64,000 bases of DNA from Thunnus maccoyii. Taxonomy: Eukaryota; Chordata; Actinopteri; Scombriformes; Scombridae. The stretch is from NCBI RefSeq assembly GCF_910596095.1, contig NC_056545.1:69501-133500 (forward strand). Direction: 5' to 3'. The first letter of the stretch is position 1. The number at the start of each line of letters is the position of its first letter. The notes under the pieces are model-generated. The model worked only from the letters and a program-made list of their open reading frames with translations. It made no database searches and was not told the origin of the DNA. The translations under genes and the position numbers were made by a program. Below are positions 1 through 64,000 of this stretch, piece by piece.

Positions 1-446
1 AACTGCATTTTAATGCTGATCTTTAAATATCGCGTTTTCCACTTGGAATAAAAGGAATGGCGGCCATTTTGTTTGTTTTCGCAGACAGAAACTCGACAGT
101 CATGTGACGGCGTGTGACCGTTAACAGGCTTTCTGGGCCTGCTGGGCTCCAGCAGCTCCGTCTTACTGGAATAAACGAACCTACTGGCCGATATATGTGG
201 GACACGTGTGATGATAACATCCGTTCAGCAGGCTGATAACAGTCGAATCAGGCGGTTGGATACAAAACACACGACTCTCGCTGCGTTTTACTGTTTATAG
301 TGATCATAAAGAGAAACCAGCAGTTCACCAGAGTTCACAAATATCCCACAAAACACTTTTAAAATAAACCAACGAACGATCAACAAGTGAACGACTGAAG
401 GAAACGTGATGATTTTACCTCTGATGTGTTTGTGTCACATCACAGT

Positions 447-709
447 TCTGCTCCAGTCTGATTCTGTTCTGTTACAGATCCTGGTTCTGGTTCTGGTTCA
501 GGCTGGAGTTCAGGACCCGGTCCGGGGTTCAGACGGGAACGTTTACCATCGGAGCAGGTCTGGAGGAAGTTCTGTTCCCGGAGCAGCGTGTTGGCGTCGG
601 TCAGCTGAGGAGGGTCGAGAGACACCGACACTCAGAGGCGGAGAGAGAGTCGGTGTCGGACTGCAGGTTTCTATTCTGGGAGGTGATTGACAGACGAGGC
701 TGCAGCTCT
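447..709 (+). other. Possible terminal coding exon of an unidentified upstream gene
   Basis: A pyrimidine-rich stretch ending CTGTTACAG at about 477 is followed by an open frame to a TGA near 711. In that frame the peptide reads TGTFTIGAGLEEVLFPEQ, later CRFLFWEVIDRRGC, which looks more protein-like than the other frames. I do not recognise it, and the other frames are also open for 60-90 codons, so this is only a candidate 3' end of a gene lying left of the window. Confidence 0.2.
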
Positions 710-928
710 GCAGTGTGACTATCAGTCCCTCCAGGGTCCAGGATTAGGGTAGACCCTGACCCCTTACTGTGGCCAAAACATGTTTCATACAGTTTATCAT
801 CTGTTATATATCTGTTATATCTGTTATATCTGTTACATCTGTTATATTTCTGTCTGAAGAAAAACTGCAGGAAACGGAGAAAATAACGTGATTAAAAACT
901 GCTACCGAATAAAAGTCATAACCAGTTT

Positions 929-1480
929 ACTGATCCCGATACTGATGTCGATACTGATGCCGATACTGATCCCGATACCGATACTGATCCTGATACTGAG
1001 ACTGATACTGATGCCGATACTGATGCCGATACTGATACTGATGCCGATACTGATCCCGATACGATACTGATACTGATCCCGATACGATACTGATACTGAT
1101 GCCGATACTGATCCTGATACTGATGCCAATACTGATCCCGATACTGAGCCCGATACTGATGCCGATAGTGATACTGAGCCCGATACTGATACTGAGGCTG
1201 ATACTCATACCGACCCCGATACTGATGCCGATACTGAGGCTGATACTGAGGCTGATACTGAGCCTGATACTGAGCCCAATACCGAGCCTGATACTGATAC
1301 TGAGGCTGATACTGAGCCTGATACTGAGCCCAATACCGAGCCTGATACTGATACTGAGCCTGATACTGAGCCTGATACTGATACTGATACTGAGCCTGAG
1401 CCTGATACTGATACTGATACTGATACTGAGCCTGATACTGATACTGATACTGAGCCAGATACTGATACTGATACTGAGCC
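929..1480. repeat. Degenerate 6/12-bp array (GATACT variants)
   Basis: About 550 bp built of GATACT alternating with GATCCC, GATGCC, GAGCCT and similar hexamers. Long isoleucine/leucine/proline open frames across it come from the hexamer periodicity and are not genes. Confidence 0.95.
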
Positions 1481-1742
1481 TATTGCATCATTTTTGTCTT
1501 GTTGTGAGGCTTTATGAGGCTCTAAACATATTTAATTGATTCAGTTTATCTGTGATTGTTAGCTGCTGTCATGGTGATGGACATTGTTGATGTTGTTGCC
1601 ATGGTACCCACATGTTTGTTCACTAGTGTCTGTTGAATGAAAGTTTAGTTTATATTTAGATCACTGATAACTGAGTGTGTTTAATCTCACACTCACAGGA
1701 ATGTTTGCATAGATAATGCAGCGCATGTTTGAACCCTCTGAC

Positions 1743-1744
<2 letters not shown>

Positions 1745-1833
<89 letters not shown>

Positions 1834-2029
1834 TCACACACACATACACACACACACACACACACACATACACACACACACACAGACACACACACACACA
1901 TACACACACACACACACAGACACACACACACAGACACACACACACACACACAGACACACACGCACAGACACACGCACACACAGACACACACACACACACA
2001 TACACACACACATAGACACACACACACAA

Positions 2030-2061
<32 letters not shown>

Positions 2062-2151
2062 ATATATATACACACACACATAGACACACACACACAAACA
2101 CACATACACACACACACACACATACACAGACAAACACATACACACACACAA

Positions 2152-2188
<37 letters not shown>

Positions 2189-2189
2189 A

Positions 2190-2220
<31 letters not shown>

Positions 2221-2259
2221 AATACACACACACACACATATATACACACACACACACAC
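1745..2259. repeat. Interrupted (CA)n microsatellite, about 515 bp
   Basis: Nearly pure CA with regular CATA, CAGA and CAAA interruptions. It abuts the G-rich 35-bp array with no unique sequence between. Frames reading Thr-His or Cys-Val are artefacts. Confidence 0.97.
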
Positions 2260-3630
2260 TGGGGGGGACTGGGATATAACTGGGGGACCGGGGCTGAGGG
2301 GGACTGGGATATAACTGGGGGACCGGGGCTGGGGGCTACTGGGATATAACTGGGGGACCGGGGCTGGGGGCTACTGGGATATAACTGGGGGACTGGGGCT
2401 GGGGGCTACTGGGATATAACTGGGGGACTGGGGCTGGGGGGGACTGGGGTATAACTGGGGGACCGGGGCTGAGGGGGACTGGGGTATAACTGGGGGACCG
2501 GGGCTGGGGGCTACTGGGATATAACTGGGGGACCGGGGCTGGGGGGGACTGGGGTATAACTGGGGGACCGGGGCTGGGGGGCACTGGGGTATAACTGGGG
2601 GACCGGGGCTGGGGGCTACTGGGATATAACTGGGGGACCGGGGCTGGGGGCTACTGGGATATAACTGGGGGACCGGGGCTGGGGGGGACTGGGGTATAAC
2701 TGGGGGACCGGGGCTGGGGGCTACTGGGATATAACTGGGGGACCGGGGCTGGGGGGGACTGGGGTATAACTGGGGGACTGGGGTATAACTGGGGGACCGG
2801 GGCTGGGGGCGACCGGGATATAACTGGGGGACCGGGGCTGGGGGGCACTGGGGTATAACTGGGGGACCGGGGCTGGGGGCTACTGGGATATAACTGGGGG
2901 ACCGGGGCTGGGGGCTACTGGGATATAACTGGGGGACCGGGGCTGGGGGGGACTGGGGTATAACTGGGGGACCGGGGCTGGGGGCTACTGGGATATAACT
3001 GGGGGACCGGGGCTGGGGGGGACTGGGGTATAACTGGGGGACCGGGGCTGGGGGCTACTGGGATATAACTGGGGGACCGGGGCTGGGGGGGACTGGGGTA
3101 TAACTGGGGGACCGGGGTATAACTGGGGGACCGGGGCTGGGGGCGACCGGGATATAACTGGGGGACCGGGGCTGGGGGGGACTGGGGTATAACTGGGGGA
3201 CCGGGGCTGGGGGCGACTGGGGTATAACTGGGGGACCGGGGCTGGGGGGGACTGGGGTATAACTGGGGGACCGGGGCTGGGGGCGACTGGGATATAACTG
3301 GGGGACCGGGGCTGGGGGGGACTGGGATATAACTGGGGGACCGGGGCTGGGGGGGACTGGGGTATAACTGGGGGACCGGGGTATAACTGGGGGACCGGGG
3401 CTGGGGGCGACCGGGATATAACTGGGGGACCGGGGCTGGGGGGGACTGGGGTATAACTGGGGGACCGGGGCTGGGGGCGACTGGGGTATAACTGGGGGAC
3501 CGGGGCTGGGGGGGACTGGGGTATAACTGGGGGACCGGGGCTGGGGGCGACTGGGATATAACTGGGGGACCGGGGCTGGGGGGGACTGGGATATAACTGG
3601 GGGACCGGGGCTGGGGGCGACTGGGATATA
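2259..3630. repeat. 35-bp G-rich minisatellite, about 39 copies, quadruplex-type
   Basis: The unit contains GGGGGACCGGGGCTGGGGG, then CTACTGGG and ATATAAC. Each unit has at least four G-runs of 3 or more on the plus strand with loops of 2-5 nt, a classic G-quadruplex pattern. Spacer variants are CTACT, GACT, CGACC and CACT. Proline-rich minus-strand frames (PSPGPPVI) repeat every 35 residues and are artefacts. Confidence 0.96.
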
Positions 3631-3689
3631 TGGTCTCAATCACTAGTTTCAAGGCTTCATCATGATGTTCATTTTGTAAATTATGGTCC

Positions 3690-4330
3690 TATTCAGAGTA
3701 AAATAGATGATAAAGTAGCGTATGCTTTAGGGCGGGGCTACATTGAGATTGAGAAGTTGTTACCACGGCGACAACGTTGATTCCATAACGTAACCATGAC
3801 ATAACCACTAGATTCAGAGTATCGCTGTCGCTATTTCATGAAAGTTAATTGTAACATTTTGGTCCTAAAAAAGTCTTGTTCATGTTTGTTTGAACTGAAA
3901 GATCCTCTGAGGAGTTCTGGTAAGTACATTCTGGTTTAATGGTTTCAGGTCTGTTTTTCGCTAGCAGAAATTAGCATTAGTATTATCACTGTTAACCATA
4001 GATTGTAAATGCATCGTGCTAACCGAGCTAGCAGTTAGTGCTAAGGTCAGCTCCACCCTGTCATCCAAATATGGTCACTTCCAGCTACAAAAACCATGGC
4101 GACGGTCAAATCGCAAAACTCATGAGTGACGTCACGGTGAATACGTCCGTATTGTTTTACAGTCTGGTGGCAGCTAAACCCTCAGGAACAGTGTAGGGGT
4201 CTGAAGTTAATCTGACACAGTGGACAAACTGTGTAATTACAACTTCTGCGTCGATCACGTGACGCTATTGGCCCTAAAAAGACTGTTTCCATAGACTTAC
4301 ATTGTTAAAAATGTCTCTGATTTAGTAAAC
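3690..4330 (+). repeat. Dispersed repeat of unknown class, copy 1
   Basis: Shares long stretches in the same orientation with 47190-47660, including AACATTTTGGTC, AAGATCCTCT, GGTCAGCTCCACCCT, CATCCAAATATGGTCACTT and GACGTCAC. The two copies differ by many substitutions and indels, so the family is old. No coding sequence or clear termini seen. Confidence 0.7.
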
Positions 4331-4377
4331 TGGTGAGTATTGATACATGCAGTCAGATGTAAGACGAGACAAATAAT

Positions 4378-4720
4378 ATTCAGAATTAAGGGAGCAGGAA
4401 TAGAAATTAACTTGTGGATTCCTGCACATATAGATGTGGATGGAAATGAGCTGGCAGATAAACATGCAAGAGGATCAACAAGAATTAAGTATGATCATAA
4501 AATATAGCAAGGCTGAGGTTTAAAGTATAATAGAAATGGCAGGAAGAGCAGGAGAGAGGAAATAAGGGCATTCAAAGAAAAGTAGGAGAACTGAGAGGAA
4601 GCGATAGAAGTAGAAAAGAGGAGGACATTATATGAAGGAGGTTTGGTCACTACTATAAACATCATGAATAAGCAGATGTGAACATTGTGCAACATGTATT
4701 TTTATACTGTGTTAGATGTC
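4378..4720 (+). mobile_element. LINE remnant with RNase H motif
   Basis: Plus-strand translation gives WIPAHIDVDGNELADKHA, the C-terminal RNase H signature of I/Nimb-like or related non-LTR retrotransposons, then a decayed tail with stops. The rest of the element is absent. Confidence 0.6.
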
Positions 4721-5380
4721 AGTAAGAGAGACTAGAATCACATCAGCTATTTTACATTATTTATTAGAGAAACGTTGCAGAGGAGTTCAGGTTGCTGTTA
4801 AATACAGGACTTAACGAGAGGATTAACCCTGTGGGTCAGGGTCAGGGGTTAGTCCCCCTAACCCTGACTCTGATGTTCTAGTCCACAGTCCAGTCCAGTC
4901 CAGACGGTGGCGCTAACGCACCAGAAAGCTGTTTGACAACCGCCATTAAACAACAGGAGGAGGAGGAGTGACGTACTTCCTGTCGCTCTACTGCACCGGA
5001 GGTCTGTGCTGGTCTGTGCGGGACTGTGGAGAAGGGTCTAGACGGGTCTGTGCGGGTCTGTGCGGTTCTGGGATCAGATGCCTGGGTTCGGGTTGGAGGT
5101 AAAGTCTCAGTTTGATCCGTCAAACCGGGTCTCTGTGGAGTTATTTCCCATTATTGTTGTTATTGTTTCCTCTGAAGTGTGTGTGTGCTAGCCTGCATGC
5201 TAACAGCTAGCATCACCGCAACAGCTGCTTTACGGCAGACAGCTGCTTTACGGCAGACAGCTGACCACTGTGAAGGCGGAAGCAGAGAAACAAAGTGCGC
5301 ATCAGACAGTCGGAGCCGCGCTGACGGATCGATATCTATCAATAATAAATATCAGAAATACCTGATTAGAGAGAGGAGAC
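4721..5380 (+). other. mat2b 5' flank and 5' UTR region
   Basis: No gene other than the mat2b leader is expected here. The stretch turns CpG- and GC-richer after 4870. At 5216-5255 an 18-bp unit (CAGCTGCTTTACGGCAGA) is present twice in tandem and followed by another CAGCTG, giving three E-box cores within 60 bp just upstream of the start codon. No TATA box stands out. Confidence 0.45.
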
Positions 5381-5688
5381 ATGAGCCGCGCAGAACTGAG
5401 GATTAACTTCAGTCCGGGCCGCGTGCAGCTGGTTCAGGTAAACTCTCACCTGCAGACCTGCAACACGGCTGTGAAAATACCGGAGCTTTTCCGGGATTAT
5501 GTACAAGATGAAAAGTGTTTCCTCTCTGATCCCCAGATACTGTTATTATCACTGTTATTATCACTGTTATTATCACTGTTATTATTACTGCTATTATTAC
5601 TGTTGTTATTATTATTATTATTGTTATTATTATTATTATTTTGATTGTTATTTACTGCCTGCCTGGCTGTGATCAAACAGACAGTGCC

Positions 5689-5727
<39 letters not shown>

Positions 5728-8700
5728 GTTATTATTATGTACTGCCTGTGCTGAGAGGTTTCCATCAGTACAGCTAATGAAAGCTGAGCTTATTTGAAAA
5801 AGTCCGGCTTGAATGAACATCGACTGACATCGAGGTTCAGCAGCGTCTAGTCAACGTTAACTCTGACCAGGCTGCAATAATTCTGCATAGTTCGCCTGCA
5901 CGGACGACATAAACAGACCAGAATAGTGTTGGAAAGACAATAATGTGTCACGACAAGAAGCAAAAACTAGAGCGGCGTTCTTCTCAGCAGCAGAACAAAC
6001 CTGCTGATGAAACTATATGAAGGATGTGAAGACGGACCGGCTGAAGGGCTCAGTCCTCCAGACCAGCAGGATGAATCTGTCCCTACTTATTGTTTGAGCT
6101 TTATTTGTTAATAAATTAACATTCAGATCAGTGACAGTGGCTGTTTTATCAGTAGACTAGATAACATCAGATATATGTTTAAAATTATGCTGTAGGAAAC
6201 TGAAGAGAACCAAATTACCAAATTACCAACTGCCTAATCAGTTACACAATCAATTGCCTAATCAGTTACACAATCAATTGCCTAATCAGTTACACAATCA
6301 ATTGCCTAATCAGCTGCACGTTGACACATTTTCTCTTTCACTGTTAGATTTACAGCTGGAGATAAAGAAACTCTGTCTCTCTTCATTGGCTTCATACAAC
6401 ATTGCTAAAGCATATTTACATCTATCATGGCAGCTGCTACAGATCTTGCTGCCAGTCTACAGCAGTCCCCCCTCTCTCCCAGCAGGACTGGAAGTCTCTC
6501 CCAGTCACTTACACAGAGGAATTCTGGGAATATTTGTATTATTTTTACTTTGATATTGGTTCCAGTGAGTTAAGAAGTGCAGCTCTCTGGTCACAGTAAG
6601 AACACAACGTCTCCTCTCTGGGCAGCAGGTCTGTCTGTGTCTTCTTCCACTGCCAGGTTGTGTTCAGTCAGTCTGTGCTTAGACGCTGTGGTCCGGTAGG
6701 TTTCCTCAGTGTTCTCCCTGTTCAGGGTTACGTATGTTTCCATTTTGTTCTGGGATTCTGTTAATTCTGTCCAATAATTTCTGTATTTTTCTTTTTCTTT
6801 CATCATAATTTGGTTTGGTCTAATTTTCTGGGTGCGTGTGTCCTGAAGCTGAGGTGGTCCTGGTGTAAAGACCTGAGTGGTTGATGGTTCGTTCAGCTTC
6901 AGGACCAGTAGGCAGAGGGGACTCGTTTTAGGGCTGGTTTTTGAATGTTTAATAGTAGAGGATATTGGCCTGATTCAGCACCTGGAGGACACTTTTGCAG
7001 AACTCTGTATGTAGGATTTCAGTTGGATGTTTGTCCCAGTTTGTCCAGTCTTGTTGAGTTTGCGTTCCCCACACCTCGCTGCTATATAAAGCAACGGGTT
7101 CAATGATTGATTTGAATATTTTGAACCAAGTTCTATTCTGTCTTTCAGTGTTTATTGATCTCTTGATGGCATAGAAAGCTCTTTTTGCTTTGTCTTTTGG
7201 TTCATTCACAGCGATGGTGATTTGTATGTTCGACAGGGTTGTTTCCGCTTGTGAAACTGGTGTTTCTCTCTAGTCTGGACCTTTTCTGAAAAATGAGCAC
7301 TCAGGTTTTGGGCTGGTTGACTGTCAGGGTCCAGGTTTGACAGTATTTTTCCAGTTCTAATAAGTGTAAACAGTCTAAATCTGTTACTGCATAATCTACT
7401 GTGCTACTGCCAAGAGAAGAGCTGTAGGTGTAACGGCCAAAGGAGTCCCCTCTGAACTGACCATTGACGATGTACAGACTGAGGGAAATGACGACGTCAT
7501 CAATAATCTCAGAGTTATTACTTTGTAGCCCAAAAGCTGATGATGCAACCCTCGAACGTTCCATTGGCTGGTTAGAAAAGATTCATATTGTTTCACGCTG
7601 CGATGTTAGATATTGAATTTGTTGTTGTTTTCATTCAAAGTTTAAACGCGTCCTTTAAACTGTGGATTACATCCCAAGAATCGTTTATACAGACAGTATT
7701 AATATTCATATAACAGTATTGATGAACAGTTTACAACAATAATAATGTGTGCGTGTGTGTACGTGCACTAGTGTGTGTTCAGCAGGGCTCCTGGCCGCTA
7801 CGGCGAGTGCAGATGAGGGTGAGCGTGTGTCTGATGAGGTCATGTGACTGCAGTCTGGAGCTCCATGTAGCTGCGGTCTGTGCAGCTGTGATGGTGGTGC
7901 TGAGCGGAGGTCTTTCCATGTTTGTGGTGGTCCTGCTGTGTCCACGGTGGCACTCCTGGGAGGGGGTGGGGGTCCATGGTAGGGTAGGGTAGGCATGGCA
8001 GTGGTAGTCGGGGTTGGGTGGGGGTGGGGGTCTGGGGGGTCTGGGGTGATGTGGGGGAAGAAATTCAGGAGTTCCTTGGCGGCACTCTGTGGACTCTCCA
8101 GTTGTTCCGTGGCCGGGGTTCTGTGGGTGCTGGTTTGGTGGTCTTGGTGGACCTCTCCTTTCTTGTCTCCGGTTTGCTGGTCCCTGTGTCCTGGTCGGCG
8201 CTGTCTGTGTTCTGTCCTGTCTTCTGCTGTTTTGGTGGTTCAATGTGGGGATGATGGTTTAAAAAACAGTTTTAAATGGTTTAACGTTGCATCATCGGAT
8301 GTTTAGTGACCATCACAACTCTGACGCATCATCAGCTTCCAGCTGATATGTTGAACTTGTTAGCAAACAGTTTATTTCCACATCCAGCAGTTACGGATCA
8401 ACATTAGTTACTACAGAACAGTTAACATATTTATTACTGAGCGTGCTCAGTATGGATCTGTACAGTTACATCACAAGATTATGATGCAACAACTGATCAG
8501 TAACCAGAGGCGCTTGTCAATACCAGGTATGCCAAGTTTAGACCTTGGAAGTTCGACCCGGGAATACAAACTCTGGGACGAGAGGACGCAGTAGATCATT
8601 CTGCAGCTGGAACAGCAGCAGCTCAGCTTCAACACACCTACCTGACTGTACTGTGACAAAATAATCTCAACTCAAAGCTCCACTAACACTTTTTATCTCA

Positions 8701-11700
8701 CAAAACAAAAACCTCACTGACAGAGAGATGCAGTAAATGATGTTATTCAGTCTGTAATGTAGCTATAATAAAAATCTAAACTGTTATGTAGCTTAATAAA
8801 ATAAATGAAATGAATCTGTTCATTTGAATCCATGTATATGTGTGTAAATGTGGTGATATGTGTACATGTGGAGCTCCAGAGGCAGCGCTGCTGTTCTGTC
8901 CAGTAAAAACATGAAGCTTCACTTTACATTCAGACAAACTAATGTTGCAGCTACAATTGTTAGATTTCATGTGTGAGACCAACATTTATCTTCCAGAAGG
9001 AATTATATCATATATCTAAATGCTGCGGACACATTAGAGCCAGCGGTGAATCAGCAAAGAGCTGCAGATCAGTTCATGGATCATGTTCTCCCCGGGATGA
9101 CCACATGTTGACCGGCCGATCATCTCAGGAGTCGGGCTGCTAGCAGCTGAGATGAGCGGCTGGTCCAAACATCTCCCAACACATCCCAGCAGGTTTACAG
9201 ACTGGAGTTACTGGGATAAACTGGCTACATGTTGGAATCTACATGTTACTTTCTCTCCTGAAAACATTAAAAATTAATAAAGTCACATATTAATAATCCT
9301 ACAACGATAATTACAAAAGCTTTTAGCCTCAAAATCTCCAACATCACTGCCTGTTGGTGTGAAATGCATGCTGGGATACTTGGCTGTCAGCTGCTGATGC
9401 ATCTCTGATAAAACAGGCGGAGCAAGAACACATCCGGGTGTTTGGACTGGACTTGGCTAGATGTGGACTTTGAATTGGAACAGTACTTGGGCTGCGACTG
9501 ATGACGTTTCACAAGTACAGACAAGAACACTGATTGAGAAACGACTCAGGACCGATCATTGATCATTGATCATGTGATAATAGTTTCTGAGACACGTCTT
9601 TCCTGTTGGTTAGTTGTGAATCTTTGAACTTTGACCTCTGTATGTTTATTTCAGGAGGAGGTGCTGGTCCCGACTCTCAGGGTCCTGGTTACTGGGGCAA
9701 CGGGTCTCCTGGGTCGGGCCGTGTGCAGAGAGTTCGAGAACAACGGCTGGTTCGTTATTGGGACGGGATACAGGAGGGCAAGGCCCCGCCTCCTCCGCTG
9801 TGACCTCACAGATGAGGATGCCATCAGAGGATTGCTGCACGAATACAAGGTACAGGACTACAGAGGGTCGGTACTGGACCACAGACGGTCGGTACAGGAC
9901 TACAGGCGGTACAGGGCTACAGACGGTACAGGACTACAATCGGTCAGTACTGGACCACAGGCAGTTGATACAGGACTACAGGCGGTACAGGGCTACAGAC
10001 GGTACAGGACTACAATCGGTCAGTACTGGACCACAGACAGTAGGAACAGGACTACAGACGGTCGGTACAGGACTACAGACGGTCGGTACTGGACCACAGA
10101 CGGTCGATACAGGACTACAGATGGTACAGGCTTGCAGGCAGTACAGGACTGCAGGTGGTACAGGACTACAGACGGTACAGGACTACAGACGGTACTGGAC
10201 TACAGACGGTACTGGACTACAGACAGTACTGGACCACAGACGGTCGGTACTGGACCACAGACAGTAGGTACAAGACCACAGACGGTTGATACAGAACTAC
10301 AGATGGTCGGTACAGGACCACAGATGGACGGTACTGGACCACAGACGGTCAGTACTGGACCACAGACGGTCGATACAGGACTACAGACGGTCGGCACAGG
10401 ACTACAGACAGTCGGCACAGGACTACAGACAGTCGGCACAGGACTACAGACAGTAGATACAGGACTACAGACGGTCGGTACAGGACCACAGACAGTAGGT
10501 ACAAGACCACAGACAGTAGATACAGAACTACAGACGTCGGTACAGGACTACAGACGGTCGGTACAGGACTACAGTCGGCACAGGACTACAGTTGGTACAG
10601 AACTACAGACAGTTGGTACAGGACTACAAATGGTCGGTACTGGACCACAGACAGTCGATGCAGGACTACAGATGGTCAGTACAGGACTACAGACAGTCGA
10701 CACTAGACCACAGACGGTCGGTATTGGACCACAGACAGTAGGTACAGGAACATAGACAGTCGAAACAGGACTACAGACAGTCGGTCTAGGACTACCGAAG
10801 GTCAGTACAGGACTACAGTTGGTTGGTACAGGACTACAGACAGTCGATACAGGACTACAGTCGGTCGGTACAGGACTACAGTCGGTGGTACAGGACTACA
10901 GACAGTCAGTACAGGACTACAGTCGGTCGGTACAGGACTACAGTTGGTGGTACAGGACTACAGACAGTCAGTACAGAACTACAGTCGGTCGGTACAGGAC
11001 TACAGACAGTCAGTACAGAACTACAGGCGGTCGGTACAGGACTACAGGCGGTCGGTACAGGACTACAGTCGGTCAGTACAGGACTACAGTTGGTACAGTG
11101 ATGTTAAAGGTGATGTCTGTCTTTGGCAGCCTGATGTGATCGTCCACTGTGCAGCAGAGAGACGTCCAGATGTGGTGGAGAGACACACTGAGGCAGCTGT
11201 CAATCTCAATGTGCACGCCACGAGCACGCTCGCCAAGGAAGCAGGTAGGTGACCTCTGACCCTTGACCTTCACTCACCTCAATCTGTAAAAATTGTTGAC
11301 TGAGAAACTTTCAAAACAACCTGCACATACAACGTTGTGCACCGAGGACACGGCTTTCATCCTGGAGGGACCTCGTTAATGCTGATTAGTGTGTAAAGTG
11401 TGTGTTGTATGTTGCAGCCGTGTGCGGAGCGTTCTTCCTCTACATGTGTGTTGTATGTTGCAGCCGTGTGCGGAGCGTTCTTCCTCTACATGTGTGTTGT
11501 ATGTTGCAGCCGTGTGCGGAGCGTTCTTCCTCTACATCAGCACCGACTACGTGTTTGATGGCAGGAATCCTCCGTACGGAGAAGACGACACTCCGAATCC
11601 TCTGAACCTGTACGGACGCAGCAAGCTGGAGGGAGAGAGAGAGACACTCCGACACTGTCCAGGTATCTGTCTCACCTGTCTACATACCTGTCTGTCTCAC

Positions 11701-14700
11701 CTGTCTACATACCTGTATGTCTCACCTGTCTACATACCTGTATGTCTCACCTGTCTACATACCTGTCTGTCTCACCTGTCTACATACCTGTATGTCTCAC
11801 CTGTCTACATACCTGTCTGTCTCACCTGTTTACATACCTGTCTGTCTCATCTGTTTACATACCTGTCTGTCTCACCTGTCTACATACCTGTCTGTCTCAC
11901 CTGTTTACATACCTGTCTGTCTCACCCGTTTACATACCTGTCTGTCTCACTCGTTTACATACCTGTCTGTCTCACCTGTTTACATACCTGTCTGTCTCAC
12001 CTGTTTACATACCTGTCTGTCTCACCTGTCTACATACCTGTCTGTCTCACCTGTTTACATACCTGTCTGTCTCACCTGTCTACATACCTGTCTGTCTCAC
12101 CTGTCTACATACCTGTCTGTCTCACCTGTCTACATACCTGTCTGTCTCACCTGTTTACATACCTGTCTGTCTCACCCGTTTACATACCTGTCTGTCTCAC
12201 CCGTTTACATACCTGTCTGTCTCACCCGTTTACATACCTGTCTGTCTCACCTGTCTACATACCTGTCTGTCTCACTTGTTTACATACCTGTCTGTCTCAC
12301 CTGTCTACATACCTGTATGTCTCACCTGTCTACATACCTGTCTGTCTCACCTGTTTACATACCTGTCTGTCTCACCTGTTTACACACCTGTCTGTCTCAC
12401 CTGTTTACATACCTGTCTGTCTCGCCCGTTTACATACCTGTCTGTCTCACCCGTTTACATACCTGTCTGTCTCACCTGTCTACATACCTGTCTGTCTCAC
12501 TCGTTTACATACCTGTCTGTCTCATCTGTTTACACACTGTCTGTCTCACTCGTTTACATACCTGTCTGTCTCACCTGTTTACATACCTGTCTGTCTCACC
12601 CGTTTACATACCTGTCTGTCTCACCCGTTTACATACCTGTCTGTCTCACCTGTCTACATACCTGTCTGTCTCACCTGTTTACATACCTGTCTGTCTCATC
12701 TGTTTACATACCTGTCTGTCTCACCTGTCTACATACCTGTCTGTCTCACCCGTTTACATACCTGTCTGTCTCACCTGTCTACATACCTGTCTGTCTCACC
12801 TGTTTACATACCTCTCTGTCTCACCCGTTTACACACCTGTCTGTCTCACCCGTTTACATACCTGTCTGTCTCACCTGTCTACATACCTGTCTGTCTCACC
12901 TGTTTACATACCTGTCTGTCTCACCCGTTTACATACCTGTCTGTCTCACCTGTCTACATACCTGTATGTCTCACCTGTCTACATACCTGTCTGTCTCACC
13001 CGTTTACACACCTGTCTGTCTCACCTGTTTACATACCTGTCTGTCTCGCCCGTTTACATACCTGTCTGTCTCACCTGTCTACATACCTGTCTGTCTCACC
13101 AGTTTACACACCTGTCTGTCTCACCTGTCTACATACCTGTCTGTCTCACCTGTTTACATACCTGTCTGTCTCGCCCGTTTACATACCTGTCTGTCTCACC
13201 TGTCTACATACCTGTCTGTCTCACCTGTTTACATACCTGTCTGTCTCGCCCGTTTACATACCTGTCTGTCTCACCAGTTTACACACCTGTCTGTCTCACC
13301 AGTTTACACACCTGTCTGTCTCACCAGTTTACATACCTGTCTGTCTCGCCCGTTTACATACCTGTCTGTCTCACCTGTCTACATACCTGTCTGTCTCACC
13401 TGTCTACATACCTGTCTGTCTCACCTGTTTACATACCTGTCTGTCTCGCCCGTTTACATACCTGTCTGTCTCACCAGTTTACACACCTGTCTGTCTCACC
13501 TGTTTACATACCTGTCTGTCTCGCCCGTTTACATACCTGTCTGTCTCACCTGTCTACATACCTGTCTGTCTCACCAGTTTACACACCTGTCTGTCTCACC
13601 TGTCTACATACCTGTCTGTCTCACCTGTTTACATACCTGTCTGTCTCGCCCGTTTACATACCTGTCTGTCTCACCTGTTTACATACCTGTCTGTCTCACC
13701 TGTTTACATACCTGTCTGTCTCACCTGTCTACATACCTGTCTGTCTCACCTGTCTACATACCTGTCTGTCTCACCTGTCTACATACCTGTCTGTCTCACC
13801 TGTCTACATACCTGTCTGTCTCACCTGTTTACATACCTGTCTGTCTCACCTGTCTACATACCTGTCTGTCTCACCTGTCTACATACCTGTCTGTCTCACC
13901 TGTCTACATACCTGTCTGTCTGGTGTGTGTGTTTCCTGTGCCCAGGTGCGGTGGTGCTGCGGGTTCCGGTGCTGTTCGGGGAAGTGGAGTCGGTGTCAGA
14001 GAGCGCCGTGACGTCGCTGTGGCTCAAAGTTCAGGAGGCGACAGAAAGCTGTACGCTGGATCACTGCCAGCAGAGATTCCCCACCGACGCCCGAGACGTC
14101 GCCACCGTCTGCAGGAAGCTGTCCGAGAGAGGGAGACAGGTACCTACCAGTCTGTCTGACTGTCTGTCCATTCGAGAGAGGGAGACAGGTACTAGTCTCA
14201 CTCCCTGTCCGTCTGCCTGTTTCTCCTCAGGACCCATCCATCAGAGGAATCTTCCATTTCTCGGGTAAAGAGCAGATGACTAAATATGAGACGGCCGTCG
14301 CCATTGCTCAGGCCTTCAACCTGCCGTCCAACCACCTCATACCTGTACGTACACATCAATACGGCTCAATCAATATACCTATCAGCATGGATCAATTAAT
14401 ATACCTATCAGCATGGATCAATTAATACACCTCTCAGCATGGCTCAATTAATACACCTATCAGCATGGCTCAATTAATACACCTATCAGCATGGATCAAT
14501 TAATATACCTATCAGCATGGATCAATTAATACACCTATCAGCATGGATCAATTAATACACCTCTCAGCATGGATCAATTAATATACCTATCAGCATGGAT
14601 CAATACACCTATCAGCATGGATCAATTAATACACCTATCAATATATTGACTGATACCAGCCAGTATTGATCAATCAATATATTGACTGATACCTGTCGGT

Positions 14701-15526
14701 ATGGATCGATCAATATATTGACTGATACCTGTCGGTATGGATCGATCAATATATTGACTGATATACTGTCAGTATGGATCGATCAGTATATTGACTGATA
14801 TACTGTCAGTATGGATCGATCAGTATATTGACTGATACCTGTCAGTATGGATCGATCAGTATATTGATTGATACCTGTCAGTATGGATCAATCAGTATAT
14901 TGATTGATACCTGTCAGTATGGATCAATCAGTATATTGACTGATACCTGTCAGTATGGATCAATCAATATATTGACTGATACCTGTCAGTATGGATCAAT
15001 CAATATATTGACTGGTACCTGTCAGTATGGATCAATCAGTATATTGATTGATACCTGTCAGTATGGATCAATCAATATATTGACTGATACCTGTTAGTAT
15101 GGATCAATCAGTATATTGATTGATACCTGTCAGTATGGATCAATCAATATATTGACTGATACCTGTCAGTATGGATCAATCAATATATTGACTGATACCT
15201 GTCAGTATGGATCAATCAGTATATTGATTGATACCTGTTAGCAGCAGATATCAGTGATTAAACTGTGTTGATGATGTTATTGATGATTATTATGGTGATG
15301 TTATTGATGATCTTATGGATCAGGTTATTGATCGCCTCCTGTCTGTCTGCAGCTCACCGAGCAGCCGGCAGCTGCGGCTCTTCGTCCAATCAACAGTCAG
15401 TTAAACTGTTCCCGCCTGGAGCTGCTGAACCTGAGCGTCTCGCCACGACCTTTCACCTCCGCCATCACTGACTGTCTGTGGCCCTTCACCCCCGACAAAC
15501 GCTGGAGACAGACAGTCTTCCACTGA
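5381..15526 (+). CDS. mat2b: mat2b: methionine adenosyltransferase II, regulatory beta subunit
   Basis: Seven coding exons: 5381-5437, 9655-9849, 11130-11244, 11510-11662, 13946-14139, 14231-14344 and 15353-15526 (TGA 15524-15526). They join in phase with GT-AG introns to 1002 nt, 333 aa; human MAT2B is 334. The protein binds the catalytic MAT2A subunit and tunes S-adenosylmethionine synthesis; the fold is an NADP-binding extended SDR. Visible motifs: Rossmann TGATGLLG (residues 32-39), [15 protein letters not shown] in exon 3, STDYVFDG (133-140), and Y157-x-x-x-K161 in NLYGRSK. The end, KRWRQTVFH, is that of the vertebrate protein. The start is chosen because [13 protein letters not shown] resembles the N-terminus of the long human isoform. 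Introns 2, 4 and 6 are largely minisatellite, and the exon 4 acceptor is triplicated; only the third copy keeps frame. No coding lesion is seen. Family assignment is near certain; exact splice use is inferred from phase and homology. Confidence 0.96.
5540..5738. repeat. (TTA)n microsatellites in mat2b intron 1
   Basis: Two trinucleotide tracts (about 5540-5642 and 5690-5738), 100 bp after the exon 1 donor, separated by TACTGCCTG-containing sequence that recurs after the second tract. Leucine and asparagine runs in frames across them are artefacts. Confidence 0.95.
6229..6318. repeat. 24-bp minisatellite, about 4 copies
   Basis: Unit contains ATTGCCTAATCAGTTACACA, in mat2b intron 1. Copies are nearly identical. 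Confidence 0.93.
6600..7260 (-). mobile_element. Non-LTR retrotransposon fragment, C-terminal part of ORF2
   Basis: Minus-strand frames give [11 protein letters not shown] and [14 protein letters not shown] (7200-7060), then [19 protein letters not shown] (6800-6745), all typical of the region after the RT domain in fish LINEs. Frames are broken by stops and shifts. It lies in mat2b intron 1 in antisense orientation. Confidence 0.7.
7340..9654. other. Rest of mat2b intron 1, no gene recognised
   Basis: 7745-8250 is GT- and G-rich with open frames on both strands but no recognisable protein. 8260-9640 shows no array and no conserved exon. A mammal-like alternative first exon of mat2b was looked for and not recognised. 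Confidence 0.5.
9850..11098. repeat. mat2b intron 2 minisatellite (14-21 bp units)
   Basis: About 60 copies of a unit with core GTACAGGACTACAG followed by ACGGTCG-type spacers. The first unit starts at the exon 2 donor itself (exon ends AAG at 9849, intron begins GTACAGGACTACAG). The array ends about 30 bp before the exon 3 acceptor, so it fills nearly the whole 1.28-kb intron. The frame continuing from exon 2 stays open to 10755. Confidence 0.96.
11399..11536 (+). repeat. 46-bp triplication spanning the mat2b exon 4 acceptor
   Basis: Three perfect or near-perfect copies (11399-11444, 11445-11490, 11491-11536). Each has TTGTATGTTGCAG and the first 27 nt of exon 4 (CCGTGTGCGGAGCG onward). Only the third runs on into the rest of exon 4. 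Because 46 and 92 are not multiples of 3, using either upstream AG would shift the frame. Confidence 0.95.
11663..13922. repeat. mat2b intron 4: about 90 copies of a 25-bp unit
   Basis: Unit core CATACCTGTCTGTCTCACC plus TGTCTA or TGTTTA. It begins at the exon 4 donor (GTATCTGTCTCACC) and stops about 23 bp before the exon 5 acceptor. No unit variant creates TAA, TAG or TGA, so all three forward frames stay open for over 2.2 kb. Histidine/cysteine/leucine-rich frames of 764-959 codons here are therefore repeat translations. Confidence 0.97.
14350..15240. repeat. mat2b intron 6 array: 26-bp then 36-bp units
   Basis: 14350-14640 repeats a 26-bp unit with CAGCATGGATCAATTAATAC. 14640-15240 repeats a 36-bp unit with ATATTGACTGATACCTGTC and AGTATGGATC. 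The two share TATGGATCAATCA-type sequence, so the second probably grew from the first. The array begins at the exon 6 donor. Confidence 0.93.
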
Positions 15527-15616
15527 GAGAGAGACGGGTGGCGGAGAGAGAGACGGGTGGCGGAGAGACAGACGGGTGGCTGAGAGAGAGACGGGTGGCG
15601 GAGAGACAGACGGGTG
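15524..15616 (+). repeat. 19-bp minisatellite in mat2b 3' UTR
   Basis: Five copies of GAGAGAGACGGGTGGCG-type units spaced exactly 19 bp. The first unit overlaps the stop codon (CACTGAGAGAGAG), and the fourth repeats the TGAGAGAGAG start. Confidence 0.92.
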
Positions 15617-15750
15617 TATATATACTCTGTGTCCTGTGAATATATAGAAGTGTTTATTATATGAATGAGTTGTTTGTATGTTTTCAGTCTTCGGTTTGAA
15701 CGTCGTTTATGTTGTAAAAAGTGTTTTAGTGATTTCTTGTTGATTCAGTA

Positions 15751-15756
15751 AATAAA
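15751..15756 (+). terminator. Probable mat2b poly(A) signal
   Basis: AATAAA 225 bp after the stop codon, in a T-rich 3' UTR. A second AATAAA lies at 15839-15844 with GT/T-rich sequence after it; either could be used. Confidence 0.55.
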
Positions 15757-15838
15757 GAGAAGTTGAGCTACGGTGTCCTGCAGAGGACAAACCTCAGCTG
15801 CTGTTTCATGGTTTTATGTTTATGTGTCAGCTGTTCAC

Positions 15839-15844
15839 AATAAA
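15839..15844 (+). terminator. Second candidate mat2b poly(A) signal
   Basis: AATAAA followed within 40 bp by TGTGAGTTTTGTTCT, a plausible downstream GU-rich element. Confidence 0.45.
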
Positions 15845-16063
15845 CCTCAGAAATGCTGAATCTCAACTGTGAGTTTTGTTCTACAGTTTGGGTCTAAAAC
15901 CGGATCCTGTTGTGGTCTCAGGGTCAGGGGTCAAACAATATAATCTGGTGTGGTTCACTCCTCTTATCAGGGTCTTTGTTTGTCTTTGGTACCTTGTAAA
16001 ACAGCCTCCGCTCAAAGCTACAAACGAAAAACTCAGAAAAGAAACAAATATAAAATAAAGCTG

Positions 16064-16510
16064 CGAGCAGCATGGACGGGGTCCGAGCAGCGTCGACGGG
16101 GTCCGAGCAGCATGGACGGGGTCCGAGCAGCGTCGACGGGGTCGGAGCAGCATGGACGGGGTCCGAGCAGCGTCGACGGGGTCGGAGCAGCGTCGACTGG
16201 GTCGGAGCAGCGTCGACGGGGTCCGAGCAGCGTCGACTGGGTCCGAGCAGCGTCGACGGGGTCGGAGCAGCGTCGACGGGGTCCGAGCAGCGTCGACGGG
16301 GTCCGAGCAGCGTCGACGGGGTCCGAGCAGCGTCGACTGGGTCCGAGCAGCGTCGACGGGGTCGGAGCAGCGTCGACTGGGTCGGAGCAGCGTCGACGGG
16401 GTCCGAGCAGCGTCGACTGGGTCCGAGCAGCGTCGACTGGGTCGGAGCAGCATGGACGGGGTCCGAGCAGCGTCGACGGGGTCCGAGCAGCGTCGACTGG
16501 GTCCGAGCAG
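16064..16510. repeat. 20-bp CpG-rich minisatellite between convergent genes
   Basis: About 22 copies of GGGGTCCGAGCAGCGTCGAC with CATGGAC, GTCGGAG and CGACTGG variants. Most units carry GTCGAC and two or more CpGs. Frames on both strands have a 20-residue period and are artefacts. Confidence 0.96.
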
Positions 16511-17491
16511 ACTGCGTTTCATCACTAAACGCTGACGCTCTGTTGACGGGTATAAATCTACTTTCAGAAACAGATCATGTAGTTTACGACCGTCAGTGAA
16601 GACGTGTGTCACATGACTACATCTGTTGCTATTTTAATGATTGATTGATTGGCTCGTATAATTGAAACAGATCGATGTATCGAAATGTTTTTAACAACTT
16701 AAGATCAGTGAAGTCTGTAGATGATCCTGACCCGGTTCTGGGACAACCGGTCCAGCAAGTCCTGATGTTGAAAAATAGATTTTGAGAAAATTGAGAAAAA
16801 ATTGCAAAATGTGAGATTTGTAGAGCAGAAGATCAGGATGACCTCTGACTCCAGGCCGTCGTGTTCGAGATCATTATTACGGCGCCACCTTGAGGTCAAT
16901 GAGAGTCGTTATATGTTCCTGAATAGAAGGTGGAATTTGCAACACATCTGCCAATTCGTGGTGTTTCTATAAGAATAATAAGAATAATAATGTGAACAAG
17001 AACAATAAGGTTCCATCAGCGAAGCTTCGCTGCTTAGATATATATATATATATATATTATTGTCATGTTAATATTGAGTTTATTATAAAGTGCAGTCTCA
17101 TACATACCGACGGGCATCATTTTAAATTTAAAGAACAGGTATATGTGTTCAATTATGACATAAAAATGTTCTTTATAAAAACATTGTGACTTTGTAATCT
17201 GATGATACACCAACAGTGTGTTTATATGATCAGCTGATTAATGCAGCTCGTGTCCGTTTAGATGTGTCGCACTATAAAAAGCATCAAATCAACACAAACA
17301 CAATCTGATATTAATCACATGTTTATTAGCTTTTACCCCCGTTATTGATTATTCATTCATCATTATTAATGACAGTCATTCTAATATGTTTGTACACCTT
17401 TCGGACTGTAACATGTTATATTTCTACCTCTTAGTCTGTCAGCTGCTGCAGTTTCATTTATATCTAATAAGTCAATTGATAATCATCTGAG

Positions 17492-17497
17492 TTTATT
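17492..17497 (-). terminator. Candidate poly(A) signal of the Slc22 transporter gene
   Basis: TTTATT on the plus strand (AATAAA on the minus) about 210 bp beyond the stop codon. Another lies at 17332-17337. Choice between them is not resolvable by eye. Confidence 0.4.
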
Positions 17498-17705
17498 GAT
17501 TTAGACTCATGTTATAAATCGTGTCAGTAAAATGAGTTTTCTCTGCTGGAACAGATGATTTTACTCAAATCTGTGATACTTCAGGTTCATCTGATTCTCA
17601 TTTACTCTTTTTTTAGTAAATTAATGATTCTGACCATCTGATTGGTCAAGTTTCAGTCCAGCACGTCATTGGCTCTAACTGTCTGAAGTGGCGTCATCTG
17701 ATTGG

Positions 17706-20700
17706 TCAGAGGGCATTGAGGCCGGTCCCTTCTGCTTCCTTGAGCTCTTTTAAAGCCACGCCTTCCTTTAAGACCACCTGGTCATCTTCAGAAGCCACGC
17801 CCTCTTTCAAGGCCACGCCCTCCTTTTGTAGGTGGGCAGGGCTTCTCCCAGACCTTCAGACAGACAGATAATAGTTATTGATCAGGTATGTAATGCTTGT
17901 TAACATTAGCATCACTGTGGAACTAATGCTGCTAATGAAGCTAACTGGTTTGCTCACCATTTCTCCTCCACGTCCTCGATGGTGTCAGGCAGCGGCACAT
18001 TTAGCGTCTCCGGCAGGAAGCAGGCAAAGCCTCCGGCGAGCACGGCCGCCCCCCCGTACACTACGCTGGGCAGAGCAGGGAATACCTGGGAAATGGAGTC
18101 CATCATTAGTCAAATAGACAGATGTTTGCAGGAACATCTGTGTGTCACACAAAGATTTATGACTCTTTATGCTGATGATGTCATGTTATATATCCTACCA
18201 GCTCATCGATAAAAAATATTGTTGTGTCCATGATAATTCAGCGTGTATCTGTTCTGGTGTTTAAACCATGAGTGGAAATGGGATCAAAGCATTTGGGAAT
18301 AACTTCCAGAAGTCAGTCTGCTGTGTTTAGAGCAACACAGATGGACTCATGTCACCGTATAAACTGCTTTAAACTGGTTTAACAGTTGAACCTCCAAAGG
18401 TAAAATTTACCTGTGGCAGTTTTTCAATCGTACATTAATAAGTCTTAATTAAATATTTGACCCCCAGTATTTGACTTTTCCTAAAATAATGTCGTGTAGC
18501 GCCCACTATTGTTAAAAACAGTGAAGCTAAATCCAGATTAAAAACATTTATGACTATAAGAGCCACAGGGGAAAATTTACTCCGATATGAAATGCATCTG
18601 TTTTCGTGTGGTTTATGTTTAAACTATTAGTTGCTAGGCAACAGCGTTCATTAGTGTGTGATTAAGTCATAATTGATTATTCATTCATTTTTGTTTTGCA
18701 TGTTACCATTTATTGTTTTCAGACTTTTTAGCCTAATTTGCCCGTTTGCTTCCTCTGTTTTCAGCTTTAATGGTTACCTCTTTCTTCTTCACACATCGTT
18801 GAAATACTGAAACTGATCAGGTGAAATTGTGCGCTTGACTTTGTCATGTGGATTTTGTTGCGACATTAAATCAAGTGTGATGGTTGTTCATTGTAACTAT
18901 TATGGTTCATTATTTTTTGGGGGGTATTTAGGCTACTTTGGTCATTTAAATAACATTATTATCTTATTATGTGATGAATGTGAATGTGTAATATCACACC
19001 ATCCGTATATGCAAATGTTTTCTTCTAATGCCCATTTTAAGCAGCATTTTAGACTGATTCATACTGACAGCCATTCAAAGTGGTTATAAAAACACTGCTG
19101 ATGATTAAACAAATTAATTTAATGAGTTTAGACATTCCTTTGTGAAGAAGAGGCCTAAAATGACAGAGTGAGATACATTTGACCTGTTGGCTGTTGTAGG
19201 TATAGAGCGACCCCTGGTGGTTCTGGTCTTAAACACTGATGGACTCATATCACCGTTCATATGAATGTTTACCTGCTGCTGTACAGAACTGTGCATCAGA
19301 ACAGACGTATTAAAATAATGAGAACTGCGACTGGAGATCACTTCACATGCATCTCTACAACTTTACTAACTTTCCAGGAACAAAGCAGCTGGTTTTTGCT
19401 GGATGATATGAATTATATAAAGAGTATAACAATAAAGAGTATAACAATAAAGAGTATTAACAGTAATAAAGAGTATTAACAGTAATAAAGAGTATTAACA
19501 GTAATAAAGAGTATTAACAGTAATAAAGAGTATAACAGTAATAAAGAGTATTAACAGTGAGTTATTTTGGTTGCTTGATGGGAGAAGCAGTGATGTCACC
19601 TCGTCCAGGATGAGGACCGCGGGGGCCGCCATGCTGCCGATTCGGGCCATGGTGGACACGAGGCCCATTCCTGTCTGCCTGAAGACACAACACACAGGTA
19701 CGAGGGGTCAAAGGTTAAAGGTGCTGATTAGCTGTAACGTTTGCTGTCGGCTGTCTGAGAAAATCCCCAAAATACTGAATATCAAAATGTCAACAACAAC
19801 AAACTAAAGACAAAGGTTGTTGGATTAGAACCAGGTGAGTCTCACCTGATGATAGTGGGGTAGAGCTCTCCGGTGTACAGGTAGACTGTGGTGAAGGATG
19901 CTGAGGTGAAACCTTTACCGAGACACGCCAATGTGGTCCTGATGGTCTGCATGTCTGAGGGGGGGGCGAGGGTTTCAGTGAGGACAGTTTTTGACAGTGA
20001 GGACATTTATGGGTCAGTGTGTGTTACCTGCAGGGACGAAGATGTTAGCGAAGATGATGAGGGCCGATAGGAAGAGGCAGGCCGCCTGAGACACTCTCCT
20101 CCCCAGGTAACTGAGCATGCCCAGAGCCAGAAGTTTGGCAGGAAAATCAACAGCTCCAAAGATGATCTGCATCAGGTAAATACTCACCTGGGACAGTCGG
20201 ACAAGTAGACAAGTGGGCAGTTAGACAGCTGTAAGCTAACATGTAGCATTGATGCTAATCATTGTGAGCTAACCCCAAACTTCTGCAGGTCCATCGCCAG
20301 GCCGTAGTACGCAAAGCTGGTGGAGAACCTGCAAAAGAAATACAGGTGGTAAACATGTGGACAGGTAGACAGGTGATATCACACATCCAGCCAGACTTTG
20401 TGGACCTGCAGCCTCTTCAGTCAGGTGGACCCATGGATGTTTTATAAGAACTGGATACAGACTCAAACATGGCGCCGTTCATTTAAAGTTGCTCAGTGGC
20501 AAATGAAGGTAAAGAAATTGGCTTCCCGCTGTGAAGAGATAACCTGGATGATGCTCACTACATGCATACTGAGCATGCTCCATGGCGCTGTGGTCCATAG
20601 AGCATGCTCAGCAGAGACTTCTGCTGGCCAAGCTGGTTGACTTCCAGTTGGCTCTCTGCTAACTTGAACGGGGATAAAATGATTTAATGGCGTGGCTCTT

Positions 20701-23700
20701 TTAGACTTTCCAAATGTTACGGAGCGGCTGTGGCCCAGGATGTAGAGCGGGTCATCCACTAATCAGAAGATTGGTGGTTCGATTCCCGGCTCCTCCAGTC
20801 TGTATGTCAAAGTGTCCTGGGGCAGGATACCGAACCCCAGATGGCTCCTGATGCGTGGTAGCTTGCTGCCATCAGTGTGTGAGGCCAAAACTGACCAGCT
20901 CTCCTCAACATGCATCCCTCTGTCCACACTGTGTTTCGTCATGTCCAGGCTACGACAGTGTAACGCAGTCACTTGAGGAAAAAAAATCCCTGTTTTTCTA
21001 AATTAACAAGATTCTCAAAATCCTGACTGCGGTAACAGCGCCGTCTGAATTTTGTTGCGCCTAAAGTAGTGTAATTATGGTAAGGACAGCTCCTGAAAGA
21101 TATATATACACGTTTTCTTTCATCTTCCTTCTGTGTTCTTATATAAACATAATGCATTGTACTTTTTTCTCATGTTTGAGCTGTTGTAAGTTTAATTCTG
21201 CAGGTCCAGATGTTCTCTAACAGCGTTAAAGTTCAGTCATCACACTCTACCTGTTTGTGGGATCTATTTTGGGTCCCCTCTTATTCACTGTATACATGTT
21301 ACCCCTGAGGCAAATCATATGTAGACATGTTATCATTTTCATTGCTACACGGATGACACCCAGTTGTATGTCCCTTTAAAGCCTGGTACCATCAATGTCC
21401 TGCCTTGCTGAAATTAATAATTGGATGTCCAAAAATTTCCTGCAATTGAATTACTCCAAATCAGAAATGATTATAATTACCCCTTCTGGCTCCAGCACTA
21501 GCAGCAATCTCTCTAGTCTGGGTTCCTTATCCAGTAATGTTTGTAAAAAGGCTCACAACCGAGGGGTTAATTTTGACTCTGTTGTCTTTTGATACTCAGG
21601 TGATCGAAGTGCTTCAGTCCGACTTTGCCCAACTGAGACAGTTAACCAAGATCAGGTCATTCCTTTCCTCTGCAGACTTACAAAAGGTCATCCATGCTTT
21701 TATCTCCTCCAGACTTAACTATTAACTATAATGCACTTTATTCTGGCATCAGCAGCCATAACATCCAAAGGCTGCAGTTGGTACAAAACGCTGCTGCCAG
21801 GCTTTTAACATGTGACCACATTACACCAATCCTTGCTGCCCTTCACTGGTAACCTGTGAGTTTTAGAATTGAGTTTAAGATGTTATTGCTTGTTTTAAAG
21901 GCTTGAATAGTCAGGCTCCTACCTTAATCTGATATTTGCTAACTCCCTATGAGCCATATTGCTGCTTGAGATCCTCCATCAGGGCCCTACTGATTGCTCC
22001 AAGATCTGAATTTGTCACTAGAGGGGCCTTTGCTGTTCAGGCCCCTCAGCTGTGGACCTCTGCCTGGAGATAAACTCAGAATCCACTTTTAACACTATTA
22101 AACTATTGACACTATTTAAATTATTTTAACTGGTTTATATCTTGTGTTATTTATTTTCTGTTTTTATTGTCCTGAACCTTTTAATGAACCTGTCTCTTAG
22201 ATCCCATCCCAACTAGGCTGCTTAAGGAAGCCTTACCCTTAGTGAGCACTTCTTTACTAGACATGATCAATCTGTCTTTAGTAACAGGCTATGTACCACA
22301 GTCCTTTAAAGTAGCTGTAATTAAACCTCTTCTTAAGAAGCCTACTCTTGATTCAGGTGTTTTAGCCAATTATAGACCTATATCTAACCTTCCATTTCTA
22401 TCCAAGATCCTTGAGAAAGCAGTCTCTAATCAGTTATGTGACTTTCTACATAACAATAGTTTATTTGAGGATTTTCAGTCAGGATTTAGAGGCATCATAG
22501 CACAGAAACAGCACTGGTGAAAGTCACAAATGACCTCCTAACTGCATCAGACAAAGGATTTGTCTCTATACTTGTCCTGTTAGATCTTAGTGCTGCATTT
22601 GACACAATTGACCATCAAATCCTTTTGCAGAGACTGGAACATTTAATTGGCATTAAAGGAACTGCATTAAGCTGGTTTAAGTCCTATTTATCAGACCGAT
22701 TTCAGTTTGTACATGTTAATGATGAATCCTCCGTGAAGGCAAAAGTTAGACACGGAGTTCCACAAGGTTCTGTACTTGGACCAATTCTATTCACCTTATA
22801 TATGCTTCCTTTAGGTAATATTATTAGGAATCACTCCATAAATTTTCATTGTTACGCAGATGACACCCAATTATATTTATCAATGAAGCCAGATGAAACC
22901 AATCAGTTAAACAAACTCCAAACATGCCTTAACGACATAAAGACCTGGATGACCTGCAATTTTCTACTACTAAATTCAGATAAAACTGAAGTTATTGTGC
23001 TTGGCCCTAAACACCTTAGAAACACATTATCTAATGATAAAGCTACTCTGGATGGCATTACCCTGGCCTCCAGCACCACCGTAAGGAATCTGGGAGTTAT
23101 CTTTGATCAGGATATGTCCTTTAACTCCCACATAAATCAAATTTCAAGGACTGCCTTTTTTCACTTACGTAATATCACAAAAATCACATCCTGTCCCTAA
23201 AAGATGCAGAAAAACTAGTTCACGCATTTGTTACTTCTAGGCTGGATTATTGCAATTCCTTATTATCAGGCTGCCCTAACAAGTCTCTAAAGACTCTCCA
23301 GCTGGTCCAGAACGCAGCTGCACGTGTTCTGACTAAAACTAGAAAAAGAGATCACGTTTCTCCCATTTTAGCTTCGCTGCATTGGCTTCCTGTAAAATCT
23401 AGAATAGAATTTAAAATCCTTCTCCTAACTTACAAAGCCCTTAATGGTCAGGCACCATCATATCTTAAAGAGCTCATAATACCGTATTATCCCACTAGAA
23501 CACTGTGCTCCCAGTATGCAGGCTTACTGGTGGTCCCTACAGTCTTTAAAAGTAGAATGGGAGGCAGAGCCTTCAGCTATCAGGCTCCTCTTCTATGGAA
23601 CCATCTACCGGATTCAGTCCGGGGTGCAGACACCCTCTCTATGTTTAAGAGTAGGCTTAAAACTGATAAAGCTTATAGTTAGGGCCGACCAGGCTCGCCT

Positions 23701-24234
23701 TGGATCAGCCCTTATTTATGCTGCTATAGGCCTAGACTGCTGGGAGACTTCCCATGATGCACTGAGCTCCTCTCTCCTCCTCCTCCTCTCCATCTGTATG
23801 CATTCATGTAACATCAATGCATGTTACTAACTTTGCTTCTTCCCCGGAGTTTTTTGTGCTTTCTCATCTCACAGAAAAACCTGACTCCCGGGCCGAACCT
23901 TCGCGGTCCTTCACAGTCCTGATGGCATCCTTCCCTGGCTGTTGCTGCTTGTGCTTGTTGTTGTTTGTTGTTGTCGTTGTTTTTCTTCTGTCCCCCCTCC
24001 CCCTTTCCCTCTCTCTTTCTCTCTCTCAACCCAACCGGTCAAAGCAGATGGCCGCCCACCAAGAGCCGGGGTCTGCTTGAGGTTTCTACCCGTTAAAGGG
24101 GAGTTTTTCCTTACCGCTGTCGCCAAGTGCTGCTCATGGGGGAACTGTTGGGTCTCTGTAAATTAAAGAGTACGGTCTTGACCTGCTCTATGTGAAAAGT
24201 GCCTTGAGATGACTTCTGTTGTGATATGGCGCTA

Positions 24235-24265
<31 letters not shown>

Positions 24266-27200
24266 TGAAGCACTTTATAACATTGTTTTTGAAAGGTGCA
24301 ATATAAATAAAGTTATTATTATTATTATTATTATTACAATTATTATTAATTACACAGTTTGCCCACTTTCTCAGACTGGCTGCACAGTCCAGCGCTGCTC
24401 CTGGGGGGTTCAGTGGATCCACAGCCTGTATATAAGATCACACTTTTATATAAAGACGTCTCCACTTCCTGCTGCTGAAGGTTTGACCTTCACCTGTCAG
24501 AATAAATGAATGAATGTGCAGCAGGTGTGTTTTCTCACCAGACGGCGATGAGGCAGATGGAGATGCGTCTCATCCCCGGAGTCCTCAGCAGGTCATACGC
24601 TGTGAACGTCGAACGACTCAATTCAATCTCTTTATTCATGTGAGAGTGGAGAACCTGCGGGTCACATGGTACTGATCTCAACATCAGACAAAGTTAAATA
24701 CAGCATGTGACAGACAGACAGGCAGGCAGGCAGACAGGTTACCTCCAGAGTCAACTTGTCAATCATCTCTGGTTTCCCGTTGACCCGAGCAACTCGATGA
24801 AGAGCCTTTAACGCGTCCTCAGACCTTTGCTTCAGAACCAACCAACGGGCCGACTCCGAGTACCACCTGACCAATCGGAGAGAAGAAAGATTAGAACCAT
24901 TAAGCATGTGACCAATTAGAGAGCAGACAGTTCAGAACCACCTGACCAGTTACTGAATAATACGTACCAGCTATAGGCAAAGAACAGGAAGTGGGGGGCA
25001 CAGACAATCAGCTGCAGCTTCCGCCAATCCCTCAACCAATAGGCAAGCCCCGCCAGGATCATCTGACCAAAGGTGAAGAAAAAGGAGGTGAGCGTGCCCA
25101 CTAATGTCCTGGCTTTGGTCGGGATCCACTCCACCTCTGAGGACAGACAAGTAGACAAAAAGACAGGTTGATCCACCTCTGAGAACATGTCATCATTTTG
25201 TTCCTCAGAGAATCAAACAGGTAGACGGATACATTGGCTGCATCCCAATTCCCTTAAATTGCATCCGTGTTTTCCCTCACTTGCATCTTTTCCTTCCACC
25301 AAACATGTGAAGAGAGAGGAAATGAGGAAATATGTTTTTAGAGAAATGATACGTCCTCTCCCCCGAAGGGTCACGTGACGGCTGATCAGCTGTCAGTCAG
25401 CTTTAACAGCTGTAGAGACTTTTGAAGGAGTTTGTGTCTGCATACATGTGCACTGTGTTGACACTAATAAAGCTACACAGTTATCACTGCCAGCAGCTGT
25501 TTCCTCTCTGCAGCTTGTTACATGTTTAATAAACACCTGCATATGAATAAAAACCTGCATTCACTATTTATACTGTGTACTGTGTCCTGCTCAGAGGCAC
25601 AGGAACCATTTCTACTGGCAGAATATGTTTATATTATTTATTGATATTCTGAATGTGAATAATAAGCCTGAATATGATCAGAGTGTCTTTTGAACACTGG
25701 AAATTATTGGTTAGCTTGAACGTTTCAGGGAAAACTGAAATGATGTAACTCATATCAAACCCGACAGTCAGGATTGTTTTACAATAGTCCTCGACCTCCT
25801 GATTGAGCAAGGACTGATCAAATAAGGGAACTGAGATGCATCTGCTGACACACAGACAGACAGACAGACAGACAGACAGATAGGTAGACAGGTACTCAGT
25901 GAGACTCCGTTCAGGATGACTCCGGACACCGCCATCCCACTCAGAAACCTGAAAATGCAGTAGGTAGAATAAGATGGAGAGAGCGCGGAGCTACAGCCAA
26001 GCACAGCCAGCTGCAGGTACGACCAAATGAGAACAGATCGCCTCCCAAACCTGAGAGAGAAACAGAGAGACACATTCTGATTGGCTGGATTTCACTTTAG
26101 ACGACACACAGGTAACAAGAACAGAGACAATGTCACTAAAACATGAACACGGAGAGGCTGTTCCAAAACTTCACAGGTTTACAGTTTTAATGTTTATATG
26201 AATATTTGTCATTTGAACAGATGAGTCTCACCTGTCTGACAGCCCACCGTAGATGATGGCTCCTGTTAAAACTCCGCCCATATAAATGGTCTGAATCATC
26301 TGTTTCAGAGGACGCAGAGAACAAACCAGGTCCCACTGAAAGCCAGACAGATGTAGACAGAGGGGGAGACAGATCAGACGGAGAGACAGACAGAGCGTAC
26401 AACTTTCTACAGAGTCACTATAACCTCCTAGAGGATCACTACAACCTCCCACAGGATCACTACAACCTCCTAGAGGATCACTACAGCCTTCTACAGAATC
26501 ACTACAACCTCCCACAGGATCACTACAGCCTTCTACAGGATCACTACAACCTTCTATAGAATCACTACAACCTTCTACAGAATCGCTACAACCTTCTATA
26601 GAATCACTACAACCTCCTAGAGGATCACTACAACCTCCCACAGGATCACTACAGCCTTCTATAGAATCACTACAACCTTCTACAGAATCACTACAACCTC
26701 CTACAGGATCACTACAACCTTCTATAGAATCACTACAACCTTCTACAGAATCACTACAACCTTCTATAGAATCACTACAACCTTCTATAGAATCACTACA
26801 ACCTCCTACAGGATCACTACAACCTTCTATAGAATCACTACAACCTTCTACAGAATCACTACAACCTTCTATAGAATCACTACAACCTTCTATAGAATCA
26901 CTACAACCTCCTAGAGGATCACTACAACCTCCTAGAGGATCACTACAGCCTTCTACAGAATCACTACAACCTTCTACAGAATCACTACAACCTCCTACAG
27001 GATCACTAAAACCTTCTATAGAATCACTACAACCTCCCACAGGATCACTACAGCCTTCTACAGGATCACTAAAACCTTCTATAGAATCACTACAACCTCC
27101 TAGAGGATCACTACAACCTCCCACAGGATCACTACAACCTTCTACAGGATCACTACAACCTCCCACAGGATCACTACAACCTCCCACAGGATCACTACAA

Positions 27201-30200
27201 CCTCCCTAGAGGATCACTACAACCTCCCACAGGATCACTACAGCCTTCTACAGGATCACTACAACCTTCTATAGAATCACTACAACCTTCTACAGAATCA
27301 CTACAACCTTCTATAGAATCACTACAACCTCCTAGAGGATCACTACAACCTCCCACAGGATCACTACAGCCTTCTATAGAATCACTACAACCTTCTACAG
27401 AATCACTACAACCTCCTACAGGATCACTACAACCTTCTATAGAATCACTACAACCTTCTACAGAATCACTACAACCTTCTATAGAATCACTACAACCTTC
27501 TATAGAATCACTACAATCTCCTAGAGGATCACTACAACCTCCTAGAGGATCACTACAGCCTTCTACAGAATCACTACAACCTTCTACAGAATCACTACAA
27601 CCTCCTAGAGGATCACTACAACCTTCTATAGAATCACTACAACCTCCCACAGGATCACTACAGCCTTCTACAGGATCACTAAAACCTTCTATAGAATCAC
27701 TACAACCTCCTAGAGGATCACTACAACCTCCCACAGGATCACTACAACCTTCTACAGGATCACTACAACCTCCCACAGGATCACTACAACCTCCTAGAGG
27801 ATCACTACAACCTCCCACAGGATCACTACAGCCTTCTACAGGATCACTACAACCTCCCACAGGATCACTACAACCTCCTAGAGGATCACTACAACCTCCC
27901 ACAGGATCACTACAACCTCCCACAGGATCACTACAGCCTTCTACAGGATCATTACAACCTTCTATAGAATCACTACAACCTCCTAGAGGATCACTACAAC
28001 CTCCCACAGGATCACTACAGCCTTCTACAGGATCACTACAACCTTCTATAGAATCACTACAACCTTCTACAGAATCACTACAACCTTCTATAGAATCACT
28101 ACAACCTCCTAGAGGATCACTACAACCTCCCACAGGATCACTACAGCCTTCTATAGAATCACTACAACCTTCTACAGAATCACTACAACCTCCTACAGGA
28201 TCACTACAACCTTCTATAGAATCACTACAACCTTCTACAGAATCACTACAACCTTCTATAGAATCACTACAACCTTCTATAGAATCACTACAACCTCCTA
28301 GAGGATCACTACAACCTTCTATAGAATCACTACAACCTTCTACAGAATCACTACAACCTTCTACAGGATCACTACAACCTCCCACAGGATCACTACAACC
28401 TCCTAGAGGATCACTACAACCTCCCACAGGATCACTACAGCCTTCTACAGGATCACTACAACCTCCCACAGGATCACTACAACCTCCTAGAGGATCACTA
28501 CAACCTCCCACAGGATCACTACAACCTCCCACAGGATCACTACAGCCTTCTACAGGATCATTACAACCTTCTATAGAATCACTACAACCTCCTAGAGGAT
28601 CACTACAACCTCCCACAGGATCACTACAGCCTTCTACAGGATCATTACAACCTTCTATAGAATCACTACAACCTCCTAGAGGATCACTACAACCTCCCAC
28701 AGGATCACTACAACCTTCTACAGGATCACTACAACCTTCTACAGAATCACTACAACCTTCTACAGAATCACTACAACCTTCTACAGGATCACTACAACCT
28801 TCTACAGAATCACTACAACCTCCCACAGGATCACTACAACCTTCTACAGGATCACTACAACCTTCTATAGAATCACTACAACCTTCTACAGAATCACTAC
28901 AACCTTCTACAGGATCACTACAACCTTCTACAGAATCACTACAACTTTCTACAGAATCACTACAACCTCCTAGAGGATCACTACAACCTCCCACAGGATC
29001 ACTACAGCCTTCTACAGGATCATTACAACCCTCTATAGAATCACTACAGCCTTCTATAGAATCACTACAACCTTCTACAGAATCACTACAACCTTCTATA
29101 GAATCACTACAACCTTCTACAGAATCACTAAAACCCTCTATAGAATCACTACAACTTTCTACAGAATCACGACAACCTCCTACAGGATCACTACAGCCTT
29201 CTATAGAATCACTACAACCTTCTACAGAATCACTACAACCTCCTAGAGGATCACTACAACCTCCCACAGGATCACTACAGCCTTCTACAGGATCACTACA
29301 ACCTCCCACAGGATCACTACAACCTCCTAGAGGATCACTACAACCTCCCACAGGATCACTACAGCCTTCTACAGGATCATTACAACCTTCTATAGAATCA
29401 CTACAACCTCCTAGAGAATCACTACAACCTTCTACAGAATCACTACAACTTTCTACAGAATCACTACAACCTCCTAGAGGATCACTACAACCTTCTATAG
29501 AATCACTACAACCTTCTACAGAATCACTACAACCTTCTACAGAATCACTACAACCTCCGAGAGGATCACTTCAACCTCCTAGAGAATCACTACAACCTTT
29601 TACAGGATCACTACACCCTTCTACAGGATCACTACACCCTTCTACAGGATCACTATAACCTTTTACAGGATCACTACATTCTTCTAGAGAATCACTACAA
29701 CCTACAGGATCACTACACCCTTCTACAGGATCACTAAAACCTTTTACAGGATCACTACACCCTTCTACAGGATCACTAAAACCTTTTACAGGATCAATAC
29801 AACCTTTTACAGGATCACTACAACCTCATACAGGATCACTACAACCTTCTACAGGACCACTACAACGTACAGGATCACTACAACCTTCTACAGAATCACT
29901 ACAACCCTCTATAGAATCACTACAACTTTCTACAGAATCACGACAACCTCCTACAGGATCACTACAGCCTTCTATAGAATCACTACAACCTTCTACAGAA
30001 TCACTACAACCTCCTAGAGGATCACTACAACCTCCCACAGGATCACTACAGCCTTCTACAGGATCACTACAACCTCCCACAGGATCACTACAACCTCCTA
30101 GAGGATCACTACAACCTCCCACAGGATCACTACAGCCTTCTACAGGATCATTACAACCTTCTATAGAATCACTACAACCTCCTAGAGAATCACTACAACC

Positions 30201-33200
30201 TTCTACAGAATCACTACAACTTTCTACAGAATCACTACAACCTCCTAGAGGATCACTACAACCTTCTATAGAATCACTACAACCTTCTACAGAATCACTA
30301 CAACCTTCTACAGAATCACTACAACCTCCGAGAGGATCACTTCAACCTCCTAGAGAATCACTACAACCTTTTACAGGATCACTACACCCTTCTACAGGAT
30401 CACTACACCCTTCTACAGGATCACTATAACCTTTTACAGGATCACTACATTCTTCTACAGAATCACTACAACCTACAGGATCACTACACCCTTCTACAGG
30501 ATCACTAAAACCTTTTACAGGATCACTACACCCTTCTACAGGATCACTAAAACCTTTTACAGGATCAATACAACCTTTTACAGGATCACTACAACCTCAT
30601 ACAGGATCACTACAACCTTCTACAGGACCACTACAACGTACAGGATCACTACAACCTTCTACAGAATCACTACAACCTCCGAGAGGATCACTTCAACCTC
30701 CTAGAGAATCACTACAACCTTTTACAGGATCACTACATTCTTCTACAGGATCACTATAACCTTTTACAGGATCACTACATTCTTCTACAGGATCACTACA
30801 ACCTACAGGATCACTACAACCTACAGGATCACTACACCCTTCTTCAGGATCACTACAACCTCCTACTGGATCATTACAACCTCCTACTGGATCACTACAA
30901 CCTCCTACAGGATCCCTTTAAAAAAAATTAGCTGATAGCTGCCGATGTTGGAAACACTGAGACTGAAGCAGAGAGGCAATGTTCAGCAACACAGAAAGGA
31001 GCTAGATGAGGCTAAAAAGAGTTGGTAATAATTCTGTGAGTTGATCACTACCAGAAACACGTTAAAGTCACACAAAGAAGTCTGAGCCAGCGTTCATAAA
31101 TATCAGAGAGAAGATTTCTTCTCATTACCTCTGAGACGGTGGTGGCGTGGAACTCAGAGCGGTCAAACGTCCATCCATCCGCACATCCTTCAGTCTGCAG
31201 CTGGCTAACGTTGGCAGAGATGTTAGCAGCTAACAGCTGCCACTGAGGCTCCACGTACCTGAATAACAGGTGAGCGTTTACTCATTGATACAACTCACCA
31301 CAGAGTGTAACTCTCAATTAAACCAAAAGAAAAAGGCAATGATACCTCCTGCAGCGGTCCAGTCTATTTCCTGAAGAATCAGGAGGGATGAAAGCTTTCA
31401 GCAGCTGCTTCTCATCCACCTGAAACAGCCAATTATATTCATCCAGCCAATCAATAAGCCAATCATATACAGTTAGCTAATCAATGAGACTTCATTCATT
31501 CAAACCTCTATTTATACAGGGTAGGCCATTAAGAGCAAGCTCTCTTTTACAAGGACACCCTGATTATAATACTAATATAAAATATAAGAAACAATAAATA
31601 TAATTGGCAAATATAAAAAGCAAATATGAACAGATAAGCATTATAATATATAAAATATAAGAAACAATAAAAGCAATATATTAAAAAAAGGTAAGGGTAA
31701 AGGTACTTTATTTGTCACACATATAGTTGTACAGGGAAATTGGATCTCTGCATTTAACCCATTCTAAGTATTAGGAGCAGCAAATAAAACATATATTATG
31801 AAAACATACAGACGGGTGACAAATTAAAGAAAAAACTGGTCCAGGTCTGGATGCTTGACCCCTACAGTGATCTGGTGGCTCTGCTATGCTTTGGGGGGCA
31901 TTCTTCAAAAAGATGTTCCGTCATGTGGTGGTGTGATGATGATGATGATGAAGAGCGCTGTCTAACACGTCAGCTGGGTTGAGATCTGGTGACTGTGAAG
32001 GTCGTAACATGTGATTCACATCATTTAATCCTCATCAAACCATCTTGGAAGAGACCACTCCCATCAGGATAGACATGTTTCATCACAGGATAAAGTTGAT
32101 CACTCACAACAACTTTGTATTGATTAGCAGTGACCCTTCCCTCTAAGGGGACAAGTGGACCCAAACCATGCCAGCATAACAGAGCCCCCAGACCCCCTCA
32201 CTGCAGGGGTCCAGCATTCAGACCTGGACCAGTTTTTCCTTTAATATGTCATCCGTCTGTATTAAGGCAATAAAAGCAATATATGTACATAACAGTTAAA
32301 GCTCAATAAATCACACATATTCAGCCTGCCCTTTGTCAGCTAAGAAAAATTTAAAATGATTCAAAGGAATTAGCTCATCTAATTTTACTATCTTCTGCAA
32401 GTTGTTCCAGTTGTGTGGAGTTTAATATGTAAAAGCCAGTTTCCCAGTCTCAGTGCTAACACGTTGATTTTCAAGGGCAAAATAGTGTTGGGACCGAGTG
32501 CAGTGTGAAACTGACTTTAAGTGGCGACTGCCATCCAACTTTCTCATAAAGAACACACTGATGGTTCTAAAGCATCCCAGTTATGATCCTGAGGACAGAA
32601 TGATAGACTGCATCAAGAGGTTTAAGAGTAGAAGCAGGAGAGTCACCATAGTCCATAATGGATAAAAAGGTTGAACAATTTGCTCTCTATAATTCTGGGT
32701 GATATATGCCGTATATTTCTATTAAAGACTTAGTCATTTCATCAATATGTTTTTTGAAGCACAGCCTGTCATCTATCCACAAACCAAGGTATTTATAAGA
32801 GGATGCTCTTTCTATTGGTGTCCCACTAAGAGTAGTAATATTCACTTCCATGGTATAGTTAGTCAGTTTTCTAGAAAACAGCATACATTTTATTTTATCT
32901 GAGTTTAACAGTAATTAAAGATCAATCAATGTTTGCTGTATCGCACAGAAATCAATATGCAAATTTTGAACCGCCTGGGCAACAAAGGGTACTATTGTAT
33001 AGATAATAGTGTTATCTTCATACAGATCAATGGTGCCGTTTGTCACTTTTTCACCTAATTCATTTATAAAAATTGTAAATAGTGTAAATAAAATGGAACT
33101 CTGTTGAAATGGAAACTCATACCCTTATGTAATACTGCCTTTATAGTCAAAAACACATTGTAAGACTTTGTGCTCTATGCTTCCTGCGTAAAAAATGTTC

Positions 33201-35689
33201 CCAATAGTCATCATCAAAGGTGAGCTGTGGGAGAGACAGAGAGGGAAAGTCCTTAAGGAGGAAAGGCAGATAAGGATTCCCCTTTTAACTCTTAATTCTC
33301 AGAAGATTGAAAGAAACTTCTTAGAGAGATGGTGAATTAATTAAAAGAAACCTATTAGGGTGACAAATATGAGATGATTGTGATGCATGCAGTTGAATGT
33401 ACAAATACTGACAGGGAACTTCATACAGTATCTCTCTTTCAGCCTAGCAAACTGGGAGATCTGCATTTGCAAATGTGAACTTTGTTTACTGCAACATTTA
33501 TGTAAAGATAAAACGAAGGCTGTCCAAATGTAGGGATGCTTCTTGTTACCACAATCAGATTAAAATATAGGTTAAGCATTCAACTAAAAATGGAGCTGCC
33601 AATGATAACAGTGGTTCTAAAGGATCCACCCCAGGGGACATTTTTTGGATCAATAGAACAAAGAGCGTTCAACCCCACAAGATTTGTTAAAGTCTTCAAT
33701 GAAAAGGTTTGGATGCCCATATTGTCTGTCCAGCAATGTGCATTATGACCAGAGACAGGGAGAAGTCCAGCAGTTTCTAATAAATAACCTGATGCTATAA
33801 AATGTTCATTGAATGCATCACATATTAATTTTCCAACTGAGATAGTGGTGGAACCTTGAACTGTGTCACTGGGTGAGGATGAAGGAGGACTATGTGGTAA
33901 TGATTAACCGTTTTCCAAAAATATGCTGGGTTTCTTTACTTTCAGATAGTGCTGAGACACACAATGAAGATTTAGCATTTTGAATAATCCATCCAGCCAA
34001 ACGACCTGTTCATCGATAGAGCCAATCACGTGCAACCATCACAACCATGAGCTGATTCATTTAGTAATCTGATCGGACAGACAGGTTGCCTGGTGGTGAG
34101 ACAGGTTACCTGGTAGTGCGACAGGTTGTAGAGGCTCTGATTGGCCGGCAGGCTGCAGTGGTGGGCGGGGATTCCTGAGACAAAGTTGTTCAGCAGGTTT
34201 TGACTCGCCATCATTAAACCAGGTAGACTGATCAGGGTCACATGGAGCCACTGGTACCTGCCAAACCCGCCCACCTCGTCATGGTAACAGGAGAGAGAGA
34301 CAGGTTACGCACCTGCATCACACCTGATCTACACACACCTGGTCTATAACACCTGCATCATACCTGGTCTACCCACACCTGGTCTATAACACCTGCATTC
34401 CACCTGGTCTACACACACCTGGTCTATAACACCTGCATCACACCTGGTCTACCCACACCTGGTCTATAACACCTGCATCATACCTGGTCTACCCACACCT
34501 GGTCTATAACACCTGCATCATACCTGGTCTACCCACACCTGGTCTATAACACCTGCATTCCACCTGGTCTACACACACCTGGTCTATAACACCTGCATCA
34601 TACCTGGTCTACCCACACCTGGTCTATAACACCTGCATTCCACCTGGTCTACACACACCTGGTCTATAACACCTGCATTACACCTGGTCTACACACACCT
34701 GGTCTATAACACCTGCATTACACCTGGTCTTCCCACACCTGGTCTATAACACCTGCATCTCACCTGATCTACCCACACCTGGTCTATAACACCTGCATCT
34801 CACCTGGTCTTCCCACACCTGGTCCTCCCACACCTGGTCTATAACACCTGCTTTACACCTGGTCCACCAACACCTGGTCTAAACACACCTGGTCTACCTG
34901 GACAAGTGTGTTTAGCCCAAACTGACTTCTCCTCTTGTAATCAGATTATGTGATACAGTACAGATTATATGACATAACGACTTAGTAATCAGAACACATG
35001 ATGTAGTCAGATTATGCTACAGAGTAAACAGATCATGACATAATAAAACTAATCAAACATGAATCTGACTACAGGGCAGACTAATGAGATTATATTACAG
35101 TAATCAGATTAAACACATTAAACAGATTCTCACATCTGTTATCAGATTACACCACACAATAATGATTACACACAGTAATCAGTCCATCTGTAATCAGATT
35201 ACACCACACAATGATTACACACAGTAATCAGTCCATCTGTAATCAGATTACACCACACAATAATGATTACACACAGTAATCAGTCCATCTGTAATCAGAT
35301 TACACCACACAATAATGATTACACACAGTAATCAGTCCATCTGTAATCAGATTACACCTTAGAGTAATCAGGTTACATACAGTAATCAGGTTACATCAGT
35401 AATCAGTCCATCTGTAATCAGATTACACCTTAGAGTAATCAGGTTACATACAGTAATCAGGTTACATAAGTAATCAGTCCATCTGTAATCAGATTACACC
35501 TTAGAGTAATCAGGTTACATACAGTAATCAGGTTACATAAGTAATCAGTCCATCTGTAATCAGATTACACCTTAGAGTAATCAGGTTACATACAGTAATC
35601 AGGTTACATCAGTAATTAAATTACACCCAAAGTAATCAGATTACATAGCGGAGGTAACTCACCTCGTCCAGCAGGTCAGCGAAGCCCAT
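17706..35689 (-). CDS. Slc22 family organic anion transporter (OAT1/OAT3-like)
   Basis: Fifteen coding exons, 5' to 3' on the minus strand: 35689-35663, 34274-34110, 31419-31346, 31258-31129, 26335-26232, 26050-25896, 25136-24968, 24866-24743, 24654-24539, 20328-20274, 20187-20028, 19954-19846, 19678-19600, 18085-17958, 17853-17706. They join in phase to 1743 nt, 580 aa. It is a 12-TM major facilitator exchanging organic anions at the plasma membrane. Seen: [17 protein letters not shown] start; large extracellular loop after TM1 with N-glycosylation sequons at about N54, N59, N101 and N105; MFS motif GGLSDRFGRR (162-171); [58 protein letters not shown]. The middle is closest to SLC22A6/A8, the N-terminus recalls SLC22A7, so I give no symbol. 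Transport substrate is not readable from sequence. The C-tail after W532 carries an internal repeat (KEGVALKE-like). Intron 4 holds a 4.5-kb minisatellite. Convergent with mat2b. Confidence 0.93.
18125..18215 (+). mobile_element. Short L1-type reverse transcriptase scrap
   Basis: Plus-strand translation [14 protein letters not shown] carries the YADD catalytic box in L1-like context. Nothing else of the element is in frame. It lies in the last-but-one intron of the Slc22 gene, just upstream of exon 14. Confidence 0.45.
19418..19558. repeat. 19-bp A/T-rich minisatellite
   Basis: About seven copies of AATAAAGAGTATTAACAGT, 40 bp beyond the exon 13 donor of the Slc22 gene. The AATAAA motifs are on the antisense strand of that gene. 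Confidence 0.93.
20721..20965 (+). mobile_element. tRNA-derived SINE
   Basis: Head GCGGCTGTGGCCCAGG with A-box-like TGTAGAGCGGG, and a B box GGTTCGATTCCCGGC about 40 bp on, then the body TGTCAAAGTGTCCTGGG and ACCGAACCCCAG common to a widespread teleost SINE group. In Slc22 intron 9. Not a functional tRNA gene: no cloverleaf 3' half follows. Confidence 0.75.
21240..22195 (+). mobile_element. Older L2-like LINE, 5' part, interrupted by a younger L2
   Basis: Decayed RT and 3' ORF2 sequence (motif context [11 protein letters not shown] and YTDDTQLY-like near 21270-21370, then [12 protein letters not shown] at 21440-21475). Frames are shifted several times. Its 3' end resumes at 24266-24352 after the younger element. 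Confidence 0.65.
22196..24265 (+). mobile_element. L2-clade LINE copy A, 5'-truncated
   Basis: Starts inside the RT domain; frames 22242-22520 and 22517-23200 encode [51 protein letters not shown] and [14 protein letters not shown]. It ends TATATAAATAAAGATTG with (ATTG)n tail. A 1-nt shift near 22490 and another near 23195 break the ORF. It is inserted in the 3' part of an older LINE, inside Slc22 intron 9. Confidence 0.88.
24266..24352 (+). mobile_element. 3' terminus of the older LINE
   Basis: GTGAAGCACTTTATAAC, GAAAGGTGCAATATAAATAA and an (ATT)n tail, the usual 3' end of a different L2 subfamily. It continues the element cut at 22195. Confidence 0.7.
26402..30917. repeat. Slc22 intron 4: about 215 copies of a 21-bp unit
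   Basis: Unit GGATCACTACAACCTTCTA plus CA, with CCTCCCACA, CCTCCTAGA and TATAGAATC variants. It starts about 65 bp from the exon 5 acceptor and nearly fills the 4.8-kb intron. Minus-strand frames of 319 and 718 codons with a 7-residue period (GCSDPVE) follow from the 21-bp unit; one runs into exon 5 in frame. The distal third includes a 771-bp higher-order duplication. Confidence 0.97.
31500..31808. other. Slc22 intron 2, A/T-rich stretch with a common fish repeat end
   Basis: 31690-31770 holds GGTACTTTATTTGTCACACA and CTCTGCATTTAACCCATTC, a sequence I associate with the end of a widespread teleost repeat. No coding sequence. Confidence 0.4.
31809..32259 (-). mobile_element. Tc1-derived MITE, 451 bp, with TIRs and TA duplication
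   Basis: Terminal inverted repeats of about 43 bp: left CAGACGGGTGACAAATTAAA, right its near reverse complement ending CATCCGTCTG. Both sides are flanked by TA. The interior on the minus strand encodes [19 protein letters not shown] and PDGSGLFQD, the C-terminal half of a Tc1-like transposase, with stops. Non-autonomous and old. Confidence 0.85.
32290..33130 (-). mobile_element. Non-LTR retrotransposon RT fragment
   Basis: Minus-strand frames give [20 protein letters not shown], then [30 protein letters not shown] (32815-32755) and [20 protein letters not shown]. These are RT palm/thumb blocks of a LINE not of the L2 copies above. The YADD box reads YEDN, so it is dead. In Slc22 intron 2. 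Confidence 0.75.
33140..34025. other. Rest of Slc22 intron 2, nothing recognised
   Basis: A/T-rich, short frames only. A 70-codon frame at 33536-33748 has no recognisable family. Confidence 0.4.
34306..34900. repeat. 40-bp minisatellite in Slc22 intron 1
   Basis: About 15 copies with CACCTGGTCTATAACACCTG and CATCATACCTGGTCTACCCA variants. It starts about 30 bp from the exon 2 acceptor. Confidence 0.95.
35134..35640. repeat. 52-bp and 71-bp minisatellite in Slc22 intron 1
   Basis: Units share AGTCCATCTGTAATCAGATT, then CACCACACAATAATG (shorter form) or CACCTTAGAGTAATCAGG (longer form). It ends about 20 bp from the exon 1 donor, so this intron has an array near each end. Confidence 0.93.
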
Positions 35690-37440
35690 CTCTCCGTCTT
35701 CAGTTCAACGTTTTTACAATCTTAAAATCAATAAAAGTATTTCCTAATACTGATGGTTCATGTTTTACCTCCTCAGCTGTTAGTGTTCACGTGTTATTAT
35801 TAATAATAATAATAATCAGAAGTTTTATTTCCTCTCAGTTGTTACAGGGTTCACTTAATAAAAATAATAATAATAAGTTTTATCTCCACTCAGCTGTTAC
35901 AGTGTTAACTTATTAATAATAATAATAATGATAATTATTATTATTAGAGGTGTCTTCGGGCTTTGAGCTTCTGTTCCATCAGAATGAACCTGAGAACAAA
36001 AACAAACATTACTTTTGTATTAATTGTTTTTTAAACATGTACTTACTTTAAAACTCCAGAAAAGTGTTTGAATGTTTCGGGTCAAAGGTCAAACTGTCTC
36101 CTGAGGAGATGTCAACGCTGCTCACTGTGAAACTCCAAAACTATCAAAAACATCCTCCAAAACTTTCCCAACCTTCTCCAGACTATTCCAGACCTTAGTC
36201 ATTTCATTGGCTGTACTGGTGAGTGAAATCTTTACATATCATGACACGAGTCCCGTAGCAACTGTAGTGTTTTTACAGTGAACTCTAAACAGGTGAATAT
36301 TTATATGGAGTCTGGTGAGAGTTCTTAAAGGATTAGTGCGGCTGCAGCTGAACAAAGAAACAATCAAAAGAGGATTTTCTCCGTAAATCAGTGGAAACAT
36401 ACTTACAGTCTACGGAGGGACGACTGGATGGACGGAAGTCATAAGCAGCAGAAAAGAGACAACTGAACATTTAGTGACTTTACAAGGAAAAGTCAAGTCT
36501 TCCTCTGCCTGTCTGTCGTCTTCTGTCCGGTTCACTGGTCGACAGACCCTTGTAACATGGGTGACTTCTCTCTCTCTCCCTCTCTCTCTCTCTGCTTTTC
36601 TTGGCTTATAATCATTTGTTTTTCAGTTAATGGTTGAGCGAGTCGAATCCCTCTCTCACTTTAGAGGGAAAAGCTTCAGTGATCAATAAACCAGTCCATC
36701 GATCAATAGGAAAATATGTTGATGGATGTAAACAGATCATTTGCTTTTTCAGAAGAAAGCAGCTGAAACAATCAGTTTTATAACTTATTAATCATTAAAG
36801 TCATTTTTCTGGTTCCAGCTTCTTTTAGTCCTGATAGTAAAGTGAGTTCAGTGAAAAACGTTGAAAGTTCAAATGTTGGTGAAAATAAGTGTGTTCATGT
36901 GACCTTTCATGAAATAGTTTTTATATCTGTTGGTTTGGTTGGTGAAACCACAAATAAACCTCTGACCTGAAATAAAAACTGTAACTCACAGTTCACTGGG
37001 AAGCAGCAACAGGAAGTGCCCAAGTGCTTCAATCCTTTCCAAACTTCTCCAGGTTTCCTCCAAATCTTTCCTAACGTTTCCCAGAGCTCCCAAAAACATC
37101 CTCTAAACACAACTCCTCTACACATCGTTACACTTTTCTCTACACCTTTCCAAACTGCTCCAAACCTTTCCAAACCTTTCCTTATGTCCCCCAGAGTTCC
37201 CAGAAACTCTCCATACCTTTCAAAACCTTTCCAGAACTCCTCCAAACCTTTCCAGACCTCTCCCGCCAGCCTCGGCTCTGTCCGGCAGACGGTCGGGTGA
37301 CTCGTCGTTTGTTTTCTGTCCTCGCTCCTCGCTGAGCGCTCTTAAGTTTTTCTGCGCTGGAATTCATCCGACTGAGTTTGAGTCAACAAACGTCTCAGCA
37401 GGTTTCAGATCAGACAACACAAAGGACATGGACAGAGAAA
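35690..37440. other. 5' flank of the Slc22 gene
   Basis: 35790-35945 has ATA/ATT trinucleotide tracts. 36110-36190 and 37020-37265 carry related degenerate CCAAACCTTTCC-type repeats. An untranslated first exon may lie here but cannot be placed. No other gene seen. Confidence 0.4.
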
Positions 37441-38450
37441 AACACGCTAAACACGTGTATGAAACACACCAACATGCATGTAAAACACAGAGAAACATGC
37501 TAAACACGTGTATGAAACACACCAACATGCATGTAAAACACAGAGAAACATGCTAAACACGTGTATGAAACACACCAACATGCATGTAAAACACAGAAAC
37601 ACACTAAACACGTGTATGAAACACACCAACATGCATGTAAAACACAGAGAAACATGCTAAACACGTGTATGAAACACACCAACATGCATGTAAAACACAG
37701 AGAAACATGCTAAACACGTGTATGAAACACACCAACATGCATGTAAAACACAGAAACACACTAAACACGTGTATGAAACACACCAACATGCATGTAAAAC
37801 ACAGAGAAACATGCTAAACACGTGTATGAAACACACCAACATGCATGTAAAACACAGAAACACACTAAACACATGTATGAAAAACACCAACATGCATGTA
37901 AAACACAGAGAAACATGCTAAACACGTGTATGAAACACACCAACATGCATGTAAAACACAGAAACACACTAAACACGTGTATGAAACACACCAACATGCA
38001 TGTAAAACACAGAAACACACTAAACACGTGTATGAAACACACCAACATGCATGTAAAACACAGAGAAACACGCTAAACATGTGTATGAAACACACCAACA
38101 TGCATGTAAAACACAGAGAAACACACTAAACACGTGTATGAAACACATCAACATGTATGTAAAACACAGAGAAACACACTAAACATGTGTATGAAACACA
38201 CCAACATGCATGTAAAACACAGAGAAACACACTAAACACGTGTATGAAACACATCAACATGTATGTAAAACACAGAGAAACACGCTAAACACGTGTATGA
38301 AACACACCAACATGCATGTAAAACACAGAGAAACACGCTAAACACGTGTATGAAACACATCAACATGCATGTAAAACACAGAGAAACACGCTAAACACGT
38401 GTATGAAACACATCAACATGTATGTAAAACACAGAGAAACACATAACACA
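37441..38450. repeat. 51-53-bp minisatellite, about 19 copies
   Basis: Unit includes CTAAACACGTGTATGAAACA, CACCAACATGCATGT and AAAACACAGAGAAACA. Every unit carries CACGTG or CATGTG and ATGCAT. Frames on both strands are artefacts. Confidence 0.96.
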
Positions 38451-38691
38451 TGACCACATATGTAATAACACAATAAACAGGATGTTGTGTTTCTGTCAGT
38501 CTGTTTTGTGTGAACTGAGCCTTTAATCACTGATTAGTGTTTTACACGTGTTCCTGACAACTGAGCATGTGTGTGTGTTTAAGTGACACAGTTTCTGTGT
38601 TGAAATGTTGAATATTAACAGAACAAAGTTAAACTCGGTAATCATTCTGTGTTCAACTGAGGAACTGCTGACACCTCTGTTATTATCGTTT

Positions 38692-39305
38692 ACTGCAGGA
38701 TCACTGCAGTAACTGTATTACTGCAGGAGTACTGCAGTAACTGTATTACTGCAGGAGTACTGCAGTAACTGTATTACTGCAGGATCACTGCAGTAACTGT
38801 ATTACTGGAGTACTGCAGTAACTGTATTACTGCAGGATCACTGCAGTAACTGTATTACTGGAGTACTGCAGTAACTGTATTACTGGAGTACTGCAGTAAC
38901 TGTATTACTGCAGGAGTACTGCAGTAACTGTATTACTGCAGGATCACTGCAGTAACTGTATTACTGGAGTACTGCAGTAACTGTATTACTGCAGGATCAC
39001 TGCAGTAACTGTATTACTGGAGTACTGCAGTAACTGTATTACTGCAGGATCACTGCAGTAACTGTATTACTGGAGTACTGCAGTAACTGTATTACTGCAG
39101 GAGTACTGCAGTAACTGTATTACTGCAGGATCACTGCAGTAACTGTATTACTGGAGTACTGCAGTAACTGTATTACTGGAGTACTGCAGTAACTGTATTA
39201 CTGCAGGAGTACTGCAGTAACTGTATTACTGCAGGATCACTGCAGTAACTGTATTACTGGAGTACTGCAGTAATACAGTTACTGGAGTACTGCAGTAATA
39301 CAGTA
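38692..39305. repeat. 25-28-bp palindromic minisatellite
   Basis: Units of CTGCAGTAACTGTATTACTG plus CAGGAGTA, CAGGATCA or GAGTA. CTGCAGTAA and TTACTGCAG are inverted repeats 5 nt apart, so each unit can form a hairpin. The last two units (39265-39305) are in inverted order. Confidence 0.95.
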
Positions 39306-39413
39306 TTGATACATACAATACAGATGCAGAACTCTCGAATTCATCAACCCAAAAACACCAATAAAAATAAAGTTCCAAAATAAAAACATCAAATACGTAA
39401 AGGAGAATTCCTG

Positions 39414-42400
39414 ACGAGGAGTCTGTTATCAGGAGGAGTCTGTTATCAGGTGTCTGTTATCAGGAGGAGTCTGTTATCAGGAGGTGTCTGTTATCAGGAG
39501 TCTGTTATCAGGTGTCTGTTATCAGGAGTCTGTTATCAGGAGGTGTCTGTTATCAGGAGTCTGTTATCAGGAGTCTGTTATCAGGTGTCTGTTATCAGGA
39601 GTCTGTTATCAGGAGTCTGTTATCAGGTGTCTGTTATCAGGAGTCTGTTATCAGGTGTCTGTTATCAGGAGTCTGTTATCAGGAGGAGTCTGTTATCAGG
39701 AGGTGTCTGTTATCAGGAGTCTGTTATCAGGTGTCTGTTATCAGGAGTCTGTTATCAGGAGGAGTCTGTTATCAGGAGGTGTCTGTTATCAGGAGTCTGT
39801 TATCAGGTGTCTGTTATCAGGAGGAGTCTGTTATCAGGAGGTGTCTGTTATCAGGAGTCTGTTATCAGGTGTCTCTTATCAGGAGTCTGTTATCAGGAGG
39901 CGTCTGTTATCAGGAGGTGTCTGTTATCAGGAGTCTGTTATCAGGAGGAGTCTGTTATCAGGAGGTGTCTGTTATCAGGAGTCTGTTATCAGGAGTCTGT
40001 TATCAGGAGGTGTCTGTTATCAGGAGTCTGTTATCAGGAGGTGTCTGTTATCAGGAGTCTGTTATCAGGAGTCTGTTATCAGGTGTCTGTTATCAGGAGT
40101 CTGTTATCAAGTGTCTGTTATCAGGAGTCTGTTATCAGGTGTCTGTTATCAGGAGTCTGTTATCAAGTGTCTGTTATCAGGAGTCTGTTATCAGGTGTCT
40201 GTTATCAGGAGTCTGTTATCAGGTGTCTGTTATCAGGAGTCTGTTATCAGGAGGTGTCTGTTATCAGGAGTCTGTTATCAGGTGTCTGTTATCAGGAGTC
40301 TGTTATCAGGTGTCTGTTATCAGGAGGTGTCTGTTATCAGGAGTCTGTTATCAGGTGTCTGTTATCAGGAGTCTGTTATCAGGTGTCTGTTATCAGGAGT
40401 CTGTTATCAGGAGTCTGTTATCAAGTGTCTGTTATCAGGAGTCTGTTATCAGGTGTCTGTTATCAGGAGTCTGTTATCAGGAGTCTGTTATCAGGAGGTG
40501 TCTGTTATCAGGAGTCTGTTATCAGGTGTCTGTTATCAGGAGTCTGTTATCAGGAGGTGTCTGTTATCAGGAGTCTGTTATCAGGTGTCTGTTATCAGGA
40601 GGTGTCTGTTATCAGGTGTCTGTTATCAGGAGTCTGTTATCAGGAGGTGTCTGTTATCAGGTGTCTGTTATCAGTAGGTGTCTGTTATCAGGTGTCTGTT
40701 ATCAGGAGTCTGTTATCAGGAGGTGTCTGTTATCAGGAGTCTGTTATCAGGAGTCTGTTATCAGGAGGTGTCTGTTATCAGGAGTCTGTTATCAGGTGTC
40801 TGTTATCAGGTGGTGTCTGTTATCAGGTGTCTGTTATCAGGAGTCTGTTATCAGGAGGTGTCTGTTATCAGGAGGTGTCTGTTATCAGGAGTCTGTTATC
40901 AGGAGTCTGTTATCAGGTGGTGTCTGTTATCAGGAGTCTGTTATCAGGAGGTGTCTGTTATCAGGAGTCTGTTATCAGGTGTCTGTTATCAGGAGTCTGT
41001 TATCAGGAGGAGTCTGTTATCAGGAGTCTGTTATCAGGAGTCTGTTATCAGGAGGAGTCTGTTATCAGGAGTCTGTTATCAGGAGTCTGTTATCAGGAGG
41101 AGTCTGTTATCAGGAGTCTGTTATCAGGTGTCTGTTATCAGGAGTCTGTTATCAGGAGGAGTCTGTTATCAGGAGGAGTCTGTTATCAGGTGTCTGTTAT
41201 CAGGAGTCTGTTATCAGGAGTCTGTTATCAGGTGTCTGTTATCAGGAGTCTGTTATCAGGAGGAGTCTGTTATCAGGAGTCTGTTATCAGGTGTCTGTTA
41301 TCAGGAGTCTGTTATCAGGAGGAGTCTGTTATCAGGTGTCTGTTATCAGGAGTCTGTTATCAGGTGTCTGTTATCAGGAGTCTGTTATCAGGTGTCTGTT
41401 ATCAGGAGTCTGTTATCAGGAGGAGTCTGTTATCAGGAGTCTGTTATCAGGTGTCTGTTATCAGTAGGTGTCTGTTATCAGGAGTCTGTTATCAGGTGTC
41501 TGTTATCAGGAGTCTGTTATCAGGAGGAGTCTGTTATCAGGAGTCTGTTATCAGGTGTCTGTTATCAGGAGTCTGTTATCAGGAGGAGTCTGTTATCAGG
41601 AGTCTGTTATCAGGTGTCTGTTATCAGGAGTCTGTTATCAGGAGGAGTCTGTTATCAGGTGTCTGTTATCAGGAGTCTGTTATCAGGAGTCTGTTATCAG
41701 GTGTCTGTTATCAGGAGTCTGTTATCAGGAGGAGTCTGTTATCAGGAGTCTGTTATCAGGTGTCTGTTATCAGGAGTCTGTTATCAGGAGGAGTCTGTTA
41801 TCAGGTGTCTGTTATCAGGAGTCTGTTATCAGGAGTCTGTTATCAGGTGTCTGTTATCAGGAGTCTGTTATCAGGTGTCTGTTATCAGGAGTCTGTTATC
41901 AGGAGGAGTCTGTTATCAGGAGTCTGTTATCAGGTGTCTGTTATCAGTAGGTGTCTGTTATCAGGAGTCTGTTATCAGGTGTCTGTTATCAGGTGTCTGT
42001 TATCAGGAGTCTGTTATCAGGAGGAGTCTGTTATCAGGAGTCTGTTATCAGGTGTCTGTTATCAGGAGTCTGTTATCAGGAGGAGTCTGTTATCAGGAGT
42101 CTGTTATCAGGTGTCTGTTATCAGGAGGAGTCTGTTATCAGGAGTCTGTTATCAGGTGTCTGTTATCAGGAGGAGTCTGTTATCAGGAGTCTGTTATCAG
42201 GTGTCTGTTATCAGGAGTCTGTTATCAGGAGGAGTCTGTTATCAGGAGTCTGTTATCAGGTGTCTGTTATCAGGAGTCTGTTATCAGGTGTCTGTTATCA
42301 GGAGGAGTCTGTTATCAGGAGGAGTCTGTTATCAGGTGTCTGTTATCATGAGTCTGTTATCAGGAGGAGTCTGTTATCAGGAGTCTGTTATCAGGTGTCT

Positions 42401-43620
42401 GTTATCAGGAGGAGTCTGTTATCAGGAGTCTGTTATCAGGTGTCTGTTATCAGGAGGAGTCTGTTATCAGGAGTCTGTTATCAGGTGTCTGTTATCAGGA
42501 GTCTGTTATCAGGAGTCTGTTATCAGGTGTCTGTTATCAGGAGTCTGTTATCAGGTGTCTGTTATCAGGAGTCTGTTATCAGGAGGAGTCTGTTATCACG
42601 TGTCTGTTATCAGGAGTCTGTTATCAGGTGTCTGTTATCAGGAGTCTGTTATCAGGAGGAGTCTGTTATCAGGAGTCTGTTATCAGGAGGAGTCTGTTAT
42701 CAGGTGTCTGTTATCAGGAGTCTGTTATCAGGTGTCTGTTATCAGGAGTCTGTTATCAGGAGGAGTCTGTTATCAGGAGTCTGTTATCAGGTGTCTGTTA
42801 TCAGTAGGTGTCTGTTATCAGGAGTCTGTTATCAGGTGTCTGTTATCAGGAGTCTGTTATCAGGTGTCTGTTATCAGGTGTCTGTTATCAGGAGGAGTCT
42901 GTTATCAGGAGTCTGTTATCAGGAGGAGTCTGTTATCAGGTGTCTGTTATCAGGAGTCTGTTATCAGGAGGAGTCTGTTATCAGGAGTCTGTTATCAGGA
43001 GGAGTCTGTTATCAGGAGTCTGTTATCAGGAGGAGTCTGTTATCAGGTGTCTGTTATCAGGAGTCTGTTATCAGGAGTCTGTTATCAGGTGTCTGTTATC
43101 AGGAGTCTGTTATCAGGAGGAGTCTGTTATCAGGAGTCTGTTATCAGGTGTCTGTTATCAGTAGGTGTCTGTTATCAGGAGTCTGTTATCAGGTGTCTGT
43201 TATCAGTAGGTGTCTGTTATCAGGTGTCTGTTATCAGGAGTCTGTTATCAGGAGGAGTCTGTTATCAGGTGTCTGTTATCAGGAGGAGTCTGTTATCAGG
43301 AGTCTGTTATCAGGAGTCTGTTATCAGGAGGAGTCTGTTATCAGGAGTCTGTTATCAGGTGTCTGTTATCAGGAGGAGTCTGTTATCAGGAGTCTGTTAT
43401 CAGGTGTCTGTTATCAGGAGTCTGTTATCAGGAGTCTGTTATCAGGAGGAGTCTGTTATCAGGAGTCTGTTATCAGGTGTCTGTTATCAGGAGTCTGTTA
43501 TCAGGTGTCTGTTATCAGGAGGAGTCTGTTATCAGGAGTCTGTTATCAGGAGGAGTCTGTTATCAGGAGTCTGTTATCAGGAGTCTGTTATCAGGTGTCT
43601 GTTATCAGGAGTCTGTTATC
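39414..43620. repeat. 14/17-bp minisatellite, 4.2 kb
   Basis: Roughly 280 units of GGAGTCTGTTATCA, GGTGTCTGTTATCA and GGAGGAGTCTGTTATCA. Frames up to 1415 codons reading SVIRSLLSGVCYQ-type repeats follow from the lack of stop codons in the unit; rare CAGTAGGTG variants supply the few stops in the other frames. It abuts the tail of L2 copy B. Confidence 0.97.
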
Positions 43621-46290
43621 GATCAATCAATCAATCAATTTTTATTTATATAGCGCCAAATCACAACAAAAGTCATCTCAAGGCACTTTTCACATAGAGC
43701 AGGTCAAGAATCTTTAATATACAGAGACCCAACAATTCCCCCATGAGCAGCACTTGGCGACAGCGGTAAGGAAAAACTCCCCTTTAACGGGTAGAAACCT
43801 CAAGCAGACCCCGGCTCTTGGTGGGCGGCCATCTGCTTTGACCGGTTGGGTTGAGAGAGAGAAAGAAAGAGGAAAGTGGAGGGGGGGGGCAGAATAACAA
43901 CAATCATAACAACAATGACAATGACACAGCAGCAGCCAGGGAAGGATGCCAACAGGACTGTGAAGGACCGCAAAGGCTTGGTCCAGAACCCAGGGTTTCC
44001 TGCGAGATGAGAAAGCACAAAAAACTCCGGGGAAGAAGCAAAGTTAGTGACATGCATTGATGTTACATGAATGCATACAGATGGAGAGGAGGAGGAGGAG
44101 AGAGGAGCTCAGTGCATCATGGGAAGTCCCCCAGCAGTCTAGGCCTATAGCAGCATAACTAAGGGCTGATCCAAGGCGAGCCTGGTCGGCCCTAACTATA
44201 AGCTTTATCAAAAAGGAAAGTTTTAAGCCTACTCTTAAACATAGAGAGGGTGTCTGCACCCCGGACCCAATCTGGAAGATGGTTCCATAGAAGAGGAGCC
44301 TGATAGCTGAAGGCTCTGCCTCCCATTCTACTTTTAAAGACTGTAGGAACCACCAGTAAGCCTGCATACTGGGAGCACAGTGTTCTAGTGGGATAATACG
44401 GTATTATGAGCTCTTCAAGATATGATGGTGTCTGACCATTAAGGGCTTTGTAAGTTAGGAGAAGGATTTTAAATTCTATTCTAAACTTAACAGGAAGCCA
44501 ATGCAGCGAAGCTAAAATGGGAGAAACGTGGTCTCTTTTTCTAGTTTTAGTCAGAACACGTGCAGCTGCATTCTGGACCAGCTGGAGAGTCTTTAGAGAC
44601 TTGTTAGAGCAGCCTGATAATAAGGAATTACAATAATCCAGCCTAGAAGTAACAAATGCGTGAACTAGTTTTTCTGCATCTTTTAGGGACAGGATGTGAT
44701 TTTTGTGATATTACGTAAGTGAAAAAAGGCAGTCCTTGAAATTTGATTTATGTGGGAGTTAAAGGACATATCCTGATCAAAGATAACTCCCAGATTCCTT
44801 ACGGTGGTGCTGGAGGCCAGGGTAATGCCATCCAGAGTAGCTTTATCATTAGATAATGTGTTTCTAAGGTGTTTAGGGCCAAGCACAATAACTTCAGTTT
44901 TATCTGAGTTTAGTAGCAGAAAATTGCAGGTCATCCAGGTCTTTATGTCGTTAAGGCATGTTTGGAGTTTGTTTAACTGATTGGGTTCATCAGGCTTCAT
45001 TGATAAATATAATTGGGTATCATCTGCATAACAATGAACATTTATGGAGTGTTTCCTAATAATATTACCTAAAGGAAGCATATACAAGGTGAATAGAATT
45101 GGTCCAAGTACAGAACCTTGTGGAACTCCGTGTCTAACTTTTGCCTTCATGGAGGATTCATCATTAACATGTACAAACTGAAATCTGATAAATAGGACTT
45201 AAACCAGCTTAATGCAGTTCCTTTAATGCCAATTAAATGTTCCAGTCTCTGTAAAAGGATTTGATGGTCAATGGTGTCGAATGCAGCACTAAGATCTAAC
45301 AGGACAAGTATAGAGACAAATCCTTTGTCCGATGCAGTTAGGAGGTCATTAGTGACTTTCACCAGTGCTGTCTCTGTGCTATGATGCCTCTAAATCCTGA
45401 CTGAAAATCCTCAAATAAACTATTGTTATGTAGAAAGTCACATAACTGATTAGAGACTGCTTTCTCAAGGATCTTAGAGAGAAATGGAAGGTTAGATATA
45501 GGTCTATAATTGGCTAAAACACCTGAATCAAGAGTAGGCTTCTTAAGAAGAGGTTTAATTACAGCTACTTTAAAGGACTGTGGTACATAGCCTGTTACTA
45601 AAGACAGATTGATCATATCTAGTAAAGAAGTGCTCACTAAGGGTAAGGCTTCCTTACGCAGCCTAGTTGGGATGGGGTCTAAGAGACAGGTTGATGGTTT
45701 AGCTGAACAGATCATTGAAGTTAGTTCAGACAAGTCTACTGGAGACAAACAGTCCAAATATATGTCAGGATTTACAGCTGTTTCTAAGGTTCCTGTGTTT
45801 GGGGAGAGAACGGTGCCTGTTGAGGGCAGGAGGTGGTTAATTTTGTCTCTAATAGTTAGAATTTTATCATTAAAGAAGCTCATAAAGTCGTTACTACTGA
45901 GAGCTATAGGAATACATGGATCAGTAGAGTTATGACTCTTTGTCAGCCAAAGTGCTGAAAAGGAACCTAGGGCAGTTTTTATTCTCTTCTATTAATACTG
46001 AGTAATAGGCGGCTCTGGCATTACAGAGGGCCTTCCTATATGTTTTAACACTATCTTGCCAGACTAAGTGAGATTCTTCTACTTTGGTGGAACGCCAAAT
46101 CCTTTCATATTTTCACGATGTTTGCTTTAATTTGCAGGTTTGGGAGTTATACCATGGAGCTAACCTCTTATGTTTTATTATCTTCCTTTTTAAGGGGTTG
46201 ATGGAGTCGAGTGTTATTCGTAATGAGCCTGCAGCACTATCAATAAGATTATCAGTTTGGGAGGAACTAAAGTTAACAGGAGGATTCTGT
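43621..46290 (-). mobile_element. L2-clade LINE copy B
   Basis: Minus strand; 3' tail (CAAT)n at 43621 followed by TATATAGCGCC, body up to about 46290. Frames 45883-45359, 45362-45147 and 45150-44683 encode the same RT blocks as copy A. It shares with copy A the two frame breaks after FRGII and ITSCP, and has its own extra break near 45150. Extends further 5' than copy A, including sequence before the RT. Confidence 0.88.
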
Positions 46291-46604
46291 TATGAGGATC
46301 AGAGGCAGAGGATGTCTGAAATGGTCATAATATGTCACTAAATCTCGAGTCTGAGTCGAGTTCCAAGATGGACGCCAGTGCTCCACTCTGAAACAGTCAA
46401 AGAGCTGACATATTAATATTAATGATGCACTGATTGCAAAATTGAAAATTTGACCCGCAAAAAATATTACTTCTTTATCAGTTAACAAGTCCGAGTCCTT
46501 GTCTTCCACTTCTGAGTCCGAATGCAGTCAATGCTCGAGTCCGAGTCCTAAAAATCAGGACTCCAGTACTACAACACTGGAATGTTTTATGTGCATTAAT
46601 ATTC

Positions 46605-46640
<36 letters not shown>

Positions 46641-47189
46641 TAAGGCTAAAACATAACTCAATAGGCTACACTCTTCTATTTTGCAGAACCTTTATGGTCC
46701 AGTATGTTAACATTAACAATGACAAATAAATAAAACCTTTTTCTGAGCTCATTTAGAAAAGTTAAAGCTATTAAGTAGTTAAATGTTCTAAACAAACCAC
46801 CATCCAAAATACATTATGCAACCCCTGGGTTCTGTCTCTATATATATAATAATAATAATAAGACAATTAGCCTGGATTTCTTTGGATGACGAATAAAAAA
46901 AGGTTCTGACCATATTTAAGGCCGTTTACATCACAGACTTTGTTCTGCAGGTTTTAGGTAATCCCTGCCATATGACACCAACATACCAGTTTAGTTTTAA
47001 TCTGAGGAGACTGGTGACTGGATAATTAACATGCACCACTACAGAGTCAGTGTGAATATGAGTTTTGGACAAACCAACAATTACTGTCTCATGTTTTACC
47101 AACTTCAGGTTGGTTTATTACAATAAATAATGCTCTGACCTGTAATAAACCTGTACACGTATTAGTGGATCTATAACAAGCCATTCAAA
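46291..47189. other. Intergenic, no gene recognised
   Basis: Contains (ATA)n at 46596-46640 and 46845-46860. No family-like frame on either strand. Confidence 0.5.
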
Positions 47190-47660
47190 GAGCTGAAGAG
47201 GCCTTTTATCAAAACCATGGAGTAACCCCAGATTCACAGAGTATAGCCGTAGCCGTTGCTATTTCACAGTGTGTTTTCAGTTCATGAACGTTGAATTTAA
47301 CATTTTGGTCGCCTAAAAAAGTCTCTTTCAGTGTTTGGTTGTGATAAAAGATCCTCTAAGGAGTCGGATGTTCAGTTTTTCCGGCAAGTACATTTTGTTT
47401 TAATGGTTTTAGGCCTTTATTCCGCTAGTGAACATTTTCATTGGCATTAGCAATATCACTGACTGTAAATACACCGAGCAAACCAATCTAGCAGCTAGCG
47501 CTTTGGTCAGCTCCACCCTCTCATCCAAATATGGTCACTTCTGGCTCCAAAAATCAAAAATAGTGACGGTCAAATCACTAACTTCAAAACAGCAGTCCAC
47601 AAAGCAACGGGTGACGTCACAGTGACTACGTCCATGGTTTTTAGTCTACGGTAGAAACAA
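47190..47660 (+). repeat. Dispersed repeat of unknown class, copy 2
   Basis: Counterpart of 3690-4330 in the same orientation, with an extra segment CAAAACAGCAGTCCACAAAG before GACGTCAC that copy 1 lacks. Confidence 0.7.
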
Positions 47661-48036
47661 ACAAGTCGAACAGCCGCCCCACAGTGAGAGGGTGGCCAAT
47701 CAGATTGTAGGAGTGACTGTAAAGGTGTCACCCCTTTAAAACTACGCACGACCAGAACCGTCCTCCGCTGCGGGTCGGACGGTTGCCTCCCAGTCGTCCA
47801 TTAATTCCTGATTAAGGATAATTCCTCGAAGTACATTGTCCCGCTTATACCATGGTCACTTGCCAAAGAAAAAAACATTAAGACAATTAATTTATATTTT
47901 CATGTGTTTTGCAACCAAAATCTAAAGTTTTTCATAAGCAATAACTCAGTTTCCCTGGTAACACCTGAGGGTTTGACTAATACCTGGAGCAATCATTACC
48001 ATCCCATAAGGTTCCTATGCAATGGAAACGTTGCGT

Positions 48037-48150
48037 TCAGTAGCAGTACTGCGTACAGTAGCAGTACTGTGTACAGTAGCAGTACTGCAGTCAGTACACA
48101 CAGTACTGTGTACAGTAGCAGTACTGCGTTCAGTAGCAGTACTCTGTAGT
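48037..48150. repeat. 18-bp minisatellite, about 6 copies
   Basis: AGTAGCAGTACTGCGTAC and AGTAGCAGTACTGTGTAC units, downstream of dck. Confidence 0.9.
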
Positions 48151-48247
48151 ACAGGTTTGGTGTGACGTTTGCAGTTTGACTGAAAAGACAAAAATCTTGA
48201 AGCGTTTAAATAAAGTTTCAGACAATTTAAATCAGTCCGAGTGTTAA

Positions 48248-48253
48248 TTTATT
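48248..48253 (-). terminator. Candidate dck poly(A) signal
   Basis: TTTATT on the plus strand (AATAAA on the minus), about 430 bp after the stop codon. If used, the 3' UTR includes the dinucleotide tract at 48390-48472. Confidence 0.45.
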
Positions 48254-48387
48254 CAAACTGACAGATTCATACAGAAACCTGAAGGCATCGTGGTGCGTTC
48301 ACAGACGGCTCATTATTAGCTCCCAGAAGATAAAATGATTCAGACTGAAGCATAAATATGAAACTAATTCAAGTAAATACGTGTTTC

Positions 48388-48389
<2 letters not shown>

Positions 48390-48472
<83 letters not shown>
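48390..48472. repeat. (CA)n microsatellite in the dck 3' region
   Basis: About 40 CA units with one CTAA break; reads (TG)n in the dck transcript. Confidence 0.97.
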
Positions 48473-48476
<4 letters not shown>

Positions 48477-48679
48477 GCTTTACTGACTGACATTTTAACA
48501 TTTGATTACAAAATAAAAATATACAAGTGAAGAGACTAAAAGTCTGAATCTTTACACTGAAGTTCTGCTTTAAAAGAATCCGACAGCTTCAGCAGAAAAC
48601 ACGAAACATTTACAAAGTGTGACGCGGTCGTCCAATCAGAAGAGCCCGCTGCTCGCATCACAAGCTGGTCGGTGAAGAT

Positions 48680-48897
48680 CTACAGCGTGGCGAGGAACTC
48701 TCGTACCTGAAAACAGACGATAGATGAAAAAAAAACAACAACATACAAATCATCTGAAACGTTGAATCAAAGACAGAAAATAAAGAAGAATTCTCACTTT
48801 GTCAACGATCGCCGCCTGTTTGATGCGGTCGCTCTTAAAGTCGTCATCAACGTCCAAGACGAGGACGGGAAGCTCGTTCAGGTACTCAAAGTCCAAC

Positions 48898-48976
<79 letters not shown>

Positions 48977-51900
48977 TAATGTCAGTTTCCTGAGTCTGAC
49001 CCTGAATGCACCACAAAAACAGCTTTAAATCAAACATAACTTTTAATGTACAGACTCTAAAGGGATGCTCTGAGCGCGCTCAGTGCGCCGTGTTGTGAGC
49101 GCGCTCAGTGCGCCGTGTTGTGAGCGCGCTCAGTGCGTACCTGAGGTTCCTGTGGAAGAGCCAGGACTCGTGTTTGAAGTGAAGCTGTTCCAGGTACTCC
49201 AGAGGGATCCCCTGTTCCTCCTCCCTGCCGCGGTGCAGCAGCCGCTGCATACAGCGCTGAAACACACAGACACTCACCGTGAGCCTGAATGCACCACTGA
49301 CATATAATATGTTCAGGTGTAACTCTGTGACAGGTGTACTGCGGCAGTAGTACCGTCTCATCTCCGGTTGCTGAAGTTAATTTTGCTTTATTCTTCATTT
49401 CTGCAGATAATTACCAGCTGTTCGTTAAACCTTCACTAGTTCTGCTCAAACACTCGTTGCCGGGAAGCCGGGAGGCCGGGGCGGCCCTAAGCAGAAGCCC
49501 ACGGTACACCACCAACCAGTTCATGTTTCTAACTGGTTCTCCCCCCTCAGTAACACACCTGCTTGTGCTCTCTGATTATCGGCAGCTCCATAGTCAGAAA
49601 CGTGAAGTTATCGACAGCAGCAGCTATAGTTAAATGTATTCCTGGGACCAGAGCGGACGACACTGAATCACATTTAAACTGCTGGCTGAGAATAAACGTA
49701 AATATGAGACGATTGTTATTCACGTCGGTGGGAACGACTCCTGATTACACCAATCAGAGGTCACTAAGATCAATGCTGAGTCGGTTTGTTAATATGCAGA
49801 AACAATGTGGGACTCTGTAGTTTCCTCTGGACCGCTGCCTGATCTGACCAGTGATGTCATGTATAGTCACATGTCATCATTCAACCGCTGGCTGTCGAGG
49901 TGGTGTCCAGCAAACGATGTGGGCTTCATAGATAACTGGCAGACTTTCTGGGGAAGACCTGGTGGACTCTTGAACATTAGATCTCTGTCATCTGAAGCCG
50001 TATTAGTAAACGATCTAATCTCATATCATCATATTGATTGATTGTCTTACTGAAACCTGGCTGTGTCATGAAGAACATGTCAGTCTAAATGAATCCAGTC
50101 CTCCCAGTCATATTAATACTCACATTCCTCCAGACACTGGCCGAGGAGGAGGAGTCGCAGCCTCATTATCAACTCTAGACCTGAACTTCATTATAACTCA
50201 TTAGAAAGTCTTCAATCTCAGGACTCTTCCCACAGAGAGCAGGTCTGAACTCTTTCATCTACAGAGACCCAACGTTCCTCCATCAGCAGGAAAAACAGGA
50301 AGAAACCTCAAGCAGAACCGGACTCTAGGTGGCGCCGTCTGCCTCGACCGGATGGGTTGAGACAGAAAGAAGGAGAGAGACACAGAGAAGCACAACAACA
50401 ACAACAACAACAACAACAATAATAGTAGCTGAAGGTTTCCTGCGAGACCAGAAAGCACAAAAAACTCCGGGGAAGAAGCAAAGTTAGTGACATGCATTGA
50501 TGTTACATGAATGCATACAGATGGAGAGGAGGAGGAGGAGAGAGGAGCTCAGTGCATCATGGGAAGTCCACCAGTAGTCTAGGCCTATAGCAGCATAACT
50601 AAGGGCTGATCCAAGGCGAGCCTGGTCGGCCCTAACTATAAGCTTTATCAAAAAGGAAAGTTTTAAGCCTACTCTTAAACATAGAGAGGGTGTCTGCACC
50701 CCGGACTGAATCCGGTAGATGGTTCCATAGAAGAGGAGCCTGATAGCTGAAGGCTCTGCCTCCCATTCTACTTTTAAAGACTGTAGGAACCACCAGTAAG
50801 CTGCATACTGGGAGCACAGTGTTCTAGTGGGATAATACGGTATTATGAGCTCTTCAAGATATGATGAAGAGGTTTAATTACAGCTACTTTAAAGGACTGT
50901 GGTACATAAGACAGACTGATCATATCTAACTAAGGGTAAGACCTCCTCCAGCAGCCTAGTTGGGATGGGGTCTTAGAGACAGATTGATGGTTCAATGAAG
51001 AAATCGTTGAAGTTAGTTCAGGAAGGTCGATTAGAGGAAAATCTTAAACGTAGAGCGTCAGCCTCGTGGAGGGACGTTGGGTCTCTGTAGATTAAAGAGT
51101 TCAGTCTAGACCTGCTCTGAGAGACCGGCAGCAGCAGCTTTATTACCTGTGGTTGTGCTCTCAGGTAGATGATGGCGTCCAGGGCGATGTCGCTCTCAAA
51201 CTGGTTCAGTAACCAGGTGTGCCAGTCTTGATAAACGCTCCACTCCGTGTCTGTGAGGTTACCACACTCAAACAGGTTGGACGCAAACACGTACCTGCAC
51301 ACACACAGTACACAGCGTTACTGCAGTACCGTCCGCTGTACCGCCTGTACTCACCTGTCTCAGGTGTGTCTTTACCTGTCGGAGTAGACGGAGCGCTCGT
51401 AGAACTGAACAGGTTTCTCTGCCTGCTGGACTTTGACTGACGGACACTGAAGCTGAGAACGAACTCTGCTGAGACACGCATAGCTCTGAGAGACAGACAG
51501 GTAGAGAGAGACAGACAGGTAGAGAGACAGACAGGTAGAGAGAGACAGACAGGTGGAGAGACAGACAGGTGGAGACAGACAGGTAGAGAGACAGACAGGT
51601 AGAGAGAGACAGACAGGTAGAGAGAGACAGACAGGTAGAGAGAGACAGACAGGTAGAGACACAGACAGGTAGAGAGACAGACAGGTAGAGAGAGACAGAC
51701 AGGTAGAGAGAGACAGACAGGTAGAGAGAGACAGACAGGTAGAGAGACAGACAGGTAGAGAGAGACAGACAGGTAGAGAGAGACAGACAGGTAGAGAGAC
51801 AGACAGGTAGAGAGAGACAGACAGGTAGAGAGAGACAGACAGGTAGAGAGAGACAGACAGGTAGAGAGACAGACAGGTAGAGAGAGACAGACAGGTAGAG

Positions 51901-54900
51901 AGACAGACAGGTAGAGAGAGACAGACAGGTAGAGAGAGACAGACAGGTAGAGAGAGACAGACAGGTGGAGAGACAGACAGGTAGAGAGACAGACAGGTAG
52001 AGAGAGACAGACAGGTGGAGAGACAGACAGGTGGAGACAGACAGGTAGAGAGAGACAGACAGGTGGAGAGACAGACAGGTAGAGAGACAGACAGGTAGAG
52101 AGACAGACAGGTAGACACAGACAGGTAGCGAGAGACAGACAGGTAGAGAGAGACAGGTAGACACAGACAGGTAGAGAGAGACAGGTAGAGAGAGACAGAC
52201 AGGTGGAGACAGACAGGTAGAGAGAGACAGGTAGACACAGACAGGTAGAGAGAGACAGGTAGAGAGACAGACAGGTAGACACAGGCAGGTAGAGAGACAG
52301 ACAGGTAGAGAGAGACAGACAGGTAGAGACAGACAGGTAGAGAGAGACAGGTAGAGAGACAGACAGTTAGTTGTGGTGAAACAGCTCCATCTGTTGATCT
52401 CATCACCACCTGAGATGTTTAGTAGGAGGAGTCATGTGGATCAGGGGGAGGGTCATGTGGATCAGGGGGAGGGGTCATGTGGATCAGGGGGAGGGTCATG
52501 TGGATCAGGGGGAGGGGTCATGTGGATCAGGGGGAGGGGTCATGTGGATCAGGGGGAGGAGTCAGCATGTAGTCAGGGGGAGGAGTCATGTGGATCAGGG
52601 GGAGGGGTCATGTGGATCGGGGGGGTCATGTGGATCGGGGGGGGTCATGTGGATCAGGGGGAGGGGTCAGCATGTAGTCAGGGGGAGGAGTCATGTGGAT
52701 CAGGGGGAGGGTCATGTGGATCAGGGGGAGGGGTCATGTGGGTCAGGGGGAGGGGTCAGCATGTAGTCAGGGGGAGGAGTCATGTGGATCAGGGGGAGGG
52801 GTCATGTGGATCGGGGGGGTCATGTGGATCAGGGAGAGGGGTCAGCATGTAGTCAGGGGGAGGAGTCATGTGGATCAGGGGGAGGGTCATGTGGATCAGG
52901 GGGAGGGGTCATGTGGATCAGGGGGAGGGTCATGTGGATCAGGGGGAGGGGTCATGTGGGTCAGGGGGAGGGGTCATGTGGATCAGGGGGAGGAGTCAGC
53001 ATGTAGTCAGGGGGAGGAGTCATGTGGATCAGGGGGAGGGGTCATGTGGATCGGGGGGGTCATGTGGATCGGGGGGGGTCATGTGGATCAGGGGGAGGGT
53101 CATGTGGATCAGGGGGAGGGTCATGTGGATCAGGGGGAGGGGTCATGTGGGTCAGGGGGAGGGGTCAGCATGTAGTCAGGGGGAGGAGTCATGTGGATCA
53201 GGGGGAGGGGTCATGTGGATCGGGGGGGTCATGTGGATCAGGGAGAGGGGTCAGCATGTAGTCAGGGGGAGGAGTCATGTGGATCAGGGGGAGGGTCATG
53301 TGGATCAGGGGGAGGGGTCATGTGGATCAGGGGGAGGGGTCATGTGGGTCAGGGGGAGGGGTCAGCATGTAGTCAGGGGGAGGGGTCAGCATGTAGTCAG
53401 GGGGAGGAGTCATGTGGGTCAGGGGGAGGGGTCATGTGGATCGGGGGAGGGGTCATGTGGATCGGGGGAGGGGTCAGCATGTAGTCAGGGGGAGGGGTCA
53501 GCATGTAGTCAGGGGGAGGAGTCATGTGGATCAGGGGGAGGGGTCATGTGGATCAGGGGGAGGGGTCAGCATGTAGTCAGGGGGAGGGTCATGTGGATCA
53601 GGGGGAGGAGTCATGTGGGTCAGGGGGAGGGGTCATGTGGGTCAGGGGGAGGGGTCATGTGGGTCAGGGGGAGGGGCCAGCATGTAGTCAGGGGGAGGGT
53701 CATGTGGATCAGGGGGAGGAGTCATGTGGGTCAGGGGGAGGGGTCATGTGGATCAGGGGAGGAGTCATGTGGGTCAGGGGGAGGGGTCAGCATGTAGTCA
53801 GGGGGAGGGTCATGTGGATCGGGGGGAGGGGTCATGTGGATCAGGGGGAGGGGTCAGGCGTACCTGGAAGGTGTAGGACCAGCGGCTGGGTTTGTCATAG
53901 AGCATGTGCAGCAGGTTTCCTCCGCTCTTCTGAGACGAACTCAACTCCTGCAGACAGTTTAACATCAGCACTTTATTCTGAAAGGACAGTGATGTCATTG
54001 TGTGACATCATCAGGTGTGACATATTCACCTGGTAAACGTCGTCGCTGTCGTTCTGGACGTTGCACCATTTCCCGATGGGCTCAGGTATCACCTCCCAGT
54101 CCTCCGACGCTGCCTGCAGGAGGCGCACAAACGTAGACTTACCTGCAGCTGAGAGACAGACAGGTGAGTCAGAGAGAGACAGACAGGTGAGTCAGAGACA
54201 GACAGGTGAGTCAGAGAGAGACAGACAGGTGAGTCACAGACAGACAGGTGAGTCAGAGAGAGACAGGTGAGTCAGAGACAGACAGACAGGTGAGTCAGAG
54301 ACAGAGAGACAGGTGAGTCAGAGACAGACAGACAGGTGAGTCAGAGACAGAGAGACAGGTGAGTCAGAGACAGACAGACAGGTGAGTCAGAGAGAGACAG
54401 ACAGGTGAGTCAGAGACAGACAGACAGGTGAGTCAGAGACAGACAGACAGCTGAGTCAGAGACAGACAGACAGCTGAGTCAGAGACAGACAGACAGCTGA
54501 GTCAGAGACAGACAGACAGGTGTGGTTTGTGATGATGATTTGTGTTTAGAAACAGTCAAAATTCAGTAACTCTGTATTCATGTAGGCTAATAAAGTTTAT
54601 GGTAGTAAAGTTTATAGATTATAAATATGATGTATTTTACAGTTTATAGATTATAAATATGATGTATTTTACAGTTTATAGATTATAAATATGATGTATG
54701 TTACAGTTTATAGATTATAAATATGATGTATGTTACAGTTCATAGATTATAAATATGATGTATGTTACAGTTCATAGATTATAAATATGATGTATTTTAC
54801 AGTTTATAGATTATAAATATGATGTATTTTACAGTTTATAGATTATAAATATGATGTATGTTACAGTTTATAGATTATAAATATGATGTATGTTACAGTT

Positions 54901-57466
54901 CATAGATTATAAATATGATGTATTTTACAGTTTATAGATTATAAATATGATGTATTTTACAGTTTATAGATTATAAATTTGATGTATTTTACAGTTTATA
55001 GATTATAAATTTGATGTATGTTACAGTTCATAGATTATAAATATGATGTATTTTACAGTGTATAGATTATAAATATGATGTATGTTAGTGTATAGATTAT
55101 AAATATGATGTATTTTACAATTTATAGATTATAAATATGATGTATTTTACAATTTATAGATTATAAATATGATGTATTTTACAGTGTATAGATTATAAAT
55201 ATGATGTATTTTACAGTTTATACATTATAAATATGATGTATGTTACAGTTCACAGATTATAAATATGATGTATGTTACAGTTCATAGATTATAAATATGA
55301 TGTATGTTACAGTTCATAGATTATAAATATGATGTATTTTACAGTTTATAGATTATAAATATGATGTATGTTACAGTTTATAGATTATAAATATTATGTA
55401 TGTTACAGTTCATAGATTATAAATATGATGTATTTTACAGTTTATAGATTATAAATATGATGTATTTTACAGTTTATAGATTATAAATATGATGTATGTT
55501 ACAGTTTATAGATTATAAATATGATGTATTTTACAGTTCATAGATTATAAATATGATGTATTTTACAGTTTATAGATTATAAATATGATGTATGTTACAG
55601 TTTATAGATTATAAATATGATGTATTTTACAGTTTATAGATTATAAATATGATGTATGTTACAGTTTATAGATTATAAATATGATGTATGTTACAGTTTA
55701 TAGATTATAAATATGATGTATTTTACAGTTTATAGATTATAAATATGATGTATGTTACAGTTCATAGATTATAAATATGATGTATTTTACAGTTTATAGA
55801 TTATAAATATGATGTATGTTACAGTTTATAGATTATAAATATGATGTATTTTACAGTTCATAGATTATAAATATGATGTATTTTACAGTTTATAGATTAT
55901 AAATATGATGTATGTTACAGTTTATAGATTATAAATATGATGTATTTTACAGTTTATAGATTATAAATATGATGTATGTTACAGTTTATAGATTATAAAT
56001 ATGATGTATTTTACAGTTTATAGATTATAAATATGATGTATGTTACAGTTTATAGATTATAAATATGATGTATGTTACAGTTTATAGATTATAAATATGA
56101 TGTATGTTACAGTTTATAGATTATAAATATTATGTATGTTACAGTTCATAGATTATAAATATGATGTATTTTACAGTTTATAGATTATAAATATGATGTA
56201 TTTTACAGTTTATAGATTATAAATATGATGTATGTTACAGTTTATAGATTATAAATATGATGCATTTTACAGTTCATAGATTATAAATATGATGTATTTT
56301 ACAGTTTATAGATTATAAATATGATGTATGTTACAGTTTATAGATTATAAATATGATGTATTTTACAGTTTATAGATTATAAATATGATGTATGTTACAG
56401 TTTATAGATTATAAATATGATGTATGTTACAGTTTATAGATTATAAATATGATGTATTTTACAGTTTATAGATTATAAATATGATGTATGTTACAGTTTA
56501 TAGATTATAAATATGTATGTTACAGTTCATAGATTATAAATATGATGTATGTTACAGTTTATAGATTATAAATATGATGTATTTTACAGTTTACAGATTA
56601 TAAATATGATGTATGTTACAGTTTATAGATTATAAATATGTATGTTACAGTTTATAGATTATAAATATGATGTATGTTACAGTTTATAGATTATAAATAT
56701 GATGTATTTTACAGTTTACAGATTATAAATATGATGTATGTTACAGTTTATAGATTATAAATATGTATGTTACAGTTTATAGATTATAAATATGATGTAT
56801 GTTACAGTTTATAGATTATAAATATGATGTATGTTACAGTTTATAGATTATATTTAGATATACTGTGTATAATAGTTAATATAAGTAAGTACATTATATA
56901 ATATTAACTGTGTTTGATTATGAACGCACTACTTTGTTTATCTGATGGGTTTCTTGGCGCCAATCCGCTACGTGACGGCGGGACAGAGAACCGACAGAGC
57001 TGACCGGCCTCCATCTTACTGCCCGCGCATCAGCACAGCCAAACAAAATGGACACAAAGTCATGAACCTGAAATACATCAAACTGCACCGTTTACCGGAG
57101 TTTAACGGGAAGAACCGGGACTGAACTCACAGTTTACCGGAGTTTAACGAGAAGAACCGGGACTGAACTCACAGTTTACCGGAGTTTAACGGGAAGAACC
57201 GGGACTGAACTCACAGTTTACCGGAGTTTAACGGGAAGAACCGGGACTGAACTCACAGTTTACCGGAGTTTAACGGGAAGAACCGGGACTGAACTCACAG
57301 TTTACCGGAGTTTAACGGGAAGAACCGGGACTGAACTCACAGTTTACCGGAGTTTAACGAGAAAACCGGGACTGAACTCACCGATGTTTCCCTCGATGGA
57401 GATCTTCTTCTCTCTGCGGGAGAAACCGGCGGGAACACCGCGCGCTCTCTTCGGTGGAGTCGCCAT
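48680..57466 (-). CDS. dck: dck: deoxycytidine kinase
   Basis: Eight coding exons on the minus strand: 57466-57382, 54148-54030, 53947-53864, 51485-51376, 51294-51147, 49256-49141, 48897-48798, 48706-48680 (stop 48682-48680). They join in phase to 789 nt, 262 aa; human DCK is 260. The enzyme phosphorylates deoxycytidine, deoxyadenosine and deoxyguanosine in nucleoside salvage. Visible: MATPPKR start as in mammals, P-loop GNIAAGKST (26-34), general-base glutamate in PEP (E51), ERSVYSDR (126-133), lid [15 protein letters not shown] (191-205) and C-terminal VREFLATL. There is no mitochondrial presequence, which argues against dguok or tk2. Introns 1 and 3 are mostly minisatellite, intron 6 carries (TG)35 at the acceptor, and intron 5 a rearranged L2 LINE. 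The start is set by the conserved N-terminus in a GC-rich promoter context. Confidence 0.96.
48901..48970. repeat. (CA)35 at the dck exon 7 acceptor
   Basis: Seventy uninterrupted bases of CA. On the dck strand the intron ends (TG)n then CAG, directly before exon 7, with no separate polypyrimidine tract. Confidence 0.97.
49071..49137. repeat. 25-bp repeat, 2.7 copies, at the dck exon 6 donor
   Basis: Units start at 49071, 49096 and 49121 and include TGAGCGCGCTCAGTGCG with the palindrome GAGCGCGCTC. The third copy runs into the donor GTACGC of exon 6. Confidence 0.94.
49390..51118. mobile_element. Rearranged L2 LINE in dck intron 5
   Basis: 49390-50215 is plus-strand L2 5' sequence: ORF1 with an SGNH/esterase-like part ([13 protein letters not shown], then [19 protein letters not shown] and [13 protein letters not shown]) followed by endonuclease sequence ([23 protein letters not shown]). 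50216-51020 is minus-strand L2 3' sequence resembling copy B but missing about 1.1 kb between bases equivalent to 44427 and 45548. 51072-51118 is a plus-strand L2 3' scrap. The ends of the minus-strand block are near-perfect inverted repeats of each other. Confidence 0.8.
51486..52371. repeat. 16-20-bp minisatellite at the dck exon 4 acceptor
   Basis: About 48 copies of ACAGACAGGTAGAGAG(AG). On the dck strand it is a C/T-rich run (CTACCTGTCTGTCTCTCT) that leads straight into CTCAG and exon 4. Confidence 0.96.
52425..53858. repeat. 21-24-bp minisatellite at the dck exon 3 donor
   Basis: About 62 copies of GGGGGAGGGGTCATGTGGAT plus CA, with AGCATGTAGTCA and GATCGGGGGG variants. On the dck strand it is CCCCTCCCCCTGA-rich and begins about 6 nt inside intron 3. 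With 51486-52371 it makes up nearly all of this 2.4-kb intron. Confidence 0.96.
54150..54522. repeat. 18-24-bp minisatellite at the dck exon 2 acceptor
   Basis: About 17 copies of AGACAGACAGGTGAGTCAG-type units. On the dck strand it is a C/T-rich run ending CTGTCTCTCAG at exon 2. Confidence 0.95.
54574..56850. repeat. 32-bp A/T-rich minisatellite in dck intron 1, about 70 copies
   Basis: Unit TTTATAGATTATAAATATGA plus TGTATGTTACAG or TGTATTTTACAG. Over 75% A+T for 2.3 kb. A few units lack GATG. Confidence 0.97.
57095..57380. repeat. 42-bp array of the dck exon 1 donor region
   Basis: About 6.5 copies with TTTACCGGAGTTTAACGGGA, AGAACCGGGACTGAACTCAC and AG. The last copy runs into the true exon 1 donor: GGGACTGAACTCAC is GTGAGTTCAGTCCC on the dck strand, and the same GTGAGTTCAG recurs in each unit. 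Confidence 0.95.
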
Positions 57467-57664
57467 GTTTAGATCAGGGTCCTGTCGGTTATTTATCTCT
57501 GCGGTTTGTTTGTTTGTTTGTTTTTTGTTCTCCGCTCGGAGGGAAACCGACTGAGCTCGAGCTGCCGCCGCGCGCTGCTTCTAAAGTTAAATCCCGCGCG
57601 CAGATATAATTCCGTTTCCGGGGGCGGGAATAACTGGGAGCTGAGATATTCTCTTACAACACAG
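57467..57664 (-). promoter_or_regulatory. dck promoter-proximal region
   Basis: GC- and CpG-rich sequence (CCGCCGCGCGCTGC, CCCGCGCGCAG, GGGGGCGGG at about 57620) directly upstream of the dck start codon. No TATA box. GGGGCGGG fits an Sp1-type site. Transcription start not placed. Confidence 0.5.
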
Positions 57665-57995
57665 AGGAGAAGATGTCTCACTCTGCTGCTGTTTGTCGGT
57701 GTTCAAACAAAGATGTTTCACTCTGCTGCTGTTTGTCAGTGTTCAAACAAAGATGTTTCACTCTGCTGCTGTTTGTCGGTGTTCAAACAAAGATGTTTCA
57801 CTCTGCTGCTGTTTGTCAATGTTCAAACAAAGATGTTTCACTCTGCTGCTGTTTGTCGGTGTTCAAACAAAGATGTTTCACTCTGCTGCTGTTTGTCGGT
57901 GTTCAAACAAAGATGTTTCACTCTGCTGCTGTTTGTCAGTGTTCAAACAAAGATGTTTCACTCTGCTGCTGTTTGTCAGTGTTCAAACAAAGAAA
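57665..57995. repeat. 40-bp minisatellite upstream of dck, 8 copies
   Basis: Unit GATGTTTCACTCTGCTGCTG plus TTTGTCGGTGTTCAAACAAA, with CAGTG and CAATG variants. Very uniform, so recent. All three plus frames are open and are artefacts. Confidence 0.96.
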
Positions 57996-59180
57996 TTATA
58001 CATCATACATCCATTTAAAAATGGATCTTTTCAATGGCATGTCTGAAAAATGGCTCATCTACACTTGTACTAAAGGGTCACTATGCAAGGAGTGTACTGA
58101 TGTGGTTTATACCCAAGAAATGTATTTTTTGTATTTTTGATAATAAAAAGATTGAAACCTAACCATCCAAACCGACGGAGGCAACGAGTACTAACCAATA
58201 AGAGGCAGAGTACGGCAGGTCATGACTTCACCATCCTGGGAAAAAAAATGGCTTGAGGTTAGGAGGTGTGTTGGTGCTGGTGAATAATTCAATTGTTCTC
58301 TTCTAGACTTTGGGATAATACAGGAGTTCTGGTTGGATGGCTCGCTGAGCAGTCACATCCCTCCGAGTTCTGCAAAAGGAGTCCAAACGTAACAGTTATT
58401 GAAACATGATAAAAAATAAGAAGTCTTCAGTATCTAAAACCGTCCAGTTCAAAGACGGAGCAGAACACAGTTGAGCCTCAGCTTGAGAAACTTCCAGCTC
58501 CAACAAACGGGACAGAGGTAACGAGACGCCGACAAAGTCCACATGGAGAAGAAAGCAAAGGTTTGTCTTCAGAAGACACAACGAACAAATCAGTGGAAAC
58601 TAAACTGAAAACTATCGACTCACTTGTTAAACGTGTGGACGGCCACATGGAGGACGTTAGCATAGCAACGTGCTAGCTGCAAGAGCTAAAACAGTGCAGT
58701 TCAGAGGAGCTAAAAGAGTGCAAGGTGAGAGTCAAACAGTTAGAAAAACAGATAATTAAAAAGGTGACAGAAAACAGTGAGTCATAATCCTCTTTGCTGA
58801 CGGCTGCTGTGGCTGAGAATCAAGCAGGCAGAACTTCAGGGACCCTTTAACGTTCAACTTCAACTGGACACAAACAGTGGAAAAGTTCTGATTATGGGAC
58901 TCAAAGCTTCACTCCACCTCCTTCAAACTTTCATAACATCAGTTTCATCTGTGTTCCAGCTGAAAACTCATATTTCCTTCTTGTCTTTTCATACAAAGGG
59001 ACTTAAAGACTATAAAACACAAACTGTTTTCTTATTTTGTAAATAAGATGAACTGCATATTTCCTGAGGAAACACTGATGTATCAGATGTTTGGATCTCT
59101 GTGCAGGAGTCTCCTGCTTAAATCTTCATGGATGTGTTCTTGAGATTTATAGCCTTCTTATTAATATGTATTAATGTATA
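57996..59180. other. dck-pfdn1 intergenic region
   Basis: 58380-58800 has broken plus-strand frames with a charged, coiled-coil look (RVKQLEKQI near 58730) and may be a dead L1/Tx1 ORF1; this is weak. Otherwise no gene seen. Confidence 0.3.
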
Positions 59181-59330
59181 TCAATATGTTCTATAGGTTT
59201 TAGAAGTTCTATGGGTTCTAGAGGTTCTACAGGTTCTGCATGTTCTATATGTTCAATATATTCTATAGGTTCTGTATGTTCTGTATGTTCTATAGGTTCT
59301 ACAGGTTCTGTATGTTCTGACATACATACA
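59181..59330. repeat. Imperfect 10-bp repeat upstream of pfdn1
   Basis: About 14 units of GGTTCTATAG, GGTTCTACAG and TGTTCTGTAT. Confidence 0.8.
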
Positions 59331-59339
59331 TCTGACGTC

Positions 59340-59454
59340 ACTACACCTGTGGGAGGCAGCAGCGCGCTAAACCTGCCCAGTCTGCCGGACACACGAAGAA
59401 GAAAGTCGTCTTTGCACATGCGCACTGTGTAACAGGGATCCAGCGTTAGAGAAG
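59340..59454 (+). promoter_or_regulatory. pfdn1 promoter-proximal region
   Basis: Short CpG-containing stretch before the start codon with AGCGCGCTAAACC and TTTGCACATGCGCACTGTG; the latter (TGCGCA palindrome) resembles an NRF1-type site. Inference only. Confidence 0.35.
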
Positions 59455-61948
59455 ATGGCAGCGCCCATAGATCTGGAGTTGAAGAAGGTACCGCGCGTTA
59501 AACTCCCCTGCTCTTACCTGTCTGTCTGCTCTTACCTGTCTGTCTGCTCTTACCTGTCTGTCTGCCGCTACCTGTCTGTCTGCCGCTACCTGTCTGTGTT
59601 TAATGAAGAGCCGACACACTAACAGCTAACAGCCGAGCTAACTGCAGCACGAGGAGCTAACCCTGATTCATTACACTCACGCGAGCAGTATCAAGTACCT
59701 GATGTCCACGTGCAGCTGATTATCAGTAACTGTTCTCAGTGTTCAGAGTTAAACTGAGTGTCTGTGAGTCACAGAAACCTGCAGCTCAGCCCGGTCAGTG
59801 AACGCATCAGTACAGATGTGTGTGTGTCAGTGAACGCATCAGTACAGGTGTGTGTGTGTGTCAGTGAACGCATCAGTACAGATGTGTGTGTGTCAGTGAA
59901 CGCATCAGTACAGATGTTTGTGTGTCAGTGAATGCATCAGTACAGATGTGTGTGTGTCAGTGAATGCATCAGTACAGATGTTTGTGTGTCAGTGAACGCA
60001 TCAGTACAGATGTGTGTGTGTCAGTGAACGCATCAGTACAGATGTTTGTGTGTCAGTGAATGCATCAGTACAGATGTGTGTGTGTCAGTGAACGCATCAG
60101 TACAGATGTTGTGTGTTGTATTCTGTCCTTTATTTTATGAAACACCAGAACAGGAAATGAAGTTTTTAAAGGGCTTTTTTTTTGCCCTGATGAAATGTTT
60201 CAAATGATGGAATGGATGAAGGTTGTCCAGGTGTTTTTAATCAGAGCGAGACCTCCTGCAGGTGAAAGCTGTCCAGGTGTTTTTAATCAGAGCGAGACCT
60301 CCTGCAGGTGAAAGCTGTCCAGGTGTATTTAATCAGAGCGAGACCTCCTGCAGGTGAAAGCTGTCCAGGTGTATTTAATCAGAGCGAGACCTCCTGCACG
60401 TGAAAGCTGTTCAGGTGTATTTAATCAGAGCGAGACCTCCTGCACGTGAAAGCTGTTCAGGTGTATTTAATCAGAGCGAGACCTCCTGCACGTGAAAGCT
60501 GTTCAGGTGTATTTAATCAGAGCGAGACCTCCTGCACGTGAAAGCTGTTCAGGTGTATTTAATCAGAGCGAGACCTCCTGCAGGTGAAAGCTGTTCAGGT
60601 GTATTTAATCAGAGCGAGACCTCCTGCACGTGAAAGCTGTTCAGGTGTATTTAATCAGAGCGAGACCTCCTGCAGGTGAAAGCTGTCCAGGTGTTTTTAA
60701 TCAGAGCGAGACCTCCTGCAGGTGAAAGCTGTCCAGGTGTTTTTAATCAGAGCGAGACCTCCTGCAGGTGAAAGCTGTCCAGGTGTTTTTAATCAGAGCG
60801 AGACCTCCTGCAGGTGAAAGCTGTTCAGGTGTATTTAATCAGAGCGAGACCTCCTGCAGGTGAAAGCTGTTCAGGTGTATTTAATCAGAGCGAGACCTCC
60901 TGCAGGTGAAAGCTGTTCAGGTGTTTTTAATCAGAGTGAGACCTCTCTCTCCGCAGGCGTTCTCGGAGCTGCAGGTGAAGATGATCGATACGCAGCAGAA
61001 AGTGAAGCTGGCCGACCTGCAGATCGATCAGCTGACTCGTGTTCAGAAACATGCTAAGCTAACTCACGCTGAGATCACCACGCTGCCTGACAACACACGG
61101 CTGTATGAGGGCGTCGGACGCATGTGAGTCTCCATGGCAACGGCCAGGTTACCTGTGACACACACACACACAAACCTAATGATCATATTATTGATTAAAG
61201 TTGGCGTGTGTAGAAGTCACAGCTTTGTTCCACCTATAAGTTTACAGTGATTACACTTCATTCTGTCCCTGAGATACTACATTACCCATGAGCCTCGGCT
61301 GCTGCTGCTGCTATGGAGAAGAAGCCAGTCATAGGTGTGAATCCAAACGCTTGGTTACTGAAGTTGTAAACAAAACGTGTCGCCATGGTTACTGAAGTCA
61401 CTCAAAGTGAACTGATTTAATCTGCATAATCTTCAACTTCTGATCACTGCCAGCGGTGCATGTGATCAAATTCTAAGCTCTGTGATTGGTTGTTTCTGGC
61501 TGAAATGCACCTTGGGAGTCGTAGTTAACTTTTTACTGAAGAATCAGAGATTTATTAACAGCTGTTGTTTTGTTGAGTTTAATGCTGATCAGAAAATTGA
61601 AACATCTGCTGCCGTCGCACATCTGCACATCTGTACATCTACACATCTGTACATCTGCACATCTGTACGGCACAAACAGAGAAAATCAGAGTCTCCTTTA
61701 AGAATGCACGTCTGTGATTGGACGTCTGTTTATTGATAAAATTCCCAGTTACCATAAATCCTCTAAAAGTGTGCAGGACCTTTATTCACCTGAGTGCTCT
61801 TCATCAGACACACACCTGGATTTCTAAAGGTCACCTGTGTGTGTGTGTGTGTGTGTGTTTCAGGTTCATCCTGCAGTCGAAGGAGGAGATCAATAATCAG
61901 CTGACGGACAAACAGAAAACAGCTGATGAGAAGATCAAAGAACTTGAG
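59455..61948 (+). CDS. pfdn1: pfdn1: prefoldin subunit 1 (partial, last exon not found in window)
   Basis: Three coding exons: 59455-59487 (MAAPIDLELKK), 60957-61123 and 61864-61948, joining in phase to residues 1-95; the human protein has 122. Prefoldin 1 is a beta-type subunit of the hexameric prefoldin chaperone that hands nascent actin and tubulin to the CCT chaperonin. Conserved segments seen: MIDTQQKVKLADLQIDQL, LYEGVGRMFILQSKEEI and KTADEKIKELE, covering the first coiled coil, the beta-hairpin region and the start of the second coiled coil. The expected last exon (about 27 codons) is not visible from 61949 to 64000, most of which is minisatellite, so it probably lies beyond the right edge. 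Intron 1 ends in a 46-bp array made of acceptor-like units, and the exon 3 acceptor follows a (GT)n run. Confidence 0.95.
59511..59598. repeat. 18-bp repeat after the pfdn1 exon 1 donor, 5 copies
   Basis: CTCTTACCTGTCTGTCTG and CCGCTACCTGTCTGTCTG units, starting 24 nt into intron 1. Confidence 0.93.
59780..60112. repeat. 32-bp minisatellite in pfdn1 intron 1
   Basis: About 10 copies with AACGCATCAGTACAGATGTG and TGTGTGTCAGTG. Confidence 0.95.
60228..60945. repeat. 46-bp minisatellite at the pfdn1 exon 2 acceptor, about 15 copies
   Basis: Unit GGTGTTTTTAATCAGAGCGA, then GACCTCCTGCAGGTGAAAGC and TGTCCA. The final, diverged unit is the genuine acceptor: TTTTAATCAGAGTGAGACC, TCTCTCTCCGCAG, exon 2. 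Confidence 0.96.
61830..61863 (+). repeat. (GT)n-T3-CAG at the pfdn1 exon 3 acceptor
   Basis: About 12 GT units, then TTTCAG directly before exon 3. Same layout as the dck exon 7 acceptor. Confidence 0.93.
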
Positions 61949-61989
61949 GTACAAATAGACAAATACACACAATGAGTCAGGTATTGATC

Positions 61990-62170
61990 AGCGATCAGCT
62001 GGCTGAGCAGTTCATGTTATTTCAGTGGGTTTTTTTAAACGGCTGATCGGTGGTTCGATTCTCGACTCGTCCAGACGACACGTTCTGAAACGTGAGTCAA
62101 CGTCTGTGTCGTTGTCATGGAAACTGCAGGTAGCGTAGCGTAGCTCCTTTTAAGAAACAGGGCAGAGCGT
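61990..62170 (+). mobile_element. Degenerate tRNA-derived SINE scrap
   Basis: GGCTGATCGGTGGTTCGATTC and TCGACTCGTCCAG recall the B-box region of the SINE at 20721. The head is missing or decayed. Confidence 0.4.
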
Positions 62171-62185
62171 AAGCGAGTGAGTGTC

Positions 62186-63755
62186 ATAAAAATGTTCAGT
62201 ACAGACTACAGTGTCAGTAAATATACAGTACAGACTACAGTGTCAGTAAATATACAGTACAGACTACAGTGTCAGTAAATGTTCAGTACAGACTACAGTG
62301 TCAGTAAATATACAGTACAGACTACAGTGTCAGTAAATGTTCAGTACAGACTACAGTGTCAGTAAATATACAGTACAGACTACAGTGTCAGTAAATGTTC
62401 AGTACAGACTACAGTGTCAGTAAATATATAATACAGACTACAGTGTCAGTAAATATACAGTACAGACTACAGTGTCAGTAAATATACAGTACAGACTACA
62501 GTGTCAGTAAATGTTCAGTACAGACTACAGTGTCAGTAAATATACAGTACAGACTACAGTGTCAGTAAATGTTCAGTACAGACTACAGCGTCAGTAAATA
62601 TACAGTACAGACTACAGTGTCAGTAAATGTTCAGTACAGACTACAGCGTCAGTAAATATACAGTACAGACTACAGTGTGTCAGTAAATATACAGTACAGA
62701 CTACAGTGTCAGTAAGTGTTCAGTACAGACTACAGTGTCAGTAAGTGTTCAGTACAGACTACAGTGTGTCAGTAAATATACAGTACAGACTACAGTGTCA
62801 GTAAGTGTTCAGTACAGACTACAGCGTGTCGGTAAATATACAGTACAGACTACAGTGTGTCAGTTAATGTACAGTACAGACTACAGTGTCAGTAAGTGTT
62901 CAGTACAGACTACAGTGTGTCAGTAAATATACAGTACAGACTACAGTGTCAGTAAGTGTTCAGTACAGACTACAGCGTGTCAGTAAATATACAGTACAGA
63001 CTACAGTGTGTCAGTTAATGTACAGTACAGACTACAGTGTCAGTAAGTGTTCAGTACAGACTACAGTGTCAGTAAGTGTTCAGTACAGACTACAGTGTGT
63101 CAGTAAATATACAGTACAGACTACAGTGTCAGTAAATATACAGTACAGACTACAGTGTCAGTAAGTGTCCAGTACAGACTACAGTGTCAGTAAGTGTCCA
63201 GTACAGACTACAGTGTCAGTAAATATACAGTACAGACTACAGTGTCAGTAAGTGTTCAGTACAGACTACAGTGTCAGTAAATATACAGTACAGACTACAG
63301 TGTCAGTAAGTGTCCAGTACAGACTACAGTTGTCAGTAAATATACAGTACAGACTACAGTGTCAGTAAGTGTTCAGTACAGACTACAGTGTCAGTAAGTG
63401 TTCAGTATAGACTACAGTGTGTCAGTAAATGTTCAGTACAGACTACAGTGTCAGTAAGTGTCCAGTACAGACTACAGTTGTCAGTAAATATACAGTATAG
63501 ACTACAGTGTGTCAGTAAATGTTCAGTACAGACTACAGTGTCAGTAAGTGTCCAGTACAGACTACAGTTGTCAGTAAATATACAGTATAGACTATAGTGT
63601 GTCAGTAAATGTTCAGTACAGACTACAGTGTCAGTAAGTGTCCAGTACAGACTACAGTTGTCAGTAAATATACAGTACAGACTACAGTGTGTCAGTAAAT
63701 GTTCAGTACAGACTACAGGGTCAGTAAATGTTCAGTACAGACTACAGTGTGTCAG
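62186..63755. repeat. 29-31-bp minisatellite in pfdn1 intron 3, about 53 copies
   Basis: Units of CAGTACAGACTACAGTGTCA plus GTAAATATA, GTAAATGTT, GTAAGTGTT or GTAAGTGTC. Begins about 235 bp after the exon 3 donor. Confidence 0.96.
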
Positions 63756-64000
63756 TTTATAAATGTTGCAGCTTCTCAAGACCAAGAAAATTCACGTCTG
63801 TTGTTTCCTCAACTGCTGGAAAAGTGAAGGGGGTTAGCTCCAAAGTTAGCAACAATAAGTTAGCCCAACCTGAAGACACTGAACAGAGAAATGTGGCTGC
63901 TGACCCCCCGACCCGCCCGCCAGGCCGAACCAGTCAACTCGGGAAACACTGGACAGAACCTAATAGCCTAACCCAGTTCACCATTTAAACAGCTTTACTG
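63756..64000 (+). other. Right edge, unidentified
   Basis: One plus frame is open to 63988 (KFTSVVSSTAGKVKGVSSK onward) with no recognised family; it may be LINE ORF1 sequence. It does not match the missing prefoldin 1 C-terminus. Confidence 0.25.

Follow-up and report, generated by a model that had tools for sequence, protein, structure and literature searches.

Near one end of a Thunnus maccoyii contig, tandem arrays occupy the introns of adjacent genes and many of them stop within a few nucleotides of a splice junction. These minisatellites were probably born in place by the chromosome end and have probably filled short introns as far as splicing permits, a few duplications also crossing a junction, and the evidence for this explanation comes from a single contig. 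The region is a clear natural case of repeats growing far inside genes while the coding exons are kept intact.

Repeat density, genes and introns near the contig end

The window, which is the whole stretch of 64,000 nucleotides analysed, covers positions 69,501-133,500 of a contig of 32,533,796 bases, that is, 69.5-133.5 kb from the contig end. The 98 TRF rows obtained from it merge into 50 arrays that occupy 29,127 of the 64,000 bases (45.5%), with units of about 7-100 bp repeated head-to-tail and, in some arrays, units of 2-4 bp. Their GC content is the same as that of the surrounding DNA (0.426 in arrays, 0.428 elsewhere). Tandem repeats make up 35.0, 57.1, 8.3 and 30.2% of four samples taken before the window, at 30-69.5 kb, 57.0, 69.1 and 19.6% past it, at 133.5-163.5 kb, 52.2% at 300 kb, and 59.3% of the final 10 kb of the contig. 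Eight interior samples between 0.6 and 32.0 Mb hold 3.5 (in a sample with 25% N), 5.0, 8.3, 1.0, 2.5, 0.2, 2.0 and 0.0%. Minisatellite density is thus highest at both contig ends in the 20 samples from this one contig, and the arrays are a contig-end feature; the contig end is probably a chromosome end. The case shows that what is observed in a single window may in large part mirror chromosome position.

The gene models of the window are the following:

mat2b, + strand: 7 exons, coding sequence of 321 aa intact
slc22a-type transporter, - strand: 14 exons in the model, with the 5' end and the end of the last exon not fixed
dck, - strand: 8 exons, intact
pfdn1, + strand: exons 1-3 inside the window

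All 28 complete introns of these models have GT-AG borders, and 17 of them bear arrays; eight of the 11 without an array belong to slc22a. For comparison, 19 introns of adjoining subtelomeric genes form the flank set, in which 15 bear arrays; pfdn1 introns 1-2 are counted with the window, and introns 1-3 of TTC1 were left out, being a spurious alignment across an unconserved N terminus. What was modelled as TTC1 intron 4 is really a coding repeat, open over 171 codons, and was also excluded from the flank statistics. Introns without an array measure 73-240 nt (n=15).

At eight slc22a paralog loci elsewhere, taken among the matches listed and some of them partial, arrays are found in only four of 58 introns (two introns crossing gaps left out), two of the four lying at a single locus 1.14 Mb from a contig start, and tandem repeats form 0.7% of the DNA; the nearest paralog among the eight has arrays in none of its eight introns. 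An origin of the arrays as dispersed satellites or mobile elements was rejected, as the two arrays searched against the genome, on which this status rests, are private to their loci. The donor-side array of dck intron 1 gave at least one match, itself, and the slc22a intron 3 array gave at least 12 matches inside its own array (83-100%) and at least eight outside the locus, at 67-74% identity.

Arrays at individual splice junctions

The arrays closest to junctions are listed below, with distances in nt from the junction to the array edge, negative values reaching into the exon:

9849..11089, + strand: mat2b intron 2 array, 21 bp x 60.7; donor -1, beginning at the last exon base
11399..11537, + strand: mat2b intron 3/exon 4 array, 46 bp x 3.0, 100% identical; acceptor -28
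11666..13921, + strand: mat2b intron 4 array, 25 bp x 90.3; donor 3, acceptor 24
14124..14213, + strand: mat2b exon 5/intron 5 duplication, 49 bp x 1.9; donor -16
14366..15332, + strand: mat2b intron 6 arrays, TRF rows of 26, 36, 12 and 24 bp; donor 21, acceptor 20
34079..34128, - strand: slc22a exon/intron 1 array, 20 bp x 2.5; donor -19 (at the acceptor of intron 1 the nearest array edge is at 7)
26344..30914, - strand: slc22a intron 3 arrays, 21 bp x 215.9 and 21 bp x 2.4; acceptor 8, donor 214
25847..25891, - strand: slc22a intron 5 (GACA)n; donor 4
57081..57381, - strand: dck intron 1 donor-side array, 42 bp x 7.2; donor 0, beginning at intron base 1
54154..54522, - strand: dck intron 1 acceptor-side array, 23 bp x 16.6; acceptor 5
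52425..53856, - strand: dck intron 3 donor-side array, 22 bp x 65.5; donor 7
51488..52370, - strand: dck intron 3 acceptor-side array, 34 bp x 27, 81% pyrimidine; acceptor 2
48901..49137, - strand: dck intron 6 arrays, 25 bp x 2.7 with donor 3, and (TG)35 with acceptor 3, about 100 nt apart
59508..60945, + strand: pfdn1 intron 1 arrays, units of 18, 32 and 46 bp; donor 20, acceptor 11

A first-pass annotation of this DNA had placed 12 exon-intron borders at or near arrays, and 11 of them do lie within 30 nt of one by TRF and the gene models; the exception is pfdn1 intron 2, where the sole TRF array stays 493 nt away from one junction and 195 nt away from the other. A short (TG) run below TRF reporting is present at the acceptor of that intron. 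The arrays near junctions in mat2b intron 5 and slc22a introns 1, 3 and 5 are additional to those borders.

The same annotation held that the arrays multiply splice signals, which is true of a few of them. By eye, the repeat unit contains the neighbouring splice signal at five junctions of the window, namely the donors of mat2b introns 2 and 5, dck intron 1 and slc22a intron 1 and the acceptor of mat2b intron 3. The mat2b intron 2 array holds 25 copies of GGTACAG, counting the true donor, and the dck intron 1 donor-side array seven of GTGAGT. Every copy in mat2b intron 3 includes 27 nt of exon 4 along with the acceptor, giving three identical acceptors, while the duplication in mat2b intron 5 copies the donor plus 16 nt of exon and the slc22a intron 1 array covers the donor plus 19 nt of coding exon, its copied site reading CAG|GC, with GC for GT. 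In the flanks, SLC23A1 intron 10 has 17 copies of TTTCTCAG, counting the true acceptor. Partial copies were seen by eye at two acceptors, that of dck intron 1, where the array is 75% pyrimidine and CTCAG|CTG occurs in three units, and that of pfdn1 intron 1, where the last array has 10 copies of CCTGCAGG (10 units, CCTGCAG|G). The mat2b intron 4 array has a strong donor motif on the antisense strand only, and the sense unit of the dck intron 3 donor-side array has no donor-like site. If used, the second donor of mat2b intron 5 is predicted to add 49 nt and shift the frame, and the extra mat2b sites would give shifts of 46, 92 or 49 nt, all out of frame.

Placement of array edges and splice motifs

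Array positions were randomised inside the 17 array-bearing introns of the window (34 junctions), which is the kind of comparison with shuffled positions that the first-pass annotation had proposed genome-wide; the two adjoining arrays of mat2b intron 6 entered as one of 36 x 16.7, so that their collapsed length is overestimated in the placement tests. Edges within 5 nt of a junction number 11 against 2.8 shuffled (P<1e-4), those within 10 nt 14 against 5.0 under uniform placement, and those within 30 nt 20 against 11.7 shuffled. In the 19 flank introns the excess recurs within 30 nt (15 against 9.7, P 0.0014) but not within 5 nt (3 against 2.3, P 0.40) or 10 nt (6 against 4.2, P 0.18). Edges no closer than shuffled ones, the outcome named in advance as telling against anchoring at junctions, are thus not what was found, and the anchoring is not confirmed as systematic, holding tightly in the window and only loosely in the flanks.

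Arrays that span a junction are in deficit, with four in window and flanks together against 9.2 expected (P(<=) 0.005); in the window alone the deficit is not significant (3 against 5.2). These four (mat2b introns 3 and 5, slc22a intron 1, SLC23A1 intron 10) are the cases in which a junction is crossed and its splice site carried, among 64 junctions of array-bearing introns. When spanning is allowed in the null, the band from -1 to +8 nt contains 11 edges in the window against 2.2, and 15 against 4.0 in both sets, with 4 against 1.8 in the flanks (P 0.09), so the loss of spanning arrays alone does not produce this excess. Short introns were rejected as the whole explanation, as a null conditioned on residual intron length still leaves the window excess, and the tight excess of the window is partly unexplained. 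Window introns with several arrays tend to have them at both ends with a spacer in mid-intron (P 0.018 over nine introns; P 0.0045 over seven, minus mat2b intron 1 and slc22a intron 8), a pattern not found in the flanks (P 0.54 over six). Where arrays make up over half of the intron (16 of 47 introns), the stubs have a median of 11 nt on the donor side and 21.5 nt on the acceptor side, a non-significant difference (P 0.33, n=16), which lowers confidence in an explanation by splice-signal limits, since that explanation predicts such a difference.

Donor motifs in arrays near donors show no sense bias (median -0.2 bits in sense and 4.2 in antisense, n=15, P 0.92 for sense), and those of at least 6 bits occur in three of 15 sense and four of 15 antisense strands, compared with four of 102 strands of arrays outside modelled introns. 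CAGGT and ACCTG are equally enriched in array DNA, about threefold, and donors abutted by arrays are no stronger (5.9 versus 7.4 bits, P 0.18). Near acceptors, acceptor scores are slightly above those of arrays outside modelled introns (P 0.04), with no significant excess of sense over antisense (P 0.23, n=15). The acceptor-side arrays of dck introns 1 and 3, slc22a intron 3 and TTC1 intron 9 are 0.75-0.84 pyrimidine in sense, whereas acceptor-abutting arrays as a group are not enriched (median 0.54 versus 0.54, P 0.15, n=10); the supply of a pyrimidine tract was for this reason rejected as a general rule.

Origin of the arrays and comparison with known systems

From the DNA we infer a mutational mechanism, an action of selection and a choice of splice sites used. 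Minisatellites would arise in situ by tandem duplication of local sequence in subtelomeric DNA and would grow by ordinary minisatellite turnover, such as slippage, break repair and unequal exchange. Since array-free introns are short, an array that began inside one and reached hundreds or thousands of bases would leave short stubs, and its limits are probably set by selection on splicing. Growth may stop beside the donor signal and on the pyrimidine-tract side of the acceptor, or the array may itself serve as the tract. Duplications spanning a junction would mostly be lost, surviving where one intact exon-junction-intron copy remains, and the survivors in mat2b introns 3 and 5, slc22a intron 1 and SLC23A1 intron 10 would multiply a splice site. 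Such copies are raw cases for the study of alternative splicing.

The first-pass annotation had instead taken splice-site sequence as the seed of the arrays, with pyrimidine tracts and CAG|GT starting duplications; in a broader form of this view, DNA left fragile by co-transcriptional splicing could start them too, and arrays would be born on junctions. The tight window excess, the -1 to +8 nt band in both sets, the window introns with arrays at both ends, and the donors or acceptors within units of mat2b introns 2, 3 and 5, dck intron 1, slc22a intron 1 and SLC23A1 intron 10 agree with it. Seeding nevertheless predicts spanning arrays, which are in deficit and so do not support it; the excess over shuffle within 5 and 10 nt is absent in 19 independent introns, donor motifs lack a sense bias, abutted sites are not stronger, and arrays are scarce away from contig ends, all of which make seeding unlikely. 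It also seems improbable that, in genes at chromosome ends, the birth of duplications is biased to exon-intron borders, for example by co-transcriptional structures or splice-site repair; if so, introns would gain separate arrays at both ends, and spanning arrays would multiply splice sites, providing raw material for new isoforms.

Random placement in short introns, with the tight excess a regional fluctuation, would fit the missing excess of the flanks within 5 or 10 nt, the choice of a window in which the pattern had been seen, and the ten introns of small residual length, where with spanning allowed nine edges lie within 5 nt against 7.2 (P 0.20). The window value of P<1e-4, obtained with all 28 introns, and the recurrence within 30 nt in the flanks make chance a quite unlikely account. 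Retention of junction arrays as redundant splice signals or enhancers would suit the several acceptor-side arrays that are pyrimidine-rich in sense, but acceptor-abutting arrays as a group are not richer, splicing at the additional mat2b sites would put the reading frame out, and both searched arrays are private to their loci, so that such functional selection appears highly improbable.

In-place growth by the chromosome end can be set beside several known systems. A literature search returned no fish report of junction-hugging arrays among the matches listed, which does not imply absence overall. Intron gain by tandem genomic duplication (PMC4974935) likewise duplicates a segment with splice-like sequence, but here all four spanning arrays hold one of the intron's two splice sites, and a unit with a single splice site means that the intron was not born from that duplication. 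In dogs, LHX3 intron 5 has an intronic short tandem repeat of 7 bp in six copies, and the number of copies is associated with aberrant splicing (PMC3223203), although the lesion there is a contraction and not growth. Internal tandem repeats at human exon-intron boundaries, with units averaging 30 bp (De Grassi and Ciccarelli 2009, PMC2812944), are likewise minisatellite-sized, but they lie in recent segmental duplications and alter exon-intron structure between paralogs, whereas the genes here lie at a contig end and keep intact coding exons. The splice-donor minisatellite of IFI6 (6-16), in which two downstream units are reported as donor sites (Turri et al. 1995), resembles mat2b introns 3 and 5, slc22a intron 1 and SLC23A1 intron 10 in that tandem units across an exon-intron junction multiply a splice signal, while the present cases are known from DNA, and use of the added mat2b sites would cause a frameshift.

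An undescribed process had been proposed for the window, but the pattern resembles known repeat growth at chromosome ends more than a new splice-seeded one. Human subtelomeric minisatellites (VNTRs) are long-unit tandem repeats strongly enriched near chromosome ends, and about 40% of the structural variants in that study are intronic (Linthorst et al. 2020, PMC7608644). Tandem repeats crowd chromosome ends in both; the human enrichment is stated for the terminal 5 Mb and for units above 60% GC, whereas here the sampled dense zone extends over a few hundred kb, array GC is that of the rest of the DNA, and short introns are filled.

Gene models and arrays at their junctions

The exon models of the window were built on anchored splice sites, and GT-AG borders are present in all 28 complete introns. 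In these models mat2b and dck are intact, pfdn1 is represented by exons 1-3, and the slc22a-type transporter has 14 exons with a provisional 5' end. MAT2B is identified by a PDB match from exon 2 and dCK by one over the whole protein, and the window gene products match the Pfam domains RmlD_sub_bind, dNK, Prefoldin_2 and Sugar_tr; the names pfdn1, slc22a and, for adjoining genes, SLC23A1 and TTC1 are presumed assignments.

Tandem repeats found by TRF make up 45.5% of the window, with merged arrays in 17 of the 28 introns, and nine introns are more than half array. Among the repeats of the window are also:

1745-2259: long (CA)n, about 257 units, directly abutting a G-rich 35/70-bp minisatellite (2259-3630)
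22188-23682, plus strand: LINE-like reverse transcriptase fragment, slc22a intron 8
39416-43620: intergenic 14-bp array, about 284 copies, stop-free frames up to 1437 codons
44192-45988, minus strand: LINE-like reverse transcriptase fragment, intergenic
50484-50873, minus strand: LINE-like reverse transcriptase fragment, dck intron 5

The three LINE-like fragments, recognized by eye, look alike; 39416-43620, despite its long stop-free frames, is read as repeat and not as a gene.

The first-pass annotation placed 12 exon-intron borders near minisatellites, and for 11 of them an array is no more than 30 nt away, one being farther off. When arrays are moved at random inside their own introns, 11 of 34 window junctions lie at most 5 nt from an array versus 2.8 in shuffles, and 20 at most 30 nt versus 11.7. 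Under a second null, in which each array is collapsed to one unit and may span a junction, the count at 5 nt or less, spanning included, is 11 versus 7.4 (P 0.035), or 9 versus 7.2 (P 0.20) in the ten window introns of small residual, and the band from -1 (in the exon) to +8 nt holds 11 versus 2.2. Arrays at both intron ends are in excess in the window (P 0.018) but not in the flanks (P 0.54).

The adjoining subtelomere and the rest of the contig

The flank set, defined by alignment, comprises 19 introns (12 of SLC23A1, six usable ones of TTC1, and pfdn1 intron 3), of which 15 hold arrays, giving 30 junctions. Here the excess over shuffled positions recurs within 30 nt (15 versus 9.72, P 0.0014) but is not significant within 5 nt (3 versus 2.29, P 0.40) or 10 nt (6 versus 4.19, P 0.18); one junction is at 0 nt (null 0.39, P 0.33), and the -1 to +8 nt band with spanning allowed holds 4 versus 1.8 (P 0.09). 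The loose approach of arrays to junctions is thus replicated in the flanks, whereas tight anchoring is not. Two further repeats lie in these genes, outside the window, on the 32.5-Mb contig (C13):

C13:133581-134404: degenerate telomere-like array (AAACCCTAACCCTAAACCCTGAACCC..., 61 bp x 13.1), pfdn1 intron 3
C13:143302-143809: in-frame coding minisatellite of TTC1, 171 open codons, EEEQGDRLQ-type repeats

The window occupies C13:69,501-133,500, and arrays track the contig end, since tandem repeats reach 8-69% in samples from 30 to 310 kb and 59.3% in the last 10 kb, but 0-8.3% in the eight samples taken between 0.6 and 32.0 Mb (the 0.6-Mb sample being 25% N); they amount to 1.6-14.6% at 10-30 kb, and the first 10 kb is 75% N. 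At eight loci of slc22a paralogs elsewhere, arrays are found in 4 of 58 introns, and in none of the eight introns, over 6.7 kb, of the closest one (C13:19.55 Mb), although some paralog introns may be wrong because identity to the query is roughly 30-67% per exon.

Splice-site seeding and growth in place

Splice-site sequence had been proposed as the seed of the arrays, and on balance this is not supported. Junction-spanning arrays are fewer than expected in both sets together (4 versus 9.2, P 0.005), in the flanks (1 versus 4.0, P 0.006) and, not significantly, in the window (3 versus 5.2, P 0.13). The median donor score of near-donor arrays (n=15) is -0.2 bits on the sense strand and 4.2 on the antisense strand, hence no sense bias, and splice sites adjoining arrays are not stronger, be they donors (5.9 versus 7.4 bits, P 0.18) or acceptors (7.5 versus 8.6 bits, P 0.18); the weight tables behind these scores are general-knowledge values. 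On the other side, donor motifs of at least 6 bits are commoner in near-donor arrays (3/15 sense, 4/15 antisense) than in 51 arrays outside modelled introns (4/102 strands), and sense acceptor scores of near-acceptor arrays slightly exceed those of the same 51 (P 0.04), with medians (n=15) of 1.6 in sense and 0.4 in antisense (P 0.23). CAGGT and ACCTG are both enriched in array DNA (5.9 versus 2.1 and 6.0 versus 2.0 per kb elsewhere, respectively).

More probably, minisatellites arise in situ close to the end of the contig and expand within short introns, which would leave only stubs of the intron. Array-free introns measure 73-240 nt (n=15), and the stubs of 16 array-dominated introns have medians of 11 nt on the donor side and 21.5 nt on the acceptor side, about the sizes of the respective splice signals. 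Splicing may therefore limit array growth at junctions, a reading kept conditional because donor and acceptor stubs do not differ significantly in these 16 introns (P 0.33). This reading does not fully explain the tight junction excess of the window. With each array reduced to one unit, mat2b introns 5 (14140-14230) and 4 (11663-13945) measure 47 and 51 nt; being shorter than any array-free intron, they hint at a loss of unique sequence after the arrays arose.

Junction-spanning arrays

Four arrays or duplications cover a junction:

mat2b intron 3: 46-bp unit, three identical copies, each taking in the acceptor plus 27 nt from exon 4
mat2b intron 5: donor duplicated, second copy 49 nt downstream
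slc22a intron 1: donor covered by a 20-bp unit, the copied site being GC
SLC23A1 intron 10, C13:48,043-49,009: 60-bp units, 17 TTTCTCAG including the true acceptor

The suggestion that arrays multiply splice signals holds for a few arrays, the first and last of these among them. If an upstream acceptor copy in mat2b intron 3 were used, 46 or 92 nt would be gained, with a frameshift. Human IFI6 is reported to carry an array of the same kind as these four.
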